A stretch of DNA of 64,000 nucleotides, taken from NCBI GenBank assembly GCA_032358255.1, contig JAULBX010027716.1, positions 124,001 to 188,000 of the forward strand, given 5' to 3'. The notes below the pieces were generated by a model, which was not told the DNA's origin, did no database searches, and was given only the letters and a program-made list of their open reading frames with translations. This document shows, one piece after another, positions 1 to 64,000 of this stretch (positions are counted from its first letter, which is position 1; each line of letters begins with the position of its first letter). The stretch comes from Heterotrichella gracilis. Taxonomy: Eukaryota; Sar; Xanthophyceae; Tribonematales; Xanthonemataceae. Both the position numbers and the translations under genes were made by a program.

Positions 1-1085
1 GTAACAGGTTCACGAGCTCACCACTCTCACTGGCAGGGAACCTTGCTGTTGTAACTAATCTGTCTTTATTCTGTATGCCACTGCGCAGTACCATGGCACG
101 GCACTGAGCGCACATGACCTACCTACAAACACAGCACAAGCTTGAAAATGGAAAAAGAGTCAGCCATCAACAGGGCGGCTGCACCAGCTACGTCATACGT
201 ACGTTATACACTCACAACCTAGCGACAGAGTATTTATGACAAAGACTATCCTAAGAAGCATGTCCCAGACGCCACAGGGTGACTGATCACAACAACAGGA
301 TGAATAAACCTGGAAAAGCATAAATCAGCTTGTATCACAGCATGTTCGTATACTATGCAGGGCATTGTTTATCGCCCAACAGGCTCAATGGCGCCTTAAG
401 GGAAAACAAGTGCGTTACACTGCCCATACACACACTTGTATATTTTGGATAAAGTTTGCCAAATAGGAATGTACGATAACAAGCAGTTCCTCCTTGTTCC
501 GCCCAAAGCAGACGGCAGCCTGGGCCCACTCAAGCTCACACCACCCCAAATTAGGGTTTACGGTTCAACCATACTAGTACTACACTCCCCACTGCCCTGT
601 GCGGATTGCAGCAGCGGCTTCTGTGCGTGCGGCTGCTGGACCTCACCCAGCACCACCACCACCAGCGGCATGCCCTTGGGTGCGGCACTCGTGCAGTGGG
701 GCCGACACCCATGCAGTGGGGGGCAGACTTCTTTTTGGGATTGGGCTTCAGGGCGCCTGTGTCCGCCACATACATCCACTGCACAACAATGGCCAACGCC
801 ACGCCACGTCAGCATGGCAAATGACATGGAGCTGCAATAGTGCCAATGTAGCGTATTGGGGTTTAGGATTTGGGTTTCCCTGCATGTATACCTAGGTGTA
901 TGTATACCTAGGTGCATGCATACCTAGCTAGGGACGAAGTGTGGACACGTGAACCCTAATTTATAAACCCTAAACCCTAGATGTGCATATTCATGTGTTG
1001 ACAAGGAGGTATCGCCCAAAGCCAATGGTTTCCAGAAAGACTTACCTATAGATAACGGTTGATGACGCCACTCTTGCGAGGCCTC

Positions 1086-1543
1086 CTAGGCCTCCGAGGG
1101 CCAGACCTCATCGCGTGGCGATACTTGGCTGGTGACCTCCAACTCTGAATGCACGGTCCTGGCAGGTTTGATACGGGCGATGCAGTCTTGCCAGGCCTTT
1201 GTGATGCATCTGCATATGCATATGAGGAGCATACCGCAGAGGCCCAACGCCAGGAGTCCCGCTGGAATGCCTGCAAGCACACAGACAGCTTGGTTTTGGG
1301 TGGCCGTGCGCCGCATGGATTAATGCATCAATTCATGCATTAATGGGAAGTGCAAGTGCATGCGGATGCCAGGCTGTGGACCACACAGGAAGCACGATGT
1401 CTTGTCTTGTGGCGGGGTGTTGCATTGTCTCTGGCCGTACCTATAGCCACCTCAGCGACTATGTTGCAGGTCCTGGTGCAGTTGCTGATTGCATCTGAGC
1501 TGTCATCCCCTAGGAGCAGCATCGTGTTAAAACTGTCGCTCAT
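1086..1543 (-). CDS. Small single-pass membrane protein, paralog 1
   Basis: Unrecognised protein of 95 aa from two exons, 1543-1441 and 1270-1086, joined in phase 1 across a GTACGG donor and a TTGCAG acceptor. Residues 1-34 begin MSDSFNTMLLLGDDSS and are Ser/Asp/Asn-rich. Residues about 35-57 form one hydrophobic segment (GIPAGLLALGLCGMLLICIC). The tail is basic and then acidic (about 58-95) and contains HSELEVTSQVSPRDE. The same two-exon layout, splice phase and order (polar head, membrane helix, tail with EVEVxxxVSxRxE) occur in paralogs 2 and 3, which is the main evidence that this is a gene. The stop at 1086 may not be the true end, because a conserved block with an acceptor-like site lies further downstream. 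A TATA-like element (TTTATAAG on the minus strand near 1872-1880) lies about 330 bp upstream; paralog 2 lacks it. Confidence 0.5.
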
Positions 1544-1865
1544 GGCTGCACCACCTTCGAGCACCCTCAAAAGACGAAAGTACCTGCACGGGACACCAGC
1601 CAAGGCAAGAGAGCCGTGTTAGGGAGCCAGCAACGGCGCCAGGAGATGGCTCCTGGCCAGGGGTTTGCTGGAGGGTTAGGAGGGTTTTGCAGGAGGGTTT
1701 TGCAGGCAGACAGGAGCTTGCCAGGGGAGGTCTGCAGGCAGGGGTTGGCCAGGGGTTTGCAAGAGGGTTTACATCAGGGTTTGGCAGGAGCCGGCCAGGA
1801 GGGGTTTGTAGGAAGTGTCCACGGGGAGCTTGCAACCAGGTACAGGGCCCTGGGCAGTAATGAGT

Positions 1866-1884
1866 AATTACCCTTATAAAGGGG
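1866..1884 (-). promoter_or_regulatory. TATA-like element upstream of paralog 1
   Basis: The minus strand reads CCCCTTTATAAGGG, about 330 bp upstream of the ATG at 1543. The equivalent place in unit 2 (about 4770-4790) has lost the TATA core, so paralogs 1 and 2 may differ in expression. This is inference from motif and position only. Confidence 0.25.
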
Positions 1885-2837
1885 TGTGAGACGCAGCATG
1901 GTGCAGCTGCTGGTGAGGTAGGCAAACAGTGGCGGTGTTGCTAGTGTAAGGAGGGTAAGGACAGAAACTTACCTAGGCTGGGCAGGTTTGTTGCGCTGCA
2001 GGAAGCAACGCTGGCCCCTGGCGCAAACACCCACTGGGAAAGTCCTAGCTTGCAGTACTGGGTTAGGAGTGATGAACGCTGGTACTGGCCGGGAACCAAC
2101 CAGACCCAGATCTGCAGCAGCAGCAGCGCGATACTTTGCAGACTGGCGCCGCTTCCTGAAACGCTCACCTATGCTTCTGTGAGGTAAATAGCTAGGCCCC
2201 TCGGCCGAGGCGCAGTAGCGCACCTGTCCAACCTTCGCCTGTCTGTCCAACTAGCGGCTGTCGACCTCAAGAAGGCAATATGGACGTCGTAATGTGTCTA
2301 AATAGGGAAGACTATTGAGCGCAGCTTTGACCCAAAGTAGCTTTAGCCCAATAGTGGCCCCTACTCCCGAGCTCGACTCTAGTACTGGGCAGGTGCTGGA
2401 CAAGCACAATATTCGTCCAGCCAGGCAGGCTGCACACCGCCAGCTAGACAATATGCCTTTCCATGCTGCAGCTTGCAGCGCAAGCCTTCGAGTTTGTGTT
2501 CGAGGTACCCAGTGACAAGGCTCGGTCCTGTTGTGTTGGGCAACATATATAAAGTGTGCGCCGCGGCCGAGGGAAGCCTGGCGAAGCCCGGCGCGGAGCT
2601 ATTTATAATTGTATTTTGAAAAAAGAAATTATTACTAAAAAATGAAATTAGTTCCTTTATAAAATTACATAACGTTACATTGGCAATGCATGGCAACTAG
2701 TATTACACAGCTCAATTCTTTTGCAGTCCTTCCCACTGGGTTTGCAGGGGTCCTTGTAACTGTTTGTTGAAACATCAGCGGTGCTATAGCATAGCTATGG
2801 ATCACGAAGGCAAATTAACCCCGGAAGGTTGGTTGAT

Positions 2838-5650
2838 ATAACAGGTTCATGAGCCCACACTCATAGTCTCTAGGCTAGAAGGGCACCTTGCTGTTGTAAA
2901 TACTCTGTCTTTATTCTGTGCGCCAATGCAGAGTGGCACTGCACAGCGTTGAGCCCACATGACCTACCTAGGGGCTGCCTGCTGACACAACCTGGAACAT
3001 GAACTTCAATTTCCAGTTAATCACCAGGCAGTCCCCAGGTAGGTCATGTGGGATCAACGCTGTGCAGTGGGATGATGGGAAACAGCCATTCGCAGGGTGG
3101 CAGCCCTAGCTGCGTATACACTTGCAACTTGGTGGCAGAGTCACTTCATGACATAGAGTATCCACACAGTGGGTCCTCGACCCTACAGAATGGACTGAAC
3201 ACAACAACAGGATGAATAAAGTAGATAACCTTGGAATTGAAAAAGCGTAAATCAGCTTGTATCAATGCATGTACGAAACCGCACACAAACCACCTTGTAT
3301 CATTGCATGTTCATATAATGTACTGCCCTAGCTTTGTTTCCCTCTAGAGATAATAATTTTATCACCTCCCAGCTCTGTTTACCGCCCAAGAAGTGCAACG
3401 GCGCCTTGCCACAGTGCACCCCATGAAAAAGTACAGGCAAATTAAGTGCTTACAATCGCCAAATTGTACGCACAACAAATATTTTGGACAAGAATAATAA
3501 CAGTACGGCTGCCTGGGCCCACTCATGCTGGCACTTGTGTAATCCCACATGAGGGCTTCGGGTCTACTCTCCTCACTACCAGACTGCTCAACCCTTTGCG
3601 ATTTTCAGGGGCGGTTTCTCTGGGTGCCACTGGACCTCGCCGAGCATCAGCACCAGCAGCGGCGCAGCAGCGGCATGGAGTGGGGGCAGCACCCATCCAG
3701 TGGGGGACAGGCTCCTTCTGAGCTTCAGGCCGCCGGTGGTGTCCACCACATAACTTGCTGCACAACAATCGCCACCGGCGTGTCTCGCAAACACGCAAGG
3801 AGATGGCAGTGGTGCCAGCAGGTGCCAGTTTTAGGGTTTAGGGTTTGAATTTCCCTGTGGAAGCAAACCTCTAGACATTCTGTGTGTGAATGTTCCTACA
3901 CAAAAGTGGGAATTGCCAAATGAGAAGCGTTCCCACTTGCCTGTGTAGCGCCGCTTAAGTTAATGGCGGCCATTTCTGCCAGCCATCAAATTTGGCTCTA
4001 TAGCTAGACCTCATCTACCTCATTGCGTTGCGATACTGAAGTGCTGACCTCCACTTCTGCGTGCACACTCCTGCCAGTTTTGTGGCAACCCAGGCAAGTC
4101 AAGCATGCTTGCACGGCCGTTACGACGCAGAAAAGGATAAAAGCGATGATGGTTATCGCTAGCATTAACGCCAGGATTCCCACTGGAACAAGAATTGGAA
4201 GGCCTGCAAGTGGAGAAACAGCTTGGTTTGGGCATCGGTACATCTCCCTGCGCCGCATAAAACAACTGCAGGTGTGCGTAAATATTGCCAGGCAAAGGAC
4301 AACAATAGGAAGGAAGGACGCTAGCCCTGTTCTGCCTTGGTTTAGCCTTGTGGCAGGTGCAAGCAGTGTCTCTGGCCGTACCTACAACCACCTTGGCGAG
4401 TATATCGCAGGCCCCGGTGCAGGTGCTGTTTGAATTGCTGGGGCTGCTTTCATCCCCCGAGAGCAGCAGATAAGCACTCATGGCTGCAGCACCTGCGCGG
4501 ACCTTCAAAAAAGAAAAAAGCACCTACACAGGCCAAACAAGGCATTGTCAAAGAGCCATGCTAGGGAACCTGCTATATCATCAATGGAGCTAGGGGATGT
4601 GCAGGGTTTTGCAGGCAGACAGGAGCTGGCCGGCTGGGGTTTTCAGGGAGGGTTTGCAGGCAGACATGGGCTGGGCTGGGTTTGGAAGATGCCCTTAGGG
4701 TTCTTAGGGTTTGCAAGAGGGTTTTGCCAGCTGCTGACCACCAGGAGCTGACCAGGTACAGGGCCAGTAACGGGTAAAGGTGCAAGCTAATTGTCCATGG
4801 TGCATCTGGTGGTGAGGCGGGCCCGGGCCTGGGCATATGCATACTCATATGCATGCTGCAGCCTGTGGTGAGGTGGGCAACATGTGGCCGTGCTGTATGC
4901 TCGGACAGAAAGGGCAAGGATGGAAAGCAAGCCTACAGTTTGGCAGGTGTGTCGCACAGTCAGCAACGAGCACAGGAAGCAACGCTGACCCCAGCTGGCG
5001 CAAACCCATGGTGACAACACTGCGGGACTGGTTCTAGCATGTGGCACTACAGCACCCACTGGCCAGTGGGTCAGGGGGTAGGGATGGGGTTTGAGCGCTG
5101 GTATTGCAGAAACCAACCACGCGTGGGTCGACAGCAGCAGCACTGCAATACCTTGCAGACGGTTGCTGCTTCCTGCGACTCTCGCCTATGCGCGCAAGCG
5201 CGAGCTAAATAGCTAGGGTGCATGCACAGGCCTAGGCCTAGGGTCCCAATAGGGCTAGCGTACCTCTCCAACCTTCGCCTGTCAGTCCAGCCGTCGACCT
5301 CAAGCACGGCGGCGTACTGTGGCTACGTATGGAAGACTGTTGAGCGCAGCATTCACCCAAAGTAGGTTTAGCAATGCCCAATAGTGGCCATACTCCCGAC
5401 TCCAGTACTGGGCAGGTGCTGGGCCACAGCACAATATTCGTCCAGCCAGGCAGGCTGCACACCGCCAGCTAGACATTATGCCTTTCCACGCTGCAGCTTG
5501 GAGCGCAAGCCTTCGAGTTTGTGTTCGAAGTACACAGTGACAAGGCTCGGTCCTGTTGGGCAACGCAGATCTGCGCGTTTAGGGTTTAGGGTTTGGGGAA
5601 GCCTGGCGAATTGGCAATGTATTTTGGAGAAAAAAACTGTATAACTTGAT
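2838..5650. repeat. Segmental duplication unit 2
   Basis: Second copy of the segment, with the same order of blocks as unit 1: the 'aacaggttca' opening, the conserved TTGTGCAG/YVVDT block (about 3560-3770, minus), paralog 2, the G-rich GGGTTTGCAGG tract (4600-4735), the block with 'gaagcaacgctg' (about 4977, against about 2003 in unit 1), and the MSSWRCAACLAGRILC frame (5300-5485, minus). Single-base differences and small indels are frequent, so the duplication is not recent. Near 5580 a short TTTAGGG run sits where unit 1 has 'catatataaagtg'. Confidence 0.7.
4004..4481 (-). CDS. Small single-pass membrane protein, paralog 2
   Basis: Unrecognised protein of 99 aa, exons 4481-4382 and 4203-4004 joined in phase 1, homologous to the genes at 1086-1543 and 6681-7104. 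The N-terminus begins MSAYLLLSGDESSPSNSNST and is followed by CTGACDILAKVVV. The membrane segment (about residues 36-62) is LPILVPVGILALMLAITIIA plus FILFCVV. The tail has four Cys/His residues (CLTCLGCH) and ends with HAEVEVSTSVSQRNE. The acidic-Ser head, single helix and short polar tail suggest a type I or tail-anchored-like topology, but orientation and location are not shown. This is the clearest of the three copies. Confidence 0.55.
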
Positions 5651-6240
5651 ACAGTGTGACAAACCCTTTTTCCAATTGCCAGTTTCTGACTGCAGTCTTT
5701 TATTCTGTCATGTTTCGAAAGTTCTCATTCCTGACTACAGCCTTCTTCCTGTTATGTTGCAAGATGTGTGTACCGCTCACCGCGACAGCGATTAACGTTC
5801 ATGACTAACTGTCTGCAACCACGAAATTTCCTGACGAAAACCGCCAGCCACAGCGCTCTACCAGGAGTTGCAACAGTGTCGTTCATTGGCCCTGGCTATC
5901 CTAACAAATGTCCAATGACGCCAGTGGGCAACTGAGTTGAAGGAAAAACTGAGGGTGACTTGGAGCAAAATTTAAAACAAATAGGTTATTACTATTGCCT
6001 GTATGCAACTAAAAAGAGGGGAACGAGCAACTGAGTTTGAAACAATGATTTAAGGAGCACGACCGCAAGCCAAAAGGCTCACATTAGCGCTACTACATGG
6101 ACGAAGAACAGAATACACCCATGCGAATGCCATTGGACTGACAGGGCCATATCATAGGGAAAGGAACAAAGAGGTACAAGATAGGTTCTCAACTAGGGCA
6201 CAACAAAATCACTTTGCCAACATACACACTGTCAATCAGC
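5651..6240. other. Spacer without a recognised gene
   Basis: AT-richer than its surroundings. No open frame with exon-like borders, no telomere-motif run and no duplicate elsewhere in the window was seen. Confidence 0.5.
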
Positions 6241-7450
6241 TCCCCCCGCCTTTCCACAGGCAGGATAACAGCTCCCCCCCTTGGGCCCACCTAGCCCTTA
6301 CACTTCCTCCCTGACAGAACCCTTTGGGGTTTCCGCCTGCTCCCGCTCTGGGTGCGCCACTGCCACCTGGATCTCGTCCGGCATCACCACCACCAGCGGC
6401 ACGGAGTCAACCATCCAGGGGGGGTGATGCCCCTCCCCCGGCTTCAGGGTGCCCCCAGTGTCCGCCACATACATCACTGCACAACACACGCCGATGCCAT
6501 GGCGCGTCAGTGGGGAAGGCAAATGAAACTGCTGTGGCAGTAAGTATGGAATGGAGTGTTCATATCATCTCCGGTGATTATTCTGCCGGTAGTGATGCAT
6601 TTGCATCATTGGGCTTGCCAACGCCACCACCCGACTAAGGCGATCCTCATAATGGCATGGCGATGCATGACGCATAATTACTAATCTGCGAAGTAACGCA
6701 GCAGCACTTTAATCCTAGATGCCAAGGTACAATGCTGACCTCTAGCATGCCGTGGGAGGGTGGCGGCTGGCCCTTGTGCTGCATCGGCTCTGTTGGGGAG
6801 TAGGCCGCACCAGGTTACCAACTTCCGTGCTACGCCAAACATGATCAGCATGTAGCAGAAGAGTAGCATCGCAATCCCCAGCAGCACCCCTGCCATCAAA
6901 GAGGATGGACATGTGTCAGCGGGTATGGGAGGGTTTGCCAGACAGACGAGCTGCAGGCAGCGTCATGCACCGTGCATCGCCAGGTGTGACACTGTGTGCG
7001 GGCGTACATATCATGATGATGGAGGGTGAGCTGATGTGTGGGGCTGGGCTGGCACTGCTTGAGCCGGGTGGAGGCGCCTCAACAGCTGGCGTCAAGGTAC
7101 TCATCACCGCCCTGCGTGGACATGAAAACTGCATAGTCAGAGAGACGCCTGGCTGTGTATGTGAGCACTGTTGTATTGAGACTGACAGGGTATTAGCTCA
7201 AGTTTGCGTGCAGCTGGTGGCGAGCAGGGCAACAGGTGGTGGTGGTACACACCCTAAGGCTAGATGGGCAGCTAGAGAAACCCAGTACACAAGCAGACAA
7301 GGCAAAATGTGCGGGTCCCATGCTGTTTTGCAGGATGCCCACCCAACGCTGTGCTGCAAGAATACCCCACAGAATCCAGTCCTCAATGGCAACAGCCTGG
7401 AAGCATGCAGGCAGGCAAACCGTGCCAGGTCTGCGTTGGTGGGACACGTA
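6240..7450. repeat. Segmental duplication unit 3 (shorter, most diverged)
   Basis: Third copy of the core. It has the shared 'gggcccac' start near 6283, the TTGTGCAG/MYVADTGG block (6300-6495, minus; open to a stop at 6298 with VPLVVVMPDEIQVAVAHPER), and paralog 3. The outer blocks seen in units 1 and 2 are mostly gone or beyond recognition; a trace of the 'gagcagggcaacaggtgg' block remains near 7222. Confidence 0.55.
6681..7104 (-). CDS. Small single-pass membrane protein, paralog 3
   Basis: Unrecognised protein of 101 aa, exons 7104-7008 and 6889-6681, phase 1 junction as in the two paralogs. The head (1-32) is Pro/Ser/Ala-rich (MSTLTPAVEAPPPGSSSASP). The membrane segment (about 33-55) is VLLGIAMLLFCYMLIMFGVA. 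The tail is basic (RKLVTWCGLLPNRADAAQ) and lacks the HxEVEV motif of the other two. Divergence is greatest in the head and tail, while exon structure and helix position are kept. A GT donor-like site within the tail (GTAACC after RKL) could lead to a further exon, so the C-terminus is uncertain. Confidence 0.45.
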
Positions 7451-8570
7451 TCACCTAGGGCCTGTGGGGAGTACTTGCCTGGTCCATCCAGCGCCTCGCG
7501 CCTCAAGCAAACAAGTTGAACAACATGTGGACCCAAAGGGTGACGAGAACTCGGTTCAGGAACGACTTTGGAGCACAGGTCTCAACAGAAAGGGGTTGCC
7601 CGCAGCTTGCTAGCCGTGCCCATGCCGGCACATGGCCAGAGATCAAGCAACCTTCAGCCGACCATGCATATCAAACTTAAACCTATCCCACCGATGGCAC
7701 CTTGCACAACAAGCCCAGCTTCTGAGTTTCTGGTTGGGTAGTACTCAGTCTTGTCTCTAACATGCATGCGGGGCCCGGGGCCGCCCGGGACCAGACCTGG
7801 GAGCGCGCGGAGCTGTTATCCCGTGCACCAGTTTGATTTATTTCTGGTGCAGCTGGGGCGAAGTCAGAAAGGAGTGCCTGACACAGCAATAAGAGCTGCT
7901 GTGCGCAAACGCAATCGCAGTGGCTGCCTATCTGCACGACTGAGCCTATCGATACCCTCTCCCCTAGAGTGCTTAAGAGGTACAGCACCTGCATTACCAC
8001 ACACCTCGGCGGCTTTGCATGCATTGCTGACGCAGGCCGCGAGCTGAGGGTCAAGCTTCAAACTTGAATTGCATTTCAAACAGCACCACGCTGTTGTACC
8101 TGTGTTGTATATCACACGCGGTAATAGAATCTACTGATACCCTGCGATATCACAACTGACGCATTGCTGTCAAAGCAGGTCCAACCATGTCGACTTTGGA
8201 ACCGCTGCTGGATAGCAAGGTAGGCCAACCCGAAGCGTTGAGGGCGGCCAGGAGATCTGAGCGCAAGAAATCAACGCAGTCCCTGCCGTTGTCGCAGCAA
8301 GGTGTGTTATTTTATTTGTCGTGCTGGAGCTGGCAAGCTGGCACTTCCGGACCCACCTCTCCAACCTTGATCCATTGGGACCCGTTTGAATGTCGTATGC
8401 ACGCCCTAGTACTATTGCGCAGAGCGCCCGCGTGCGAAGACCACGCGCACCATATGCGACCAGCGGGTTGCCGTTGCCAGCTCTGGGCATCCCGTTATGG
8501 GCGCCGCACGTGCTAGTAGTCCACCCTGTTTTTGGGCAATGCGGCATGCTTGTGGGCAGATGAACACGTG
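7451..8570. other. Spacer upstream of the transporter
   Basis: No gene recognised. Several open frames of 80-125 codons occur on both strands, but none shows domain features or a matching splice partner. The last few hundred bases should hold the promoter of the transporter starting at 8571; no TATA box was seen. Confidence 0.4.
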
Positions 8571-11500
8571 ATGCAACCGCCAGCTACAGTGAAGTCAATA
8601 GTTGTCATCAGAGTCACGTTTCCAAGCCCACGCCGATCACAATCCCCCCCATCGTGCTGCGCAGACGGAGGCAGCCCGCCATGGCTGCACCTGCTGATGA
8701 TGGTCCTCATGGTGGTCACGCAAATAGCGTGGGGGCTCTTCCCCGTGTGCTGCCGCTACCTGCAGGTAAGGACCCACTCATACGGCCTCGTTAAAGGCTT
8801 GATCGGGGGGGTGGTGTGCTTGGGCAGCCTGATATGGGGTGGGGGTGGGTGGGGGTGGCAAGCATGGTGTGCTGGGGGGGGTCTGTGACAGCTGTCGAAA
8901 ACTCAACTTCTATAAACTCAACTGCACCCAATTATGCTGCAGTCTTCTGCTACTAAATTTTCTGCATTCCTGAAGGGGGGTGTGCGCTTTCCCCACGCGC
9001 CCCACCTGTGTTAGACGGCACTAACCATCAAATAATGTAGGTTTTTCGTCGAAAGTAAGTGTGGTTGTGCAGGCCTTCAGAGCGCACCCGATACCCGCCC
9101 TAAGCCCTAAACCCTAAAGCCCTAAGAAAATATGGTTTGTGCAGGCCTTGAGCGCCCACCAGATACCCTCCCTACACCCTAAACCCTAAAGCCCTAAACC
9201 TGTATGGTTTGCGCAGGCCTTCAGCGCCACCCGATACCCACCCTAAACCCTAAAACCCTTAACCTATATGGTTGCGCAGGCCTTCAGCGCGCACCCGATC
9301 CCCACTGTGCGCCTCAACTTCCTGGTCAACGCGCTGGCTGCCCCCGCCCTCTTCCTCAGTTACACCCTGCCCAAGTTCCTGTGGTGCTTTGGCAAGCGCG
9401 TGATCCGATCAGTGAGCAGCATGAGCATGGCGTCCTTCTTCGATGACGACCCCAAGCCGTGCCTGACGATGCACCAGTTTGTGTACGTGGGCTCAGCGCA
9501 ACAACCCTGTATGCACGCACCCGCACAACAACCCTCACCATGGCGCGGATTCCATTCACACTGTGTGCACGCTGGCGGCAGCCGCTAGGTCAGCCCTGGC
9601 CATTGGCTGTAACAGTTGCCGGTGCCACTGTCTCAGCTGTGTGGGCGCCTGTTTTGTGCACAGATATCTGTGCGCCATGAGCGCCTGTTTAGGGATGAGG
9701 GTTCAGGGTCATCGGCCCCGCATATAATCCCCGTGCACCACGTGTTGTTGCCGGTGCCAACGTCCTAGTGTGCGCGCAGGTACCTGAGTACCATAAGCGC
9801 CTGTGCTGGCCGACATTAAACCCTACACCCTAAGCAGTTGGCTCCCTTGTTGCCGGTGCCAACGCCTCATGTGTGTGCCTGCGCAGGTACCTGAGCGCCA
9901 TGAGCGCCTGCCTGCTAGTGCTTGCCATCACCAACTTGCTGGCTGTGCGCCTCACACTGGCCTACTGGGTGCAGCTGGTGTTCCTGCTCACGCCGCTGTT
10001 TGTGGCGGTCATGACGTACTTCTTCCTCAGGTGAGGCGCAGCTCCACTGAATGGGATTCGTGGTGGCGGTGGCATCAGGCAGCACCTGTGGCACCTGTGA
10101 AGCATCGATCTTGACAATGGGCACTTAGTATATATGTGCAGCTGGTATTCACGCATGTTGCTCTTTTTGGCGGCCATAATGTACTTCTTCCTATGATGAT
10201 ATACCGTGCATGAATGTTATTATTTTATAACAAATCTTGTGAATCTTACCAATATCATTCTGTCACGTGACATGAGGCATACCAGGCATGCCACCCTGGC
10301 TTTGAAGCTGGAGTGCAAAGCACTTAACTTTGCACGTAAAAACATCCTGTAAAATACCTGCACTACCACACCCACCTTTCACATTGCTTGACCCCCCCGC
10401 GCCCCTCCTCCCAGGGCGCCCCTGCCCTACAAGTTCCGCCCTACCGTGATCGTGACCACCATCGGAGCCACCCTCATCATCGTGGGGGCTAGCCAGTCCT
10501 CCACCGACAAGTACAAGCCCAGCATGCACGACGTGTGGGGCCTGGCCTTTGCGCTTGTGTCCACCATGTGCATCGCGGTGTTCACGGTGCTCACGCAGAA
10601 GACATCAAACACAATCAACGAGAGCCAGGTAGGCGGCGGGATCAGTGAGCTATTTTTGGTTTATATATTTTGCTTATTTTACAAGGATTTTGAGGTAGGC
10701 AGGAGGGAACTAACCCAGGCCCATTAGTCTGCGCTGACAGCGGCTAATGCATGGGTGTTTCATTTCCGGTGTACTTGCTTGGTAGTATTTCTGGTGTATT
10801 AATATGGTCAGATTTTCTCCCTTCTGCAGGTCCTGTGGGCCATGTACATCACCCAGGTGGCCTTTGATTTGAACGTCTTTTTATTATGGAAAATATTAAT
10901 ATTTTAATATCAGTATGTTGATATTTTCTCCCTGCTGCAGGTCCTGTGGGCCATGTACATCACCCAGCTGGGCGCCTCCGCCGCCATCTCCATCCCCCTG
11001 GAGGGCACAGACTTCTCCGAGCTGCTCAACATGGACAGGACAGAGTGGTCATACCTGCTGTTTGCATCCATCGGCGTGTACTGGGGGGCAAACTTTGCGC
11101 AGCAGGCCGCCATCCGGTTCTGCGGGGCGGCCATGTTTGCAGGTGAGGGAGGGTGGTTAGGTACATGCATTCCAGCAAGTTGAGGGTTTAGGGTTTACAG
11201 CTACCCTTTCCACACCTGTATCTAGTTTGCAATTTCCCCCAGCAGTTGCAGAAGTTATGTACATGCATGCCAGCGGGGCCATCGAATATTAAGGAGCCCA
11301 TCGCTCCTCTGAGCGACCATTGGTGGTTACATTCCTCGTGAATATGAAGTGCATCCATCCAGTAGGTTATAGTGTTGGTACTTGTAGCAAGCGACAAAAC
11401 CTGCATCAGCAGTACTGCATATTCTGACGAGTGCCATGTTGCTGCGCAGCATTCCTTGCTGTGCGGCCGCTGTCCGCCATCATCGGCTCGCACTTCCTGC

Positions 11501-11670
11501 TGGGCGAGAGCATCGAAAACCCCATTGAGGGCGCCGGCATCGTGGTGGTGGTGTGCTGCGTATCCTGGTACCTGTGGGTGCAGTGGAGGATGTCCAGCAA
11601 GCAGCACGCGCAGCGCTCCGCCTTCCCATCGGTGGAGTCGCACCAGGACGAGGCTGCGATGCTGGCCTGA
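8571..11670 (+). CDS. Drug/metabolite transporter superfamily carrier (EamA/TPT-like)
   Basis: Predicted multi-pass carrier, 392 aa, six exons: 8571-8765, 9280-9482, 9887-10030, 10415-10628, 10941-11142, 11450-11670. All junctions are GT-AG and in frame. About ten hydrophobic segments are visible, from LHLLMMVLMVVTQIAWGLFP (about 43-62) to IVVVVCCVSWYLWVQW near the C-terminus. The C-terminal half ends with the DMT-type helix pair containing VRPLSAIIGSHFLLGE followed by a short basic/acidic tail. A hydrophilic loop holding FFDDDPKPCLTMHQ lies at about 115-130. Family members move nucleotide sugars, triose phosphates, purines or amino acids; the substrate cannot be read from this sequence. An upstream in-frame GTG at 8532 exists, but ATG 8571 is the first ATG. 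Introns 1, 2 and 4 and the 3' flank carry repeated copies of exon edges. Confidence 0.8.
9062..9290 (+). repeat. Echoes of the exon 2 acceptor of the transporter
   Basis: Four tandem units of about 65-70 bp, starting near 9066, 9130, 9204 and 9268. Each contains 'gcaggcctt' plus 'agcgc..cacc.gatacc' and, in the first three, a CCCTAAACCCTAAA-like tail. Only the last unit runs into the coding exon (from 9280). The first three therefore look like copied 3' splice sites plus the first 20-25 bases of the exon. Confidence 0.85.
9605..9915 (+). repeat. Echoes of the exon 3 acceptor of the transporter
   Basis: Three units sharing 'gttgccggtgcca', then 'gcgcaggtacctgag.gcca' or 'cacagatatctgtgcgcca', then 'tgagcgcctg': about 9608-9690, 9748-9805 and 9848-9915. 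The third is the real acceptor, with the exon starting at 9887. A CCCTAAA-type fragment (accctacaccctaag) lies between the second and third. Confidence 0.8.
10826..10970 (+). repeat. Echo of the exon 5 acceptor of the transporter
   Basis: About 36 bp from 'cttctgcaggtcctgtgg' to 'catcaccca' occurs at 10825-10858 and again at 10934-10967, 109 bp apart. Coding continues only from the second copy (exon start 10941). The spacer is AT-rich and lacks the telomere motif. Confidence 0.9.
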
Positions 11671-11800
11671 TTAGAATTTTTTAAGGGTGCACTAGGGACG
11701 AGACCGCTTTGCTGGCCTAATGAGGGGTTTACAAGGTGCACTTGGTTGCCTGTTTAGGTTTAGGGTGCACCAGGATGAGGCTGCGCTGCTGGCCTAGGTG
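11641..11800 (+). repeat. Echoes of the transporter CDS end
   Basis: The last 30 coding bases (HQDEAAMLA then stop) are repeated in the 3' flank at about 11689-11720 and 11767-11797, each preceded by 'gggtgca' and with TTTAGGG fragments between. The copies have point changes and no open frame of their own. Confidence 0.8.
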
Positions 11801-14002
11801 GGCGGGGTGAATACTAGGTGAACACAAACCTAAACCAGGCTGCCTATTAGGGTTTAGGTTTGTGGTGCACCACAAGGCCGTTGGCAGCAATGGCTGAAGC
11901 AGGTATCCGACCCTAGGCTGGACCAGCGAGCACGGTTGAACCCTAAGCCCTAAGCGGGAGTTTTGGTATCCACGTGATGAACATGTTGAGGAATGAGGGA
12001 CGATTTCACTGCGCACCGTGCGCTGCAACATTGCATAGCATCACGTACAGCGTTGAAACAGGATGTTTCCCATTCCTGCAAGCCTCCGGCAGGGCTTGTT
12101 GCCCTCAAAAGCTGCAGTTGTCCTAAGCTTGAGCCAGTTGAGGAGGGTTGAGGGCATTTTGTCAGGGTTAGGGGTAGGACTAGGCCCAGTCTAGTTTTGT
12201 GGACCCACGTTTTTCCTTTTTTTTGCGGCTAGACGCGCAATGCGCTGCTTGCGCTAACATGCCAAACCAGCAATGTGTGCTAAATCATACCATTGTGTTC
12301 AAGTCCCTGTTTGCCTGCGTGTGCGTGTGTGCTCCTCTTCCATCTGTGCTCCTGTCCCACCTTCACGCCTGATATTTAAACCTTGGGGTTTTTCACAGCC
12401 ACATGCAGGGACGCTCCTTTCCTAATGTGGCATGCGTCTAGCAAATTGCGGCAATTTTGACCTTTTCAGGTGGTAGTTGAGCTCCCTGTTGGCTAGTCCC
12501 ATTTACTGGTTTGGAAACACTGCTCGCCTAGGCTATTTACTCACATGATGGACACCAAGTTACCCAGCTCTTCACCAAGTTGCCAATTTCTGATGCTCTG
12601 TGTTTTCAGGTTGCCTGTGCTGTTTGGTGTCTTTGCTTGGTTCTGCAAGGGGGTGTGAAGTTGGGTTTGTGGCACACTATTTTCGTGCAGCACTGCTGGC
12701 CTGGCTGCCACCAAGGCGAATGCATCCTGCACTCTTCAGAAAGCGATGTTTCAATTTCGGTAATAGGGTTTTACAAATGTGACACCGGATTGGGTACACA
12801 ATGGTGACATTCATCCATGCGCTTTGGCAAAGCGCTCAATGTGCAGCATACTTGTTGTGTTACACAGAACTCAGCACACTTTGGCCACCATTATTCTCTT
12901 GCTGGCAGACAATGTGCTGAGTTTTGCTTCGGAGCGAGAGCGCCCACGCTTACATCAAATTTAAATCAAAACCCTAAATCCAATTCTCCATGGGCTCGGC
13001 AAACTCCTCATGCATGTCCCAACTCATCACAAAAAATTCCAAGATTTCAAATGTGAATGAGCAGTTAAAATTTGAAAGAGCCAACTCCCAAGGGAGTCTT
13101 GTCAACGCCTATTGCGCACATTTGGCCCTCTAGATAATCAGATGCGATCGACTAGGTTGGTGGACTCAGCGGTGAGTTTGCATGCAGCACACAAAAATGT
13201 TACAACAGTCTAGTCTAGTTGCTCTAAGATATGAATATATGCACAGGATTTGACCTCCATGGATCAGTGGATCAAAGAGCTCCCCTCTACAAACTTTACG
13301 TAGCAAGCTCTGCTTCACATCTTAGATGTCTACACATGGGCCACAGCCTGGGCAGCAACGAGGACAACCAAGCAGGCTGACAAGGCCCATGGGTAACAGC
13401 CTGGGATACAATTTTACACCTCACAGGCACTGGCGCATGCACAGGTACTGGCGCATGCACAGGTACTGGCGCATGCACAGGTACTGGCGCATGCACACGC
13501 CATATCGCACGACAGTGGTGTTGAGTCAACATGTTGCTCATTTCTTCCACCAAAATGACTTCAGTATAAGCCAATGTTCGGCTTGGGAAGCTTTTATTGC
13601 AATTGTTAATTCAAATTGTGCAGAATCTCGTTATGGCAACTGTGTTGTTTCAGCCTATTACATAATATTATATTTATGTAGAGCAGACACTCACTCAAAT
13701 TTTTTAAAATACATGGAGTGCCAGAATTTGGACTCCATACTCACTCGGAATGAGTCCGCAAGATGTGTTTCCTTACTTTTGCAAGACAAGCAGTGGCAAT
13801 AGAAAATGCTGAAGGAACACACAAATCGTGGTAGTGAGCCAAGGTTCCCACCCTAAACCGTATCTAGGCTTCACGTCCTGGTCGGCGCCATCTGGCAGTC
13901 CCTGAGCGCCGCTGCCCACTCCGGTGCCTGTGGGTCCAGCGCCAGCAGCTGGTACACCCTACAACCCTAGCCAGGATGCACACCCTAAACCCTATCTAGG
14001 CT
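11801..14002. other. Convergent spacer between transporter and SirB1-like gene
   Basis: No gene recognised. It holds the 3' flanks of both neighbours, telomere-motif fragments (11833-11860, 11938-11955), an 18-bp minisatellite at 13424-13497, and at 13865-13958 a copy of the end of the SirB1-like gene. Confidence 0.5.
13424..13497. repeat. 18-bp minisatellite
   Basis: Four nearly perfect copies of TACTGGCGCATGCACAGG; the first copy differs at one base. Each unit contains the palindrome GCATGC. Confidence 0.95.
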
Positions 14003-14092
14003 TCACGTCCTGGTTGGCGCCAGCTGGCAGTCCCTGAGCGCTGCGGCCCACTCCGGTGCCTGTGGGTCCAGCGCCAGCAGCTGGTACACCCA
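13865..14092 (-). repeat. Duplicated last-exon segment of the SirB1-like gene
   Basis: About 95 bp covering the final codons and stop of the gene (minus strand, 14003-14092) recur at 13865-13958 with few changes, at a period of 132 bp. The copy covers 'gctgctggcgctggaccc' to the TGA. CCCTAAA-like bases (13980-13992) lie between the copies. The outer copy lies beyond the stop codon and is not needed for the protein. Confidence 0.9.
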
Positions 14093-17000
14093 GTGCGCCA
14101 CCTCGTCGCTCTCGCCCCGCCGCTGGTATGCGGTCATGGCCACACGCGCAAGGTCGCGCCACACGCACAGCACTGCGGGTGCGCCGGGGGGGGAGGCCTG
14201 CGGGTGGTGGGTGGTGGTGGGTGGGAATGGTGGCAGACATGGGGTTTGGGGTTTAGGAATGGAGGTGGCCATAGAGTTTAGGGTGCAGGGGTTGGCTGGA
14301 GCCAGGGGAGCTGCATTAGGCATGTCTTCTGTGCAAGAGGTGTTCACATGCCGGGAATGGCCAAACAAACACACACAGGACCAAATTGACAAAACACGAG
14401 GATTTGACAGTCTTCCAGCGTGATGCAAAGGACGAGGAAAGTTAAGGGTAAGACATACCATTCCCTCGAAGACCAGGCAAACATTAAAATCAAGGCTGCT
14501 GCTTAGGCAAAGACGAGTAAATCAAATGATTGCGCTATCACAACCAATAAGCATTGTTTAGGATGTAGGGTGTAGGGTGTAGGGTGTAGGGTGTAGGGTG
14601 TAGGGTGTAGGGTTTAGGTACGTGGCAGCGGTTGCCATGCGTGTGCCTACATGGTACCGTGCGCAGGGGACTATCATAAACAGCAGGCACTTAGGCGCTG
14701 GCATTGCCATGTGGGGGTTTTGAGAGAGGCAATGTGTGTGTGTGTGGCGCGTGGCGTACCGTGTCCACCGCACCAAACTCCCGCTGCACCTCCTCCCCTA
14801 CTAGTATCCGCCCCTTGGCAAGGGGGTCAATGAAGAATGTCCCATCCCCAGATGGCGTTCCATCCCCAGAAATGTGTGTGCTGTCCCCAAATGGTGGCTC
14901 CACTCGCAGGATCCAAGTGGAGGGGGTGGGGGCCCCCGCCGCAGTGCGCCCCGCGTACTTGGCCAGGACTTCGGGGGGCATGTTCATTTGCATGCTAGAG
15001 GGCCCTGCGCAACGCACGCCATGTGCACTGATTAAAAACTGAGAAGCAGAAAAGTGGGAATAGCACTCCGAAAACGGCATAATGCGGCACTTTATTTAGG
15101 AAAGTGATTGCAAAATGCGCTTTCATGCAAACCGATGCTGGGGTGTCATACAAAAATCATAACATTGCAGCAGTGATGATCATATCAACAATGTAACACC
15201 CGTCAGCACACTGCCCACTCCCCACCCCAACCCACCTTCCAGCGCCGCCGCAGCCATGGTGGTTGCAGGCAGCGGAGTCATGGCCACCCCCACCCGCCCC
15301 CCCACCGCCAGGTACATGCAGGCCAGCGACAGGCTCATACCCTTGCGGCTCAGCAAAACCCTAGGCAGCAGCAGCGGATCCAGTCCCTGGTACAGCCACT
15401 CGAAGGGCTCCTGGCGGTACTTGTGGCGGGAGAAGAGGACCTGGAGGGGGGGTAGGAGAAGGGCGGACAGCCTTCAGGGTAAGCAAAACGACACAGGAGA
15501 AATGAGTTTTTGGCCTCCTTGTCCTTCTCAAAAATGCGACCTAGCCAGCCAAGAGGGTGGAAACAGATATTTCATAAATCATTTCTAAAGTGAAGTGGTA
15601 AGTTAAGGACATAAAGCAACTATCACGGTGGTGGGCTGCATGTGGTGGATTTGTTAAATTGCACCAATTGCCAACTCAATCGGACGTTTTCACCCTCACA
15701 CACCCGCAACTGTCTCACCTGAGCACCTGGAGGCGTATATTACAACCTCCGCGGTATGGCCACAATCCTCTTCATACTTCATGACCTCCCTTTCCCCTTC
15801 CCCCTCACCTTGTTCATCGCCTCTAGTTGTTGCCGTACGTCAGACATGGTGCGCGGCTCTCTTTGCCCCACGACCCCACTGAGCTCACCCTTCACCTCCC
15901 CTGCCAGCTCATCCAATAAGGCCACAGCCGAAACCTGCTCAGCCTGCACAGACACAGCCAAAACCTGCTCAACCTGGAGGGGGAAAATGGTGACATCTAT
16001 CGGGGAGGTAGGAGGGGAGGGGAGAGATCATGTCACATACCAACAGCATGGGGAGCTGCTTGTGGCCCATAAGGGCTGCGGCGGGCATGTCATCATTACT
16101 CTATAATCATGGGGGGAATCCAGCATCATTCTGTTACCATTCTGTTCCGACAGCAGCTTTAAAACCCTACCTGCACCCTCTCTGCCTCCTCCTCCGCCTC
16201 CTCCTCTATGGGCGAGGGTGGGGGCTGCGCCAGGCGGTGCACCAGCAGGGCACCGGCCTCAATGGCTGCGGCTGCGGCTGTGGCTGCGGCTGTGGGGTGG
16301 CGGGAGGTGGGGGACACCAGGGAAGAGTGCGCGCACTGCAGCGCGTGCCAGTGGGCGAGGGCCTGGGGTAGGGGCAGGACGTGATTGTTCATCGCTGGAG
16401 GCATTACTGGAGATTGCGTGTGTGTGGGCTATGGCGTGCATGATAGGCCATGCAAGTGTGATGATCGGGGTCACAATGCAATGGATCATTAGCCATTCGG
16501 AGTGTGCTGATCAATTACAATTTTAATGGATGATAGGCCATGTGGGGTGTGCTCACAGTGTAGAGATACATTGATGGTCCGTCATGCAACATGAGATGCC
16601 AGACAGGTGCATTGCACCAATGATTCTCCTCCGTGCGATGTTCAGCAGCTGATAGGGTTTAGGGCAGGGTTTCAGGTCTCCCTCACCTCCCTTGTGTGCT
16701 CCTCTGCCTGTGTGAGCACGTGCAGCTGCGCCTCCAGCTGGCGGAGCACGTGCATGCCATCTGCAGCCCACACCACATCGAATCAAATGACAGCACATGC
16801 ACATCACAGCCACACCACATGACGTCATAAGCACGTCAAAGCAGCGCATAAGCACATGACGTGGCACCACGGGTGGCTGCGCATCTCGCACGCTGAGTAA
16901 CTCATCACATCACACCACGGCACACCACAGGCACATTTGTGAGGGGCAGATGGCCTGACTGCATGGCCCACATTGCCAACGCCCACATGCAGCTTGGCTG

Positions 17001-17263
17001 AGCATGCCCACACACAAAAATATACACATGCCCCCCCACAATAAAAAAAACATGTCCACACAGAAGTATACACCATGCCCCTCACCATCGATGCCCACGT
17101 CCCAGTCGGCTGCGCGCCTGAAGGCCCCGCCCAGCGCCACCTGTGGCCGCAGCTCCTGCACCCCCAGGTCTGTGCGCACAACCCCCACAAGTGGGATGCA
17201 CTGCCGGTCAAACCCGCGCACCACCCGCACCAGCGCCTTGTACAGCGCTCGGTGGAGGACCAT
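14003..17263 (-). CDS. SirB1/transglutaminase-like protein with LYR-like N-terminus
   Basis: 417 aa, seven exons: 17263-17086, 16760-16687, 16362-16171, 15973-15809, 15440-15236, 15004-14760, 14197-14003; all in frame. Residues 4-16 (HRALYKALVRVVRGF) resemble an LYR/Complex1_LYR helix. A Glu/Ala-rich coiled stretch follows (about 60-150). The SirB1 core is seen as EAGALLVHRLAQP, ALLDELAGEVKGEL, then RVLLSRKGMSLSLACMYLAV (about 230-250) and FFIDPLAKGRILVGEEVQRE (about 320-340). The end is the TPR-like tail usual in this family (AYQRRGESDEVAHWVYQLLA, LDPQAPEW). The PGHF-type motif normally following the 'GIPISL' helix was not found. SirB1 proteins have a transglutaminase fold and an unclear role; LYR proteins usually act in mitochondria with acyl-carrier protein and Fe-S assembly. 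The fusion hints at organelle use, by inference only. A duplicate of the last-exon end lies downstream. Confidence 0.72.
14563..14617. repeat. TGTAGGG variant telomere-motif array (intron)
   Basis: About seven tandem copies of GTGTAGG ending in TTTAGGT, inside the last intron of the SirB1-like gene. It is a one-base variant of the TTTAGGG telomere repeat. Confidence 0.95.
16258..16300. repeat. GGCTGC/GGCTGT hexamer run (exon)
   Basis: Seven hexamers within exon 3 of the SirB1-like gene; they code for the Ala-rich stretch TAAATAAAAAIEAG. A length-variable site is likely. Confidence 0.85.
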
Positions 17264-19085
17264 GGGGGGGCGGGGTGGAGGGAGGGGGTGCGGGGTGCAG
17301 AGCCTGAGGGGTGGGGGCTGTGGTCCCTGGAGGTGGTTGACCCTGAAGTGGAAACCCCTTAGGGTTGGGAGGGAGGCTGCGCTCTTGAGGGACTCAAACC
17401 CTAAACCCTGGGTTGGGGTTGGGCTGTGCTTCCTGGGGGCATGTGAGTAGCAGGGTTGGGCGAGGAGGTGGTGGTGGTGGGTGAAGGGGAGGGTGGTTGG
17501 GGTTGCAGGTGCTGCAGTGGGGGGAGGGGCGATGGGTGTGATGGCGAGGGATGGGCACGCTGATACATATGCTTGGGTGGCTTTGGGACGCAGTGTCCAA
17601 GGCACTATTCCCAGGGAACAGCGTAGTTTGCAAGAGAGGCATATATTGGCACAAGCACAAGGGCGGGCGGTTGACAATATGGGCGACAGCGGTGTGTGGC
17701 CGGGGGTGCGTGGTGCATGGGCACTGGTGCATGCATCTTCCTGTATGTTCATACTTTTGCACGCATGCTTCAGTGTGCAATCCTGTATATAGAAGGTGTG
17801 CAGGGGGAGCACACGTACGCTAGCGTGCAAGTTGCTACCATGTTGCATGCATGCATGTGTGTAGTGCATGTGCGTGGTGCATCACATACCTTGGCCTTAA
17901 TATCCCACGAGGTTTATGGCCTTCCTGGTGGCACCTACCGCATGAATACAAACCCACCACTAACTCGCCTGTGGTGCCAGCGCACGTGCGACAAGAAGCG
18001 GTGGTAGTGGTGGGTACACTACCCTATGCCTTGGTGTATGCAGTGAGGAAGCTTGTGTCACACCTTGCGCATACAGCAACCCCAGTACAGACCTGGATAA
18101 CGTTCCCAACGCTATATTGTGCTGCCAAGGAACGAGGCCAAACACGCCACAGGCTGTGGGCAGGGCTAGGTGGGCCACAAAACCCTCACGGCGCCCACTG
18201 CGTAGGGTTTCCCTACCCCACGGCATGCAGCTTCCAGTTTCTGGAACCGTTCAAAGGCCACCCTTGGCCAACCCAAAGGTCGGAGAGTACCCGCATTCAA
18301 AGGGAACAAGTGCAGGTACTGGTGACCAGTTTTCCCATTTGGCTGGCTATGCACAGGCACCCTGTCGGCAACCATGGACGGCGAAGTTGGGCTGCAGCCA
18401 TACGGGGGCCGTTCAGCAAACAGCTAGCTGCTGCAGCTCCTCCTGCGTTTCATTCACCTGCAAATACCTGAGGTAAGCACGCTTGTGTTGGCGGCGGATA
18501 GGGCTGCGCCGTTGAGTCGCCGTTGGGTCCTGACGTCCGTTCACACGACAACGTATATGCAGCGTGTAGGCAGCTTGTGTATGCAGGCAGTGCGTGTCGT
18601 GTAGGCTGCGTCGCTATGCATATATGCCGGCGGTCCTGACACACTGAATAGATGCAGCGCAACGCACCAAACGGACTCAAATGCACCGAGGCCGGGTGCA
18701 AGTGGGCATGTGCATGCATATATACAGGAATTGTGACAGGGGCCGCCCGCCATGCACTCCTGATATATCACTAGCCAGCTGCCACCTCCGTGTAAAATCT
18801 ATCAACAACATCCTTTTGGTGCATGTATGCCACTGGGTCGACGCACGTATGATATACACATACCACGCACACTCCCTACAGTGGCGAGTCGGTCCATGCC
18901 TTGCAAACTACTTGAGACCTATATAAGCCGCCACAACCCCTGTATTTCAGTCAGACTACCTCCCAGCGACTCCCCGAGCGTGGAGCCACAGTCCGTAACT
19001 GGGGCTGCAGCGTTGGAACCACACTTCAGTAATATTCCTGTTGGCACAAGCTTTGAAACCCTCGCTAGGCCGGCCACCCGCCACT
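17264..19085. other. Divergent spacer, promoters of two genes
   Basis: No gene recognised; long frames here, including a 319-codon frame running into the neighbour on the minus strand, are read-through of low-complexity sequence. Rich in GCATGC/TGCATG palindromes (17722-17900, 18608-18725). It separates the starts of the SirB1-like (-) and zinc-finger (+) genes. Confidence 0.5.
18919..18927 (+). promoter_or_regulatory. TATA box candidate for the zinc-finger gene
   Basis: TATATAAG at 18920-18927, about 160 bp before the ATG at 19086, in 'gacctatataagccgcc'. Spacing fits a core promoter with a 5'UTR of about 130 bases. Confidence 0.45.
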
Positions 19086-22000
19086 ATGGACGACATCAGC
19101 TTCATCGCGCACCTGCTGTCCAACACCACTGTGGCCACAAGCAGCGCCAGTGGGCAGCCTGCTTCGGAGGAGCCACCTGCCAGGCGCGGCCTGCTGCACA
19201 GGTAGGTATTTAGGGTTTAGGGTTGAGCGTCAAGGGTTTCGTTGGTATCGTGCAGCCAGGCCCCCTCAGAGGACCCACGTGCCAGGCACGGCCCTGCTGC
19301 ACAGGCAAGGGTTCAGGGTTTAGGGTTTAGGCTTTTTTAGAGTCTAGTTGAATGCATGCCAGCCGTAAGCCAGGTGAGCAGTCACCCCTGCACAGGCCTT
19401 GCACCACTAACGTGTAGCCTCCTGGCATTTCTGAACATGCAGAATTCCGTTGTTAAGGAGAAAAAGGCAGCTTTGGGGTTTATAGTTTTGAACTCAAAGC
19501 ACAATATAATTAATTTGGGCTGGCCGGTTCCTGTGCGCAGGTTGGATGCGGCAGGGGCCAGGGGCCACCGCCAGGGAAGGAAACGCAGCGCGAACACGCA
19601 TAGGGAGTCGCCACCAGCGGACCACAGCGGTGGGTCGCCCAGCAGCAAAGTCACGAGGACCAGCCCCCAGCACGCCAGTCCCAGGAACGTGGTCCCCAGC
19701 CGATACCCTAGGCACGCGCCGCGGAACCCTAGTGGGCTCCCTCCCCGCGGGCCGGACCTGCGCCCCACCCCCATGCAGATGGAGGGAGGGGGGGGAGGAG
19801 TGGGGGGTGGGGGTGAGGGGGGGGGAAGGGCTGCCAGTCACTCCCTCGCTGGCCCAGGCCCCGCTCGTGGCAACGCACACAGATACACCCACCACCACCA
19901 CCACCACCACCACCTGCCTCCGCCTCCGCCGGAGCTGCAGCAGCTTGGCAAAAAGTGCGTGTGTGGCTGTGCATGGGTATCTGTGTTGCACATGTATGCA
20001 TGCAGGTATGTGTGCATGTGTTTGTGTGCATCAGGATGCTGTGTACATTTGTGTAAATGCACATGTGTGTGTGTACGGCGTGCGCCTGTGTATGTGTACC
20101 TGACCTGCAAACAGGATGCTCCAATGCCTGCTACGCGTTGCACCAACATGCCTGTCAGCTTATGCCCACCTATACCAGTGTACCAGCAAATCATTTCCAT
20201 GCCCACCCCACCCGCACCCACACACATCCCCACCGCCTTTATCCTCGTGCAACAAAGCATGAATATGAATGCTGTATATGCACATGATTTCTGTAGATGC
20301 AGACCGGGTGGTGGCTCCGCAAACGAACACTTCCACAGCCCCTGTGTGAGTGACACGTGGCGTGACTGCACGCAGGGGCCAGTACTGCAGCTTGTGCGGC
20401 GTGTGGGTGGGGGGCGGGGAGGGGGGCTGGCGGGTGCATGTGGGCGGCATCCGGCACCAGCGCCAGGCAGTGTCTGTGCGCCTGCATGGGGAGACGGGGC
20501 ACCTGGTGGTGTCGGCATTTGAGGCGCTGCCAGGTGGGTGGAAGGGGGCATGATTTAGGCCCCTGTATAAAGGTGCAAGGTGGAGGAAAGGGGGGTGGCC
20601 CATTTAGGTCCCTGTGGTGTGTGGGCATGTGAGGGGCGCCCAGGTGGGGGAATAGGGGAGGGGAAGGGCCGCAATGTAGGTCCCTGGTGTTGCTGCCACC
20701 ACATTGTTCCACGGCACTTCACCACCCTGCTGCATCATCACCCCACCCCCACTGTTGTATGCCGGAATGCATGCAAGTACTGCAATGTCCCCGAATTTTG
20801 TATTTATGTGCATTTCATGCTCCCTTTCGTTTCAAAGAAGTGACTTGACCCCGCACACACACTGCCAGGCCCCTCCGATCCAGTGCATCGCCTGGTGGGT
20901 AGTAAAGGCGCGGGGGGGTTTGCTCACTCGCCACTGCTGGCGCCCCCAACCGCCCCCCACCCGGGCCCCCAGCAAGTGCCCGAGGGGGTAAGAGCTCTTC
21001 ACCTGCACCTGCGCAAGGAGTTGGTCAACACATGTGGGGGTCTGCTCAACTCAGGTGGGGAGAGTGGGTTCAGGGTCTAGGGTCTGAGGTGTAGGGCTTA
21101 GGAGGAAGCTGAGTACAAACATGTTTGGAAGTTGCAGCATCCATGTGTGGTTGGGGTATCTGCCCAATTTGGGTAGTCCCATAATTTACCCCATTAGGGC
21201 CACAGCCCATTTCCAAGCTAGTCACCTACCAACCCAAAAACCCTTCTGTAGGGTACAACGAGGCCCTGCAGCTGCTGGGCCTTGGCAAGCTGCAGCGCGC
21301 ATGCGAGCGCCCAAACCCTCAAGGTGTGCAAAGGGTCGAGGAGCAAGGGGGTGCCGTCAGGGTCAGGGTACGGGGCCTGGCGGGTGCTGAGCTGGCAGGT
21401 GCACTGTTTCACCTGGACCTATCGCAATGCACCACGCTGGAGATTGAAGGTAGGCCAGTTGTAGGGTCTGGAAAGCATTGGGTTCCTATCATAGTAAGGA
21501 TGCAAAAACACATTTAGTGTTTCAATTATGATGTATTCCTCCTTTTGAGTAGATACATGCAGTACAGTATTATTCTGTTCTTGACGCTACACATTGGTGT
21601 ACTGTTTTAGTAAAGAGTTCCCTGTGCTAACAAGCGTAAAAGTATATTGGAGCGCAAGTGCAGCACGTGCTGCACACCTGGTAAAGAGTGCCCTAATGTA
21701 CAATCTTCCCTGGCACCGCCCCCCCCTCATCCCCAACCCCTCAACACCCGCCTCCACCCACCACACCCCTCACCCCGCAGCCGCGGCCCAGTCCCGCGCC
21801 CAAGCAATCGCAGCAAGCGCTGTGCTCTGCCACCTGGCGAGGCGCCACCTGGCACACAGCCACACACCCCACCACTTGGTGCTGGACCTGTGCAGGGCAC
21901 TGGTGGCTGTGGGGGGCGCCCACCCCTGGCCCACCCAGCAGCAGCCGGTGGGGTGGCCCATGCGGGGGGTGGTGGAGGACGCGCTGCGGCAGGCGATGGA

Positions 22001-22529
22001 GACCAACAGGGGCCTCAGGTGCGAGGGGTGGGATGGGTGTAAAATGGCCATCAATTATAGTGGTTGTGTTCTTGGGTCCAGTGGGTTTCCGGGCGGAATA
22101 GGCCCTCCCTGGCTCATTTCCACCAAACGCCTTGCCGCAAAAAGTGTGTGCAAAGGGCGAGAGTAGCCATCCATGCAAGTCACCCCTTGACCCCCCACCC
22201 CCCCCACTCCCCACAGGCTGGTGACGCTCCGCCTGCCCGTCCTCACCGCCCCCCTCCCCCCCACCGACCCCGCCCTCCCCGGCTCCACCCTCCACTCCTC
22301 CATCACAGCCCCCTCCGCCCAGGCGCGCCGCGAGGCCTGGCTCGCCACCCGCATGGCGGTGCTCATGGGTACCCACGCACGGGTGGGGGGTCAAAGCCCT
22401 TTAAACACCCTTCCACAGCCGCTGGTGCAGGCGGTGCTGGAGGGGGTGGAGGTGGAGGGGGGGGTGGAGGTGGTGGTTGAGTGGGTGCTGCAGGCGATGC
22501 AGGGGCCGGGGATGTTCGGATTTGCGTAG
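19086..22529 (+). CDS. Unknown protein with one U1/matrin-type C2H2 zinc finger
   Basis: 540 aa, seven exons: 19086-19201, 19541-19954, 20376-20533, 20869-21054, 21252-21449, 21781-22018, 22217-22529, all in frame. Residues 1-39 begin MDDISFIAHLLSNTTVATSS. Residues 40-175 are basic, Ser/Pro-rich and disordered, with a GGGGVGGGGEGGG run and nine consecutive His-rich residues before LPPPPPELQQLGKK. The finger at about 180-207 is YCSLC then HVGGIRHQR, spacing C-x2-C-x13-H-x5-H, as in zf-U1/zf-met proteins that bind RNA. The C-terminal half has repeated Leu-rich pieces (LHLHLRKEL, LFHLDLSQCTTLEIEG, LVTLRLPVL) that could be LRR-like, which is tentative. The last exon includes a possible short intron (22369-22420), but removing it would shift the frame, so it is kept as coding. 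Role unknown; a nuclear RNA-related job is only a guess from the finger. The exon 1 donor is echoed at 19267-19307. Confidence 0.6.
19168..19340 (+). repeat. Echo of the exon 1 donor of the zinc-finger gene
   Basis: The exon 1 end 'gccaggcgcggcctgctgca' (19180-19201) recurs as 'gccaggcacggccctgctgc' at 19281-19302. Both are followed by TTTAGGG repeats (19210-19225 and 19316-19330). Confidence 0.85.
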
Positions 22530-24030
22530 GCGTGAAGGGTGGGGCATGGAGTGGTCGCTTGGTCTCTACATATGACTCGGGTTTAGGGTTTGATGTTAAG
22601 GGCATTGCAGTGGTCGCATGGTCCAGGTCCCTTTCATGCGTGATGGATGGCACTGGCACGGGTTACGACCTTGTACAATATGCGTATGAGTGTGCGACGT
22701 GCGGCCCTAACTCCGCGTTAAAAGGTTTGTGCGTTCCCTTCCTTATTTCCTGCATGCATTTTTTCAAGGCATGGGTGAGCAAGGCAGGCACATTTTTGCC
22801 AGCTAAGTCAGATAACAACTCGATATGAGATTTCCCTTGAGCATTTCAGGGTCCCAGGGATAATTTCTGTGGGCTCCACATAACTTGGCAGTGCATTGCC
22901 AATGGTTAGAACTAACGAATCTGATATAGCATGATCAGCAGTCTGTTCCTTTCGCTGAAAACCTGTTGCAGCAGCTGCTGCTGTACAGACGTCAGTCAGT
23001 AGGTGGCAAGCAAGTCTTCAGGTCAGGTCCCAGTGAGTAACCAGTGTTAATAACATAATATTATGCGCTTTTCACATCCAAATGATTGTAAACAACTAAT
23101 CTTGAAGCCAACTTGGCATACTCTAGATTTTCCGTCATGTTGATTGCAGTCCGTGCAGCTTCTTCATCTTAATGGCGATTGCAAGCGCAGCCCTTGGCGC
23201 TTTGGCCGTGGCGCACAGCACACATACGTATACTATCATTTGTCATCGTGTTTTCACGGGTACTACTGAGCAGCACTGTAACTGTTACAGTCATTGTTGT
23301 TAGTTTAACTTCAATTGGTTTAAATTGATGTCCTTGTCAGATTGAAATTCACCATTCAATGCCATTACATGCATATGCCCCCACACAGTGACTGTCAGTC
23401 TGTTTGGCAGCAGCGACTTGAAAATGTCTGATGTGGATAAATATCATACTGGTGACACCCTGTGATCCAATCATTGTGAGATTGTGGCCACCGCCGTGAT
23501 TGTCGTTCATGTGCACCTCGTGACCTTCGAGAAGTTCCATTCATGCACTGCATGATGTTTGGCAGGGATGGCCCTGCCTGCGTGCCAACACAATAAATCA
23601 CAACCATAATGATTACCGAGAATGACAATTGTCTAATCATGAGTAATTGCGGATAGCTGATGAAATACTACCCGGGTGACAGATTCTGAAACTACAAGCC
23701 AATCCTCTACTAATTTGTCCGCGTCTATGCCCCTCGCATTAAAACTCCATTATTCAACCAGGGAAGAATGACTCCGCAACATGGGTGTGTATTATGCTTC
23801 CTGACCTGCTATACTACATCATACCTACCATGGACCCGCGGGCACATGCACATGTGTACACGCGTCTCAACAATCTCCATCCAAATACAATCCCCTCCCG
23901 TCCCAAACCCCGCTCCCAGACCTCACGCGAACCCTCAAAACCTAAAACAACCCCTGAAACTGTACTTTCATGTTGTAAATAGAAATGGAGAGGGCCCGCA
24001 AGTGGAGTGGCCCCTACATTAAACCACCAT
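22530..24030. other. Convergent spacer
   Basis: 3' flanks of the zinc-finger gene (+) and the exchanger (-). No gene, array or repeat of note; the middle part (22860-23700) is AT-richer and lacks telomere motifs. Confidence 0.5.
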
Positions 24031-27000
24031 TCAGTTCCACTCCCCCCTGGACGCTGGACGCGCACCCCCATCCAGCCCCACCGGTGCAAAGGGCGCCGAT
24101 GGCACCCCTCCCGCCCCCTGTGCCCTCCCCGGCGAGTAGCTGATGTCATCAATGTCAAGCTCCAGGGGCCCCAGCCCGTATCCCAACCCCAGCTCTTCCT
24201 CCCCATCCATCCCCGGGACTGCCCCCCCTGCATGGCCACCGTTTTGGTGGTTGTGCTGCTGCGGTGGGGGGGCGGAGTATGGCCTGTCCTGGCCCCCGTT
24301 GGTAAGCTCCTCCAGGTTACTTGTCGATGGGGTTGTTGAGGTGCGGCCGCCAAACAGCGGCTTCATATACCTGGATACGGGGTTTACGGTGTGGTTTAGG
24401 GTGCAGTTGTAGGGCAAATCGTAGGGTGTCATTCGACAAAGGGGAGGTGCGGCCACCAAACAGCCGCTTGATGTACCCGGGTGAAGGGGAGGGGTTGGTT
24501 CAGGATTCAGGGGGCGGTGCAGGGTGTGGTGTATGGAAATTGAGGATGTCATCTGAGAAAGCCTGTGCCATGCATCCTTTACAATGAGCGGCAATGGCGG
24601 CACAAGTCACACTGCCCAGATGAATTTACCCTAGTTTTTATACGCAGTGTATACCCTGCGTTCCTCTATTACTTTGCTGTTTCTCCCCAGCCTCCCCCAT
24701 ACATTGCGCATCCTCACCCCCCCCCACCCCCATCCCCCCCCGCCCCCACACCCACCTCGCATCCACCATCTTCCACAGCATCTGGGTGCGAGATGGCTCC
24801 TCCAGGCTCCTCCCCTCAGCAATGGCTGCCGCGCCCCCACCCCCGGGCTCCCTCAGCCTTGCGTACAGCCCGTCAAACAGAATTGCATCGCTGTCGCCCT
24901 CAAGGTTCAGGCGGCGAAGGAGGGGGCCTGCAGAGGGGGGTGAGGGGGGTGGGGTGGGGGACATGGTGGAGGTGGGTAAATGGAGGCTGTGCCGGTGGTG
25001 TGCGTGTGAGGTGGGGTTATAATAACATAAAAAAGGGTGAATGAACCGGGTTCAGGCGGCGCAGGAGGTGCCTCTGTGGAGTGAAGGTGTGCATGTGTCA
25101 GTGCTGATAGTCTGCCTCAAAACGCGCAGCACTGCGGCGGCCAGAAAGCACGGGAGAGGCCCCCTCCCTCTCCAGTCCACTTCCACCCCTCCCACCGGTC
25201 AGGCCCGCAAACCACCAGCACCCCTGCATGAGCCCCCCAAACACCAGCGTGGTCACCACCACAATGAACAGCGTGGCTGTCTCTATGGCGGGGATCCCCT
25301 CCTCCCCTGATTTGGACGGCAAGTTGACGGCCAGACCATACGCCACCGCCCCCCTCAGCCCGCATGCCCACTGCATGAGCTGCAGGTGCTCAGGGATGGG
25401 CACGCGCCGCCCTGCGATGGGGGGTGGGTGGGTGTGAGGGGTGGGGTGGGGGGGCAGGTGCAGGGAAGTGGGTGGAGGTGCTTGAGATGGTCGGTAAGTT
25501 GGGGAGTGATGGGTGCAAGATTGCAGGCAGGAAAATGGCAAACTGATGGGTGAGACGTTGCCTGCAATTAATCCATTGGGCCCATGGACTAGGGCCTGCC
25601 CAGTCACCAGCGTCAAGATTTCAAAGAGGGTGTCCAACCCACAGCTTGTCCTGCCCCCGGCTGGGAGCGATTAGGGTTTAGGGTTGGGCCTGTGCCGCTC
25701 ACCTAGATTGACCAGCTTTGCCAGGGGGAATATGTTACAGGCGCGCGACAGCAGGCACAGCGGGATGCCAGTTATGAGCAGGCCGATGTCCCACCGGTGC
25801 CTGTGGGTGGCAACCTGTGAAGAGGGGGAGCAGGGCGTTACGGTTTAGGGTTTAGGTTCAAGGTGCCTGTGGGTGGCAACCTGAAGAGAGGGGAGGGGGG
25901 TCCGGGAGGGAGGTAGGGGTGCGTGATGGCCCAAAGGACGCTGCTTATCCGGCTACAATGCCGAGTGGTAGGTAAGTAATAGCTATATTGTAATATCGTT
26001 CTTGAACAACTTATTCTGCAATTATACAAATATGGCTGCTGAAACAAAAAAAGCCCTTCTACCGGCTTCCCTGTGTACTACCGGTGCCTGTGGGGCATAT
26101 CCACCTGAAGGCAGGGGTAACGACCAGGGCTGGGTGCATGGACGGCACAGGCAAAAGAAAGCGCTTCCAAGCCAAGATGAAGGCATGCTGTGAATGTTGC
26201 AAGAGCTGGTGCCAAGCTGGCAGACGCGCCTTGGTGGTTCGTACACAGATTGCGAAGGGAAATAATTGTTGCACATGCAGCAGCCTGGCGCAATATTTTT
26301 CTGCTCCAAGCCTTCAGCAGCATTGGCCGCAGGCTTTGATGGCAACGATTTAGATGACTTTGGGGTACCATGGCTTGTTTCAGGAAAGCAAGTGTGGCGG
26401 GACAGTGGCCTCCCTCTTTGGAGGTCACTCACTACCATGCCACAGAGCTTCCCCGAGACACGGCATTGTACCCCAGATAATCCAAACCACCACCATCGGG
26501 GCCTGTGGCCAACGGCTGAAGACTCATACAAGTAGAACACTGCAATTGGCCTGGAGTGCAGGCATGCAAGCAAACTAATTGATGATGCGTTGACAAAGGT
26601 GCCAGTTGAGCGGACTGTGCTGCTATGCACGTGAGTAACCACCAACGTTAGGGTTCAGGACTCAGGGTTTACGTGTTAAAAAAGCACCTGGGGACCCAGG
26701 TATGAGGGTGCAAATTCTCCTCACACAGGACGGCCAACGATTGCGACAACATGCTATGCATTTGGTATTCAAAAGTATATAACCCCTGTCTCATCATGAT
26801 CAATTGCGGCGCACCTGCAGTCCCAGGTAAGCAAACACGAATGTTTCGCACAGGAAGGCCGCAAACTCAAACAGCTTCTTCAGCGTGATCTGCGCGTCTG
26901 AGGTCACGTTGTGGTACGAGTAGTGCGCGTGGCAGATGCCTGCAAGGAAGGGGGGGAGCGGGAATAAACAATTAGATTGAAAATGGAGATAAGGATGCGA

Positions 27001-29572
27001 ATAGTATTATGATACTTTTGCATAAGTAGCACTGTAGCACAGCGCTCACCTGTTCAGAACAGCACCAATGCCCCACACAACCCCTGCACCTCATGTTCAG
27101 GGTGTAGGGTCAGGTGTACGGTAGGGTTTTCAGCCCACCTGTGAAGAACAGCGCCAAAATGCCCAACAACTTGCACACTTTTGAATGTAGGGATAAAGGT
27201 TATAAGGTGTAGGGTTCCCAGCCTACCTGTGAAGAACAGCGCCACGATGCCCGACACCAACCCTGCATCTCGTGGATGTAGGGTTTAGGGTTTCAAAAGT
27301 TAGGGTTCCCTGCCCACCTGTGAAGAACAGCGCCACGATGCCCGACAGCTTGCACACCTCCCCCAGCAGGTACGCAAGATACGCAGACATGGACACCAGC
27401 GCAATCTCATAAATGGCGCCATCAGACGCGTGCGTCCCCCGAGTTGACAGCTGGAAGCGCTTTAGGATGAAAGCGCAGGGGAGGGCCACCGCCACCCCCA
27501 TGACCAGAGATCCCCCGCTGATGACCAGGAAGCGCCAGGTCACCATGGGGATTGTCATCCAGGACACCGGGTTTTCGTAAAACTCCTCGATGGAGCGGAA
27601 CAGCGCGATGGCCACCGCGTCGTTCAGCACCGACTCTCCAAAGATGCTGCGTGGTGCGGGTGCAGGGTGGATCAGTGAGCGGAGGGGGTACTTCCAGGAG
27701 TTAAGGGTTTTATATAAGGGTTTTATATAAGGGTTTTATATAAGGGTTTTATATCCCTAAGCTCTGAACCCCAGTCAGCTGTAATTGATGACACGGCCTT
27801 GACAGATGATGCAATTGCAATCACAGAATGGGTTTCCCAGCCGAGCACAAGCTCATGCCTGCATCAAAATTGATTATTGTTTTAAAACACCGTACTACTA
27901 CCTTTACAAAGGGCTGCAGGGCTGAGCAACAAACGAGTGGGGCATTGACATTGACATTGCAGTGACAAAGCACCTAGCGCTACAGGGCTCAGCTATGGCA
28001 GTGCTGCGTAGAAGCAGCCATCCCTTCCAGGTTGTGCACATGCTGGTTGCCGGTACCGGCGCATGCGCTGTTGGCGCATCTCGGTGTATGTACTGCTTAC
28101 ATGTTGTGTATGTGCTGCGTGCAGGTCTCAGCCTGTGTTTCACTTACAGGTTGTGTAGCAGCGGTGGCACGCTGAGGTCTCCAAACACAGACAGCGTGGC
28201 CACGGGGTCGATGGAAGAGATGAGCGCACCTGTGGCGGGCACGCGCAATTTTAGGCATGGACATGAAAGAGGTCATCAATTTATTTGTCCCTTCAAGGGA
28301 ACCAAATGAATCAACGGAATCAAATGAAGCAAACCAGGGAAGATCTTACTTATGATTTTGTTGATTATAAATATACTTGCTTACAGATTTTTATTTTCCA
28401 TTCCATGTTGAACAAACCAGTAAGCAGCCTCTCCTTAGACCCTAACCCCTAGCCCCCAAACCCTACATTGTCGACCCTACACCCTTCACTCACCGTACAG
28501 CAGGCAGTCCACTATGGGGTTGATCAGGTTTTTCCTGCGCACCACCCCCAGCAGCACCAGCAGGTAGGTGAACAGGCCAAACACCAGGGTGGAAATGACT
28601 GTGCCCAGCACCGCAAACACTGTGATCGCGCCAAAGTTGCGGAAAAACTGCTTCTTCTTGAGGGTGAACCCCGCGGCAAACACGATGGGGGGGAGCAGGC
28701 CGTAGAAGAAGGCGGAGGGGGAGAAGCGCAGGGGCTTGGACAGGCCTGCAGGGACGGGGAAAATCTATTTTGAAGTCAAATAGACATGCTTAAATACAAG
28801 CTGGACAGTGTATAAAGAGGGCGGAGGGAGAGTAGCGCAGGGCTTGTACAGACCTGGGGAAAGGAGGGGCAGAAATGGTCCTAAAAGCGAGTGTCACAAT
28901 CATGACTCATATACCTTTATAGATATGCGCCCTATGACCACATGGGCCTCATCGCCTGCCCATCCCATGGCTGCGGTCATAGCCTGTGCAGGCGACGGCA
29001 CATGCACGGTGCAAGCATAGGTGATGGCATGCATGCACGTGCGCCTCCCGCACAATGCAGGCGAGTGAGGGGTGTGGTGGCGTATCCCCTTCTGGTAACC
29101 CCTACTGGTGTACCCCCTACTGGCACTTGCCACACTGCCATCATCTTGCAAAACCAACCTTGCAAAAGCAACATTATAGAAAAACCCTGATTTGTTGGCC
29201 GCCCTGACATCCAGGCGCGCCCCGCGTGATACACCCTGATTAGGGTTTAGGGTTTAGGGTGCGTGCGGTCGTTGTGCTGCCCCTCAGGGGCCAGGTAGTG
29301 CCACGCACACCTATATACGAGGAAAGTCATCTGATTGCCACTTGAATACTGTGGAGTGAAGTGCAGAAGACTCGAGTCCATTTTAAGGTTAAGGGTTTAA
29401 TCCTGAGGGTGTGCCCCAACGACGCACCCAGCATGCGGCCGAATCCCCCGACCACAATGCCCAGGATCATGGCTGCCCCCGACGGCGGCAGGTAGTGCCA
29501 CTTGTACCGCTGTATGAAGAATGTGAGCATGACTGTGATGATCAGCAGGCACCACACCAGGGTCAGCTCCTC
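24031..29572 (-). CDS. Na+/H+ exchanger, organellar NHX5/6-NHE8 type (first exon not found)
   Basis: CPA1 cation/proton antiporter that exchanges Na+ or K+ for H+ across endomembranes. Nine exons sum to 591 codons in frame: 29572-29428, 28745-28494, 28229-28148, 27646-27318, 26939-26815, 25814-25703, 25411-25196, 24927-24756, 24370-24031. Visible family motifs in order: EELTLVWCLLIITVMLTFFI; FFYGLLPPIVFAAGF (the amiloride-binding region); GALISSIDPVATLSVFGDL; LIFGESVLNDAVAIALF, with the Asp of the transport site; IVALFFTG; CETFVFAYLGLQ; CGLRGAVAYGLAV; YMKPLFGGRT. The C-terminal tail (about 110 aa) is Gly/Pro/Gln-rich and acidic. The FGGRT end and the ALISSIDPVA motif favour endosomal/Golgi members. 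No ATG fits directly upstream of 29572, so a short first exon further out is missing. The junction after exon 7 (25196) was chosen for phase and is less sure. Confidence 0.85.
24335..24480 (-). repeat. Echo of the exchanger last-exon acceptor edge
   Basis: The start of the last exon (YMKPLFGGRT, 24340-24370) recurs at 24443-24475 as an open piece reading YIKRLFGGRTS, 105 bp upstream in the gene's direction. The copy lacks a usable AG acceptor. Telomere-motif fragments lie between (24384-24405). Confidence 0.8.
24900..25080 (-). repeat. Echo of an exchanger acceptor (exon 8)
   Basis: The exon 8 start (LLRRLN, 24905-24927) recurs at 25046-25075 with its own CACAG-like acceptor, coding HLLRRLNP. 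Either could in principle be used as a 3' splice site. Confidence 0.7.
25800..25885 (-). repeat. Echo of the exon 6 acceptor of the exchanger
   Basis: 'ggtgcctgtgggtggcaacctg' occurs at 25796-25817 and 25861-25882, separated by GGTTTAGGGTTTAGG. The first is the functional edge. Confidence 0.9.
27048..27345 (-). repeat. Four-unit echo of the exon 4 donor of the exchanger
   Basis: The exon end and donor 'acctgtgaagaacagcgcca' is present at 27050 (degenerate), 27138, 27226 and 27317, a period of about 88-92 bp. Each unit is followed on the plus strand by a TAGGGTTT-like run. Only the unit at 27317 joins the coding exon (27318-27646); similarity to the functional edge falls with distance. Confidence 0.9.
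27702..27755. repeat. 13-bp minisatellite (intron)
   Basis: Four copies of AAGGGTTTTATAT in an intron of the exchanger gene. Confidence 0.95.
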
Positions 29573-31065
29573 CTGCACACGGCACAATGGTGGCGATTGT
29601 AAGATATAACATAATGATAAATAACAAAAAAACCAATAAAGCCATAATAATAACACCAGCCACCAGTGTATGGAATACCCGAGAGCCAGGGACACCAGGT
29701 GGAGTCATAAACACAACCTGTTCCTGTATGGGTGTTTTGGCAGGGCTGGAGAGAACGGCATGCAACCTGAATGGTGGGCTGCGACCATACTACCTACACT
29801 CGGCCCTAGCTAGGAATTGCATTCATGATCCACGTCATCCGCCTATGGCCCTTCTTCCGAAAGGCATTTCAGTATTACACATGAATATGTGGAAAGCTTG
29901 TGCATCAAGGTTCAATATGGTAACCATATAGTTGGAACGAGTTTCGAAGAAGGGCCACCTTTTGGGTTGAACATGACCCCAACCATGTCATGGCTAGGTA
30001 CTATGGGCTCCAACACTTGTAACACATTCTAAGAGTTTGGGTGTACCCCTTGCAGCTCAAGCTCTCTTCAAAGCACACAATACACAAGGCACACATCCCT
30101 TTTCTGAAGGTTGACCCATGACAGAATGGCAAGCGAACATGTGCATAGTCTATATGACCAACACCAGTCGAACCATGACACCAAGGGACCCAATGAAGCC
30201 ACAACCACCACAACCCACCGAAACATATCCAGGGGAAGTCATGTTGGCTCTTTGGGTGTTCCCACTACCGTGCCATTGAAGCTCGAGTTTGTGGTGGTCC
30301 CATAGAAACCGCTGCAGCTGCCTCCACGCAAGTCCAGGCAGTCCAACCCAACCGGTGTAAACTACAGACTCTCTTTATGCTCTGCAAACAGAGGTTGCGG
30401 CTGCACCCTTGTGTCACACCATCCAATAACGTATGGGGAGCTGAGGTGCTGCCCAGGACGCCCACCAAGTCTCGGTACAGTGGATCAAGGCTATGAAGTC
30501 ACCAGGACAGCAGACGAATCGTAAACCAACCAGGAAACCGTGTACCTGCTACGGTGCATACGTGGGTTCTATGCAGCTACTTACGAGAAAAAGTCACATG
30601 CCGGCAATAGACGTGTGTATATGCGGCAGCAACGGTTCTGGCACTCAGTGTATACTGTATACGTTTCAACAAAAGTGGAGTTGTATTCCTGGTGGCTGCA
30701 CAGACATCTACTGGCGTTTCTTGTGTGCATGCATCATTCACCCAATATCGGGGGACTCCGTTGAACGTTCCAGAAAACCCTAAAGGGTTTAAAGTGGCCA
30801 CAGTGCCACCTATCCACAGCTGGTTTCTGGGGAAATGATAGCCTTCTGAGGCCAGCAGTTTCAACTTGTTGCCAAAGAACCTTTCCAGGACTCCACCCAA
30901 CAGATTTCAACCTCAAATTTGGCCAAGGCATTTCAGAAATTTTCAGCCACTGGCTTCAACATGCAAGATGGGACAGCGCCACCAAAGGTTGCGGTCCACC
31001 CACAAATACATCAACCGAGGGTTACAAGCGTGCAGAATTGACAGGTCTTATTCTGATACACCTAC

Positions 31066-31073
31066 TATATAAA
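31066..31073 (+). promoter_or_regulatory. TATA box candidate
   Basis: TATATAAA in 'cctactatataaaggaaac', plus strand. It lies 1.7 kb before the ATG at 32760, so it would serve a transcript with upstream exons, such as the pieces at 32186-32584. Confidence 0.3.
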
Positions 31074-32185
31074 GGAAACCCGACACCCTATTATGTGTCA
31101 CTCATTTCGAGTTTACTCTTTACGCAAGAGAAGAAGTTGAAGTGGCAATGGCATGGCGATAACAGCCGCATAAGCAGGCCCTGGCTAATTTGTGCGATAC
31201 CAGTGTATGTGAGGTCCTCCTTGTGTAGAAGTGTGAGGAGGTGGGGATCCAGCGGGGAAGCCAGGAGGCGTGGTGGTAGCGCAGTGCGCCAGGGTACTGT
31301 GGGGCACGCCGTTGCAAAACCCAAATCCACTTCAACGTGGAATTCCAGTTAGCTATTTGAGTACCCGCTTAGCTGCTTGGTGCTCTTTTGGATGATACTG
31401 GCGCATATTATCTTTGCCGTTAAACAGTGCCTAGACCATCCTGCAAATCCTCCAACAGCCGGTGACCTGGATTGTGAGCCCTAGCCAGGCGCCACACACC
31501 AGTGACAGGGCATTGAGGGTTGCACTTCAGCTATTAGGTTTAGGTTTAGGGTTTCAAAAGGGTTGCGCTTTAGGAGGATGTAGGTAGAAGCAAGCTTGTG
31601 TGAGTGCGCAACAATGTACTGGAAAAATCCATTGTACAGGCAGGGCTTCAGTGCAATGTCCTGCCAACCTGATTGGCTTGAAGCAAGTCAGGATGCGCAC
31701 AGTACGTGCGTGCACAGTACTAGGAGGGGCGCGATCTGCAAACAGTTTGAACCACATATCTTCACAATCACACGCTACTTCCGTCCTGCACGGCGGCCAT
31801 CCTCTTCCATCCAATACAGCACTAGTACTGGCCTGGGTTGCCACGCACATGGGCAGTGCCATGCACTTGCGTGTGTACAACAAGCCAGGTCTATCAGAAA
31901 CAGCACAGAGTTGGTTTGTGAGTGTCAGGAATGACAGATACCTACTCATGGGCACGGCACCAGAGCAACTGCAAGCCTGCCAGCATGCATGCATGTGCTC
32001 AACATTGCATGCCACTGCCCTTGCACACCGTCCTCAGCACCTGCATCCACGTGTGCCAGCACCAGACGCGTGAACTCGTTGCGTATCAGCAGTGATACCA
32101 CCCTTGGTACGCGTTTCCAGCGTGGCACCGCGTCGACCAACTCGGCTGCCAGCAGCAAAAGCGCGCCGAGTGTTCAGAGCCGTGT

Positions 32186-32584
32186 TTGGACGTTTTTGCA
32201 AACCTTCAAACGGCTGTGACTCCTTACACCTTCCGTACACTCTCTGCTGACTCCCTCGACACCTTGTGCACACGTTTCCTCTCCACTGCTTCCAAGCTTA
32301 TTAGCCATTGCAAGCCAACCTGGTCTGTTCACCTCAAGCTAGCCTCATCACACGTTTCTCGGCCCGAGAAGGTAGGTAACACGCTCTTGATACCCATATT
32401 CAACGCTTTGTCCAGTTATGTTGCTTTGCGGCGATGCCCACGCCGTTTAACTGCCTCTTTGGTGTGACCCTTGTTGCAGGCTTTGAACCCAACCCTGAGC
32501 ACAGCAATCTAAGACCTTTTGCGCTGTATCTACAAAAGCTCCTCAGCCCAAGTATCCTCAAGCGTTTCCTCAACTTCACAAGGC
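32186..32584 (+). other. Two exon-like open pieces, unidentified
   Basis: Piece A (about 32186-32372) reads FANLQTAVTPYTFRTLSADS, LDTLCTRFLSTASKLISHCK and on to SRPEK, ending at a good GTAGGT donor. Piece B (32480-32584) starts after TTGTTGCAG and reads GFEPNPEHSNLRPFALYLQK then LLSPSILKRFLNFTRL, ending at a GTATGC donor. Both look helical and protein-like and lack stops, but their splice phases do not match directly (A ends in phase 0, B needs phase 1). They may belong to the 5' part of the glycoprotein gene or to a separate small gene. Confidence 0.3.
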
Positions 32585-32759
32585 TGGTATGCGCTCTTGC
32601 AACTCAGCGTCAGCGTTTTGCACAGGCCTGTTGCACCCCACGTGTTGCTGTGCATGGTGCACCAAACCGCGTCATGTATGCACACACCCTGGCGTCATTC
32701 CGCACTCACCCTCATCGATGCGCCCCTGTAGGACGACAACAACCCAACAAATAGCAGCA

Positions 32760-35700
32760 ATGACAGCTTACAAGAGCTCTTCCCGGGTAGTTGGCCGCCT
32801 GCTGCGTCTGGCCGTGGCCGTGCTTTTTGTCCTACCTATCCTACCTGTCCTGGGCACCAGCCACACCATCACCTTCCGCCTCCAAGCACGCGCTTCCAGC
32901 CACGGTAGGATACAAGTTAACCTGAAACGTGTGCCTGTTTGTCTGTTGCCCCGTCCCAGCTTTCGCCTCGCGCGTTTCAGCACAGCTTCGCAATATGCAT
33001 GCATGCATGTGACGCGTCGACGGCGCCTTTTTGCCCCCGGCCACGCCCACCTCCTCCAATACCGCACCAGAATCTTTCTTCCATAGCATTGTAATCACAC
33101 ATTCTGGTGTTGCCGTTGTGCAGGCGGTGCCGATGTACACGCCCTTGGTGGCCATGGGCTTGGCCACTCCCCATAACCTCTCCAGCGTCGGTACCCTCCC
33201 CAACGTGTCGATTGCTCACGACAACAACGATACTTTTTCTACCTCCAGTGGGAACGAGGCGGAACACTTGGTAGGTCCCCTCATTGTGTTGCACTGACAT
33301 GGATCAGTGAACCCTGCTTTAGGGTTTACGGCAGCAGGGTGTCCATGAACTTCATATGCATATGTCCGTGTACAAGTCCAGCCGCAGTTGCCCACCAAAG
33401 CGCCCGCTGTTAACATGAACCTCCTCGAAACCCTTCTCATGCCCATAGCTGTAACCACTGACCATCCTCCCTTGTCCCTTGTGCAGCCCACAGCCGCCGC
33501 CCTGTCCACCTACAAAACACTGAGCGGCACCTACCACCCCTCCAACCCCCTGGCCACCACCATCTGGAGCTACATTGCGCTCCCTCTGGACTTCACAGCA
33601 ACTCCCTTGGGCCACATCGCCCACTTCAACGCCTCAAGCGCCTCAAGTTTGGGCCACAGCTGCGAGTGCTGCGCCTCCAACCATGGGAACGCAACGCAGT
33701 GCTTGGTAGGTGCCTCCTATTGGCAATATGGGCAATCTCTGCGGCTATCAACTGGCACGTTCCTAAGTATGCTAAGAGCTAAGGTGTAGTTAGGGTGCGT
33801 ACCCTGCTGCGGCTGAACATGCAGTGGCCAGTGGGCAACTGGCCCTGGATTGGGTTTATGGTGTAGGGTTTACGGTTGCGCTGCAGCTTGCAATGGGCAG
33901 GGTTGAAGGGTTGCAGTGCCACCACAAAACCTCCTTGAAAACTGCCCCTGTTGCCTACTAACCCATCTCTCCCCCTGCCTCTTGTGCAGCCCAGAGCCCC
34001 GCCCATGTCAGCTTTCGAGGTACTGAGTGGCGCCATGTCCCACTCAGCCAGACCCCTGGAATACAACCCCTCGCTTTTAGGCTACACTTCTCCCTTTCTG
34101 GACCATGCCACTTCTCCCCTGGCCTACACCACCATCTCCCTGGGCTATACCGCCACACCCTACACCCTACTGGAGTACTACGACGATGGTACCTCAACCA
34201 CCAGCACCCGCCTGGTCCGCACCATCGCCCTCTTGGGCTACACCACTGCTCCCCTGGGCCAAATCACCGCCCCTCTTGGGATTGGCTTCATGGAGGAGTG
34301 GCGCTTCAATCCAGCCTACATTGATGGCCAGGTAGGGTTTAGAGCCTGCGTTTAGGTTATGTAGGTAGGGTTTTAAGCAGTGTTGGCTAGCCTGCTTTTA
34401 AATAGGATTTAAGAATCAGGTTAGTCTTCGCCCTTACTGCGTCTAAGTAAAGGCAAAAAGGGTCTTGCCTGCAGGGTCCTTGGCTCGCTGTCTTGGTGTG
34501 ACACAACAGCAAGCATTCAGTCAACCTGTATGTGCATGCTTTATCGATGGTTGCCTGGGCCTTTGGACCCATGTCAGCGATGACAAGAGTCCCTGTATAT
34601 ACGCCCAGCACCCCTTGACCCGCGTCCCTCCCTTGGCGCAGGACCGCTTTAACTTCAGCGGCATGCGCCAGCCCAACCCCTGCCTGGCCCAGGACATCAT
34701 CCTCAATGCAGCCGACAATGGGGTGTGTGTGCGGAACACATCCCGCCACGCAACCTCTGACGTCAAGCTGCAAGCCATGCCAGCCCTCGCACCCGCCCCT
34801 GAGCAAGACCTACTGAGCAAAGACAATATGGTAGGGGCCATGCATGTGTATGTGTTTGATGTGCTAGGGTGCTAGCGCAGCGTTTTGTCTTCAGCAAAGA
34901 TTGGTTTCAGCAAAGATGCAACAGACTCTTTGCTTGGATGACCTTGGTGCCACATCCTGCACAAACCCTTCATCCCCCTGCTGCCCCATCGTCCAACCCT
35001 AATAGCTAAACCCTGACCCAAAACCCTGCACCTTGCAAAACCCCTGTCCCCCTCTGCTTCCCCATTATCTCTGGCCCTCCCCTCCAATCACACTTGACCA
35101 TATGAGCTCACTTTCCCCATGCTGCCCCCTTGTCCCTGACCTTCCAACCCTAACCCTTAAGCCCTACACCTTGCACAGCCCAGTCCCTCTCTGCTCCCCA
35201 TTTACCCTGACCTGTATCTGACCCCTCCCCTCCCCATTTCCCAGGTTGACCACGTGAGCGTTGACACCCACCTTGCCGCCATCACCCAGCTCCACACCAA
35301 CCTGCCCAACGACAACAGCGCCTCTCATCTCCAGACCCCCGCAACAGTGCAGAACCCTACATGCCCTAGCTCCCACGGCACGGGGCAGCCCACCTACTCC
35401 TACACCAACAGCACACAGACCATCAAGGACATCCCGACCATCGCCTCGGGCGAGTCCATCACGCATCTTGTGGCCCTGCCGCCCCGGGACATTGGCGATA
35501 ACAGCAGTAGCACCACCATAACCACCACCGGCACCACCTTGAGGACCATCTTCAACACCGCGATGTGGGCAGCACCCCTGGCCTTCCAGGGCGCCATGCT
35601 GTACTGGAAGCTGACCTCATCCTTGACAGGGGGGGTGCAGACAGCCTTGGCATGTGCGGCCGCACCGGTGCTGACCCTAGCAAGGGTGGACATGCGCTGG

Positions 35701-36816
35701 GTTGTCGCACGCGCCATGTGGCAGGCGGTGGCGGCGGGCTGGTGGCTCAACAGGCTGTGGTGGTCCCAGACCGACGACACCCTGGCGTGGCTTGCCCACT
35801 GCATGTGGTTCCGGTCGGGCGCAGCAGCGGCGGTGAGCCAGGTGGCGCAGCATGTGGCCGTGCCAGGGGCCTCGTTTAGCTTGGAGGAGGCGGCATTCGT
35901 CATTGCCCAATTGCTGTGGTATTTGGGGTGCTACTGCGTAGCACAGGACATCATGTGGGCGGCGGTGGGTTGGGCCGCCGGGTTTGTGTGGGCGCAGGCG
36001 GTGGCGGCAGTGCGTGCAGTGGCTCAAGCCATGTGGGTCAAGGCAGCGGCAGGGGTGGACTGCATCGCCACCTGCCTGTGGGCCAAGGCGGCTGCAGCTC
36101 TGGCCTGCAGCGGTGTGCAGCTGGCCTTGTTCCTGGCAGCTGCCCCTGTGGCCTGGGACGTGAGGCTTGTGGCAGCCGGGGCAGGGGCAGTCGCAGTGGT
36201 GGTGTGCCTCACAGCCGTGAGTGCCTTGCCCTAAACCCTAAACCCTAAATTTTAAACCCAAACTACGGTGCAATAAATTTATGAACAGCGATTGATGTGT
36301 CTGCCTGACGGTCTGGCAAATAGCTATAATGTTTAATAAGTACATTGTTCAAGTGTGGGATATTTTTTATGTATTGTGACCACCTTGACTGCATACTGTC
36401 CACGTAGTCACTGTCACGTTTGTGCACTAGCATCAAGGCAAGAGGTTGTCTGTGTACACCGGTTGGCACTAATGTTTGTGTGGTGCACACGTTGGCACCA
36501 GCAGCTGCTTTTTCATGACACCCTATTGTGATGACCTGAACCCTAATGGACCCCAACCCTAAACCCTAAGCAGTAAAACCCAAATGATCTGACACCCGCA
36601 TGCGCGATGTTGCAGGTGGAGGGCAAGCCACAGCCTGGCGCTGGCAAGCACAATGGGGCCACCACTTCACGCCAGGGGGCCCCTAAGGCAATGGCCAGTG
36701 CAGGGGCAGGCAGCACCAGGCACAGCCAGCGCGCGCACCCTCGGCGGCGCACCCATGGGGGCCACGGTCGCAAGCACCGCCACGTACGCAAGGGGGGACA
36801 GCGCAGGAGGTCGTAA
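32760..36816 (+). CDS. Unrecognised secretory/membrane glycoprotein with Trp/Ala repeats
   Basis: 755 aa from seven exons: 32760-32904, 33071-33270, 33487-33705, 33990-34331, 34642-34830, 35245-36216, 36616-36816. From exon 3 on, every junction is phase 0. Residues 1-35 look like a signal peptide (RLLRLAVAVLFVLPILPVLG). Residues 40-450 are Ser/Thr/Asn-rich with at least six N-x-S/T sites (NNDTF, FNASS, GNATQ, RNTSR, TNSTQ, DNSSS). Exons 3 and 4 begin alike and carry repeats such as TAPLGQITAPLG and LGYT. Exon 6 (about 455-689) is hydrophobic with a spaced Trp/Ala repeat (AMWQAVAAGWW, DIMWAAVGWAAG, AMWVKAAAG, CLWAKAAAA) ending in a membrane-like stretch. The last 67 residues are very basic (RAHPRRRTHGGHGRKHRHVR). 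It could be a cell-wall or surface glycoprotein, by inference. The exon 1-2 junction is the least certain; an alternative frame at 32731-32904 is also open. Confidence 0.6.
34930..35250 (+). repeat. Echoes of the exon 6 acceptor region of the glycoprotein gene
   Basis: Pyrimidine-rich units with 'ccctctctgctcccca' followed by 'ctgacc' and a 'gaccatatgagc/gaccacgtgagc' block occur twice: about 35030-35115 and about 35180-35265. The second is the real acceptor (exon starts 35245). The spacer has 'aaccctaacccttaagccct'. Confidence 0.65.
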
Positions 36817-38936
36817 GGCTTCACTGCAGCATAGTATATAACCCCTTTTGTTCTATAGAATTCAATGTTGTATTGGTTCAACCCTAAGGATTAGCAAAAT
36901 TAATGATTTCGTGCGGCGGCAGAGTTATTTTGCCCATAATTCTTCTGCTGCAAGCATGACAGGACATGGCATGGCATTCATTGCTTGGCACCAAATACGG
37001 TATAATCCTTGGTGCAATGTTGCCCCATCAACGGCATGCTGATTGGTATGTTTTCATGCTCTGTTTACTAGGAAGTTACTATCCCTGACGTTACTCTATT
37101 TTCTTGGTGGCATGATTTGCCTTTGCTTGATACAAGACTACATCAAAAATCTCTACTTTATAAAAGACATCAATATATGACCCCCCTGATTGTAATTTTG
37201 TCATATTTCCATTTTGATCGCGCTTCAAGCTAGCTTGGTTTTTGGAGCTATATTTACTTTTATGTACTTTATTTGATGTGCGCATGTGATAGGCTGCAAC
37301 AACGTTGTTCCAGTGACAATTTCTTTATCAGGTTTGCAAGAAAAGCTTTCCAAGCCCACACTGGATTATCTTCAAGTCATTTTGGTGAAAAATATGCAGC
37401 ATGTACAGTTGTGTGTAAATACCACAAACTTGGAAGCCGATCAAATTGAAGGCTGCTGCTGTGTCAAGGGAGTTGAACGCCTGGGTGCGCGATATGCACC
37501 CCTAGTGGCCCCCCCACCTGACACCCACCCACAGCCGCAGCCGCATATAGAAAAAAGGAAAGAAAGGGGACGCACAAAGGCGGCACTGGCTCGCACCTGC
37601 ACCCGCTATTAAAGCTGGTGTACTGCCTAATGCAGCCCAGGGGGAGGAGGAGAGTTTGCAGCTAGGGTTTTGTGTAGGGTTTTTTAGTAGGCCCTGCCAG
37701 TTGGGAAGCCCATTCTTGTTGGCTTATTGGGCTTTTTCACAAGGTGAAATGTCGCTACCATCTGCTTGCCTGTCTTAATGGTCTCATCCTGCACAAAAGC
37801 CCTTCCACCTGCCCCTAATCCCTACACCCTGCTGCACTGTCCCCAGACCCGCCCCTGCAGGTCCCTGGCCCTCCCCTCACTGCGTGACCACGTGATCCCA
37901 CCTCACCCCTTGCTGGCCCCTTGTCCCTGACCCACCCTTCCCTCCCCTCACAACTTGGCCAAATGAGCATCAACCCCCTTGGCGCCCACACCCGGCTCCA
38001 AGTCAACACCATGTACAACCCACAGCACCTCTTTTAGGGTTTAGGGTTTAGGGTGGCATGCACCCTCGTCCCGGTGCGCGACCTTGCCTCCCGCACTTAG
38101 CTGCAATGCACCCAGCTCCACAACAGCACAGCGCCCATCTAGGGCATCAAAGCCCTGGCAGGGAGGGTACCAAAGCCCTAGTCCTGCCCTTGCGGGGTAT
38201 TGCCAGGGCAGGACCACTAGCAGCACCACCGCCGGGCCCCCCACCTTCAACACCAGCACCACCACCACCAGCAGCAGCAGCCCCTAGCGCAGGAAATTAT
38301 TTGTGACCGGTTGTGGTCGCAAGGGCCACACAGGTTGTGGCTGGTTGTGGCTGGTTGTGACGACAGTCACAAAGATCTTAGTGCGCTAGGGCAACACGCG
38401 CTGTACAAAACACAACTGCATATTCTGCCCAATGTTCCAATCATTTACAAAGGTTCCAGCATCAATCCCTATGCGCCTGTCCCAGTCTCGCATCCATGAT
38501 CATCTAACATGCCACCGTAGGACCAACGACACCACTACATCTCCCTGGCCGATCCTGTGAGGCCAATCGCCACACACGGGCCTCGATCACTCAAGACCAT
38601 TTTTTCTGGTGCACTGCTGTGCTCTGCTACTATAGTCCTATAGGGACATCAGGCAGGAACATCAAGAGAGATGTCTTGGCTCCTTGTCATGGGAAGACCC
38701 TACTAGAGCCCTGTCCTAAATCTGCAGCTGCTGCTTCAAGCACCACCAAAAATTCCACTTGTCGGATGTGCCCCTCCCCCACCTGATCAATCCCCCTTTG
38801 CACCCCCCCAACATCCCTCACTTCCCGTCACCATACCTCCAGAACCTCCCGCCTTTGGGCTCCACTCTCCAAGCGCACCACCCACACTCACCCTTGACCC
38901 CACTCGCCACCACTGCACCACCCTCGGCCCCCACCC
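36817..38936. other. Convergent spacer with a decayed exon copy
   Basis: 3' flanks of the glycoprotein (+) and LPAAT (-) genes. 36840-37600 is AT-richer and shows no gene. 37790-38290 resembles a decayed copy of the exon 6 acceptor and N-terminal half of the glycoprotein gene. 38300-38930 shows nothing further. Confidence 0.45.
37790..38290 (+). pseudogene. Decayed copy of glycoprotein exon 6 (5' part)
   Basis: Shares with 35080-35530 the order 'ggccctcccctc', 'gaccacgtga', 'gcccccttgtccctgacc' (35119 and 37915), 'tgagc.t.aac/gacaccc' and 'caccaccaccagc'. The reading frame is lost, and a TTTAGGG run (38034-38051) is inserted in the middle. It looks like a duplicate of the gene's own exon, not a separate gene. 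Confidence 0.45.
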
Positions 38937-41664
38937 TCACCCCAGAGTGATCTCCCCAGCATCCTCATCCACCGCCATGCCCTCAGGCAGGCTGGATGCG
39001 ATCGCAGCCCGGGCCTCATCCATCATCGCCACAGCGTCCTTAGGCTCCACGCGCGGGTGCACCACGATGCGCACCGACCCGGGGTACAGCTTGGTCTCGC
39101 TGCCGTTGGGCATCAGGTCGAAGGTGCCTATCAGGGTGATGGGTACCACTGGCACCTTAGCCCGCTGGGCCACCACGAAGGCACCCTGTGGCAAAGAGGG
39201 GCGGGTGTTTCAGGGTTTGATGTGTGTGATGGGACGCCAGTTTGAGGTTCAAGGGTGTAGGGGCGAGGGGTAAGGGGTAAGGGACCCTTGGTCATGCTGC
39301 TGTTGGGCATGAAACTGTAGAGGGATTCCTCCCATCAACTCCCATCCCTAAGAATCCGCCACCACCACAGGCGCCTTGGCGCGCTGGGCTACTGCAAAAG
39401 CACCCCAGGGCAGAACGGGACGGTACTTTAGGGTTTAGGCGTAGGGTTTTGGGTGCTAGGCAAATATCCCCCCCTCCCCACACACCTTTTTGAACGCGTA
39501 CATGCGCCCGTCCTTTGACCGTGTCCCCTCTGGGAAGAACAGCACGCTGCAGCCGCGCTTGAGCAGGTCCCCGCATGTGCCAAGCACCTTGAGCTGGCTG
39601 CGCTTGTCAACGCGGTTCAGCTTGATGTGGCCTGCGGGGAGGGGCCTAGGGTTTAGATTTTCAAATTCAGCTTGAGCTCGCTGCGCATGTCAACACGTTT
39701 CAGCTTAATGGGGCCTGCCATGGGGGGAGGGAGAGGAGATGAAAACGGGGGGGCACTGTGTTGGATGGACGGGCAGTGCAGGTGGAAAAGGGCAGCGGTG
39801 CCAATCCCAATATGTGGCTGCCATTGCAACAGGCTTACATCATTGCATAATCCAACATTTGATTTGTATGTTCATGTGGGATGCAACCCCGTGCACACAT
39901 GGCGCTGCACCACTCCAGCCCTCCAGACCCATGAACCATGCGCCATGATTGAACAGAAGGTTTCTGCAGAGTAAGGTACAAGGTACGTGCAAAGCACAGA
40001 TATGACCATGCAACATTGCCCCTGCCCCCCTTGCCCTACCTGTGAGGAACATGGACCAGCCGATGATTGGGATGAGGAAGTTTGAGGTCTTTGAGATGAA
40101 CTTGAAGGGCCGGCGCAGGTGGAACAGCGTGTAGATGTCCAAAAAGCTGAGGTGGTTGGCCACGTAGACCACGGGCTCGTTGGATCGGGGCAGGTTCTCA
40201 GCACCCTCAATCTGTGGGGGAGGGGTTTAGGTGGAGATTAAGTCCCTCTTGTACTGGTTGGACTTTAAGGGTTCAGGGTTTTGAAGAGTGGTGACGGCTG
40301 GAACGGAGGTGAGAAATTGAATTCAGGAATTGAATGGGAGGTGTCACACCGCTTCGTGTGCGTGCATGCCCTTGTGAAATCAGGGTTTGGGCTTAGAACC
40401 ATGGGTGCTGAGTGTGGCCTGATGGCTGAGTTGGGGTTAGGGGTGTAAGGTGTCCGCCAGGTCTGCATAGGGTTTAGGGTTTGGGGCCTACCTTGACAGG
40501 GTAGTACAGCAAGGTGCTGAGCGTGGCCTGATGGCTGTATAAGGGTTTAGGGTGCAAGGTGTAGGGTTTAGGGTTTGAGGCTTACCTTGACAGGGTAGTA
40601 CAGCGAGGTGCTAAGTGTGGCCCATATGTCATTCACAAAGTGCTCTGGCAACCGCCTGCAGGGGTAGCACCAAAATTCAAAAACAACACAAGGTTGATGT
40701 AGTCGACGTGATGTGACTTGACAGGGTTTGGCTCAGCAACAGCATGTGTGGGCGCATGCAATGGGCATGCCAATGGCTGAAATTGCTGCCTGTGTTTTTT
40801 ATGGCGTTGCTCATGCAATGGTTGATGCAGGGTGTCGCACGGCGTTACCATTGTTTGCCTGTACATGTCGAACAGCCACACAAAGGTTGGTTGTAACCAG
40901 GTTGTACAGCGTTGTGTGAGCTGGCAGTACCTGTACTGAGGGTTTAGGTTAAAGGACCTAGGGTTTTTACCTGTACTTGTCGAACAGCCACACGAATGGG
41001 TATATGGCCAGCATGACCAGGAAGAGGGGTATGGCTATGAGGAAGGTGGTGCTGTAAAACACAGTGGCGCGGACCTTGGCAAAGGTTTCCCGCCAGGAGA
41101 ACTTGGGGCCTGGGGCAGCCAACACAACACTGTTGATTGCACAGGCGTGTAAAACATAAAGCTTACATTGCCACGGGTTGTGGACGTATTTACCAGGTGT
41201 AATTGGGTGTGCCGCCTAGCCTTGAAGGCTGTGCAGCTGGTTGATCAAGGAGCGGGGTCAGCGATGAGAATGGTAAAGCCACTCTCCAATAAAGGGAAAT
41301 GCAATATGCTATTGCAAGTTTCCTACACGTCCTGCGCTTATGTGGTGTTCTAACCCCAAGCCGTCCCTCACCCACCTGCACTGGAGTCTGGTGCGGGCGC
41401 TGAGACCGAGCCGGCAGCTGCCATGCAAACCGTGCTGTTCAGCTGTCTGGCTGGGCGCCTATTTACCACCAGGGAGGACCTCCTGGGTGGTAGCACTGGG
41501 CAGCCAGTGACGCTGCTAGCTGGGTGGATCTGCAAGCACGCTGTAGTGGGGCACACACCCAGGGGAGTGGGCTGGTGGGTGGGTACTCGTTGCCTGGTGA
41601 TGCTGTGGGGGCTGGGTTGGGAGCTCGTGCTGAACGCCCGGTGGTTCAAGCTGAATGCTTGCAT
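38937..41664 (-). CDS. Plastid 1-acyl-sn-glycerol-3-phosphate acyltransferase (LPAAT)
   Basis: Adds an acyl group to the sn-2 position of lysophosphatidic acid, giving phosphatidic acid for plastid glycerolipids. 354 aa, six exons: 41664-41376, 41109-40971, 40655-40586, 40211-40040, 39631-39486, 39185-38937, all in frame. Residues 1-80 are Ser/Thr/Pro/Arg-rich with almost no acidic residues, as in a chloroplast transit peptide. A membrane segment follows (TTFLIAIPLFLVMLAIYPFV, about 115-135). The acyltransferase motifs are NHLSFLD (about 185-191, the HX4D catalytic pair), FKFISK, FFPEGTRSKDGR (about 255-266) and VPVVPITLIGT. The order and spacing are those of the PlsC family. It starts 605 bp from the start of the MnmA gene on the other strand. 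Several exon edges have echoes in the adjacent introns. Confidence 0.9.
39165..39440 (-). repeat. Echo of the LPAAT exon 6 acceptor
   Basis: 'cgctgggccaccacgaaggcaccctgtggc' (39163-39191) recurs as 'cgctgggctactgcaaaagcaccccagggc' (39381-39410). The copy is followed on the plus strand by TTTAGGGTTTAGG. Confidence 0.8.
39588..39725 (-). repeat. Echo of the LPAAT exon 5 acceptor
   Basis: 'cttgagctggctgcgcttgtcaacgcggttcagcttgatg' (39589-39628) recurs, with changes, at 39672-39711. GGGTTTAGATTTTC lies between. The outer copy sits in the intron. Confidence 0.85.
40385..40625 (-). repeat. Echoes of the LPAAT exon 3 donor
   Basis: 'taccttgacagggtagtaca' plus 'gcgaggtgctaagtgtggcc' (functional edge, 40583-40622) is repeated at 40491-40531, and in part ('gtgctgagtgtggcctgatg') near 40408. 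TTTAGGG runs flank each unit. Confidence 0.9.
40855..41000 (-). repeat. Echoes of the LPAAT exon 2 donor
   Basis: 'acctgtacttgtcgaacagccacacgaa' (40970-40996, functional) recurs as 'gcctgtacatgtcgaacagccacacaaa' (40857-40884), and the first ten bases again at 40929. Confidence 0.85.
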
Positions 41665-42269
41665 CGTTGCTGCAAGGGGCAGTGGCGCGCGGTGCCAAAT
41701 GTGCGTTCAGGTTAGCCCTCAGAGGCAGATTTAGACGTGCTCAGATCAGGTGCATGTGGCTTGCCGAAAAGCTGGAGGATCTCAGGTCGAGAGGGAAACT
41801 GAAAGAAATGTTCTTTGATAACAACTGGTATTTGGGTTTGAGGATATCTTGCAGGTTGCGCGCTCACAGCAGCAGTTTAGGGGCATACGCATGCCCGACG
41901 ACACACAATGCATGCAAACGACCCACTTCGAATTTCGAGCACTTCTTCAGAGTATGCGTACGTAAGTAACATAATGGCGATTATAGCAGCAAACGACGCC
42001 TTAAACCTGCAGCGCTGCGGTCTCGATGATACGTCGCACGCCCGTTCACTGGATAAGAATTCCTCGCTTGGAGAACAGCACACGTGGCGGCTTTAAAAGT
42101 CGTTCTTCAGCTGAGCTAGTAGCTACTAGTTTACGCATTTGCAAGTAAAGTGCTGTGGGTTTGGACTTGTACGAAGCTTTCTATATGGTCGCCTGGTGAG
42201 ATTGAGTTGAATTGGTAGATACTATTTTGAAGGGTCTGTGGCATCCCTAGTGTCTAGCCGCATGCCGCC
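41665..42269. promoter_or_regulatory. Shared divergent promoter region of LPAAT and MnmA
   Basis: 605 bp between two head-to-head start codons. No telomere motif and no TATA box are seen; 'ggctttaaaag' (42091-42101) is the nearest AT element. A bidirectional promoter is inferred from spacing alone. Confidence 0.4.
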
Positions 42270-45200
42270 ATGGCCGCGTTCGTTGTGAAACCACTCCAGT
42301 TACTGGTGGAACGGAGGGGTTCAAACCTCGGTGCCTCCACATCGGTCCCACACCACCCCTTGACTTGGTCCAACAGGACGTGTTTGGCAAGAGCTCAGCG
42401 CACTTTCCTCTCACGAGCAACTAGGGAGGAGCACGATGTTGTGAGCCTGCGGGCTTCGAGCGTGGAAGACCTACTCTCCAGTGCGCAGCCTTTGCGTGTG
42501 ACACACCAGAGCTTTGACCGTGATGGTGCAGAAGCTGGAAACGAAGCGCTGCCTCGGTTTCCCCCGCCAGCCCTGTGGAAAGACGACGCCAACCTCCTGA
42601 GCGGGTGAGGATACAACAGCGTGTGGGTCAAGCTGACCACAAAGAGCCTCCCAAACCTCATTCCCCATGCTTGTTCAAGCAAATCGTACATAGAAGCTTG
42701 TTTCTGAAACCTCCAACCCATGTCGTATTCCTAGCCATAGGTGTGGTATATGCATGCATATGCACCCCAGCGTGCACGCGTTGCGCTGGTTTTCTGTGCC
42801 CTGGCATCCAACTGCCGCCATCCGCCAGCATATGCATGCAGGTGTGTCCATGAACCCCACCCTACCCCACGGCTTCCAGCCGTGAACCTGCCATGCCCCT
42901 CTTAGTGCATGTCCCGCCGCTCCAGCACCATAAATATATATTTGGAAATAACGCTAAATGCCACACGAAGCTGAAACAGACGCCGTGCCCCATTCCCTCC
43001 TGCAGGTGCGAGCCCCGCGCCGCCCCCCTGCGCGTCGCCCTGCTGCTCAGCGGCGGCGTGGACTCCAGCCTGTCACTACACCTGCTGCAGGCCGCGGGAC
43101 ACTCAGTGACCGCCTTCTATCTGCAAATCTGGTTCCAAGAGGATTTTAAAAACTTTTGGGATGCGTGCCCCTGGGACGAGGACATAAAGTACTGCGAGCA
43201 GGTGGGTGGGTTCCAAAAAACCCTAAACCCTAAAGTACCAAAACCTGTTTAAATTGCCCTAAACCTAACGCTCGAGCAGGCCCTGGGCAACCACCTTGAT
43301 CTGTACTTTGGACAGGGATGGGTGAATTTACATGGGCAAGTTATCATGGGTGAATTAACGTGGGAGAATTAATATGGAGGAATTGATACAACGGTGCTGT
43401 GGTCGCTTGCTTTTGGTATCCTTCTCCCCACCCACCCACCTCCCCCCCACCTCCAGGTGTGTGCTTCTGCTGGTGTGGAGCTGCGCGTGGTGCCCCTGAC
43501 CCAGCAGTACTGGGACCGGGTGGTGGCGCACAGCATAGCGGAGATTAAGGCGGGGAGGACGCCTAATCCAGACATGCTGTGCAACTCGAGGTGAGGGTTA
43601 ATTGTTACAAGCTTGGGGTGGAATTCAACCACAAAGATTTAATTGGTTTCAGATAGGCTTAATTTTGCTAATTCCGGTAATTTGGACGTCGAGCGGCAAA
43701 TAGCGCAATTAGCGGAGTCGATGAAAAGTTAATTTTGGGCGCGAAACTACCACTGCGGCTACGGCTAATAGCAATATTACAGGATGGACATGTGGGGATT
43801 GCCACGCCAGTGGCTTGTGAATCCTTGGCTGCGGTCACTTCATTGTAGTCCCCTTGGGTACCCTCCCTCAGCCACAATCACATGGCATGTGGCCCCGGTG
43901 GTTTGCATGCACTACCTGGTGCTCCCAGCGAGGTGAGGATTATGCATGTGCTTTGTTATAGGGTGAAGTTTGGCGCCTTCTACGAGCACCTGGGGCAGCA
44001 CCACGCGGGCGAATTTGACCGCATCGCCTCGGGGCACTATGCGCGGCTGGAGCGGGACGACCCTGGCCAGGAGGCCAGCCCCGTGCGCCTTGCTGTGACC
44101 AGTGATGCGGTGAAGGACCAGACCTACTTTTTGGCGCACCTCACGCAGGCCCAGCTGTCCAGGGTGATGTTTCCACTGGGGCCGCTCACCAAGGTACGCC
44201 GCCGCGCATGTATGGTGTGCACATCGGCCATACTTACTGAATCATATGCACAGTGGATATTTCAGTAGATTGCTTTTTGAATCTCTAATTACTGATGTGC
44301 AAAATTGTTTGCCTTGGAAACTCGATGTGATGTACTCGTTGAGGTATTGCATGTTTGCGCAACCCAAGGTGCCTGGCCTGGCAGGGCAAGTCGCACCCCA
44401 AATCCTACAGGGTGCTCCACCCTGTTTAGCTCAAGGTGTGCGGCCTGGCTCCCGCTGCCAGCCCATCTACCCAGGCACGCATTTTGGATCCATGCAACGC
44501 AAAAATGTCAACCCATATGACAGCTGAGTTTGCGGGACAAGAAAGAAAGAAAGAAAGGGAACGCACAGAGGCGTAGTTAAGGGGCCACTGGCTCGCACCA
44601 GGGCACCACAATCAAAGGCCCAAATTCCCCAAGAAATTCCTCAGACATTCCTGTTCCCTTTGCAGCCCGAGGTGCGTGGCCTGGCAGCAGCAGCCGACCT
44701 GCCCAACAAGGCGCGCAAGGACAGTCAGGGAATCTGCTTCCTGGGCAAGGTCAAATTCAGCGAATTTGTGCGGGAGCACCTGGGGGAGTGGCCGGGGCCC
44801 ATTATCGAGGAGGAGACGGGGGAGATCGTGGGGTACCACAAGGGGGTGTGGTTCCACACCGTGGGGCAGCGCAAGGGGGTGCCGATGTCTGGAGGGCCAT
44901 GGTAAGCACGGCTTGGTACCCCCCTGTGCGCTGAGTATATTGGGGTTGGGTCCATGGTGCACCATGTGGTTAGGGTTTGGGGTCACGAGGCCAATCGCAC
45001 CACATGCACCATTTGTGAGCATTTATGTGGCAAAGGACACATTGCACTCACCTCAGTCTGCGCTAGTTAAATTTGCCGCTCACCGTTTTACCATCCATCA
45101 TTTGCTGTTTACTTTGTTTCGTATTTATTGCGATGCCTTTGCGCCTCATCCCGTTTGACTATGTTAATCATCATCGTAGTTCATTTATATTACTTATCAT

Positions 45201-45982
45201 AATTATTTATCTGTTGCTGTCCTTTTAGGCCATTAATATTCTCCTCCCCAGGTACGTGACCCGCAAGGATGTTGACACAAACGTGGTGTACATCTCCCGC
45301 CACTACCACGATGGGGACAAGATGCGCAACGCATTCCGTTGTGGTGGCTTCAACTGGATTGTGGTGGGGGGACCCGACTTGACCCTGCCAATGCAGTGCA
45401 AGGTAAGGGCAGCGTTGTGTAGGGCTCCAGGAGTGTGAGTATAAAACTTAACCCACAGGTGCAATCTCCCTTAATTGCTTTATGATAGAATTGCCAAATC
45501 GGGAAAGAATACCGTGTTGCTGATTTTTTATATTGCATATTGATTTTTGATGCGTGGTTTTGTTGTGGAGACCACTTAAATGTGGCTCAAGTTCGTGCTC
45601 AAGGTACCTGCTGGGCTTGGAATGCAATCTGGTCCCTTAGAACAGCTATTCGCATTACCTGCGGGTAACAATTACCGGTACAAGTAAGCTGAAAAATAAA
45701 TTAAAGTAACCTGTGACTGTGTGCATGCAGGTGCGGCATGGCCCCAGATTCTACGACTGCACCTTTGAGTACGAGCAGGGCCAGCAGTCAGCGGCGGTGC
45801 ACATATGCGGCCACGACCAGGGCCTGGCGGCTGGCCAGTACGCAGTGTTCTACCAGGGGGGGCTGTGCGTGGGATTGGGAGTCATCCTTGGAGCCACGGT
45901 GAAGGAAAAGATGCAGGGGGCCCATGATGCTGGGGAGGAGGCCGGTGCTCAGGTTGAAGCCTCCAAGGGCTTGCAGTTGTAG
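42270..45982 (+). CDS. mnmA: tRNA-specific 2-thiouridylase MnmA/TRMU
   Basis: Transfers sulfur to U34 of tRNA Lys, Glu and Gln, using ATP, in plastids or mitochondria. 511 aa, seven exons: 42270-42604, 43006-43201, 43457-43590, 43962-44193, 44666-44901, 45252-45402, 45731-45982, all in frame. Residues 1-110 are a family-foreign extension, basic and Ser/Thr-rich at first ([20 protein letters not shown]), suiting an organelle presequence. The PP-loop SGGVDSS is at about 126-132. The first catalytic Cys lies in [11 protein letters not shown] (about 219), and the second in [10 protein letters not shown] (about 323). GHYAR and HTVGQRKG are also family hallmarks. The C-terminal beta-barrel region (about 380-490) is present, followed by an acidic tail. 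Its divergent neighbour is a plastid enzyme, which weakly favours plastid targeting. Exon 5 has acceptor echoes in the preceding intron. Confidence 0.93.
44365..44700 (+). repeat. Echoes of the MnmA exon 5 acceptor
   Basis: 'gcccgaggtgcgtggcctggcagcagc' (functional, 44664-44690) is matched by 'acccaaggtgcctggcctggcaggg' at 44361-44385 and, more weakly, by 'tcaaggtgtgcggcctggctcccgc' at 44432-44456. Confidence 0.7.
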
Positions 45983-47474
45983 CGCAGGGGCGGTTGGCTA
46001 CGGCGCTGGCTTCACCATAATAGTATGTGATGCCATTGTGATCGTGATTGATGGTCAGCAGCTGCAACTCCTGATCAGTGTGGTCAGCTGCACATGCTGC
46101 ATGGGTGGGTTTGCCCCAGCGACCTTGTGCAAGCTCAGGCAACTACTGTAGGCACAGTTTACCCCACCGAATAACAAACTTTGTACCATATTTCTATACT
46201 GCTAGTGCTATCAGTTTACTGTTCCAAGTTCTGGAATCTACTTTGGTATTGTACAACTGGAAAACAAATATCTATGTGCTGCATTGCAGCAAGTGTAGTC
46301 ATAGGCAGTGTACAACCTTCCTGAAATGACGTACTAAGTGGTTTTGCTCGCGCATGCAATGGTGGATAGGTGATCACGACACTTAAATCATCTGCAAGTC
46401 AGTGACGTGTGTCGGAACAAAATTCGCTAATAAGCTAACCCAACTGATGCTTGCGCAAAAGTCCCAATGCTCTACTTTTGTAAGGTCATGCTCTCCCACA
46501 CGCAGTGCACTCCCACCCTGCTCCCACACACACTATGTGCTTAATATGACTGCTTGCATGATGATCGTTGCTGAAATGTATGGTCGCCAGGGAATGAGGC
46601 ATTCGATGGCGGCCATGGCAACAATTACCATGGATACTATCTTTCAGGGCCTACAGATTCGCCGCGCTCCTAATATAATATTACACTTGTAATGCCTTGA
46701 AAAATGGAGTAAATATGAGCCATGAAAATATGGCCGCCACCCTTGCTTGTAATCCCAGCGCACCATAAGCCTATGAATTGCCACCGCACCACTGGCAATA
46801 AAATCATGCATGTTCATTGGCCAACAAACGGCAATGTCCTCATGCCAAGTAGACCCGCCTCTCGCACGTGGTATGAAAACCTTGAGCTAGACTACAGGTG
46901 CACTCAATAGAAAAAATAGCAGGGGCTTGGTCTACTAGGCTAGGACGTACTAGCGGCTATGTGTAGCAGGAGCAGCACCCACCTTGAGGATCCTAGTCAC
47001 TGACACGGTGGTCAATCACACTCTGTAACGGGGCATTCATTGGAATTGCAGCATTCTGGTCATTACTGTAATGTACAACCAATTGGATACTGCCCCAGAG
47101 GCCTGCACTCCCCACAGTGGGCGCCTCACCCCCACACCCATGGTGAGCCAGCCAGCCAGCCAGCCATATTGCCGCAGGTGACTTGCTGCCTCCATGTGCT
47201 TCAAGTGCTCCATTGGACACCAATGAACGCCAACCCCACCATGATTCCAAGCGGGGGACATCGCGATGCACGTACAACAAGGCCCTGTTTTGCTGGAGGC
47301 TGAACACCGCTGTGACCGCCAGAATGTAGCACACCAGCGCCAGCGCCACTGGCCCCAGCCTGGTGGTGGTGCCAACCTGCCCAGCACGAGTCCCTGAGCT
47401 GCACAAACCAGCTCCCAGCCACAAGCCCGCCCAAGCGCCTCCGCCCCCTTGCGATTACGCACCCCTGTCCCATC
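45983..47474. other. Convergent spacer
   Basis: 3' flanks of MnmA (+) and VTC4 (-). 45990-46980 shows no gene. 47100-47440 contains a copy of the end of the VTC4 last exon. Confidence 0.5.
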
Positions 47475-47560
47475 CTACAGGCTGAACACCGCAATGATTG
47501 CCAGTACATAGCACACCAGCACCACCGCCAGCAGCAGCACCACCAGCGCCACCGGCCCCA
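47286..47560 (-). repeat. Echo of the VTC4 last exon (3' end)
   Basis: The final part of the last exon, coding LVCYVLAIIAVFSL then stop (47475-47560), recurs at about 47298-47385 reading LVCYILAVTAVFSL without the stop, 180 bp downstream. It continues open for about 40 codons. The copy is unusually well kept at the protein level. Confidence 0.85.
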
Positions 47561-50500
47561 GCTGGTCGTCGTAGCGCAGCACCTCGCGGCGCAGGATGAG
47601 GCGCGTGCGGCGCCGGTACTGGACCAGCGCGTACACCATGAACAGGATGGCCACGGGGGCAAGGATGAGGCCGGCCAGCTGCAGGGGGGGAGTGAGGCGT
47701 CAGTTGGTGGATCAGGGGGGGAGGAGTCGGTGGATGAACCAAGAGAAGGGGAGGGTGGCGGTGGTTAGACTAGAGGGAGGGGTCAATACACCCGGTACAT
47801 CCTATGCATGGTACATCCAATTCATGGCATAAATAGGATGGCCACGGGGGCCAGGATGAAACCGGCCATCCGCGTAGGGAGGGAGGAGGTACAGTGAGGT
47901 ACTTCTTAAAGTGTTACACCAGGTAGACGCAAAATTTACAAACTTTAGTCCTATGGAGGTAGATGCTGAAATCTCCACCCTCAGTCAAGCTCGCCTGTGG
48001 GATCTAGAATATAAATCTACCTCCATGGGACTAAAATTTGTGGCTCTTGCATCTACCTGGATGTAGCACGCGTGCGAGGACATCCCAGTCCATTGCGTGA
48101 TACATTTGCATTTTCCTTGCCAAACATGCTATGCCCGCATTGGCATGTGTGCTTCAATCCATCTTACCACCCACCCGCCACCTCTTACCTTGCTTGCCTG
48201 CACTCCACCAGCCTCAACTTTATCACCATCAACCCACACCAACCACCGCCAAAGCAGTGAGCATTGACCAGCAAACAAACAAACAAATTGCACGTCACAC
48301 ATCCATCACACACACACACCGTACCTTGGTTGCCTTACACTCCACCTGCCCCGGGGGGCAGGCGCTCGACGAGGTCGCCCCCCCACCCGCCATCGTGGTC
48401 ACCGTGGACCCCCCGATCAGCGACAACGCTGTGAACATCACCAGCACGCTGATCTGCAGCCAGGACAGGAAGGTGCGCTCGTTGGCAAAGAAGGTCTTGG
48501 GCTCCACCTTGGTGCGCACCACTGCTGGTGGGGGGGACTTGCGGCTGGCGCGGGAGGATGCGGGGGGCGCTGTGGGGACCTGCGCATGGGTGGGTTGTCA
48601 GGCTGGAGGTTTGGGCTGGCAAACCAGTGGTGCATGAGCTGTAACTGAGCAACGGATGGCACTGACTGGCTGATTGGACTGACGGATGCATGTGCAGTGC
48701 AAGGGGAGTTGCTGGCTTGGCATCAAAGGTGGGGTCAGACTGAGCTCCCATATCACAAATGCCCTGAGTGAGGTGTCCATTCACCTCACAGTGTGCACGT
48801 CTCCACCTAACCTGATGCAAACCACGAGTTCATACCCTACACCATAAACCTTGAACCTAAACCGTCCTCAACCCCCCACCCACACCCACCCACACAGCCC
48901 GCACACGCACCCGGCCAACGGCGCGCCTGTCACTCTCCGGAGAGTACTTTGACCTCAGGCCCATCCAGGTCACGCTGTCGCTGGGGTGCATGTACGCCTC
49001 GCGCTCAGTCTGGCCCGCAGCCGCCTCCAGATCGTAGTGGGAGGCGGGTTGGGTGGGGTGGGTGGGGCGGCGCAGGCCCAACATGCCCAGCAGGCGGGCG
49101 GCGCGGCGGGGGTGGGGCCTGTGCTCTGGGCCTGTGCGGGGGGTGGAGTGAGGAGGGGGGGTTGAGGGTAGTGCGCCAAGGGGGTAAATGCCAAGGCTTG
49201 AGCTTTGCACAAGTGTGGGTGGATGGGAGTCGTGCACGGAGTGTGCGCACATGTGGCATGCAGATGGTGATTGCAGGGCCAAATATACTTTTGCAGGTGC
49301 GGGGGGCACACCTTGGGATGCTCTCAAAGGGGCACACCTGTGATGCTGCCAGGTGTGGACATGATTTGTTCAAAACACATTTAGCAGTATTCTCAATTTC
49401 CCATGCAACCATAAATGTTAACGCATAATACATCTTACCAATTTTACATGATATGCCAGTGGTTTATTAAATTGTGATACAAAGGTGTAACAGATGTCCA
49501 ACCCACCTCCCGTGGCAACCAAGGCCACCGACGACTCCCTGCTCGCCACCCCAGAGGTGTGGTCCCGGGGGCTGCCGCTGCTGCCGCTGCCCACCCCCTC
49601 CGCCACCGGTTTCACCCCTTGCGAGCTGCCACTGGTGGGGGGTGACAGGCGCAGGGTGTGGAGGGTGCTGGGCACGGGCATCGCCATAGGCATAAGCAGT
49701 GCGGTGTGGGGTGGTGGGGTGGTGTGGGGGTGGGGGTTGTAAACAGATGGGCTGCTGCTGCTGGGGCTGTGGTTTGACGTGCTGGGGGTGCTTGGGAGGC
49801 GGACGCTGCCAAAGGGGTTGGTCTGCATACAGCCAAACATAGGCAAGGCTGAGTGCTAGGAGTGGCGTTTGCAGCCTGCTGCAATGCACGTTGCGGCGGC
49901 AAGGTAGATTACCCACGTTACAAAAATGCTTTGCACCTGGTGCATTGAGTGTACCACAAAACGATATCTTACTTTATTTTTAAATAATTAATTAAACGTA
50001 TCTTATTTTTTTGTGACTGTGATCGTGACTGTAAATGTACTGTGACTGTGCTTTGGTTGTGTCAAATGCCCAGAAACCCACCGGGACTATGGGCACTCCA
50101 CCATCCAGCAGCCCGCCATTTGGGCTGCCACCCACCACGGGAGTAGCAGCAGGCACATATTCCAAGGGAGGGAGCGAATCACTCCTCTCCAATGAGGTCG
50201 GCACTGCCGGGTTTGAGCCAGAGCCACGAGCAGATGCAGATGCTGAAGCAGCCTCTTTGGAGGAGGCATGCTCTGGTATGGCAGTGCAAGGGGAGCCGAT
50301 GGTTGGCGGTGCAGGTAGCTGCTCTGCCCCCGTGTTTGCGTCACCCCACAGCGGGTTGTGGCCCTCTTCAACGTACTCCCCTGGATAGGGTGCCTGCTGC
50401 AAGGGCAGCGGAAACAAAGTAATAAATAGAATTGAATAGGAAACAAAGTCATCAATGTCATAAATCAAAGTCATAAATCAAACTACTTTTTCCGTTAAAG

Positions 50501-53500
50501 ATTACATTGTTGGTATGTTGGTTAGTATGTGTATACTCTTAAGTTAATAGTACGAGGGCGTTGGTTGATGAACAGGCAGTCTGAGATAGAGCCAGCAAAA
50601 TGGTTGCTGATTATCTCCTCACCTTCCCAACTATTGCATATCACCAACTACCCACTGACCCTGCCGCACCTCCTCTTCCCCGCGGTCGGTGCCTTCCATT
50701 TCCTCCCAGTTGACGGGCCGCATGGCGCCTGCTCCATCCGCCACAAACCAGTACGGCACATTCTCCACGCGCTCCTGGTACAGTATTGCGGCCCCGTGCA
50801 GGTACTTTGAGAATTTGGGGGTGCGCAGCAGCTTGCCTGAGGGGGCAAAGGGGGGGAGTGTCATGGGAAATGCCACCATGTCTTTGGCTGGGTTGCAAGA
50901 ATGCAGCAGGTGGATGGAACGGAATATTCCTATTGGTGCATGGACAGCAATAGTGCGATGGGAAGCACTTCATAATACGTTTGATTTTAATGCTAATATG
51001 GGTCACCCTGTGGAGTGGCCCGATAAGCACACTGCCTACTGACCCTGACCAACCTGTTCAACATAAACGAGTTTGACCTCTTGAAAGAATATATCATTTC
51101 ATGATGCAAATCCCCAATGTCCAGCAGGGTCGCCAACCTGACTCAATGAGGCGCGTGACCCACTCAGGTGTCTCCGTGGTTTGCAGCTTGATCTCCAGCA
51201 CGCAGTAGGGGAACTCAACCATGTCCTCCACAGGGATGGGCTGCCTGCAGGGGGGAGGGAACACGAATAAAAACCTTCCACTAGCGGTGGATGCGTCCAC
51301 CTGTGACTGCATCTGTGATGATGGGGAGCCACCTGATTTGCACCAATCTCAACGTAGTATGGCTGGTGGTTACCCAGACCTCTTGCCACCAATAGCAGCC
51401 AGTACAATGGCCAAATCAGCATCTCAATGCAATTCACACACAGGATGCAATGCACCAGAATGCACCGTCCCTCACACATCCCAATGCCCCGCCCCTTACC
51501 CCTCGTCCCTGCACCAGGCGCCCATTGGCAGCCGCGCCCCGCCCGTCTCTTTCAAGAAGGTCAGCCCTGTGTCCATTGACACCCGCACCGCTGCGCTGTC
51601 GTCCTGCTGGAAGGCGGTGCGCTGGTACACGGTGCGCAGCACAGGCACCTGCGGGGCAGTAGGGAGGTCATGTAGCATCATATCAAAGTACGTGGTCTGT
51701 GTTGCATGGTCTGTGTGCCACTGGATAATAGAGGGCTCGAGGGGATAGTAGAGAGGGCTGTCCGCAGCAGGAGCACATGCGGTGCAATGGGGCGTGGCAA
51801 CGATGCGAGGTAAGGAGAGGAGATGTGGTTGACACTCAGACTAGTCAGTCTGCAGAAGGATGTGATACAAATGTCATTCTAGGTTGCATTTCACACACTG
51901 GACAATTTGAAAGCACCTTGCGATCAAGCTTTGGATGGGTACAGTGTGATTCTATGACCATCGGCGCACCTGCTGCTCCTGCGTGAGCGTTTCCTGTATC
52001 TGGCGCAGGAACAGCGCCTGTTTGGTGGTTGCCCCCCCCGTGACAGTGGCCACTGACAGGGTGCCTGATGTGAACCCAGCCAGGTGGCCCTGCTGCAAGG
52101 TGGCTCGCTCCTGCAGTGGGCACAATCGTAAGCCACAAAGTAAAATGACAATCACAGCCATCCCCACAACACAAATACAGCTTACAACTACTACTGCAGA
52201 ATGCTGTTTGTTTGTAAGTATACCAGATCAGAATTCCATCGCTGCTTGGAATACAGCATTGCTATTCAACTTGAAAACATTCCCTGATGCATCCGCCAAT
52301 TCACTGAATCAGGGGTTCAGAACCCCCGCCCACACCTTGCTGCTTATCTCCCCTGTGTACATCTCCCGGTGCGTCTTCTTCTCCACAAACAGCGGCTGGC
52401 TGCTGTGCAGGTCCCGGGCCCCGTACCAGCGCACCCGCACCAGCGACGCCATGTCCTCCCTGCGCAGCCGCGTGTGGTAGGAGTCCATTGCCTGGTTGTC
52501 GTAGTACACCGAGGAGATGCTGGTGTGCTCCTCAAGCGCGGTGTCTAGGAACGCGCCCGGGGTCAGCCAGTCTGCGGAAATAGGTGGCGGTTCAGCAGAG
52601 AAAGTGAGAGTAGGCAGGATGTGGCCTCCTTGCTGGCTACCCAGTATGATTACCAATGTGAGCTCAGTGTCAATTTGTGGGCTGTATTCTCTGTAATTAT
52701 TTGTGAAGAGTATGGTATAGAGTTGAAATGTTACTGCACATATTACACAATCTTAGCAGTTCTGAAGAGTATTTGTTCAACAACGTGTACATTATTAAGG
52801 TCGCATCTACCGCCTTGCAAGATGCATTGGCACGGCCAGCCAGCGCCTACCTCACCTCGTTGTTTTGTCGTGTCCCCAAACTTGTAGATGGGCAGGTGCT
52901 CCATGATCTGGCACTTGACACCCATGACGTCCCGCACGCGCACCCAGTACTTGGTGGTTGTGCGCTCAAACTTCTGGAGCTCCTCAGGCTCTGCGGCAAC
53001 CCCAGCTAGGGTACTGAAGGCATCATGAAGGCCGTCCAGCGGTACACCCATTTCAGCGGCCTTCAGCACCACAGCGCCCTCCATCTTCCTCAGAGACTTC
53101 CACAGCTCGTTCAGACCCTGCATGAGCGCGCCGCAGTTGCAACTCCATGAGTTGATTGGAAATGATGAGAGTTCATTGTAGGAACGAAATGCCCCAACAT
53201 CACATGTTCCAAGGTTTCCAACAGCCACAGCAGTCCTCAGTACATAGCTTGCACCACACAGCATGGTGTGCTCTTGTTACTTATTCATCATGACAGTGCC
53301 ACCTAAGCAATTGTCCTGCCAAACTGTGGCTGTAACAGGAACCCATGCACCTGACACAAGCGTGCCAATGTATACCCAAATCACTCAACACTGCATATCC
53401 TTGTGCACATGACAACCACAAAGCGCCCAAACTAGAGCCAACCCACTCTACATTGTGTACTAAAGCACTCCCAACCCCATTCTGACAACGCACCATGAGT

Positions 53501-54342
53501 AGGGTGCTGAATGAGAACTTGCCGAGGAGCACTTGTTGCATGTAGTCTGCGTACTTGTGCTGCACCGACAAGGATTCGTGGCCAAACCTGGCTTGCAGCT
53601 GCCTGCCCATGGTGGGCGAGTCCAGACCGGTGAGGTCATACTGCTGAGCCAAGTCACATGCCAGCCACACATTCTCTGCCGCACAGTGCTCAAGCTGTGC
53701 GATATTGGAGCCTGCACAGATTGGAGAGCATTAATCACCCAATAGAGTACTGTACCCAAAAGAGTACTGTAACATAAAAGTATGCTGCCATAGTTGTTGA
53801 ACTTCAGCCTTGCATCTGTGCAGCATTTGCAAAAGCATGTACTTGTATAATTAAACGTATGGGTGCTTACCTATGTCACTGCAGGTTGCACGTAGGCTCT
53901 GCAGACCCTGGATGGGCACGTCCTTTGTCTGGTGCATCAGCTGCAGGCATTGGTGGGTGTCAAGGATCTGCAGCCACACGCGCTCCATGGAGGACTGCAA
54001 ATACCTGCGCGCCTGCTCAAGGTCCTGGGCAAACACCCGAACAAACTCCTGGGACGTGGCCAGAATGGGCTCTGCTGCTGACAGCTGCACTCCACTCTCG
54101 AAGCCCATTGACTGCAGCACGCTGCTGAAAGGGCTGCGTGTGCCCCCATTGCGGCTCTGTTTGGCAGCTTCAGACAGCACCTGGTCGATGTTTAGAAGGC
54201 CGGATGGTAGGCTATTTGTGCGGTACGTTGCGGCGGCGTGGAGTTGATCCAACTTCCCTTTGAGCATGGAGTGGCGAATGAAGACGCTGTGTTCAGGCTT
54301 CCCACCAGTGTGGGGCTGCCCAAAGTGCGCTGCTGCAGCCAT
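47475..54342 (-). CDS. VTC4: Polyphosphate polymerase VTC4 (SPX-like, VTC, DUF202)
   Basis: Makes inorganic polyphosphate from ATP and passes it into acidocalcisome/vacuole. 1026 aa, 13 exons: 54342-53871, 53711-53494, 53117-52856, 52571-52336, 52110-51970, 51648-51500, 51244-51138, 50836-50652, 50396-50082, 49822-49507, 49131-48911, 48579-48325, 47678-47475; the phases sum exactly. Residues 1-230 take the place of the SPX domain but are diverged. The VTC catalytic tunnel follows: KFERTTTKYWV (about 279), SISSVYYDN, VRVRWYG (about 362), FVEKKTHRE (about 379), VYQRTAFQ, VRVSMDTGL, FPYCVLEIKL (about 504-513) and KFSKYLHG (about 535). These contain the basic residues and Glu known from yeast Vtc4. 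A Ser/Pro/Gly-rich linker of about 230 aa is followed by DUF202 (FFANERTFLSWLQI, about 900) with three membrane helices. The linker exon 9 donor (50082) was chosen by phase. Confidence 0.92.
47636..47870 (-). repeat. Echo of the VTC4 last-exon acceptor
   Basis: 'aacaggatggccacgggggc' plus 'aaggatgaggccggccagct' (47641-47680) recurs at 47832-47872 with four or five changes, upstream of the functional acceptor in the gene's direction. Confidence 0.85.
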
Positions 54343-57300
54343 GGTAGCTCTGGGAACTGGGTGAAGGTTTGAAAATTGGAATCAAAATATGGGCACACTC
54401 TTGGCACTCAGTGATTAGATGCTTGTGCTGGCCACCTGGTTGGGATCACAGAACAGGTGTCATATGGCGCCACTGTGACAGTCACTTGTTAACTTTGTTC
54501 ATGGCGCCAACTTGAGCCAATTTATCTCAAACTCAAAGGATGATTTTGCATAACACTCACCCTTCCACTAGATGTTTAAATCCAGCTTTATTGATTGCCA
54601 GAAGGCGGAGGCTTAAGGATGCTGGCCGTCATCGCACAGCCTGCAACCAAGAAATTATAAATAGTGAGAACAGGTGAAGAGTGTAAGTGGATGCCATCAT
54701 GCTACTGTGGCCAACGCGCCCAGCAGCCGCCAGTGGGCAGTTGCTAAGCTCTATCTGTGCATGCATTCAGTGCTTGTAGACTAGCACGATGCGTCCATGC
54801 TGGATGATCCAGAACAACAGCTGATGCGTTAAATTCATTCTGACTTGTAAATTTTACTCACAATGACACTAGGGCACTAGCTGATTCTGGTTTATAACTT
54901 GTGCAAGAAAGGATCAGCAGTTGCAAGGTTGCAGTGCTGCTGCATGCGAGGCAATGTTAAAGACATGGCTGACACTGCACATCTGAAAAGAGGTAGCCTC
55001 AGCCTGCTGATAAAACAAGGTTCTTGCAACCTTTTGGTATGGATAAGGTCTGACTCACCAAAACAACACCAAGTGGTCTTCAGCAGTATCTAGACAGGCA
55101 ATGACACAAGACTCGGGGAGTTTATAACTGCAATTTAGTACTCAGTATACAGTGCCTGGTCTGGTAGCAAGCACCCCCCTTGCAGGGTGGGCAGCCAACT
55201 GTAACACCAACTGGCAACTGGTCCCTCAGATTGCCAGGCTTAAATAACAACGCAAGAAGCAGACTTTTTCAAAAAGGACCTTCCAACGCCGTGTTGCACC
55301 ATGTAATGCATAGGCCTGGCTGTCAAACCGGGTTTTAACCCGCTTGTTCTCCACGGAGTGGGTCCCATCAGCTAGTTACTAACCCAGCGATAGCAGTCTC
55401 AAACGTGGACAGCCTACGCAATGCCATGGACCTGGCAAAATTCGACCCATGGGGCCAAGTCAAGCCAGTTCTGTGCATCCTGGCATTAATAGTGCGCTGC
55501 TGCCTGTACTATATGCATGGCCCATGGCGAAGCTGCACCACCGAGACGGACGGCGTACCTGAGCGTTTGCCCCATGTGTGACAGAGCAGCCAAAGCACCA
55601 CAGCATGGGCGAAATGGTGCACCTCCACGCCAAGCTCTTGCAAAAACGGCCAGGAAAGAACGACTCTCAGCATGCACGTAACACCAGCAACAGGGTACGT
55701 CTACCGGCGTGTGCACCACCCCTCTCCCCCACCCTCTCCAACGCCGTGTATAACTCTCTTGCCTCAACCCTGCAGCAACGCGCTCTCTAAAACAGCACTG
55801 TGCCTATTCCCGTTCTATCCAGTCTCAAAAACGGCGCTCGTTCAAGCAAAGTTTGTCTGTGTACTTGGTCCTAGAGTGTGGCTGTCCTATGTACAACTTC
55901 GGTCGTTCCTGTAGATTTGGGAGCGCGGCCGAGGGGCCCACATGAGCAGCGCCCAACCCCCCGTGCGGCGGTGGCTGGCGGTGGGATTTCAAAATCTTAA
56001 ATGTGGAATCTTTTTCAGTACTGGACGCACATTTCTGAGCCCGACAGTGTCAGCAGCACCCACTTTGAAGGTCTGGCACACCATTGTTTCACAGCCCACA
56101 AAGCAGAGTGGTTCGATTGTAAGCCTCCAGTTGCCCTTGCCACATTCACCCGATTTTGGGACACTGATCAGGGCCTAGCTAGTCCCTGTCCCCTCCTTTC
56201 CACCACGCTCCCAACCAACCGGAAATCCCAGTTCCTGTCCAGTACTAGTTCCTGTCCATTCCTGTGGTCCAAATGGCAGACATCCAGACTGCTGGCTGCT
56301 AGCACCAGGCAGAGCCTTCAACGCAGATTCACTCTATCACTGCCTACAGCCAGTACTGTCTTTGCTGTTTCTTGTGGCGCTGTGGGGATGTGGGGTTGAC
56401 AGAGACAAGCATTATTCAGGCAAGATCATGATAGTGCACTCATGCTCCCATGTTGCATCTCCAGTGAGCATTATGACGATTCCCTGGTGGATGTGCAATG
56501 TGCAAAGACAATCTTGCTAGCAGCTGTAGGTCAAGGACTGCATGTGTCTTTTTGGGGGAGCCTCTGAGACATTGTATTAGGTGTACAGCATAAGCTGCAA
56601 CCACCGCGGTTGCGCCAAGCACCCACCTTTGCGCCTGTCACAGGCGGTCTGTGTACGTGAACAGCCATGCATGGGAAAGTCACCAGTGGCGCATGCCAGG
56701 TCAGACCATGGCATCGTGCGCAGTGCGTGAATGATCAGTGATGGCAACACAGGTGAACCAGCCATTGCAATTCCATTGCAGTCTGCTATGGACTAGGCGC
56801 CACCCATGATGGGCTTTACTAGGATTTCCGCCCGCATACCTGACCAGGATCATGTTGCAAATTATATAAGTAGTAATAGGGCAGCTGTCAGTGTAAGGGA
56901 TCAGCTAGGGTTCGGGCTTTAGGATTTGGCCTTACCCCGGACTGCTATCATGACTTTGCTGCGGGGGGCCCTAGTAGGCTGCCATGCTGGGGCATTACAG
57001 AGCACTCAAAAGCGCCCATGTTTTTACCAATAGTATAAGTTATGTGCGCACAGGGCAAGGGCCTTTCATATTTTAACTGAATTCTATTTCTTTGCAAACT
57101 CCAATTGAATGTTGGCATTGCTACCTCAGATTGGCAGAGCTCAGTGGCGAGCCTGAGCCTGTGTCCCAAACTGTGCCATGCGCGTTCCATTTCAGAGGGT
57201 ATTTTCGCTGGTACCCTTTCACTGAAAGAGTATTGTTTGATACATGCAACTGTTGTTACAATGACATGGAAAAATTCAGGCTGAGCACGGCAATGCCATG

Positions 57301-58662
57301 TGTCACCATGACTCCATCATGCCATGGAGTCTCATCGAGTCGTCTCAGTGCCCTGGGAACACTGGCTCTATGGGTATCGACTGTGACTCACTGTGCAGGC
57401 TGCACACCTGCAGGACAAGAGGTTGTCAACAGTAAGGAGACGGTACGCCCCAGTTTGCGTGATGCGTGGCTGCGATATTGATTCGTGGCTGCAATAATCC
57501 TGCAATTGGAAGCTGTGCGACCTCAATTCTGCCAGACGCTACCAATGCTGTGTGCCATGTTCGCGCGCACTCAGGCTGATATTTGAATCGAAGCTTGAAG
57601 TGCAGATTGCAGAGTACTCCATCCTTCATGGAACTTCCTTCAAGGAATCCTTTGCCGGGCATTCATGGCCATGTCTGTCATTGACTTAGTTAGACCAATT
57701 CAATTAGTGATCATTGCTGACTCGATGGCAGTTGGAGTCAATCGATGGCATCTTGGTTGGCAACTCCCATTCAGAATCTCGCTGGGTGGCCAACATGGGT
57801 GCGGGGCACCATGCAGGCTTACCAGACTGCAGGACACAGGCAAGAAGAGCTACTCGAAGCATTACAATGGCATTGGCAGGGACACTGATTGAACCCACGG
57901 AACAGCCCCTGGTGGGGCCTGGATATTATTTATAATTGCAGTGTAATGCGCTACATGCAAGCTGCTTGTTAGTAACAGCCGCTTCCTGCGTATCCAATAA
58001 AAAAAGGTGGCCTTGGTTGCCCAATATTGAAAATTCTATCCGTCGGCACCGCATGCAGCTACCATGGACTATAGCAAAGAAGACAAATGTGATGACCATC
58101 AGAATGATAGATGGAATCCCATCATAGAGGACTGCCCCGCTGCAGATATACAACCCTACGAATGCAGTGGACGATGAAATTTAGTGCATGTTACTATTGC
58201 TGAAACTGAAACCTTGAAAGTAAGAGCGGGGGATGGGCAAAAGCGACAATTTGCTAAGTACAGAGAAATCATGAAAGGTAAGAAAACGGCAACTCTCAAG
58301 TCACCAAATACTCGCCTGATTGTATACTAAATATATGGCTGACAAGCTATCAATCTTCAACCTTGCACGGGAGCTAACAAACACTAAGCACTGCACATAA
58401 TACCTAGTACATGGGTAGTGCAATGCGCTAGCGGATGAAAATGGGAGGATAGCCTACATGGACCTGCTAATAAAAAGGGACACAACTAAGCCACAACTCG
58501 CCAGTCTTGGAAGCTTCATATGGTGAATAAAAACAGCTAATCTGCAAACCAGACTGCTTGGTGTGGGCCAATAACAACCTTGCGAGTCACCGGCTTATAA
58601 AGCAAAACATGCTGTAGGACCCCACGCTGAGCTCCTGCAAACGCCTCACGACCTGCCAGCTG
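54343..58662. other. Spacer between the two VTC-domain genes
   Basis: No gene recognised in 4.3 kb, including promoter and 5'UTR space of VTC4. A 132-codon open frame at 56001-56399 (+) has an ATG but no domain features. Telomere motifs are nearly absent here. Any regulatory link between the two genes would be expected in this stretch. Confidence 0.45.
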
Positions 58663-61600
58663 TCATTCCGTCAGGCCAAAGCAGCGCTTGACAATGTTGA
58701 CGTGCTTCCTGGCCGCGTGGCCCTGGCCCTGCTGCGCCTCCAGCCTGGCTGCAGATGTGGAGGGCTTGAAGGACCCCAAGCTCTTGCGCCAGGGCGCCTC
58801 CTGGTTCCCATCGTCCCGCGATCGTCTGCTGCTGCTGCAGGTGGACGGGCACTGATCAGCATAGCATCACATTGCCAATTTTGGAGCATGCAATTTTGGA
58901 GCATGCAATTTTGGAGCATGCTTACACACAAAGGCAAGCACACACTGCCACAGAAGCCCAACACAGGAAAGCGCACGGGGTTCCCAACACTCACTCACAC
59001 CCTTGCATTCGTTGGTCAACGCTTGCCTCAACCTGACGACACAGATAGTCAACAAGTGACTGGTGCTTGCAAAGTAACCGTCCTGGCTTTCGGCTAACCA
59101 TTCATCTATTTCATGCACTTATTGAATAAATATATATATATACACTAAACAAGATTAGTATATATATTTTCAAATATATATTTTTTAATATTTTACTTGT
59201 TTTCAACTTAATAAATAATGAGATAAATCGATAAAACCAGCTGATTAACGGATTCTCACCTTGTGGGCTTTGGCTTCTTGATGCTGCCCATGGTGGCGCC
59301 CTCCGTGAGCTCCTCGATCGCCTGCAGCTCCCGGTCATCCACACCCACCAGCTCCTGCGAACTGGAGGCGCTGATGTCGCCCGGCGTGGAGGGCGGCGTG
59401 GTGGCCATGGCCATTGCCTGCAGCCGCAGCCGGTCCACCGACATCCGGCGCAGGTCCTGCGCCGCCTCGCGCGCCGCAGCCGCCGCAAACGACTTGCGCA
59501 CCATGTCGGGGTCGAAGCAGCCGTGGATGCCGCAGGCGGGGCCGGCGGGCTGGGGCTCGGGGTCCTCCTGCGCGCGGCGCGCCGCGTCCTGCTGCACCAC
59601 GCCCGCCATCTCATCCCAACTGTAGGGCTGCACCTTGTCCCCGGGCTCCGAGGGCTTGCACCAGGAGGGCAGGTCCTTGACCAGGCTGGGGAACATGAGC
59701 GCGGCGCCGTACTGGTACAGGGTGAAGTCGGGGACGGGCAGCAGCAGGCCTGCGGGGGGGCGCGGGGTGCGTCAGGGGTAGCGGCAGAAACCCTAAACCC
59801 TAAACCCATGTAGGTACCCTAAACCGGTCTCTCCGCTGCGGGGTCAGGAGGGCGACAAGGGCTGGCGCGCAATGGGGTGGCCTGGGGGAACAAGATGGCA
59901 GCATACTAGCGGTCAATCCAGGCTAAAAAACCCTAAACCCCTGATCCAGTGTCCCTCAAGGGGGTAGGCTCAGCTTGGACGATTGATCACCTACCACCAG
60001 AGGGTAATTCAGAAACCCTAGAACCCTAAAGAACCCTAGAATTTGCTCACCTAGCGCCAGCAGTCCCTGGAACCAGTATGGCAGCTCCTCCGTGGGCGTG
60101 CGGACCTCCAGCAGGTTGTAGGGGAACTGCGCAAAGGCGCCCTCGCCACGTATCCGCACGTCCTCGTCAAGCGTGAGCGTAAAGGCGCCGCTGGCGTCCG
60201 TGTACACAGCCTGGCTGCGAAGCACCTGCAGCGCCGATTTCACACCCCGTTATGCACGTACATCTGGCGAAAACAACCCCTGGAAATTCCGTTGTTGCAG
60301 GCACCCCATTTCGAAAGGGCTTTTGTGCAACATGATGATAATTTTTCATACATTTTGATACAGGCCTCCTGCCAAAGTTGCACGCAATAACGAAACTCTC
60401 GATATGGTGTGTTTAGGGGTTTTGGGTTTGGTGTTAAGGGTTTAGGGTTTGACCACTGACCTGCAGCACCGGCGCCTGTCGCTCCTCAACCACTTGCTGC
60501 ACTACCTGGGTAAGCATCTCGCGGCCAGCGGGGGGCAGGTCCACAGCCTCGTTGGCAGACAACGTGCCCGCCATGAAGCGCTCCAGGCTGGCAAAGGGCA
60601 GCGGGCAGGTGCCCTGCGGGTGAAGGAAGTTAGTGTTAGTGAAGTGCCTTGGTGGGGAGTACTAACTGAGCGCCATGGCCACCAATGGTCAGGATAGAGC
60701 CAGGCGCTAGGGTCCTGCAGTGGGGATTGTCCATGCAACCAGGCAGTGCGCTCCCAGCCAAGTGTGCAGGGCAAACAACCACGGGGCCTAGGGTTTAGGG
60801 TGTGTGTGCACCGCTCACCAGTCAAGCTGCTGGCAACCATCCACGCGCTTAGGATTTTAGGGTACGAATGCACCGCGCTGTGAGAGTCTAGGGTTTTCAA
60901 GGGTATGCATGCAGTACGCTCACCAGCCACGTCTGCAGGCTCCTGTGCCCCTTGCGCAGCTGCCGCAGCTCCACTGTGGCCAGCCCTGTGGGCACGTCGC
61001 CCGCCCACCGCACGCTCACCGCCGCCACGCCCGCCTCGTCCAGGAAGTGGTGGTAGCCCTTGAGGTCTGGCGTGTCCAGGTGCGTGGTGCACACCTGGGT
61101 GGTGCAGCAGATGTCCTCCGAGGCGAACTCCTCCTGCAGCTTCTGGAGCAGGGACTCTGCGGCACAGGGGGTGGGGTTTCAGGGTTTTGAAGCAGGAAAA
61201 ATGCAGTGCAGCACAGGGAGTAGGGTTTAGGGACAGGGTTTCTGTGGCACAGGAATAAGGGTTAGGGTTTAGGGTTTGTGCGGCACAGAGAGCATTGCGG
61301 GCCAGGTCGCCAGGGCACAAGGATACCCAGGCAGATTGGCAGGAGGAAGGTATGGCGCAGTGAGGTGCAAGTGGGTTCCCATGTTGCAGGAGGCGGCCAG
61401 TGGTCTGGTATAAGTGCATGGTTGGCTTCCCATGGCGCACACAGGGTCTGAGAGTGTGGCAACACACGCAGTGCAGGTGGGGTCCCACGGTGGCTGAGGC
61501 TGCGCAATACCTTCAGTGTACTTTACGGGCTTGAAGGAGGCGATGGTGAGGTGCCTGACAAGCTCCACCTGCACGCGCACAGCGTCCTCGGGCTTGACCC

Positions 61601-62624
61601 AAAACTTGCTGCTGCGGCGCCACGTCTCCTGCAGACGCTCGGGCGCACGGCTGCCGTCCCCGCCCGTCGACCACCGAACCTCCGTGTTCCTGAGCTGCTC
61701 ATACACCTTGCTCACTGCGTACAGCAGCCGGCTGACGTCCAGGTTCCCCACCAGGGTGGTGCGCATGCAGGCTGCGTACTCCGCGTGGAGGTCGGCAGGG
61801 TCTTCCTCCAGGATCCTGTGGCGGGAGGCGGGTGGCTCGAGGTTGCCGTCGCTGTCGTCCCCGTCCTCGCTGGCGTCCCCCGACATGCAGTCGAAGAGCT
61901 GGGAGAACTGGATTGACAGCTGCAGGTTCTCGTTGATGAACTTGTTGAGCTCCACCAGTCGCAGGCCTGCAGGCAACACAAGGGAGGACAGGTGAATAAC
62001 AACCCACAATACCCTTTGCGCCCGTGGTGTGTGCAGATTGAGAGGCTTTCCGACAAGGCAGTGAGGAGGCAGGGCCCGTGTGGTAGAGTGCCAGTGGAAG
62101 CCACGAAGGGGTGGGTAGCACTGGAGGTGTTGCAGCAAAGTGAGCCACTGCCCAACAAACGTGGCGGGAGGGCACAGGACGACGAAACCTTGTCGCCCAC
62201 ACTCACCGATGTCGTCACAGCCGGCACGAAGCTGCTTGAGCCTGCTCTTGAAAACTGCGTCGTCCTTGCTGTGATACCCCACATGCCCTTGCGTTTCCTC
62301 GTATATCTTCTCCATGTACCGGCAGTAGGTGAAGCTGGCAGCTGCAGACTCCTGGACCTTTTTCCAGAGGTCCTTGCCGGCTGAGGCGATCACCTTCCTC
62401 ATCCGGAGCACCTCGCAGGAGAAAATGCGAAGCGATGGTACCATATTGTGCAACAGCTGTTCTTGGACCGCAAGCTTGAGGCTGCATGTCTGCGCGTCGT
62501 CCCCAGGAGCCTCCAGGTTCTGGAAATACCTCAGGAGCAGACGGAGAGGGACGTGTTTGGCGGTGGGAGAGTCTATGCCGGCAGTGCCAAGGCCTGCCAT
62601 TGCTGTGGACACCATCACCGCCAT
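58663..62624 (-). CDS. VTC-domain protein lacking catalytic residues (VTC accessory-like)
   Basis: 698 aa, seven exons: 62624-62207, 61966-61511, 61156-60924, 60613-60461, 60225-60051, 59749-59260, 58834-58663; phases sum exactly to the stop. The layout matches the first 600 residues of the neighbouring VTC4: an SPX-like helical half (VELNKFINENLQLSIQFSQL, about 140-165), then a VTC fold (SSKFWVKPEDAVRV, VAAVSVRWAG, FPYNLLEVRT, DFTLYQYGAAL). Key positions differ from VTC4: VRVRWYG is VSVRWAG, FVEKKTH is TVELRQL, VLEIKL is LLEVRT, and KFSKYL is DFTLYQ. Phosphate-binding Lys and Arg are therefore lost and polymerase activity is unlikely. There is no DUF202 and no membrane helix; the C-terminus is a 56-aa basic tail (HVNIVKRCFGLTE at the end). 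It most likely acts as a regulatory partner, as Vtc2/3 do in yeast. The in-frame ATG at 62624 was chosen; an upstream exon is possible. Confidence 0.8.
58876..58920. repeat. 15-bp tandem repeat (intron)
   Basis: Three perfect copies of CAATTTTGGAGCATG, just before the last exon of the VTC-like gene (in its last intron). Confidence 0.95.
60805..60945 (-). repeat. Echo of the exon 3 donor of the VTC-like gene
   Basis: The functional donor edge 'acgctcaccagccacgtctgc' (60916-60936) is matched by 'ccgctcaccagtcaagctgc' (60813-60832). TTTAGGG (60790-60800) and TAGGGTTTT (60890-60898) flank the units. Confidence 0.6.
61150..61295 (-). repeat. Four-unit echo of the exon 3 acceptor of the VTC-like gene
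   Basis: 'ctctgcggcacaggg' (functional, 61155-61169) recurs as 'agtgcagcacaggga', 'ttctgtggcacagga' and 'ttgtgcggcacagag' near 61207, 61241 and 61277, a period of about 35-50 bp. Each is separated by GGGTTTAGGG-type runs. Confidence 0.75.
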
Positions 62625-64000
62625 CCCCTGGGCTGGGCGCCCAACTCTAGGTGAGCATAGCAACTAGGCAGGCTTGCAGCACATCAAACGCAACACGATA
62701 ACAGCAACCCACGTATAACAAGACAAGATGAAGGCGTTTACGGCAGCAATGTCGTCAGTTTGTGGAGGATCCTGGCCAAAACCTCGGGCATAGCTCACTC
62801 GCCAAGGCTTTGTTTGCGTCTCGGCGTTTCGCCATCACGCCAAAAAGGATTCTGCTGTGCGGGTGCGCTTTATGACGAGGCATGACGGCATCGAGCAGCT
62901 GCGTGGCCCGCGGGATTATCAAAAAGCGAAAAAAGGATGTGAAGGGGTGACTACGATTTGCATGTCATCGCCATACCGGGGTTGAATGCCATGTGTAACT
63001 TGCTGGCACCTGAGGAAGCTTAATCGCTGATATATGACGTCGCTGTACTGAGGAGTTTGGGTAATGATGACCTCATGACTCCAGCGCGCAGCTTGAGCCA
63101 ACGTGGCAGCTCAAAAGCCCAGCAATCCAGCGTGGCAGGACCGCGTGGGACGCGTGCGCACCATATCAGCGTATCAGCTCACCAAAACTGCACCAGGATT
63201 TTATTTAAATAAAAGGCAACCAGAAATGGACAAATGGCTACTACCTGCTCCCTGTTACAAAGCAGGACGTGAAACACACACATGCCCCAAAATTCCAAGC
63301 CTCATTCGTGTGTCTTTCGCTCTTACAAGACCAACACAACAAGCTTGTCCAACCTCCAAAACCGTGTGAGGCTGCTCCCTGATCTAGCAGCCTCAAAACT
63401 AGGAAACGCGCGGAAATCCTCCACACCAGTGTCGCTGCCTCGGCGTGTTCACACTGCAGTGCGCCACCAACCTGCACAGTGGCTGGTGGCTACAAATTTG
63501 AGCACCGAGCCTTGCAAACAATACTTTTGTCCCCTTCACCTGCGCCCTCGCCTCACCCCGACCCCAATTGTCACTGCACCACAGTCGCTGGTACCTGACA
63601 GCCCCACAGCCTGAACACAAGCCAGTAAATCTGCACCCCAGCTGCTTGAGCAGGCACACCAGCTGTGCTTGGTGGTTACCAGGGCACACCCCACACCCCA
63701 CTGCATCGTAAACCCTAAACCCTATGCCGGGCGTTCGCACGCTCTGGGGTGCCTCACACATGGGTGGCTCCCTCCCCCGCATCAGTGGGTATAAGTGAAC
63801 CCGCACTAATTCCGCCTCCTTGCCCACCCCCCGCCGCCTCCACCAGATGCAGCGCAGACTGCAGCGCGGCCCGCACGCCTCCCAGCGCTGCACCGGCCCT
63901 GCAGCAGTGGCACCACACAGGGATTTCTGTTGTCACAAAGGCTTTAGGGTTTAGGATTCTTTTGCCAGGAAGGTAGAGGGGGTGTGGCGGCACAGCGGCC
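62625..64000. other. Right-end region, possible exon of a further minus-strand gene
   Basis: 5' flank of the VTC-like gene, without a TATA box. Nothing recognisable to 63700. At 63754-63905 (minus) an open piece after a CTGCTGCAG acceptor reads AGAALGGVRAALQSALHLVE, which looks helical and exon-like; telomere-motif runs lie on both sides (63710-63722, 63942-63954). It may be part of a gene continuing past the window. Confidence 0.25.

What the first reader, a model, noticed from the sequence alone, without database searches (positions are those of the whole stretch)
9062..61295. Exon-edge echoes: splice-site copies beside TTTAGGG motifs in nearly every gene
At least fifteen exon borders are repeated one to three times in the neighbouring intron or 3' flank. 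Each copy includes the splice site plus about 15-40 coding bases, and most units carry a TTTAGGG or CCCTAAA stretch. Donors, acceptors and stop-codon ends are all affected, on both strands and in unrelated genes, and copies decay with distance from the functional edge. This looks like one ongoing mechanism, such as slippage or break repair at intron borders with telomerase-like filling, that could create alternative splice sites or move introns. I know of no named description of this pattern, although I could not search.
Basis: seen in the sequence. Interest (0 to 1): 0.78.

Follow-up and report, generated by a model that had tools for sequence, protein, structure and literature searches.

The report
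Copied exon edges with telomere repeats
In the part of this intron-rich eukaryotic genome that was sampled, about one exon end in seven has a decaying copy of itself in the neighbouring intron, often with bits of telomere sequence in between, which looks like scars of an unusual DNA-break repair that lengthens introns from their edges.

Summary
In 314 kb (window plus 250 kb of the same genome; own HMM gene models, no RNA), 97 of 672 exon-terminal 45-mers have a copy in their own intron, against 0 of 672 in other introns, 3 of 672 reversed probes and 2 of 250 exon-interior tests. Intron-terminal 45-mers reach 21 of 560, so exon ends are special. Stop-codon ends are hit too (12 of 50). Copies are direct (1 of 672 inverted), reach 20-100 bp into the exon in 81 of 95 and under 30 bp into the intron in 62 of 95. 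TTTAGGG is the genome's telomere repeat; telomeric 7-mers cover 10.8% of DNA between copies, 2.3% of echo-free introns, 1.0% of intergenic DNA. Echoes decay about neutrally. Not supported: decay with distance; TTTAGGG in "most" units (46 of 95); intron creation (4 of 362). Best reading, inferred: breaks at coding edges repaired by telomere-end enzymes, leaving filler between long direct duplications; only events keeping an intact splice site or stop survive. Components are known; the coding-edge focus I did not find described.

The parts
9062..9303 (+). Acceptor of exon 9280-9482: three upstream echoes (9062-9096, 9134-9168, and one at 9209-9227 ungapped that goes on after an indel) and the functional copy 9269-9303; CCCTAAA arrays between them (9105-9118, 9177-9198, 9241-9254)
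9648..9911 (+). Acceptor of exon 9887-10030: echoes 9657-9686 and 9774-9803, functional 9880-9910
9995..10192 (+). Donor end of exon 9887-10030 (9995-10027) and its downstream echo 10160-10192
10797..10971 (+). Acceptor of exon 10941-11142: echo 10797-10860, 47-bp non-telomeric filler, functional 10908-10971
   Evidence: the HMM took the echo as an extra exon
11640..11813 (+). Stop-codon end of the EamA-like transporter gene (11640-11670) with two echoes in the 3' flank (11696-11724, 11767-11795), telomere-like sequence between
13863..14091 (-). Last coding exon end of the Transglut_core2 gene (13995-14091) and a 96%-identical echo (13863-13959) with TTTAGGG between; which copy holds the true stop is not settled
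19164..19293 (+). Donor end of exon 19086-19201 and echo 19266-19293, TTTAGGG downstream of each
24338..24480 (-). Acceptor of exon 24031-24370 (24338-24374) and echo 24444-24480
25796..25883 (-). Acceptor of exon 25703-25814 and a perfect 22-bp echo 25862-25883, CCCTAAA (gene sense) between
27094..27357 (-). Donor of exon 27318-27646 (sodium/hydrogen exchanger): functional 27308-27357, echoes 27217-27256 and 27133-27178, telomeric filler
   Evidence: best PDB homologue lacks the echoed peptide
28706..28842 (-). Acceptor-side end of exon 28494-28745 (28706-28733) and echo 28815-28842
39145..39706 (-). Two acceptor echoes in the acyltransferase gene: 39145-39186 with echo 39364-39405; 39585-39623 with echo 39668-39706
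40485..40622 (-). Donor of exon 40586-40655 (40579-40622) and echo 40485-40528; both copies followed by CCCTAAA (gene sense)
40855..40996 (-). Donor of exon 40971-41109 (40967-40996) and echo 40855-40884
44359..44687 (+). Acceptor of exon 44666-44901 in the MnmA-like gene (44662-44687) and echo 44359-44384
47637..47868 (-). Acceptor-side end of exon 47517-47678 (47637-47677) and echo 47828-47868
61157..61295 (-). Repeated short acceptor-like units with CCCTAAA between, upstream of the acceptor of exon 60924-61156; almost no coding part
   Evidence: read by eye; not among the 19 scored edges

Best explanation
These are scars of break repair at the edges of coding sequence. Shown: direct local duplications of an exon end (medians about 42 bp of exon and 18 bp of intron over 95 edges) lie typically 60-165 bp from their own edge inside the intron, and also in 3' flanks; most are separated from the functional copy by filler (median 75 bp in the 73 of 95 edges with at least 20 bp of it) that is often the species' own telomere repeat. 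The copy joined to the rest of the exon is the one that must be used, and the others drift. Inferred: two offset nicks, one inside the exon and one just outside it, give a break with long 3' tails; telomerase may add TTTAGGG to a tail and the CST-Pol alpha-primase fill-in enzymes copy the tails, so joining the ends leaves filler between two copies. Out-of-frame events inside an exon destroy the gene and vanish; events whose duplicated stretch contains an intact splice site or stop codon are harmless and stay, so introns grow from their ends. Why coding edges are favoured over intron interiors and intergenic DNA is not explained.
For: Edge specificity: 97/672 exon-edge, 2/250 exon-interior; 21/560 intron-edge, 4/192 and 14/238 intron-interior. 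Duplication clusters against uniform placement: splice edge 99 (41.7 expected), gene end 12 (6.1), intron only 39 (54.4), intergenic 24 (74.8). Direct orientation: 1/672 inverted. Copy interval short on the intron side: e>i in 35 of the 41 best-preserved of 95 edges. Filler unlike the sequence beyond the echo in 33 of 80 (z<1), alike in 26 (z>3); young pairs 15 and 5 of 26. Telomere only between copies 25, only beyond 6, both 21, neither 43. Perfect TTTAGGG arrays at the ends of 11 contigs, telomerase domain present. Telomeric 7-mers 10.8/4.2/2.3/1.0/0.5% (between copies/rest of echo introns/other introns/intergenic/coding); telomere-echo association Mantel-Haenszel OR 3.1, p=4e-5, stratified by intron length. 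Fillers are no repeat family: 3 of 73 have a hit over 2 kb away within the 314 kb. Precedents: telomerase-mediated repeat insertion at breaks, some with flank duplication (PMC2246262, passages); small tandem duplications by CST-Pol alpha at 3'-tailed breaks (PMC8355091, passages).
Against: No enzyme, break or empty ancestral site was seen. Telomerase priming not shown: bases in register at the primer side 14 of 21, at the other side 13 of 24. 49 of 95 edges have no telomeric 7-mer between the copies. Telomere repeats hug donors also in introns without an echo, so the two may be separable. In the young set (34 clusters) splice edge to intron only is 17:8, which a twofold detection advantage of exon copies could explain on its own. 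Coding-only duplications are not scarce (21 clusters, 26.1 expected), though 24 of 28 such pairs have lags divisible by 3 and 1 of 21 clusters carries the heptamer. Higher G+C of exons is not a demonstrated cause: intron-only duplications 0.537 against 0.515, p=0.14; intergenic 0.537 against 0.507, p=0.08. First introns have fewer echoes (7 of 59) than middle ones (68 of 249), unexplained.
Confidence: 0.45

Rival explanations
1. Ordinary small tandem duplications hit everywhere; those inside exons are removed by selection, and copies of exon ends are merely visible for longer because one of the two copies is conserved. Telomere motifs are incidental minisatellite-like matter.
For: Geometry alone predicts many border-spanning events. 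Echoes drift about neutrally. Young clusters, 17 splice edge to 8 intron only, are compatible with a twofold detection advantage.
Against: The advantage should be at most twofold (inference: the echo drifts alone, two intron copies both drift), while exon edges exceed intron edges 14.0% to 3.75% (82/587, 21/560) and intergenic clusters are 24 against 74.8 expected. The short intron part also holds in the best-preserved pairs (35 of 41). Telomere is tied to edge events: 33/111 against 5/39 intron only and 1/24 intergenic.
Confidence: 0.25
2. Telomere repeats came first and sit near coding edges for another reason (for example as splicing or regulatory motifs); as fragile sites (recalled from work on interstitial telomeric repeats, not looked up) they then trigger repeated local duplication towards the exon.
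For: In 274 introns without an echo, 40 of 81 heptamers lie within 60 bp of the donor. Near acceptors the gene-sense strand carries CCCTAAA, not TTTAGGG (within 40 bp 16 to 2; acceptor fillers 22 to 1), as expected if a branch-site-like motif is favoured or a cryptic TTTAG acceptor is avoided. Telomere beyond the echo as well in 21 of 95.
Against: Heptamers also hug start and stop codons (6 and 5 within 60 bp, 1.7 and 1.4 per kb, against 0.1-0.25 beyond 150 bp), which splicing would not explain. Telomere only between the copies outnumbers only beyond 25 to 6. 49 of 95 edges with echoes have none between. Duplication should also spread away from the exon, and intron-edge copies are few (21/560).
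Confidence: 0.2
3. Echoes are used: alternative or duplicated exons, or decoy splice sites kept by selection.
For: The HMM accepted 14 echoes as exons; 25 of 33 donor echoes keep GT and 23 of 30 acceptor echoes keep AG. The pairwise nonsynonymous/synonymous ratio is 0.34, lower than the 0.5 that the simplest one-free-copy model gives; I attribute the rest to mutation bias at GC-rich third positions, untested.
Against: The GT and AG counts equal the neutral expectation, 25.0 and 22.1. Mismatch by codon position 0.095/0.083/0.18 is compatible with one constrained and one free copy, and there are 18 in-frame stops in 1601 codons. The best exchanger homologue has a gap where the echoed peptide would be; the acyltransferase alignment begins after the echo and says nothing. 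Lags are multiples of 3 in 31 of 95.
Confidence: 0.04
4. Introners or intron birth: the echoes mark insertion of mobile introns or introns born by exon duplication.
For: 4 of 362 introns score >=11 for similarity in donor-to-acceptor register against 0 of 1080 mismatched pairs; at >=9 it is 6 against 11, no excess beyond chance to speak of.
Against: That is about 1% of introns. Fillers share no family within the sample (3 of 73). The duplicated stretches contain the host's own splice site and are longer than introner target duplications (recalled).
Confidence: 0.03
5. Assembly or base-calling artefact.
For: None beyond the repetitive look.
Against: Copies are diverged and found on all four sampled contigs: introns with echo 18/71, 42/227, 14/44, 14/20.
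Confidence: 0.02

Closest known systems
Interstitial telomeric sequences inserted by telomerase at double-strand breaks in mammals (Nergadze et al. 2007, PMC2246262; passages read)
   Same: Species' own telomere repeat inside chromosomes, some with duplication of the flank (6 of 130 rodent, 4 of 25 primate loci in their Table 1).
   Different: There flank duplication is the minority and coding edges are not mentioned in the passages read; here, in introns with an echo, filler lies between duplicated flanks and coding edges are preferred.
Small tandem duplications made by CST-Pol alpha-primase at breaks with 3' tails (Schimmel et al. 2021, PMC8355091; passages read)
   Same: Direct duplications of tens of bp, sized by the 3' tail (43-base tails in their assay), made by enzymes that also fill in telomeres.
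   Different: No telomeric filler and no exon-edge preference in the passages read; here most copies are separated by filler.
[quoted passage not shown] Ma et al. 2016, PMC4974935; passages read)
   Same: Duplication of exon-border sequence with its splice signals, protein unchanged.
   Different: There a new intron is born; here existing introns are lengthened, and the birth register is found in 4 of 362.
Introners (PMC9860276; search listing, abstract start and one passage)
   Same: Add DNA to many genes; reported chiefly from fast-evolving lineages such as green algae.
   Different: Introners are copies of one another and create introns; these fillers are unrelated to each other within the sample.

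Membership tests
Telomerase-made interstitial telomeric sequences | inserted motif equals the organism's telomere repeat | tested here: met
   perfect (TTTAGGG)7 arrays on 11 contigs, 45 hits, 0 in the backwards control: six within 200 bases of the contig start on the minus strand, five within 5 bases of the contig end on the plus strand (contig lengths); telomerase RNA-binding domain present
Telomerase-made interstitial telomeric sequences | bases at the break in register with the added repeat, on the primer side | tested here: inconclusive
   14 of 21 primer-side and 13 of 24 other-side junctions have one or more; junctions blurred by decay
Telomerase-made interstitial telomeric sequences | empty site in a relative | not testable with these tools
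   the genome has no relatives in the collection
CST-Pol alpha small tandem duplications | direct, not inverted, duplication of tens of bp | tested here: met
   1 of 672 inverted; e median 42, i median 18 over 95 edges
CST-Pol alpha small tandem duplications | copies abut, without filler | tested here: not met
   73 of 95 edges have at least 20 bp of filler, median 75 bp; some abut, e.g. C2:4678-4836
CST-Pol alpha small tandem duplications | depends on CST, Ku and Pol alpha | not testable with these tools
   needs mutants
Introners | insertions share sequence | tested here: not met
   3 of 73 fillers have a hit more than 2 kb away at E<1e-3, searched within the 314 kb only
Intron gain by exon tandem duplication | donor region and acceptor region of one intron similar in register | tested here: not met
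   4 of 362 introns at score >=11, 0 of 1080 controls: perhaps real but rare, so not the general explanation
Neutral local tandem duplication | placement independent of coding edges once lethal cases are removed | tested here: not met
   198 clusters: 99 splice edge (41.7 expected), 24 intergenic (74.8 expected); the young subset of 34 is inconclusive
Alternative or duplicated exons | echo keeps frame and coding constraint | tested here: not met
   the 0.34 ratio leaves weak constraint possible

The most novel reading that the evidence does not exclude
This genome has a standing mutational process aimed at the edges of coding sequence: telomere-end enzymes repair breaks there and each event re-copies the exon end into the adjoining noncoding DNA, so that introns and 3' flanks grow outward from exon edges and telomere repeats accumulate as a halo around coding sequence.
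Probability: 0.3. Interest if true: 0.85.

Novelty: new variant of a known kind. Interest (0 to 1): 0.62.

Why it matters
If it holds genome-wide, it gives a mechanism by which introns lengthen and splice sites are duplicated, with very many natural cases of different ages in one genome (88 of 362 sampled introns carry an echo), and it makes testable whether telomere enzymes act on internal breaks near genes. It would also supply raw material for new splice sites: of the 63 echoed sites whose register could be followed, 48 still have GT or AG.

Tried and rejected
Rejected: slippage of plain tandem units as the only process (fillers unlike the flank; telomere mostly between copies). Rejected: intron birth as the general explanation. 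Rejected: introner-like family. Rejected: functional echoes. Rejected: decay with distance. Tried without a clear result: telomerase register at junctions; GC richness as the cause of edge preference; genome-wide composite patterns CCCTAAACCC-N5-35-TGCAGG 1134, GGGTTTAGGG-N5-35-TGCAGG 722, CCCTAAACCC-N5-35-GGACGT 42, suggestive only, because the rarity of the control words was not measured; the acyltransferase PDB alignment does not cover the echo. Rfam (gathering cut-off) and ARAGORN gave nothing in the window. The organism was not identified; that it may be a green alga is recollection and comes from no call. No description of this pattern turned up in ten paper searches, which cover open-licence PMC papers only and depend on my search words.
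Full report
What was examined. The window is 64 kb of contig C519 of an unnamed 68.5-Mb eukaryotic genome with 903 contigs. I added 250 kb from three other contigs and trained an HMM gene finder on the 314 kb. It converged on a CAG|GTGAGT-like donor and a YGCAG|G acceptor, 61 genes and 376 introns. Seven of the eleven window proteins were given to Pfam and all seven matched a family: EamA (27.5 bits, just under its cut-off of 28.2), Transglut_core2, Na_H_Exchanger, Acyltransferase, tRNA_Me_trans (MnmA type), and VTC twice. Fourteen predicted exons were copies of a neighbouring exon end and were dropped as echoes, leaving 362 introns.

Is it there, and more than chance? Yes. Local direct repeats number 374, against 10 and 7 when the same sequence is compared with itself about 5 or 9 kb away. 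Exon-terminal 45-mers find a copy in their own intron in 97 of 672 cases (52 of 724 edges were too short to test), in other introns in 0 of 672, with the probe reversed in 3 of 672, and exon-interior 45-mers in 2 of 250. The masked test gives 82 of 587 exon-edge against 21 of 560 intron-edge probes, controls 0-2 per line, and 1 of 672 inverted copies (Fisher p=8e-10). Intron-interior probes give 4 of 192 (control 2) and 14 of 238 (control 0). Stop-codon ends: 12 of 50; start codons: 3 of 39; reversed 0 (start codons are the least sure part of the gene models). The window has 19 echoing edges among 132 probes.

Anatomy. In the 41 best-preserved of 95 edges the copy reaches deeper into the exon than into the intron in 35; over all 95 the medians are 42 and 18 bp, 81 reach 20-100 bp into the exon, 62 stay under 30 bp in the intron, and 11 end inside the exon. 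At fixed lag, in the 80 edges scoring at least 17, the match is at background from about 20 bp inside the intron but still above it 50 bp inside the exon. The near end of an echo lies 60-140 bp (donors) or 67-165 bp (acceptors) from its own edge, interquartile. 73 of 95 edges have at least 20 bp of filler, median 75 bp. The filler resembles what follows the echo in 26 of 80 (z>3) and not in 33 of 80 (z<1); in 26 young pairs the numbers are 5 and 15. So there are two forms, tandem units that include the filler and copies around a unique filler. Examples read in full include an array with a 72-bp unit at 9062-9303 and a near-perfect tandem of 53 bp on C2.

Telomere repeats. Perfect (TTTAGGG)7 arrays lie at the start of six contigs (minus strand) and the end of five (plus strand), so this is the organism's telomere repeat; a telomerase domain is encoded. 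Telomeric 7-mers cover 10.8% of the DNA between functional edge and echo, 4.2% of the rest of those introns, 2.3% of other introns, 1.0% of intergenic and 0.5% of coding DNA. The heptamer occurs 193 times in introns, 46 in intergenic DNA and once in coding DNA; in introns and in intergenic DNA it beats all 133 permutations that are not its rotations. Introns with it have an echo more often (Mantel-Haenszel OR 3.1, p=4e-5). Duplications away from edges rarely carry it (6 of 63, against 33 of 111 at edges). It also hugs donors in echo-free introns (40 of 81 heptamers within 60 bp) and start and stop codons. Within 40 bp of acceptors it is CCCTAAA in gene sense 16 times and TTTAGGG twice; acceptor fillers 22 to 1, donor fillers 14 to 9. 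I read this as selection against a cryptic TTTAG acceptor or for a branch-site-like motif (inference). Half of the echo edges (49 of 95) have no telomeric 7-mer between the copies.

What the echoes do. Nothing detectable. Mismatches by codon position (0.095, 0.083, 0.18) are compatible with one constrained and one free copy, with 18 stops in 1601 codons; the pairwise nonsynonymous/synonymous ratio of 0.34 is lower than the simplest such model gives, which I ascribe, untested, to mutation bias at GC-rich third positions. In the 63 of 95 edges where the register could be followed, GT and AG survive as often as neighbouring bases (25 of 33, 25.0 expected; 23 of 30, 22.1 expected), while echoed sites score lower than functional ones. 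The exchanger's best PDB homologue has a 12-residue gap where the HMM had inserted the echoed peptide.

Is the edge preference real or survivorship? Uniform placement with removal of lethal cases predicts 41.7 splice-edge clusters, and 99 are seen; intron-only 54.4 and 39; intergenic 74.8 and 24; coding-only 26.1 and 21, the last being mostly in-frame (24 of 28 pairs have lags divisible by 3). Exon-edge copies should stay visible up to twice as long, because only one copy drifts (inference). That cannot turn the intron-edge rate of 3.75% into 14%, but in the 34 youngest clusters the splice-edge to intron-only ratio (17:8) would not by itself reject it. I therefore give the ordinary-duplication reading 0.25.

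Mechanism. Direct copies of tens of bases, filler between them, the telomere repeat as frequent filler, and a location where only events that preserve a splice site or stop can survive, together fit repair of offset nicks by telomere-end enzymes. Telomerase insertion at breaks, some with flank duplication (PMC2246262, passages), and CST-Pol alpha-made tandem duplications at 3'-tailed breaks (PMC8355091, passages) are both described. Their combination at coding edges is my inference; the one direct test of telomerase priming that I could make was inconclusive. Unexplained: why the intron-side end sits so near the splice site, why intron interiors and intergenic DNA are spared, and why first introns have fewer echoes (7 of 59, middle introns 68 of 249).

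Noticed in passing
C7:7928-8006; C2:34371-34630; C300:13833-13986; C7:26474-26634: Four introns whose donor and acceptor regions are similar in register, as expected of introns born by exon duplication (4 of 362 at score >=11, 0 of 1080 controls).
   Followed up: partly
introns of the window and sampled contigs: CCCTAAA rather than TTTAGGG in gene sense within 40 bp upstream of acceptors (16 to 2), a possible branch-site or anti-cryptic-acceptor effect.
   Followed up: partly
C300:6032-6334: A 106-bp unit with telomere repeats and exon-edge sequence in at least three copies, 94-98% identical: a very young array.
   Followed up: no
window 13422-13497 and 14559-14618: Non-coding tandem arrays, an 18-bp unit in 4.2 copies and (TAGGGTG)8.6; the second is a telomere-like variant.
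   Followed up: no
window 47016-54108 and 58663-62624: Two VTC-domain genes in the same orientation about 4.5 kb apart.
   Followed up: no
introns by rank, 314-kb sample: First introns carry fewer echoes and telomere heptamers (7 and 10 of 59) than middle introns (68 and 69 of 249).
   Followed up: no
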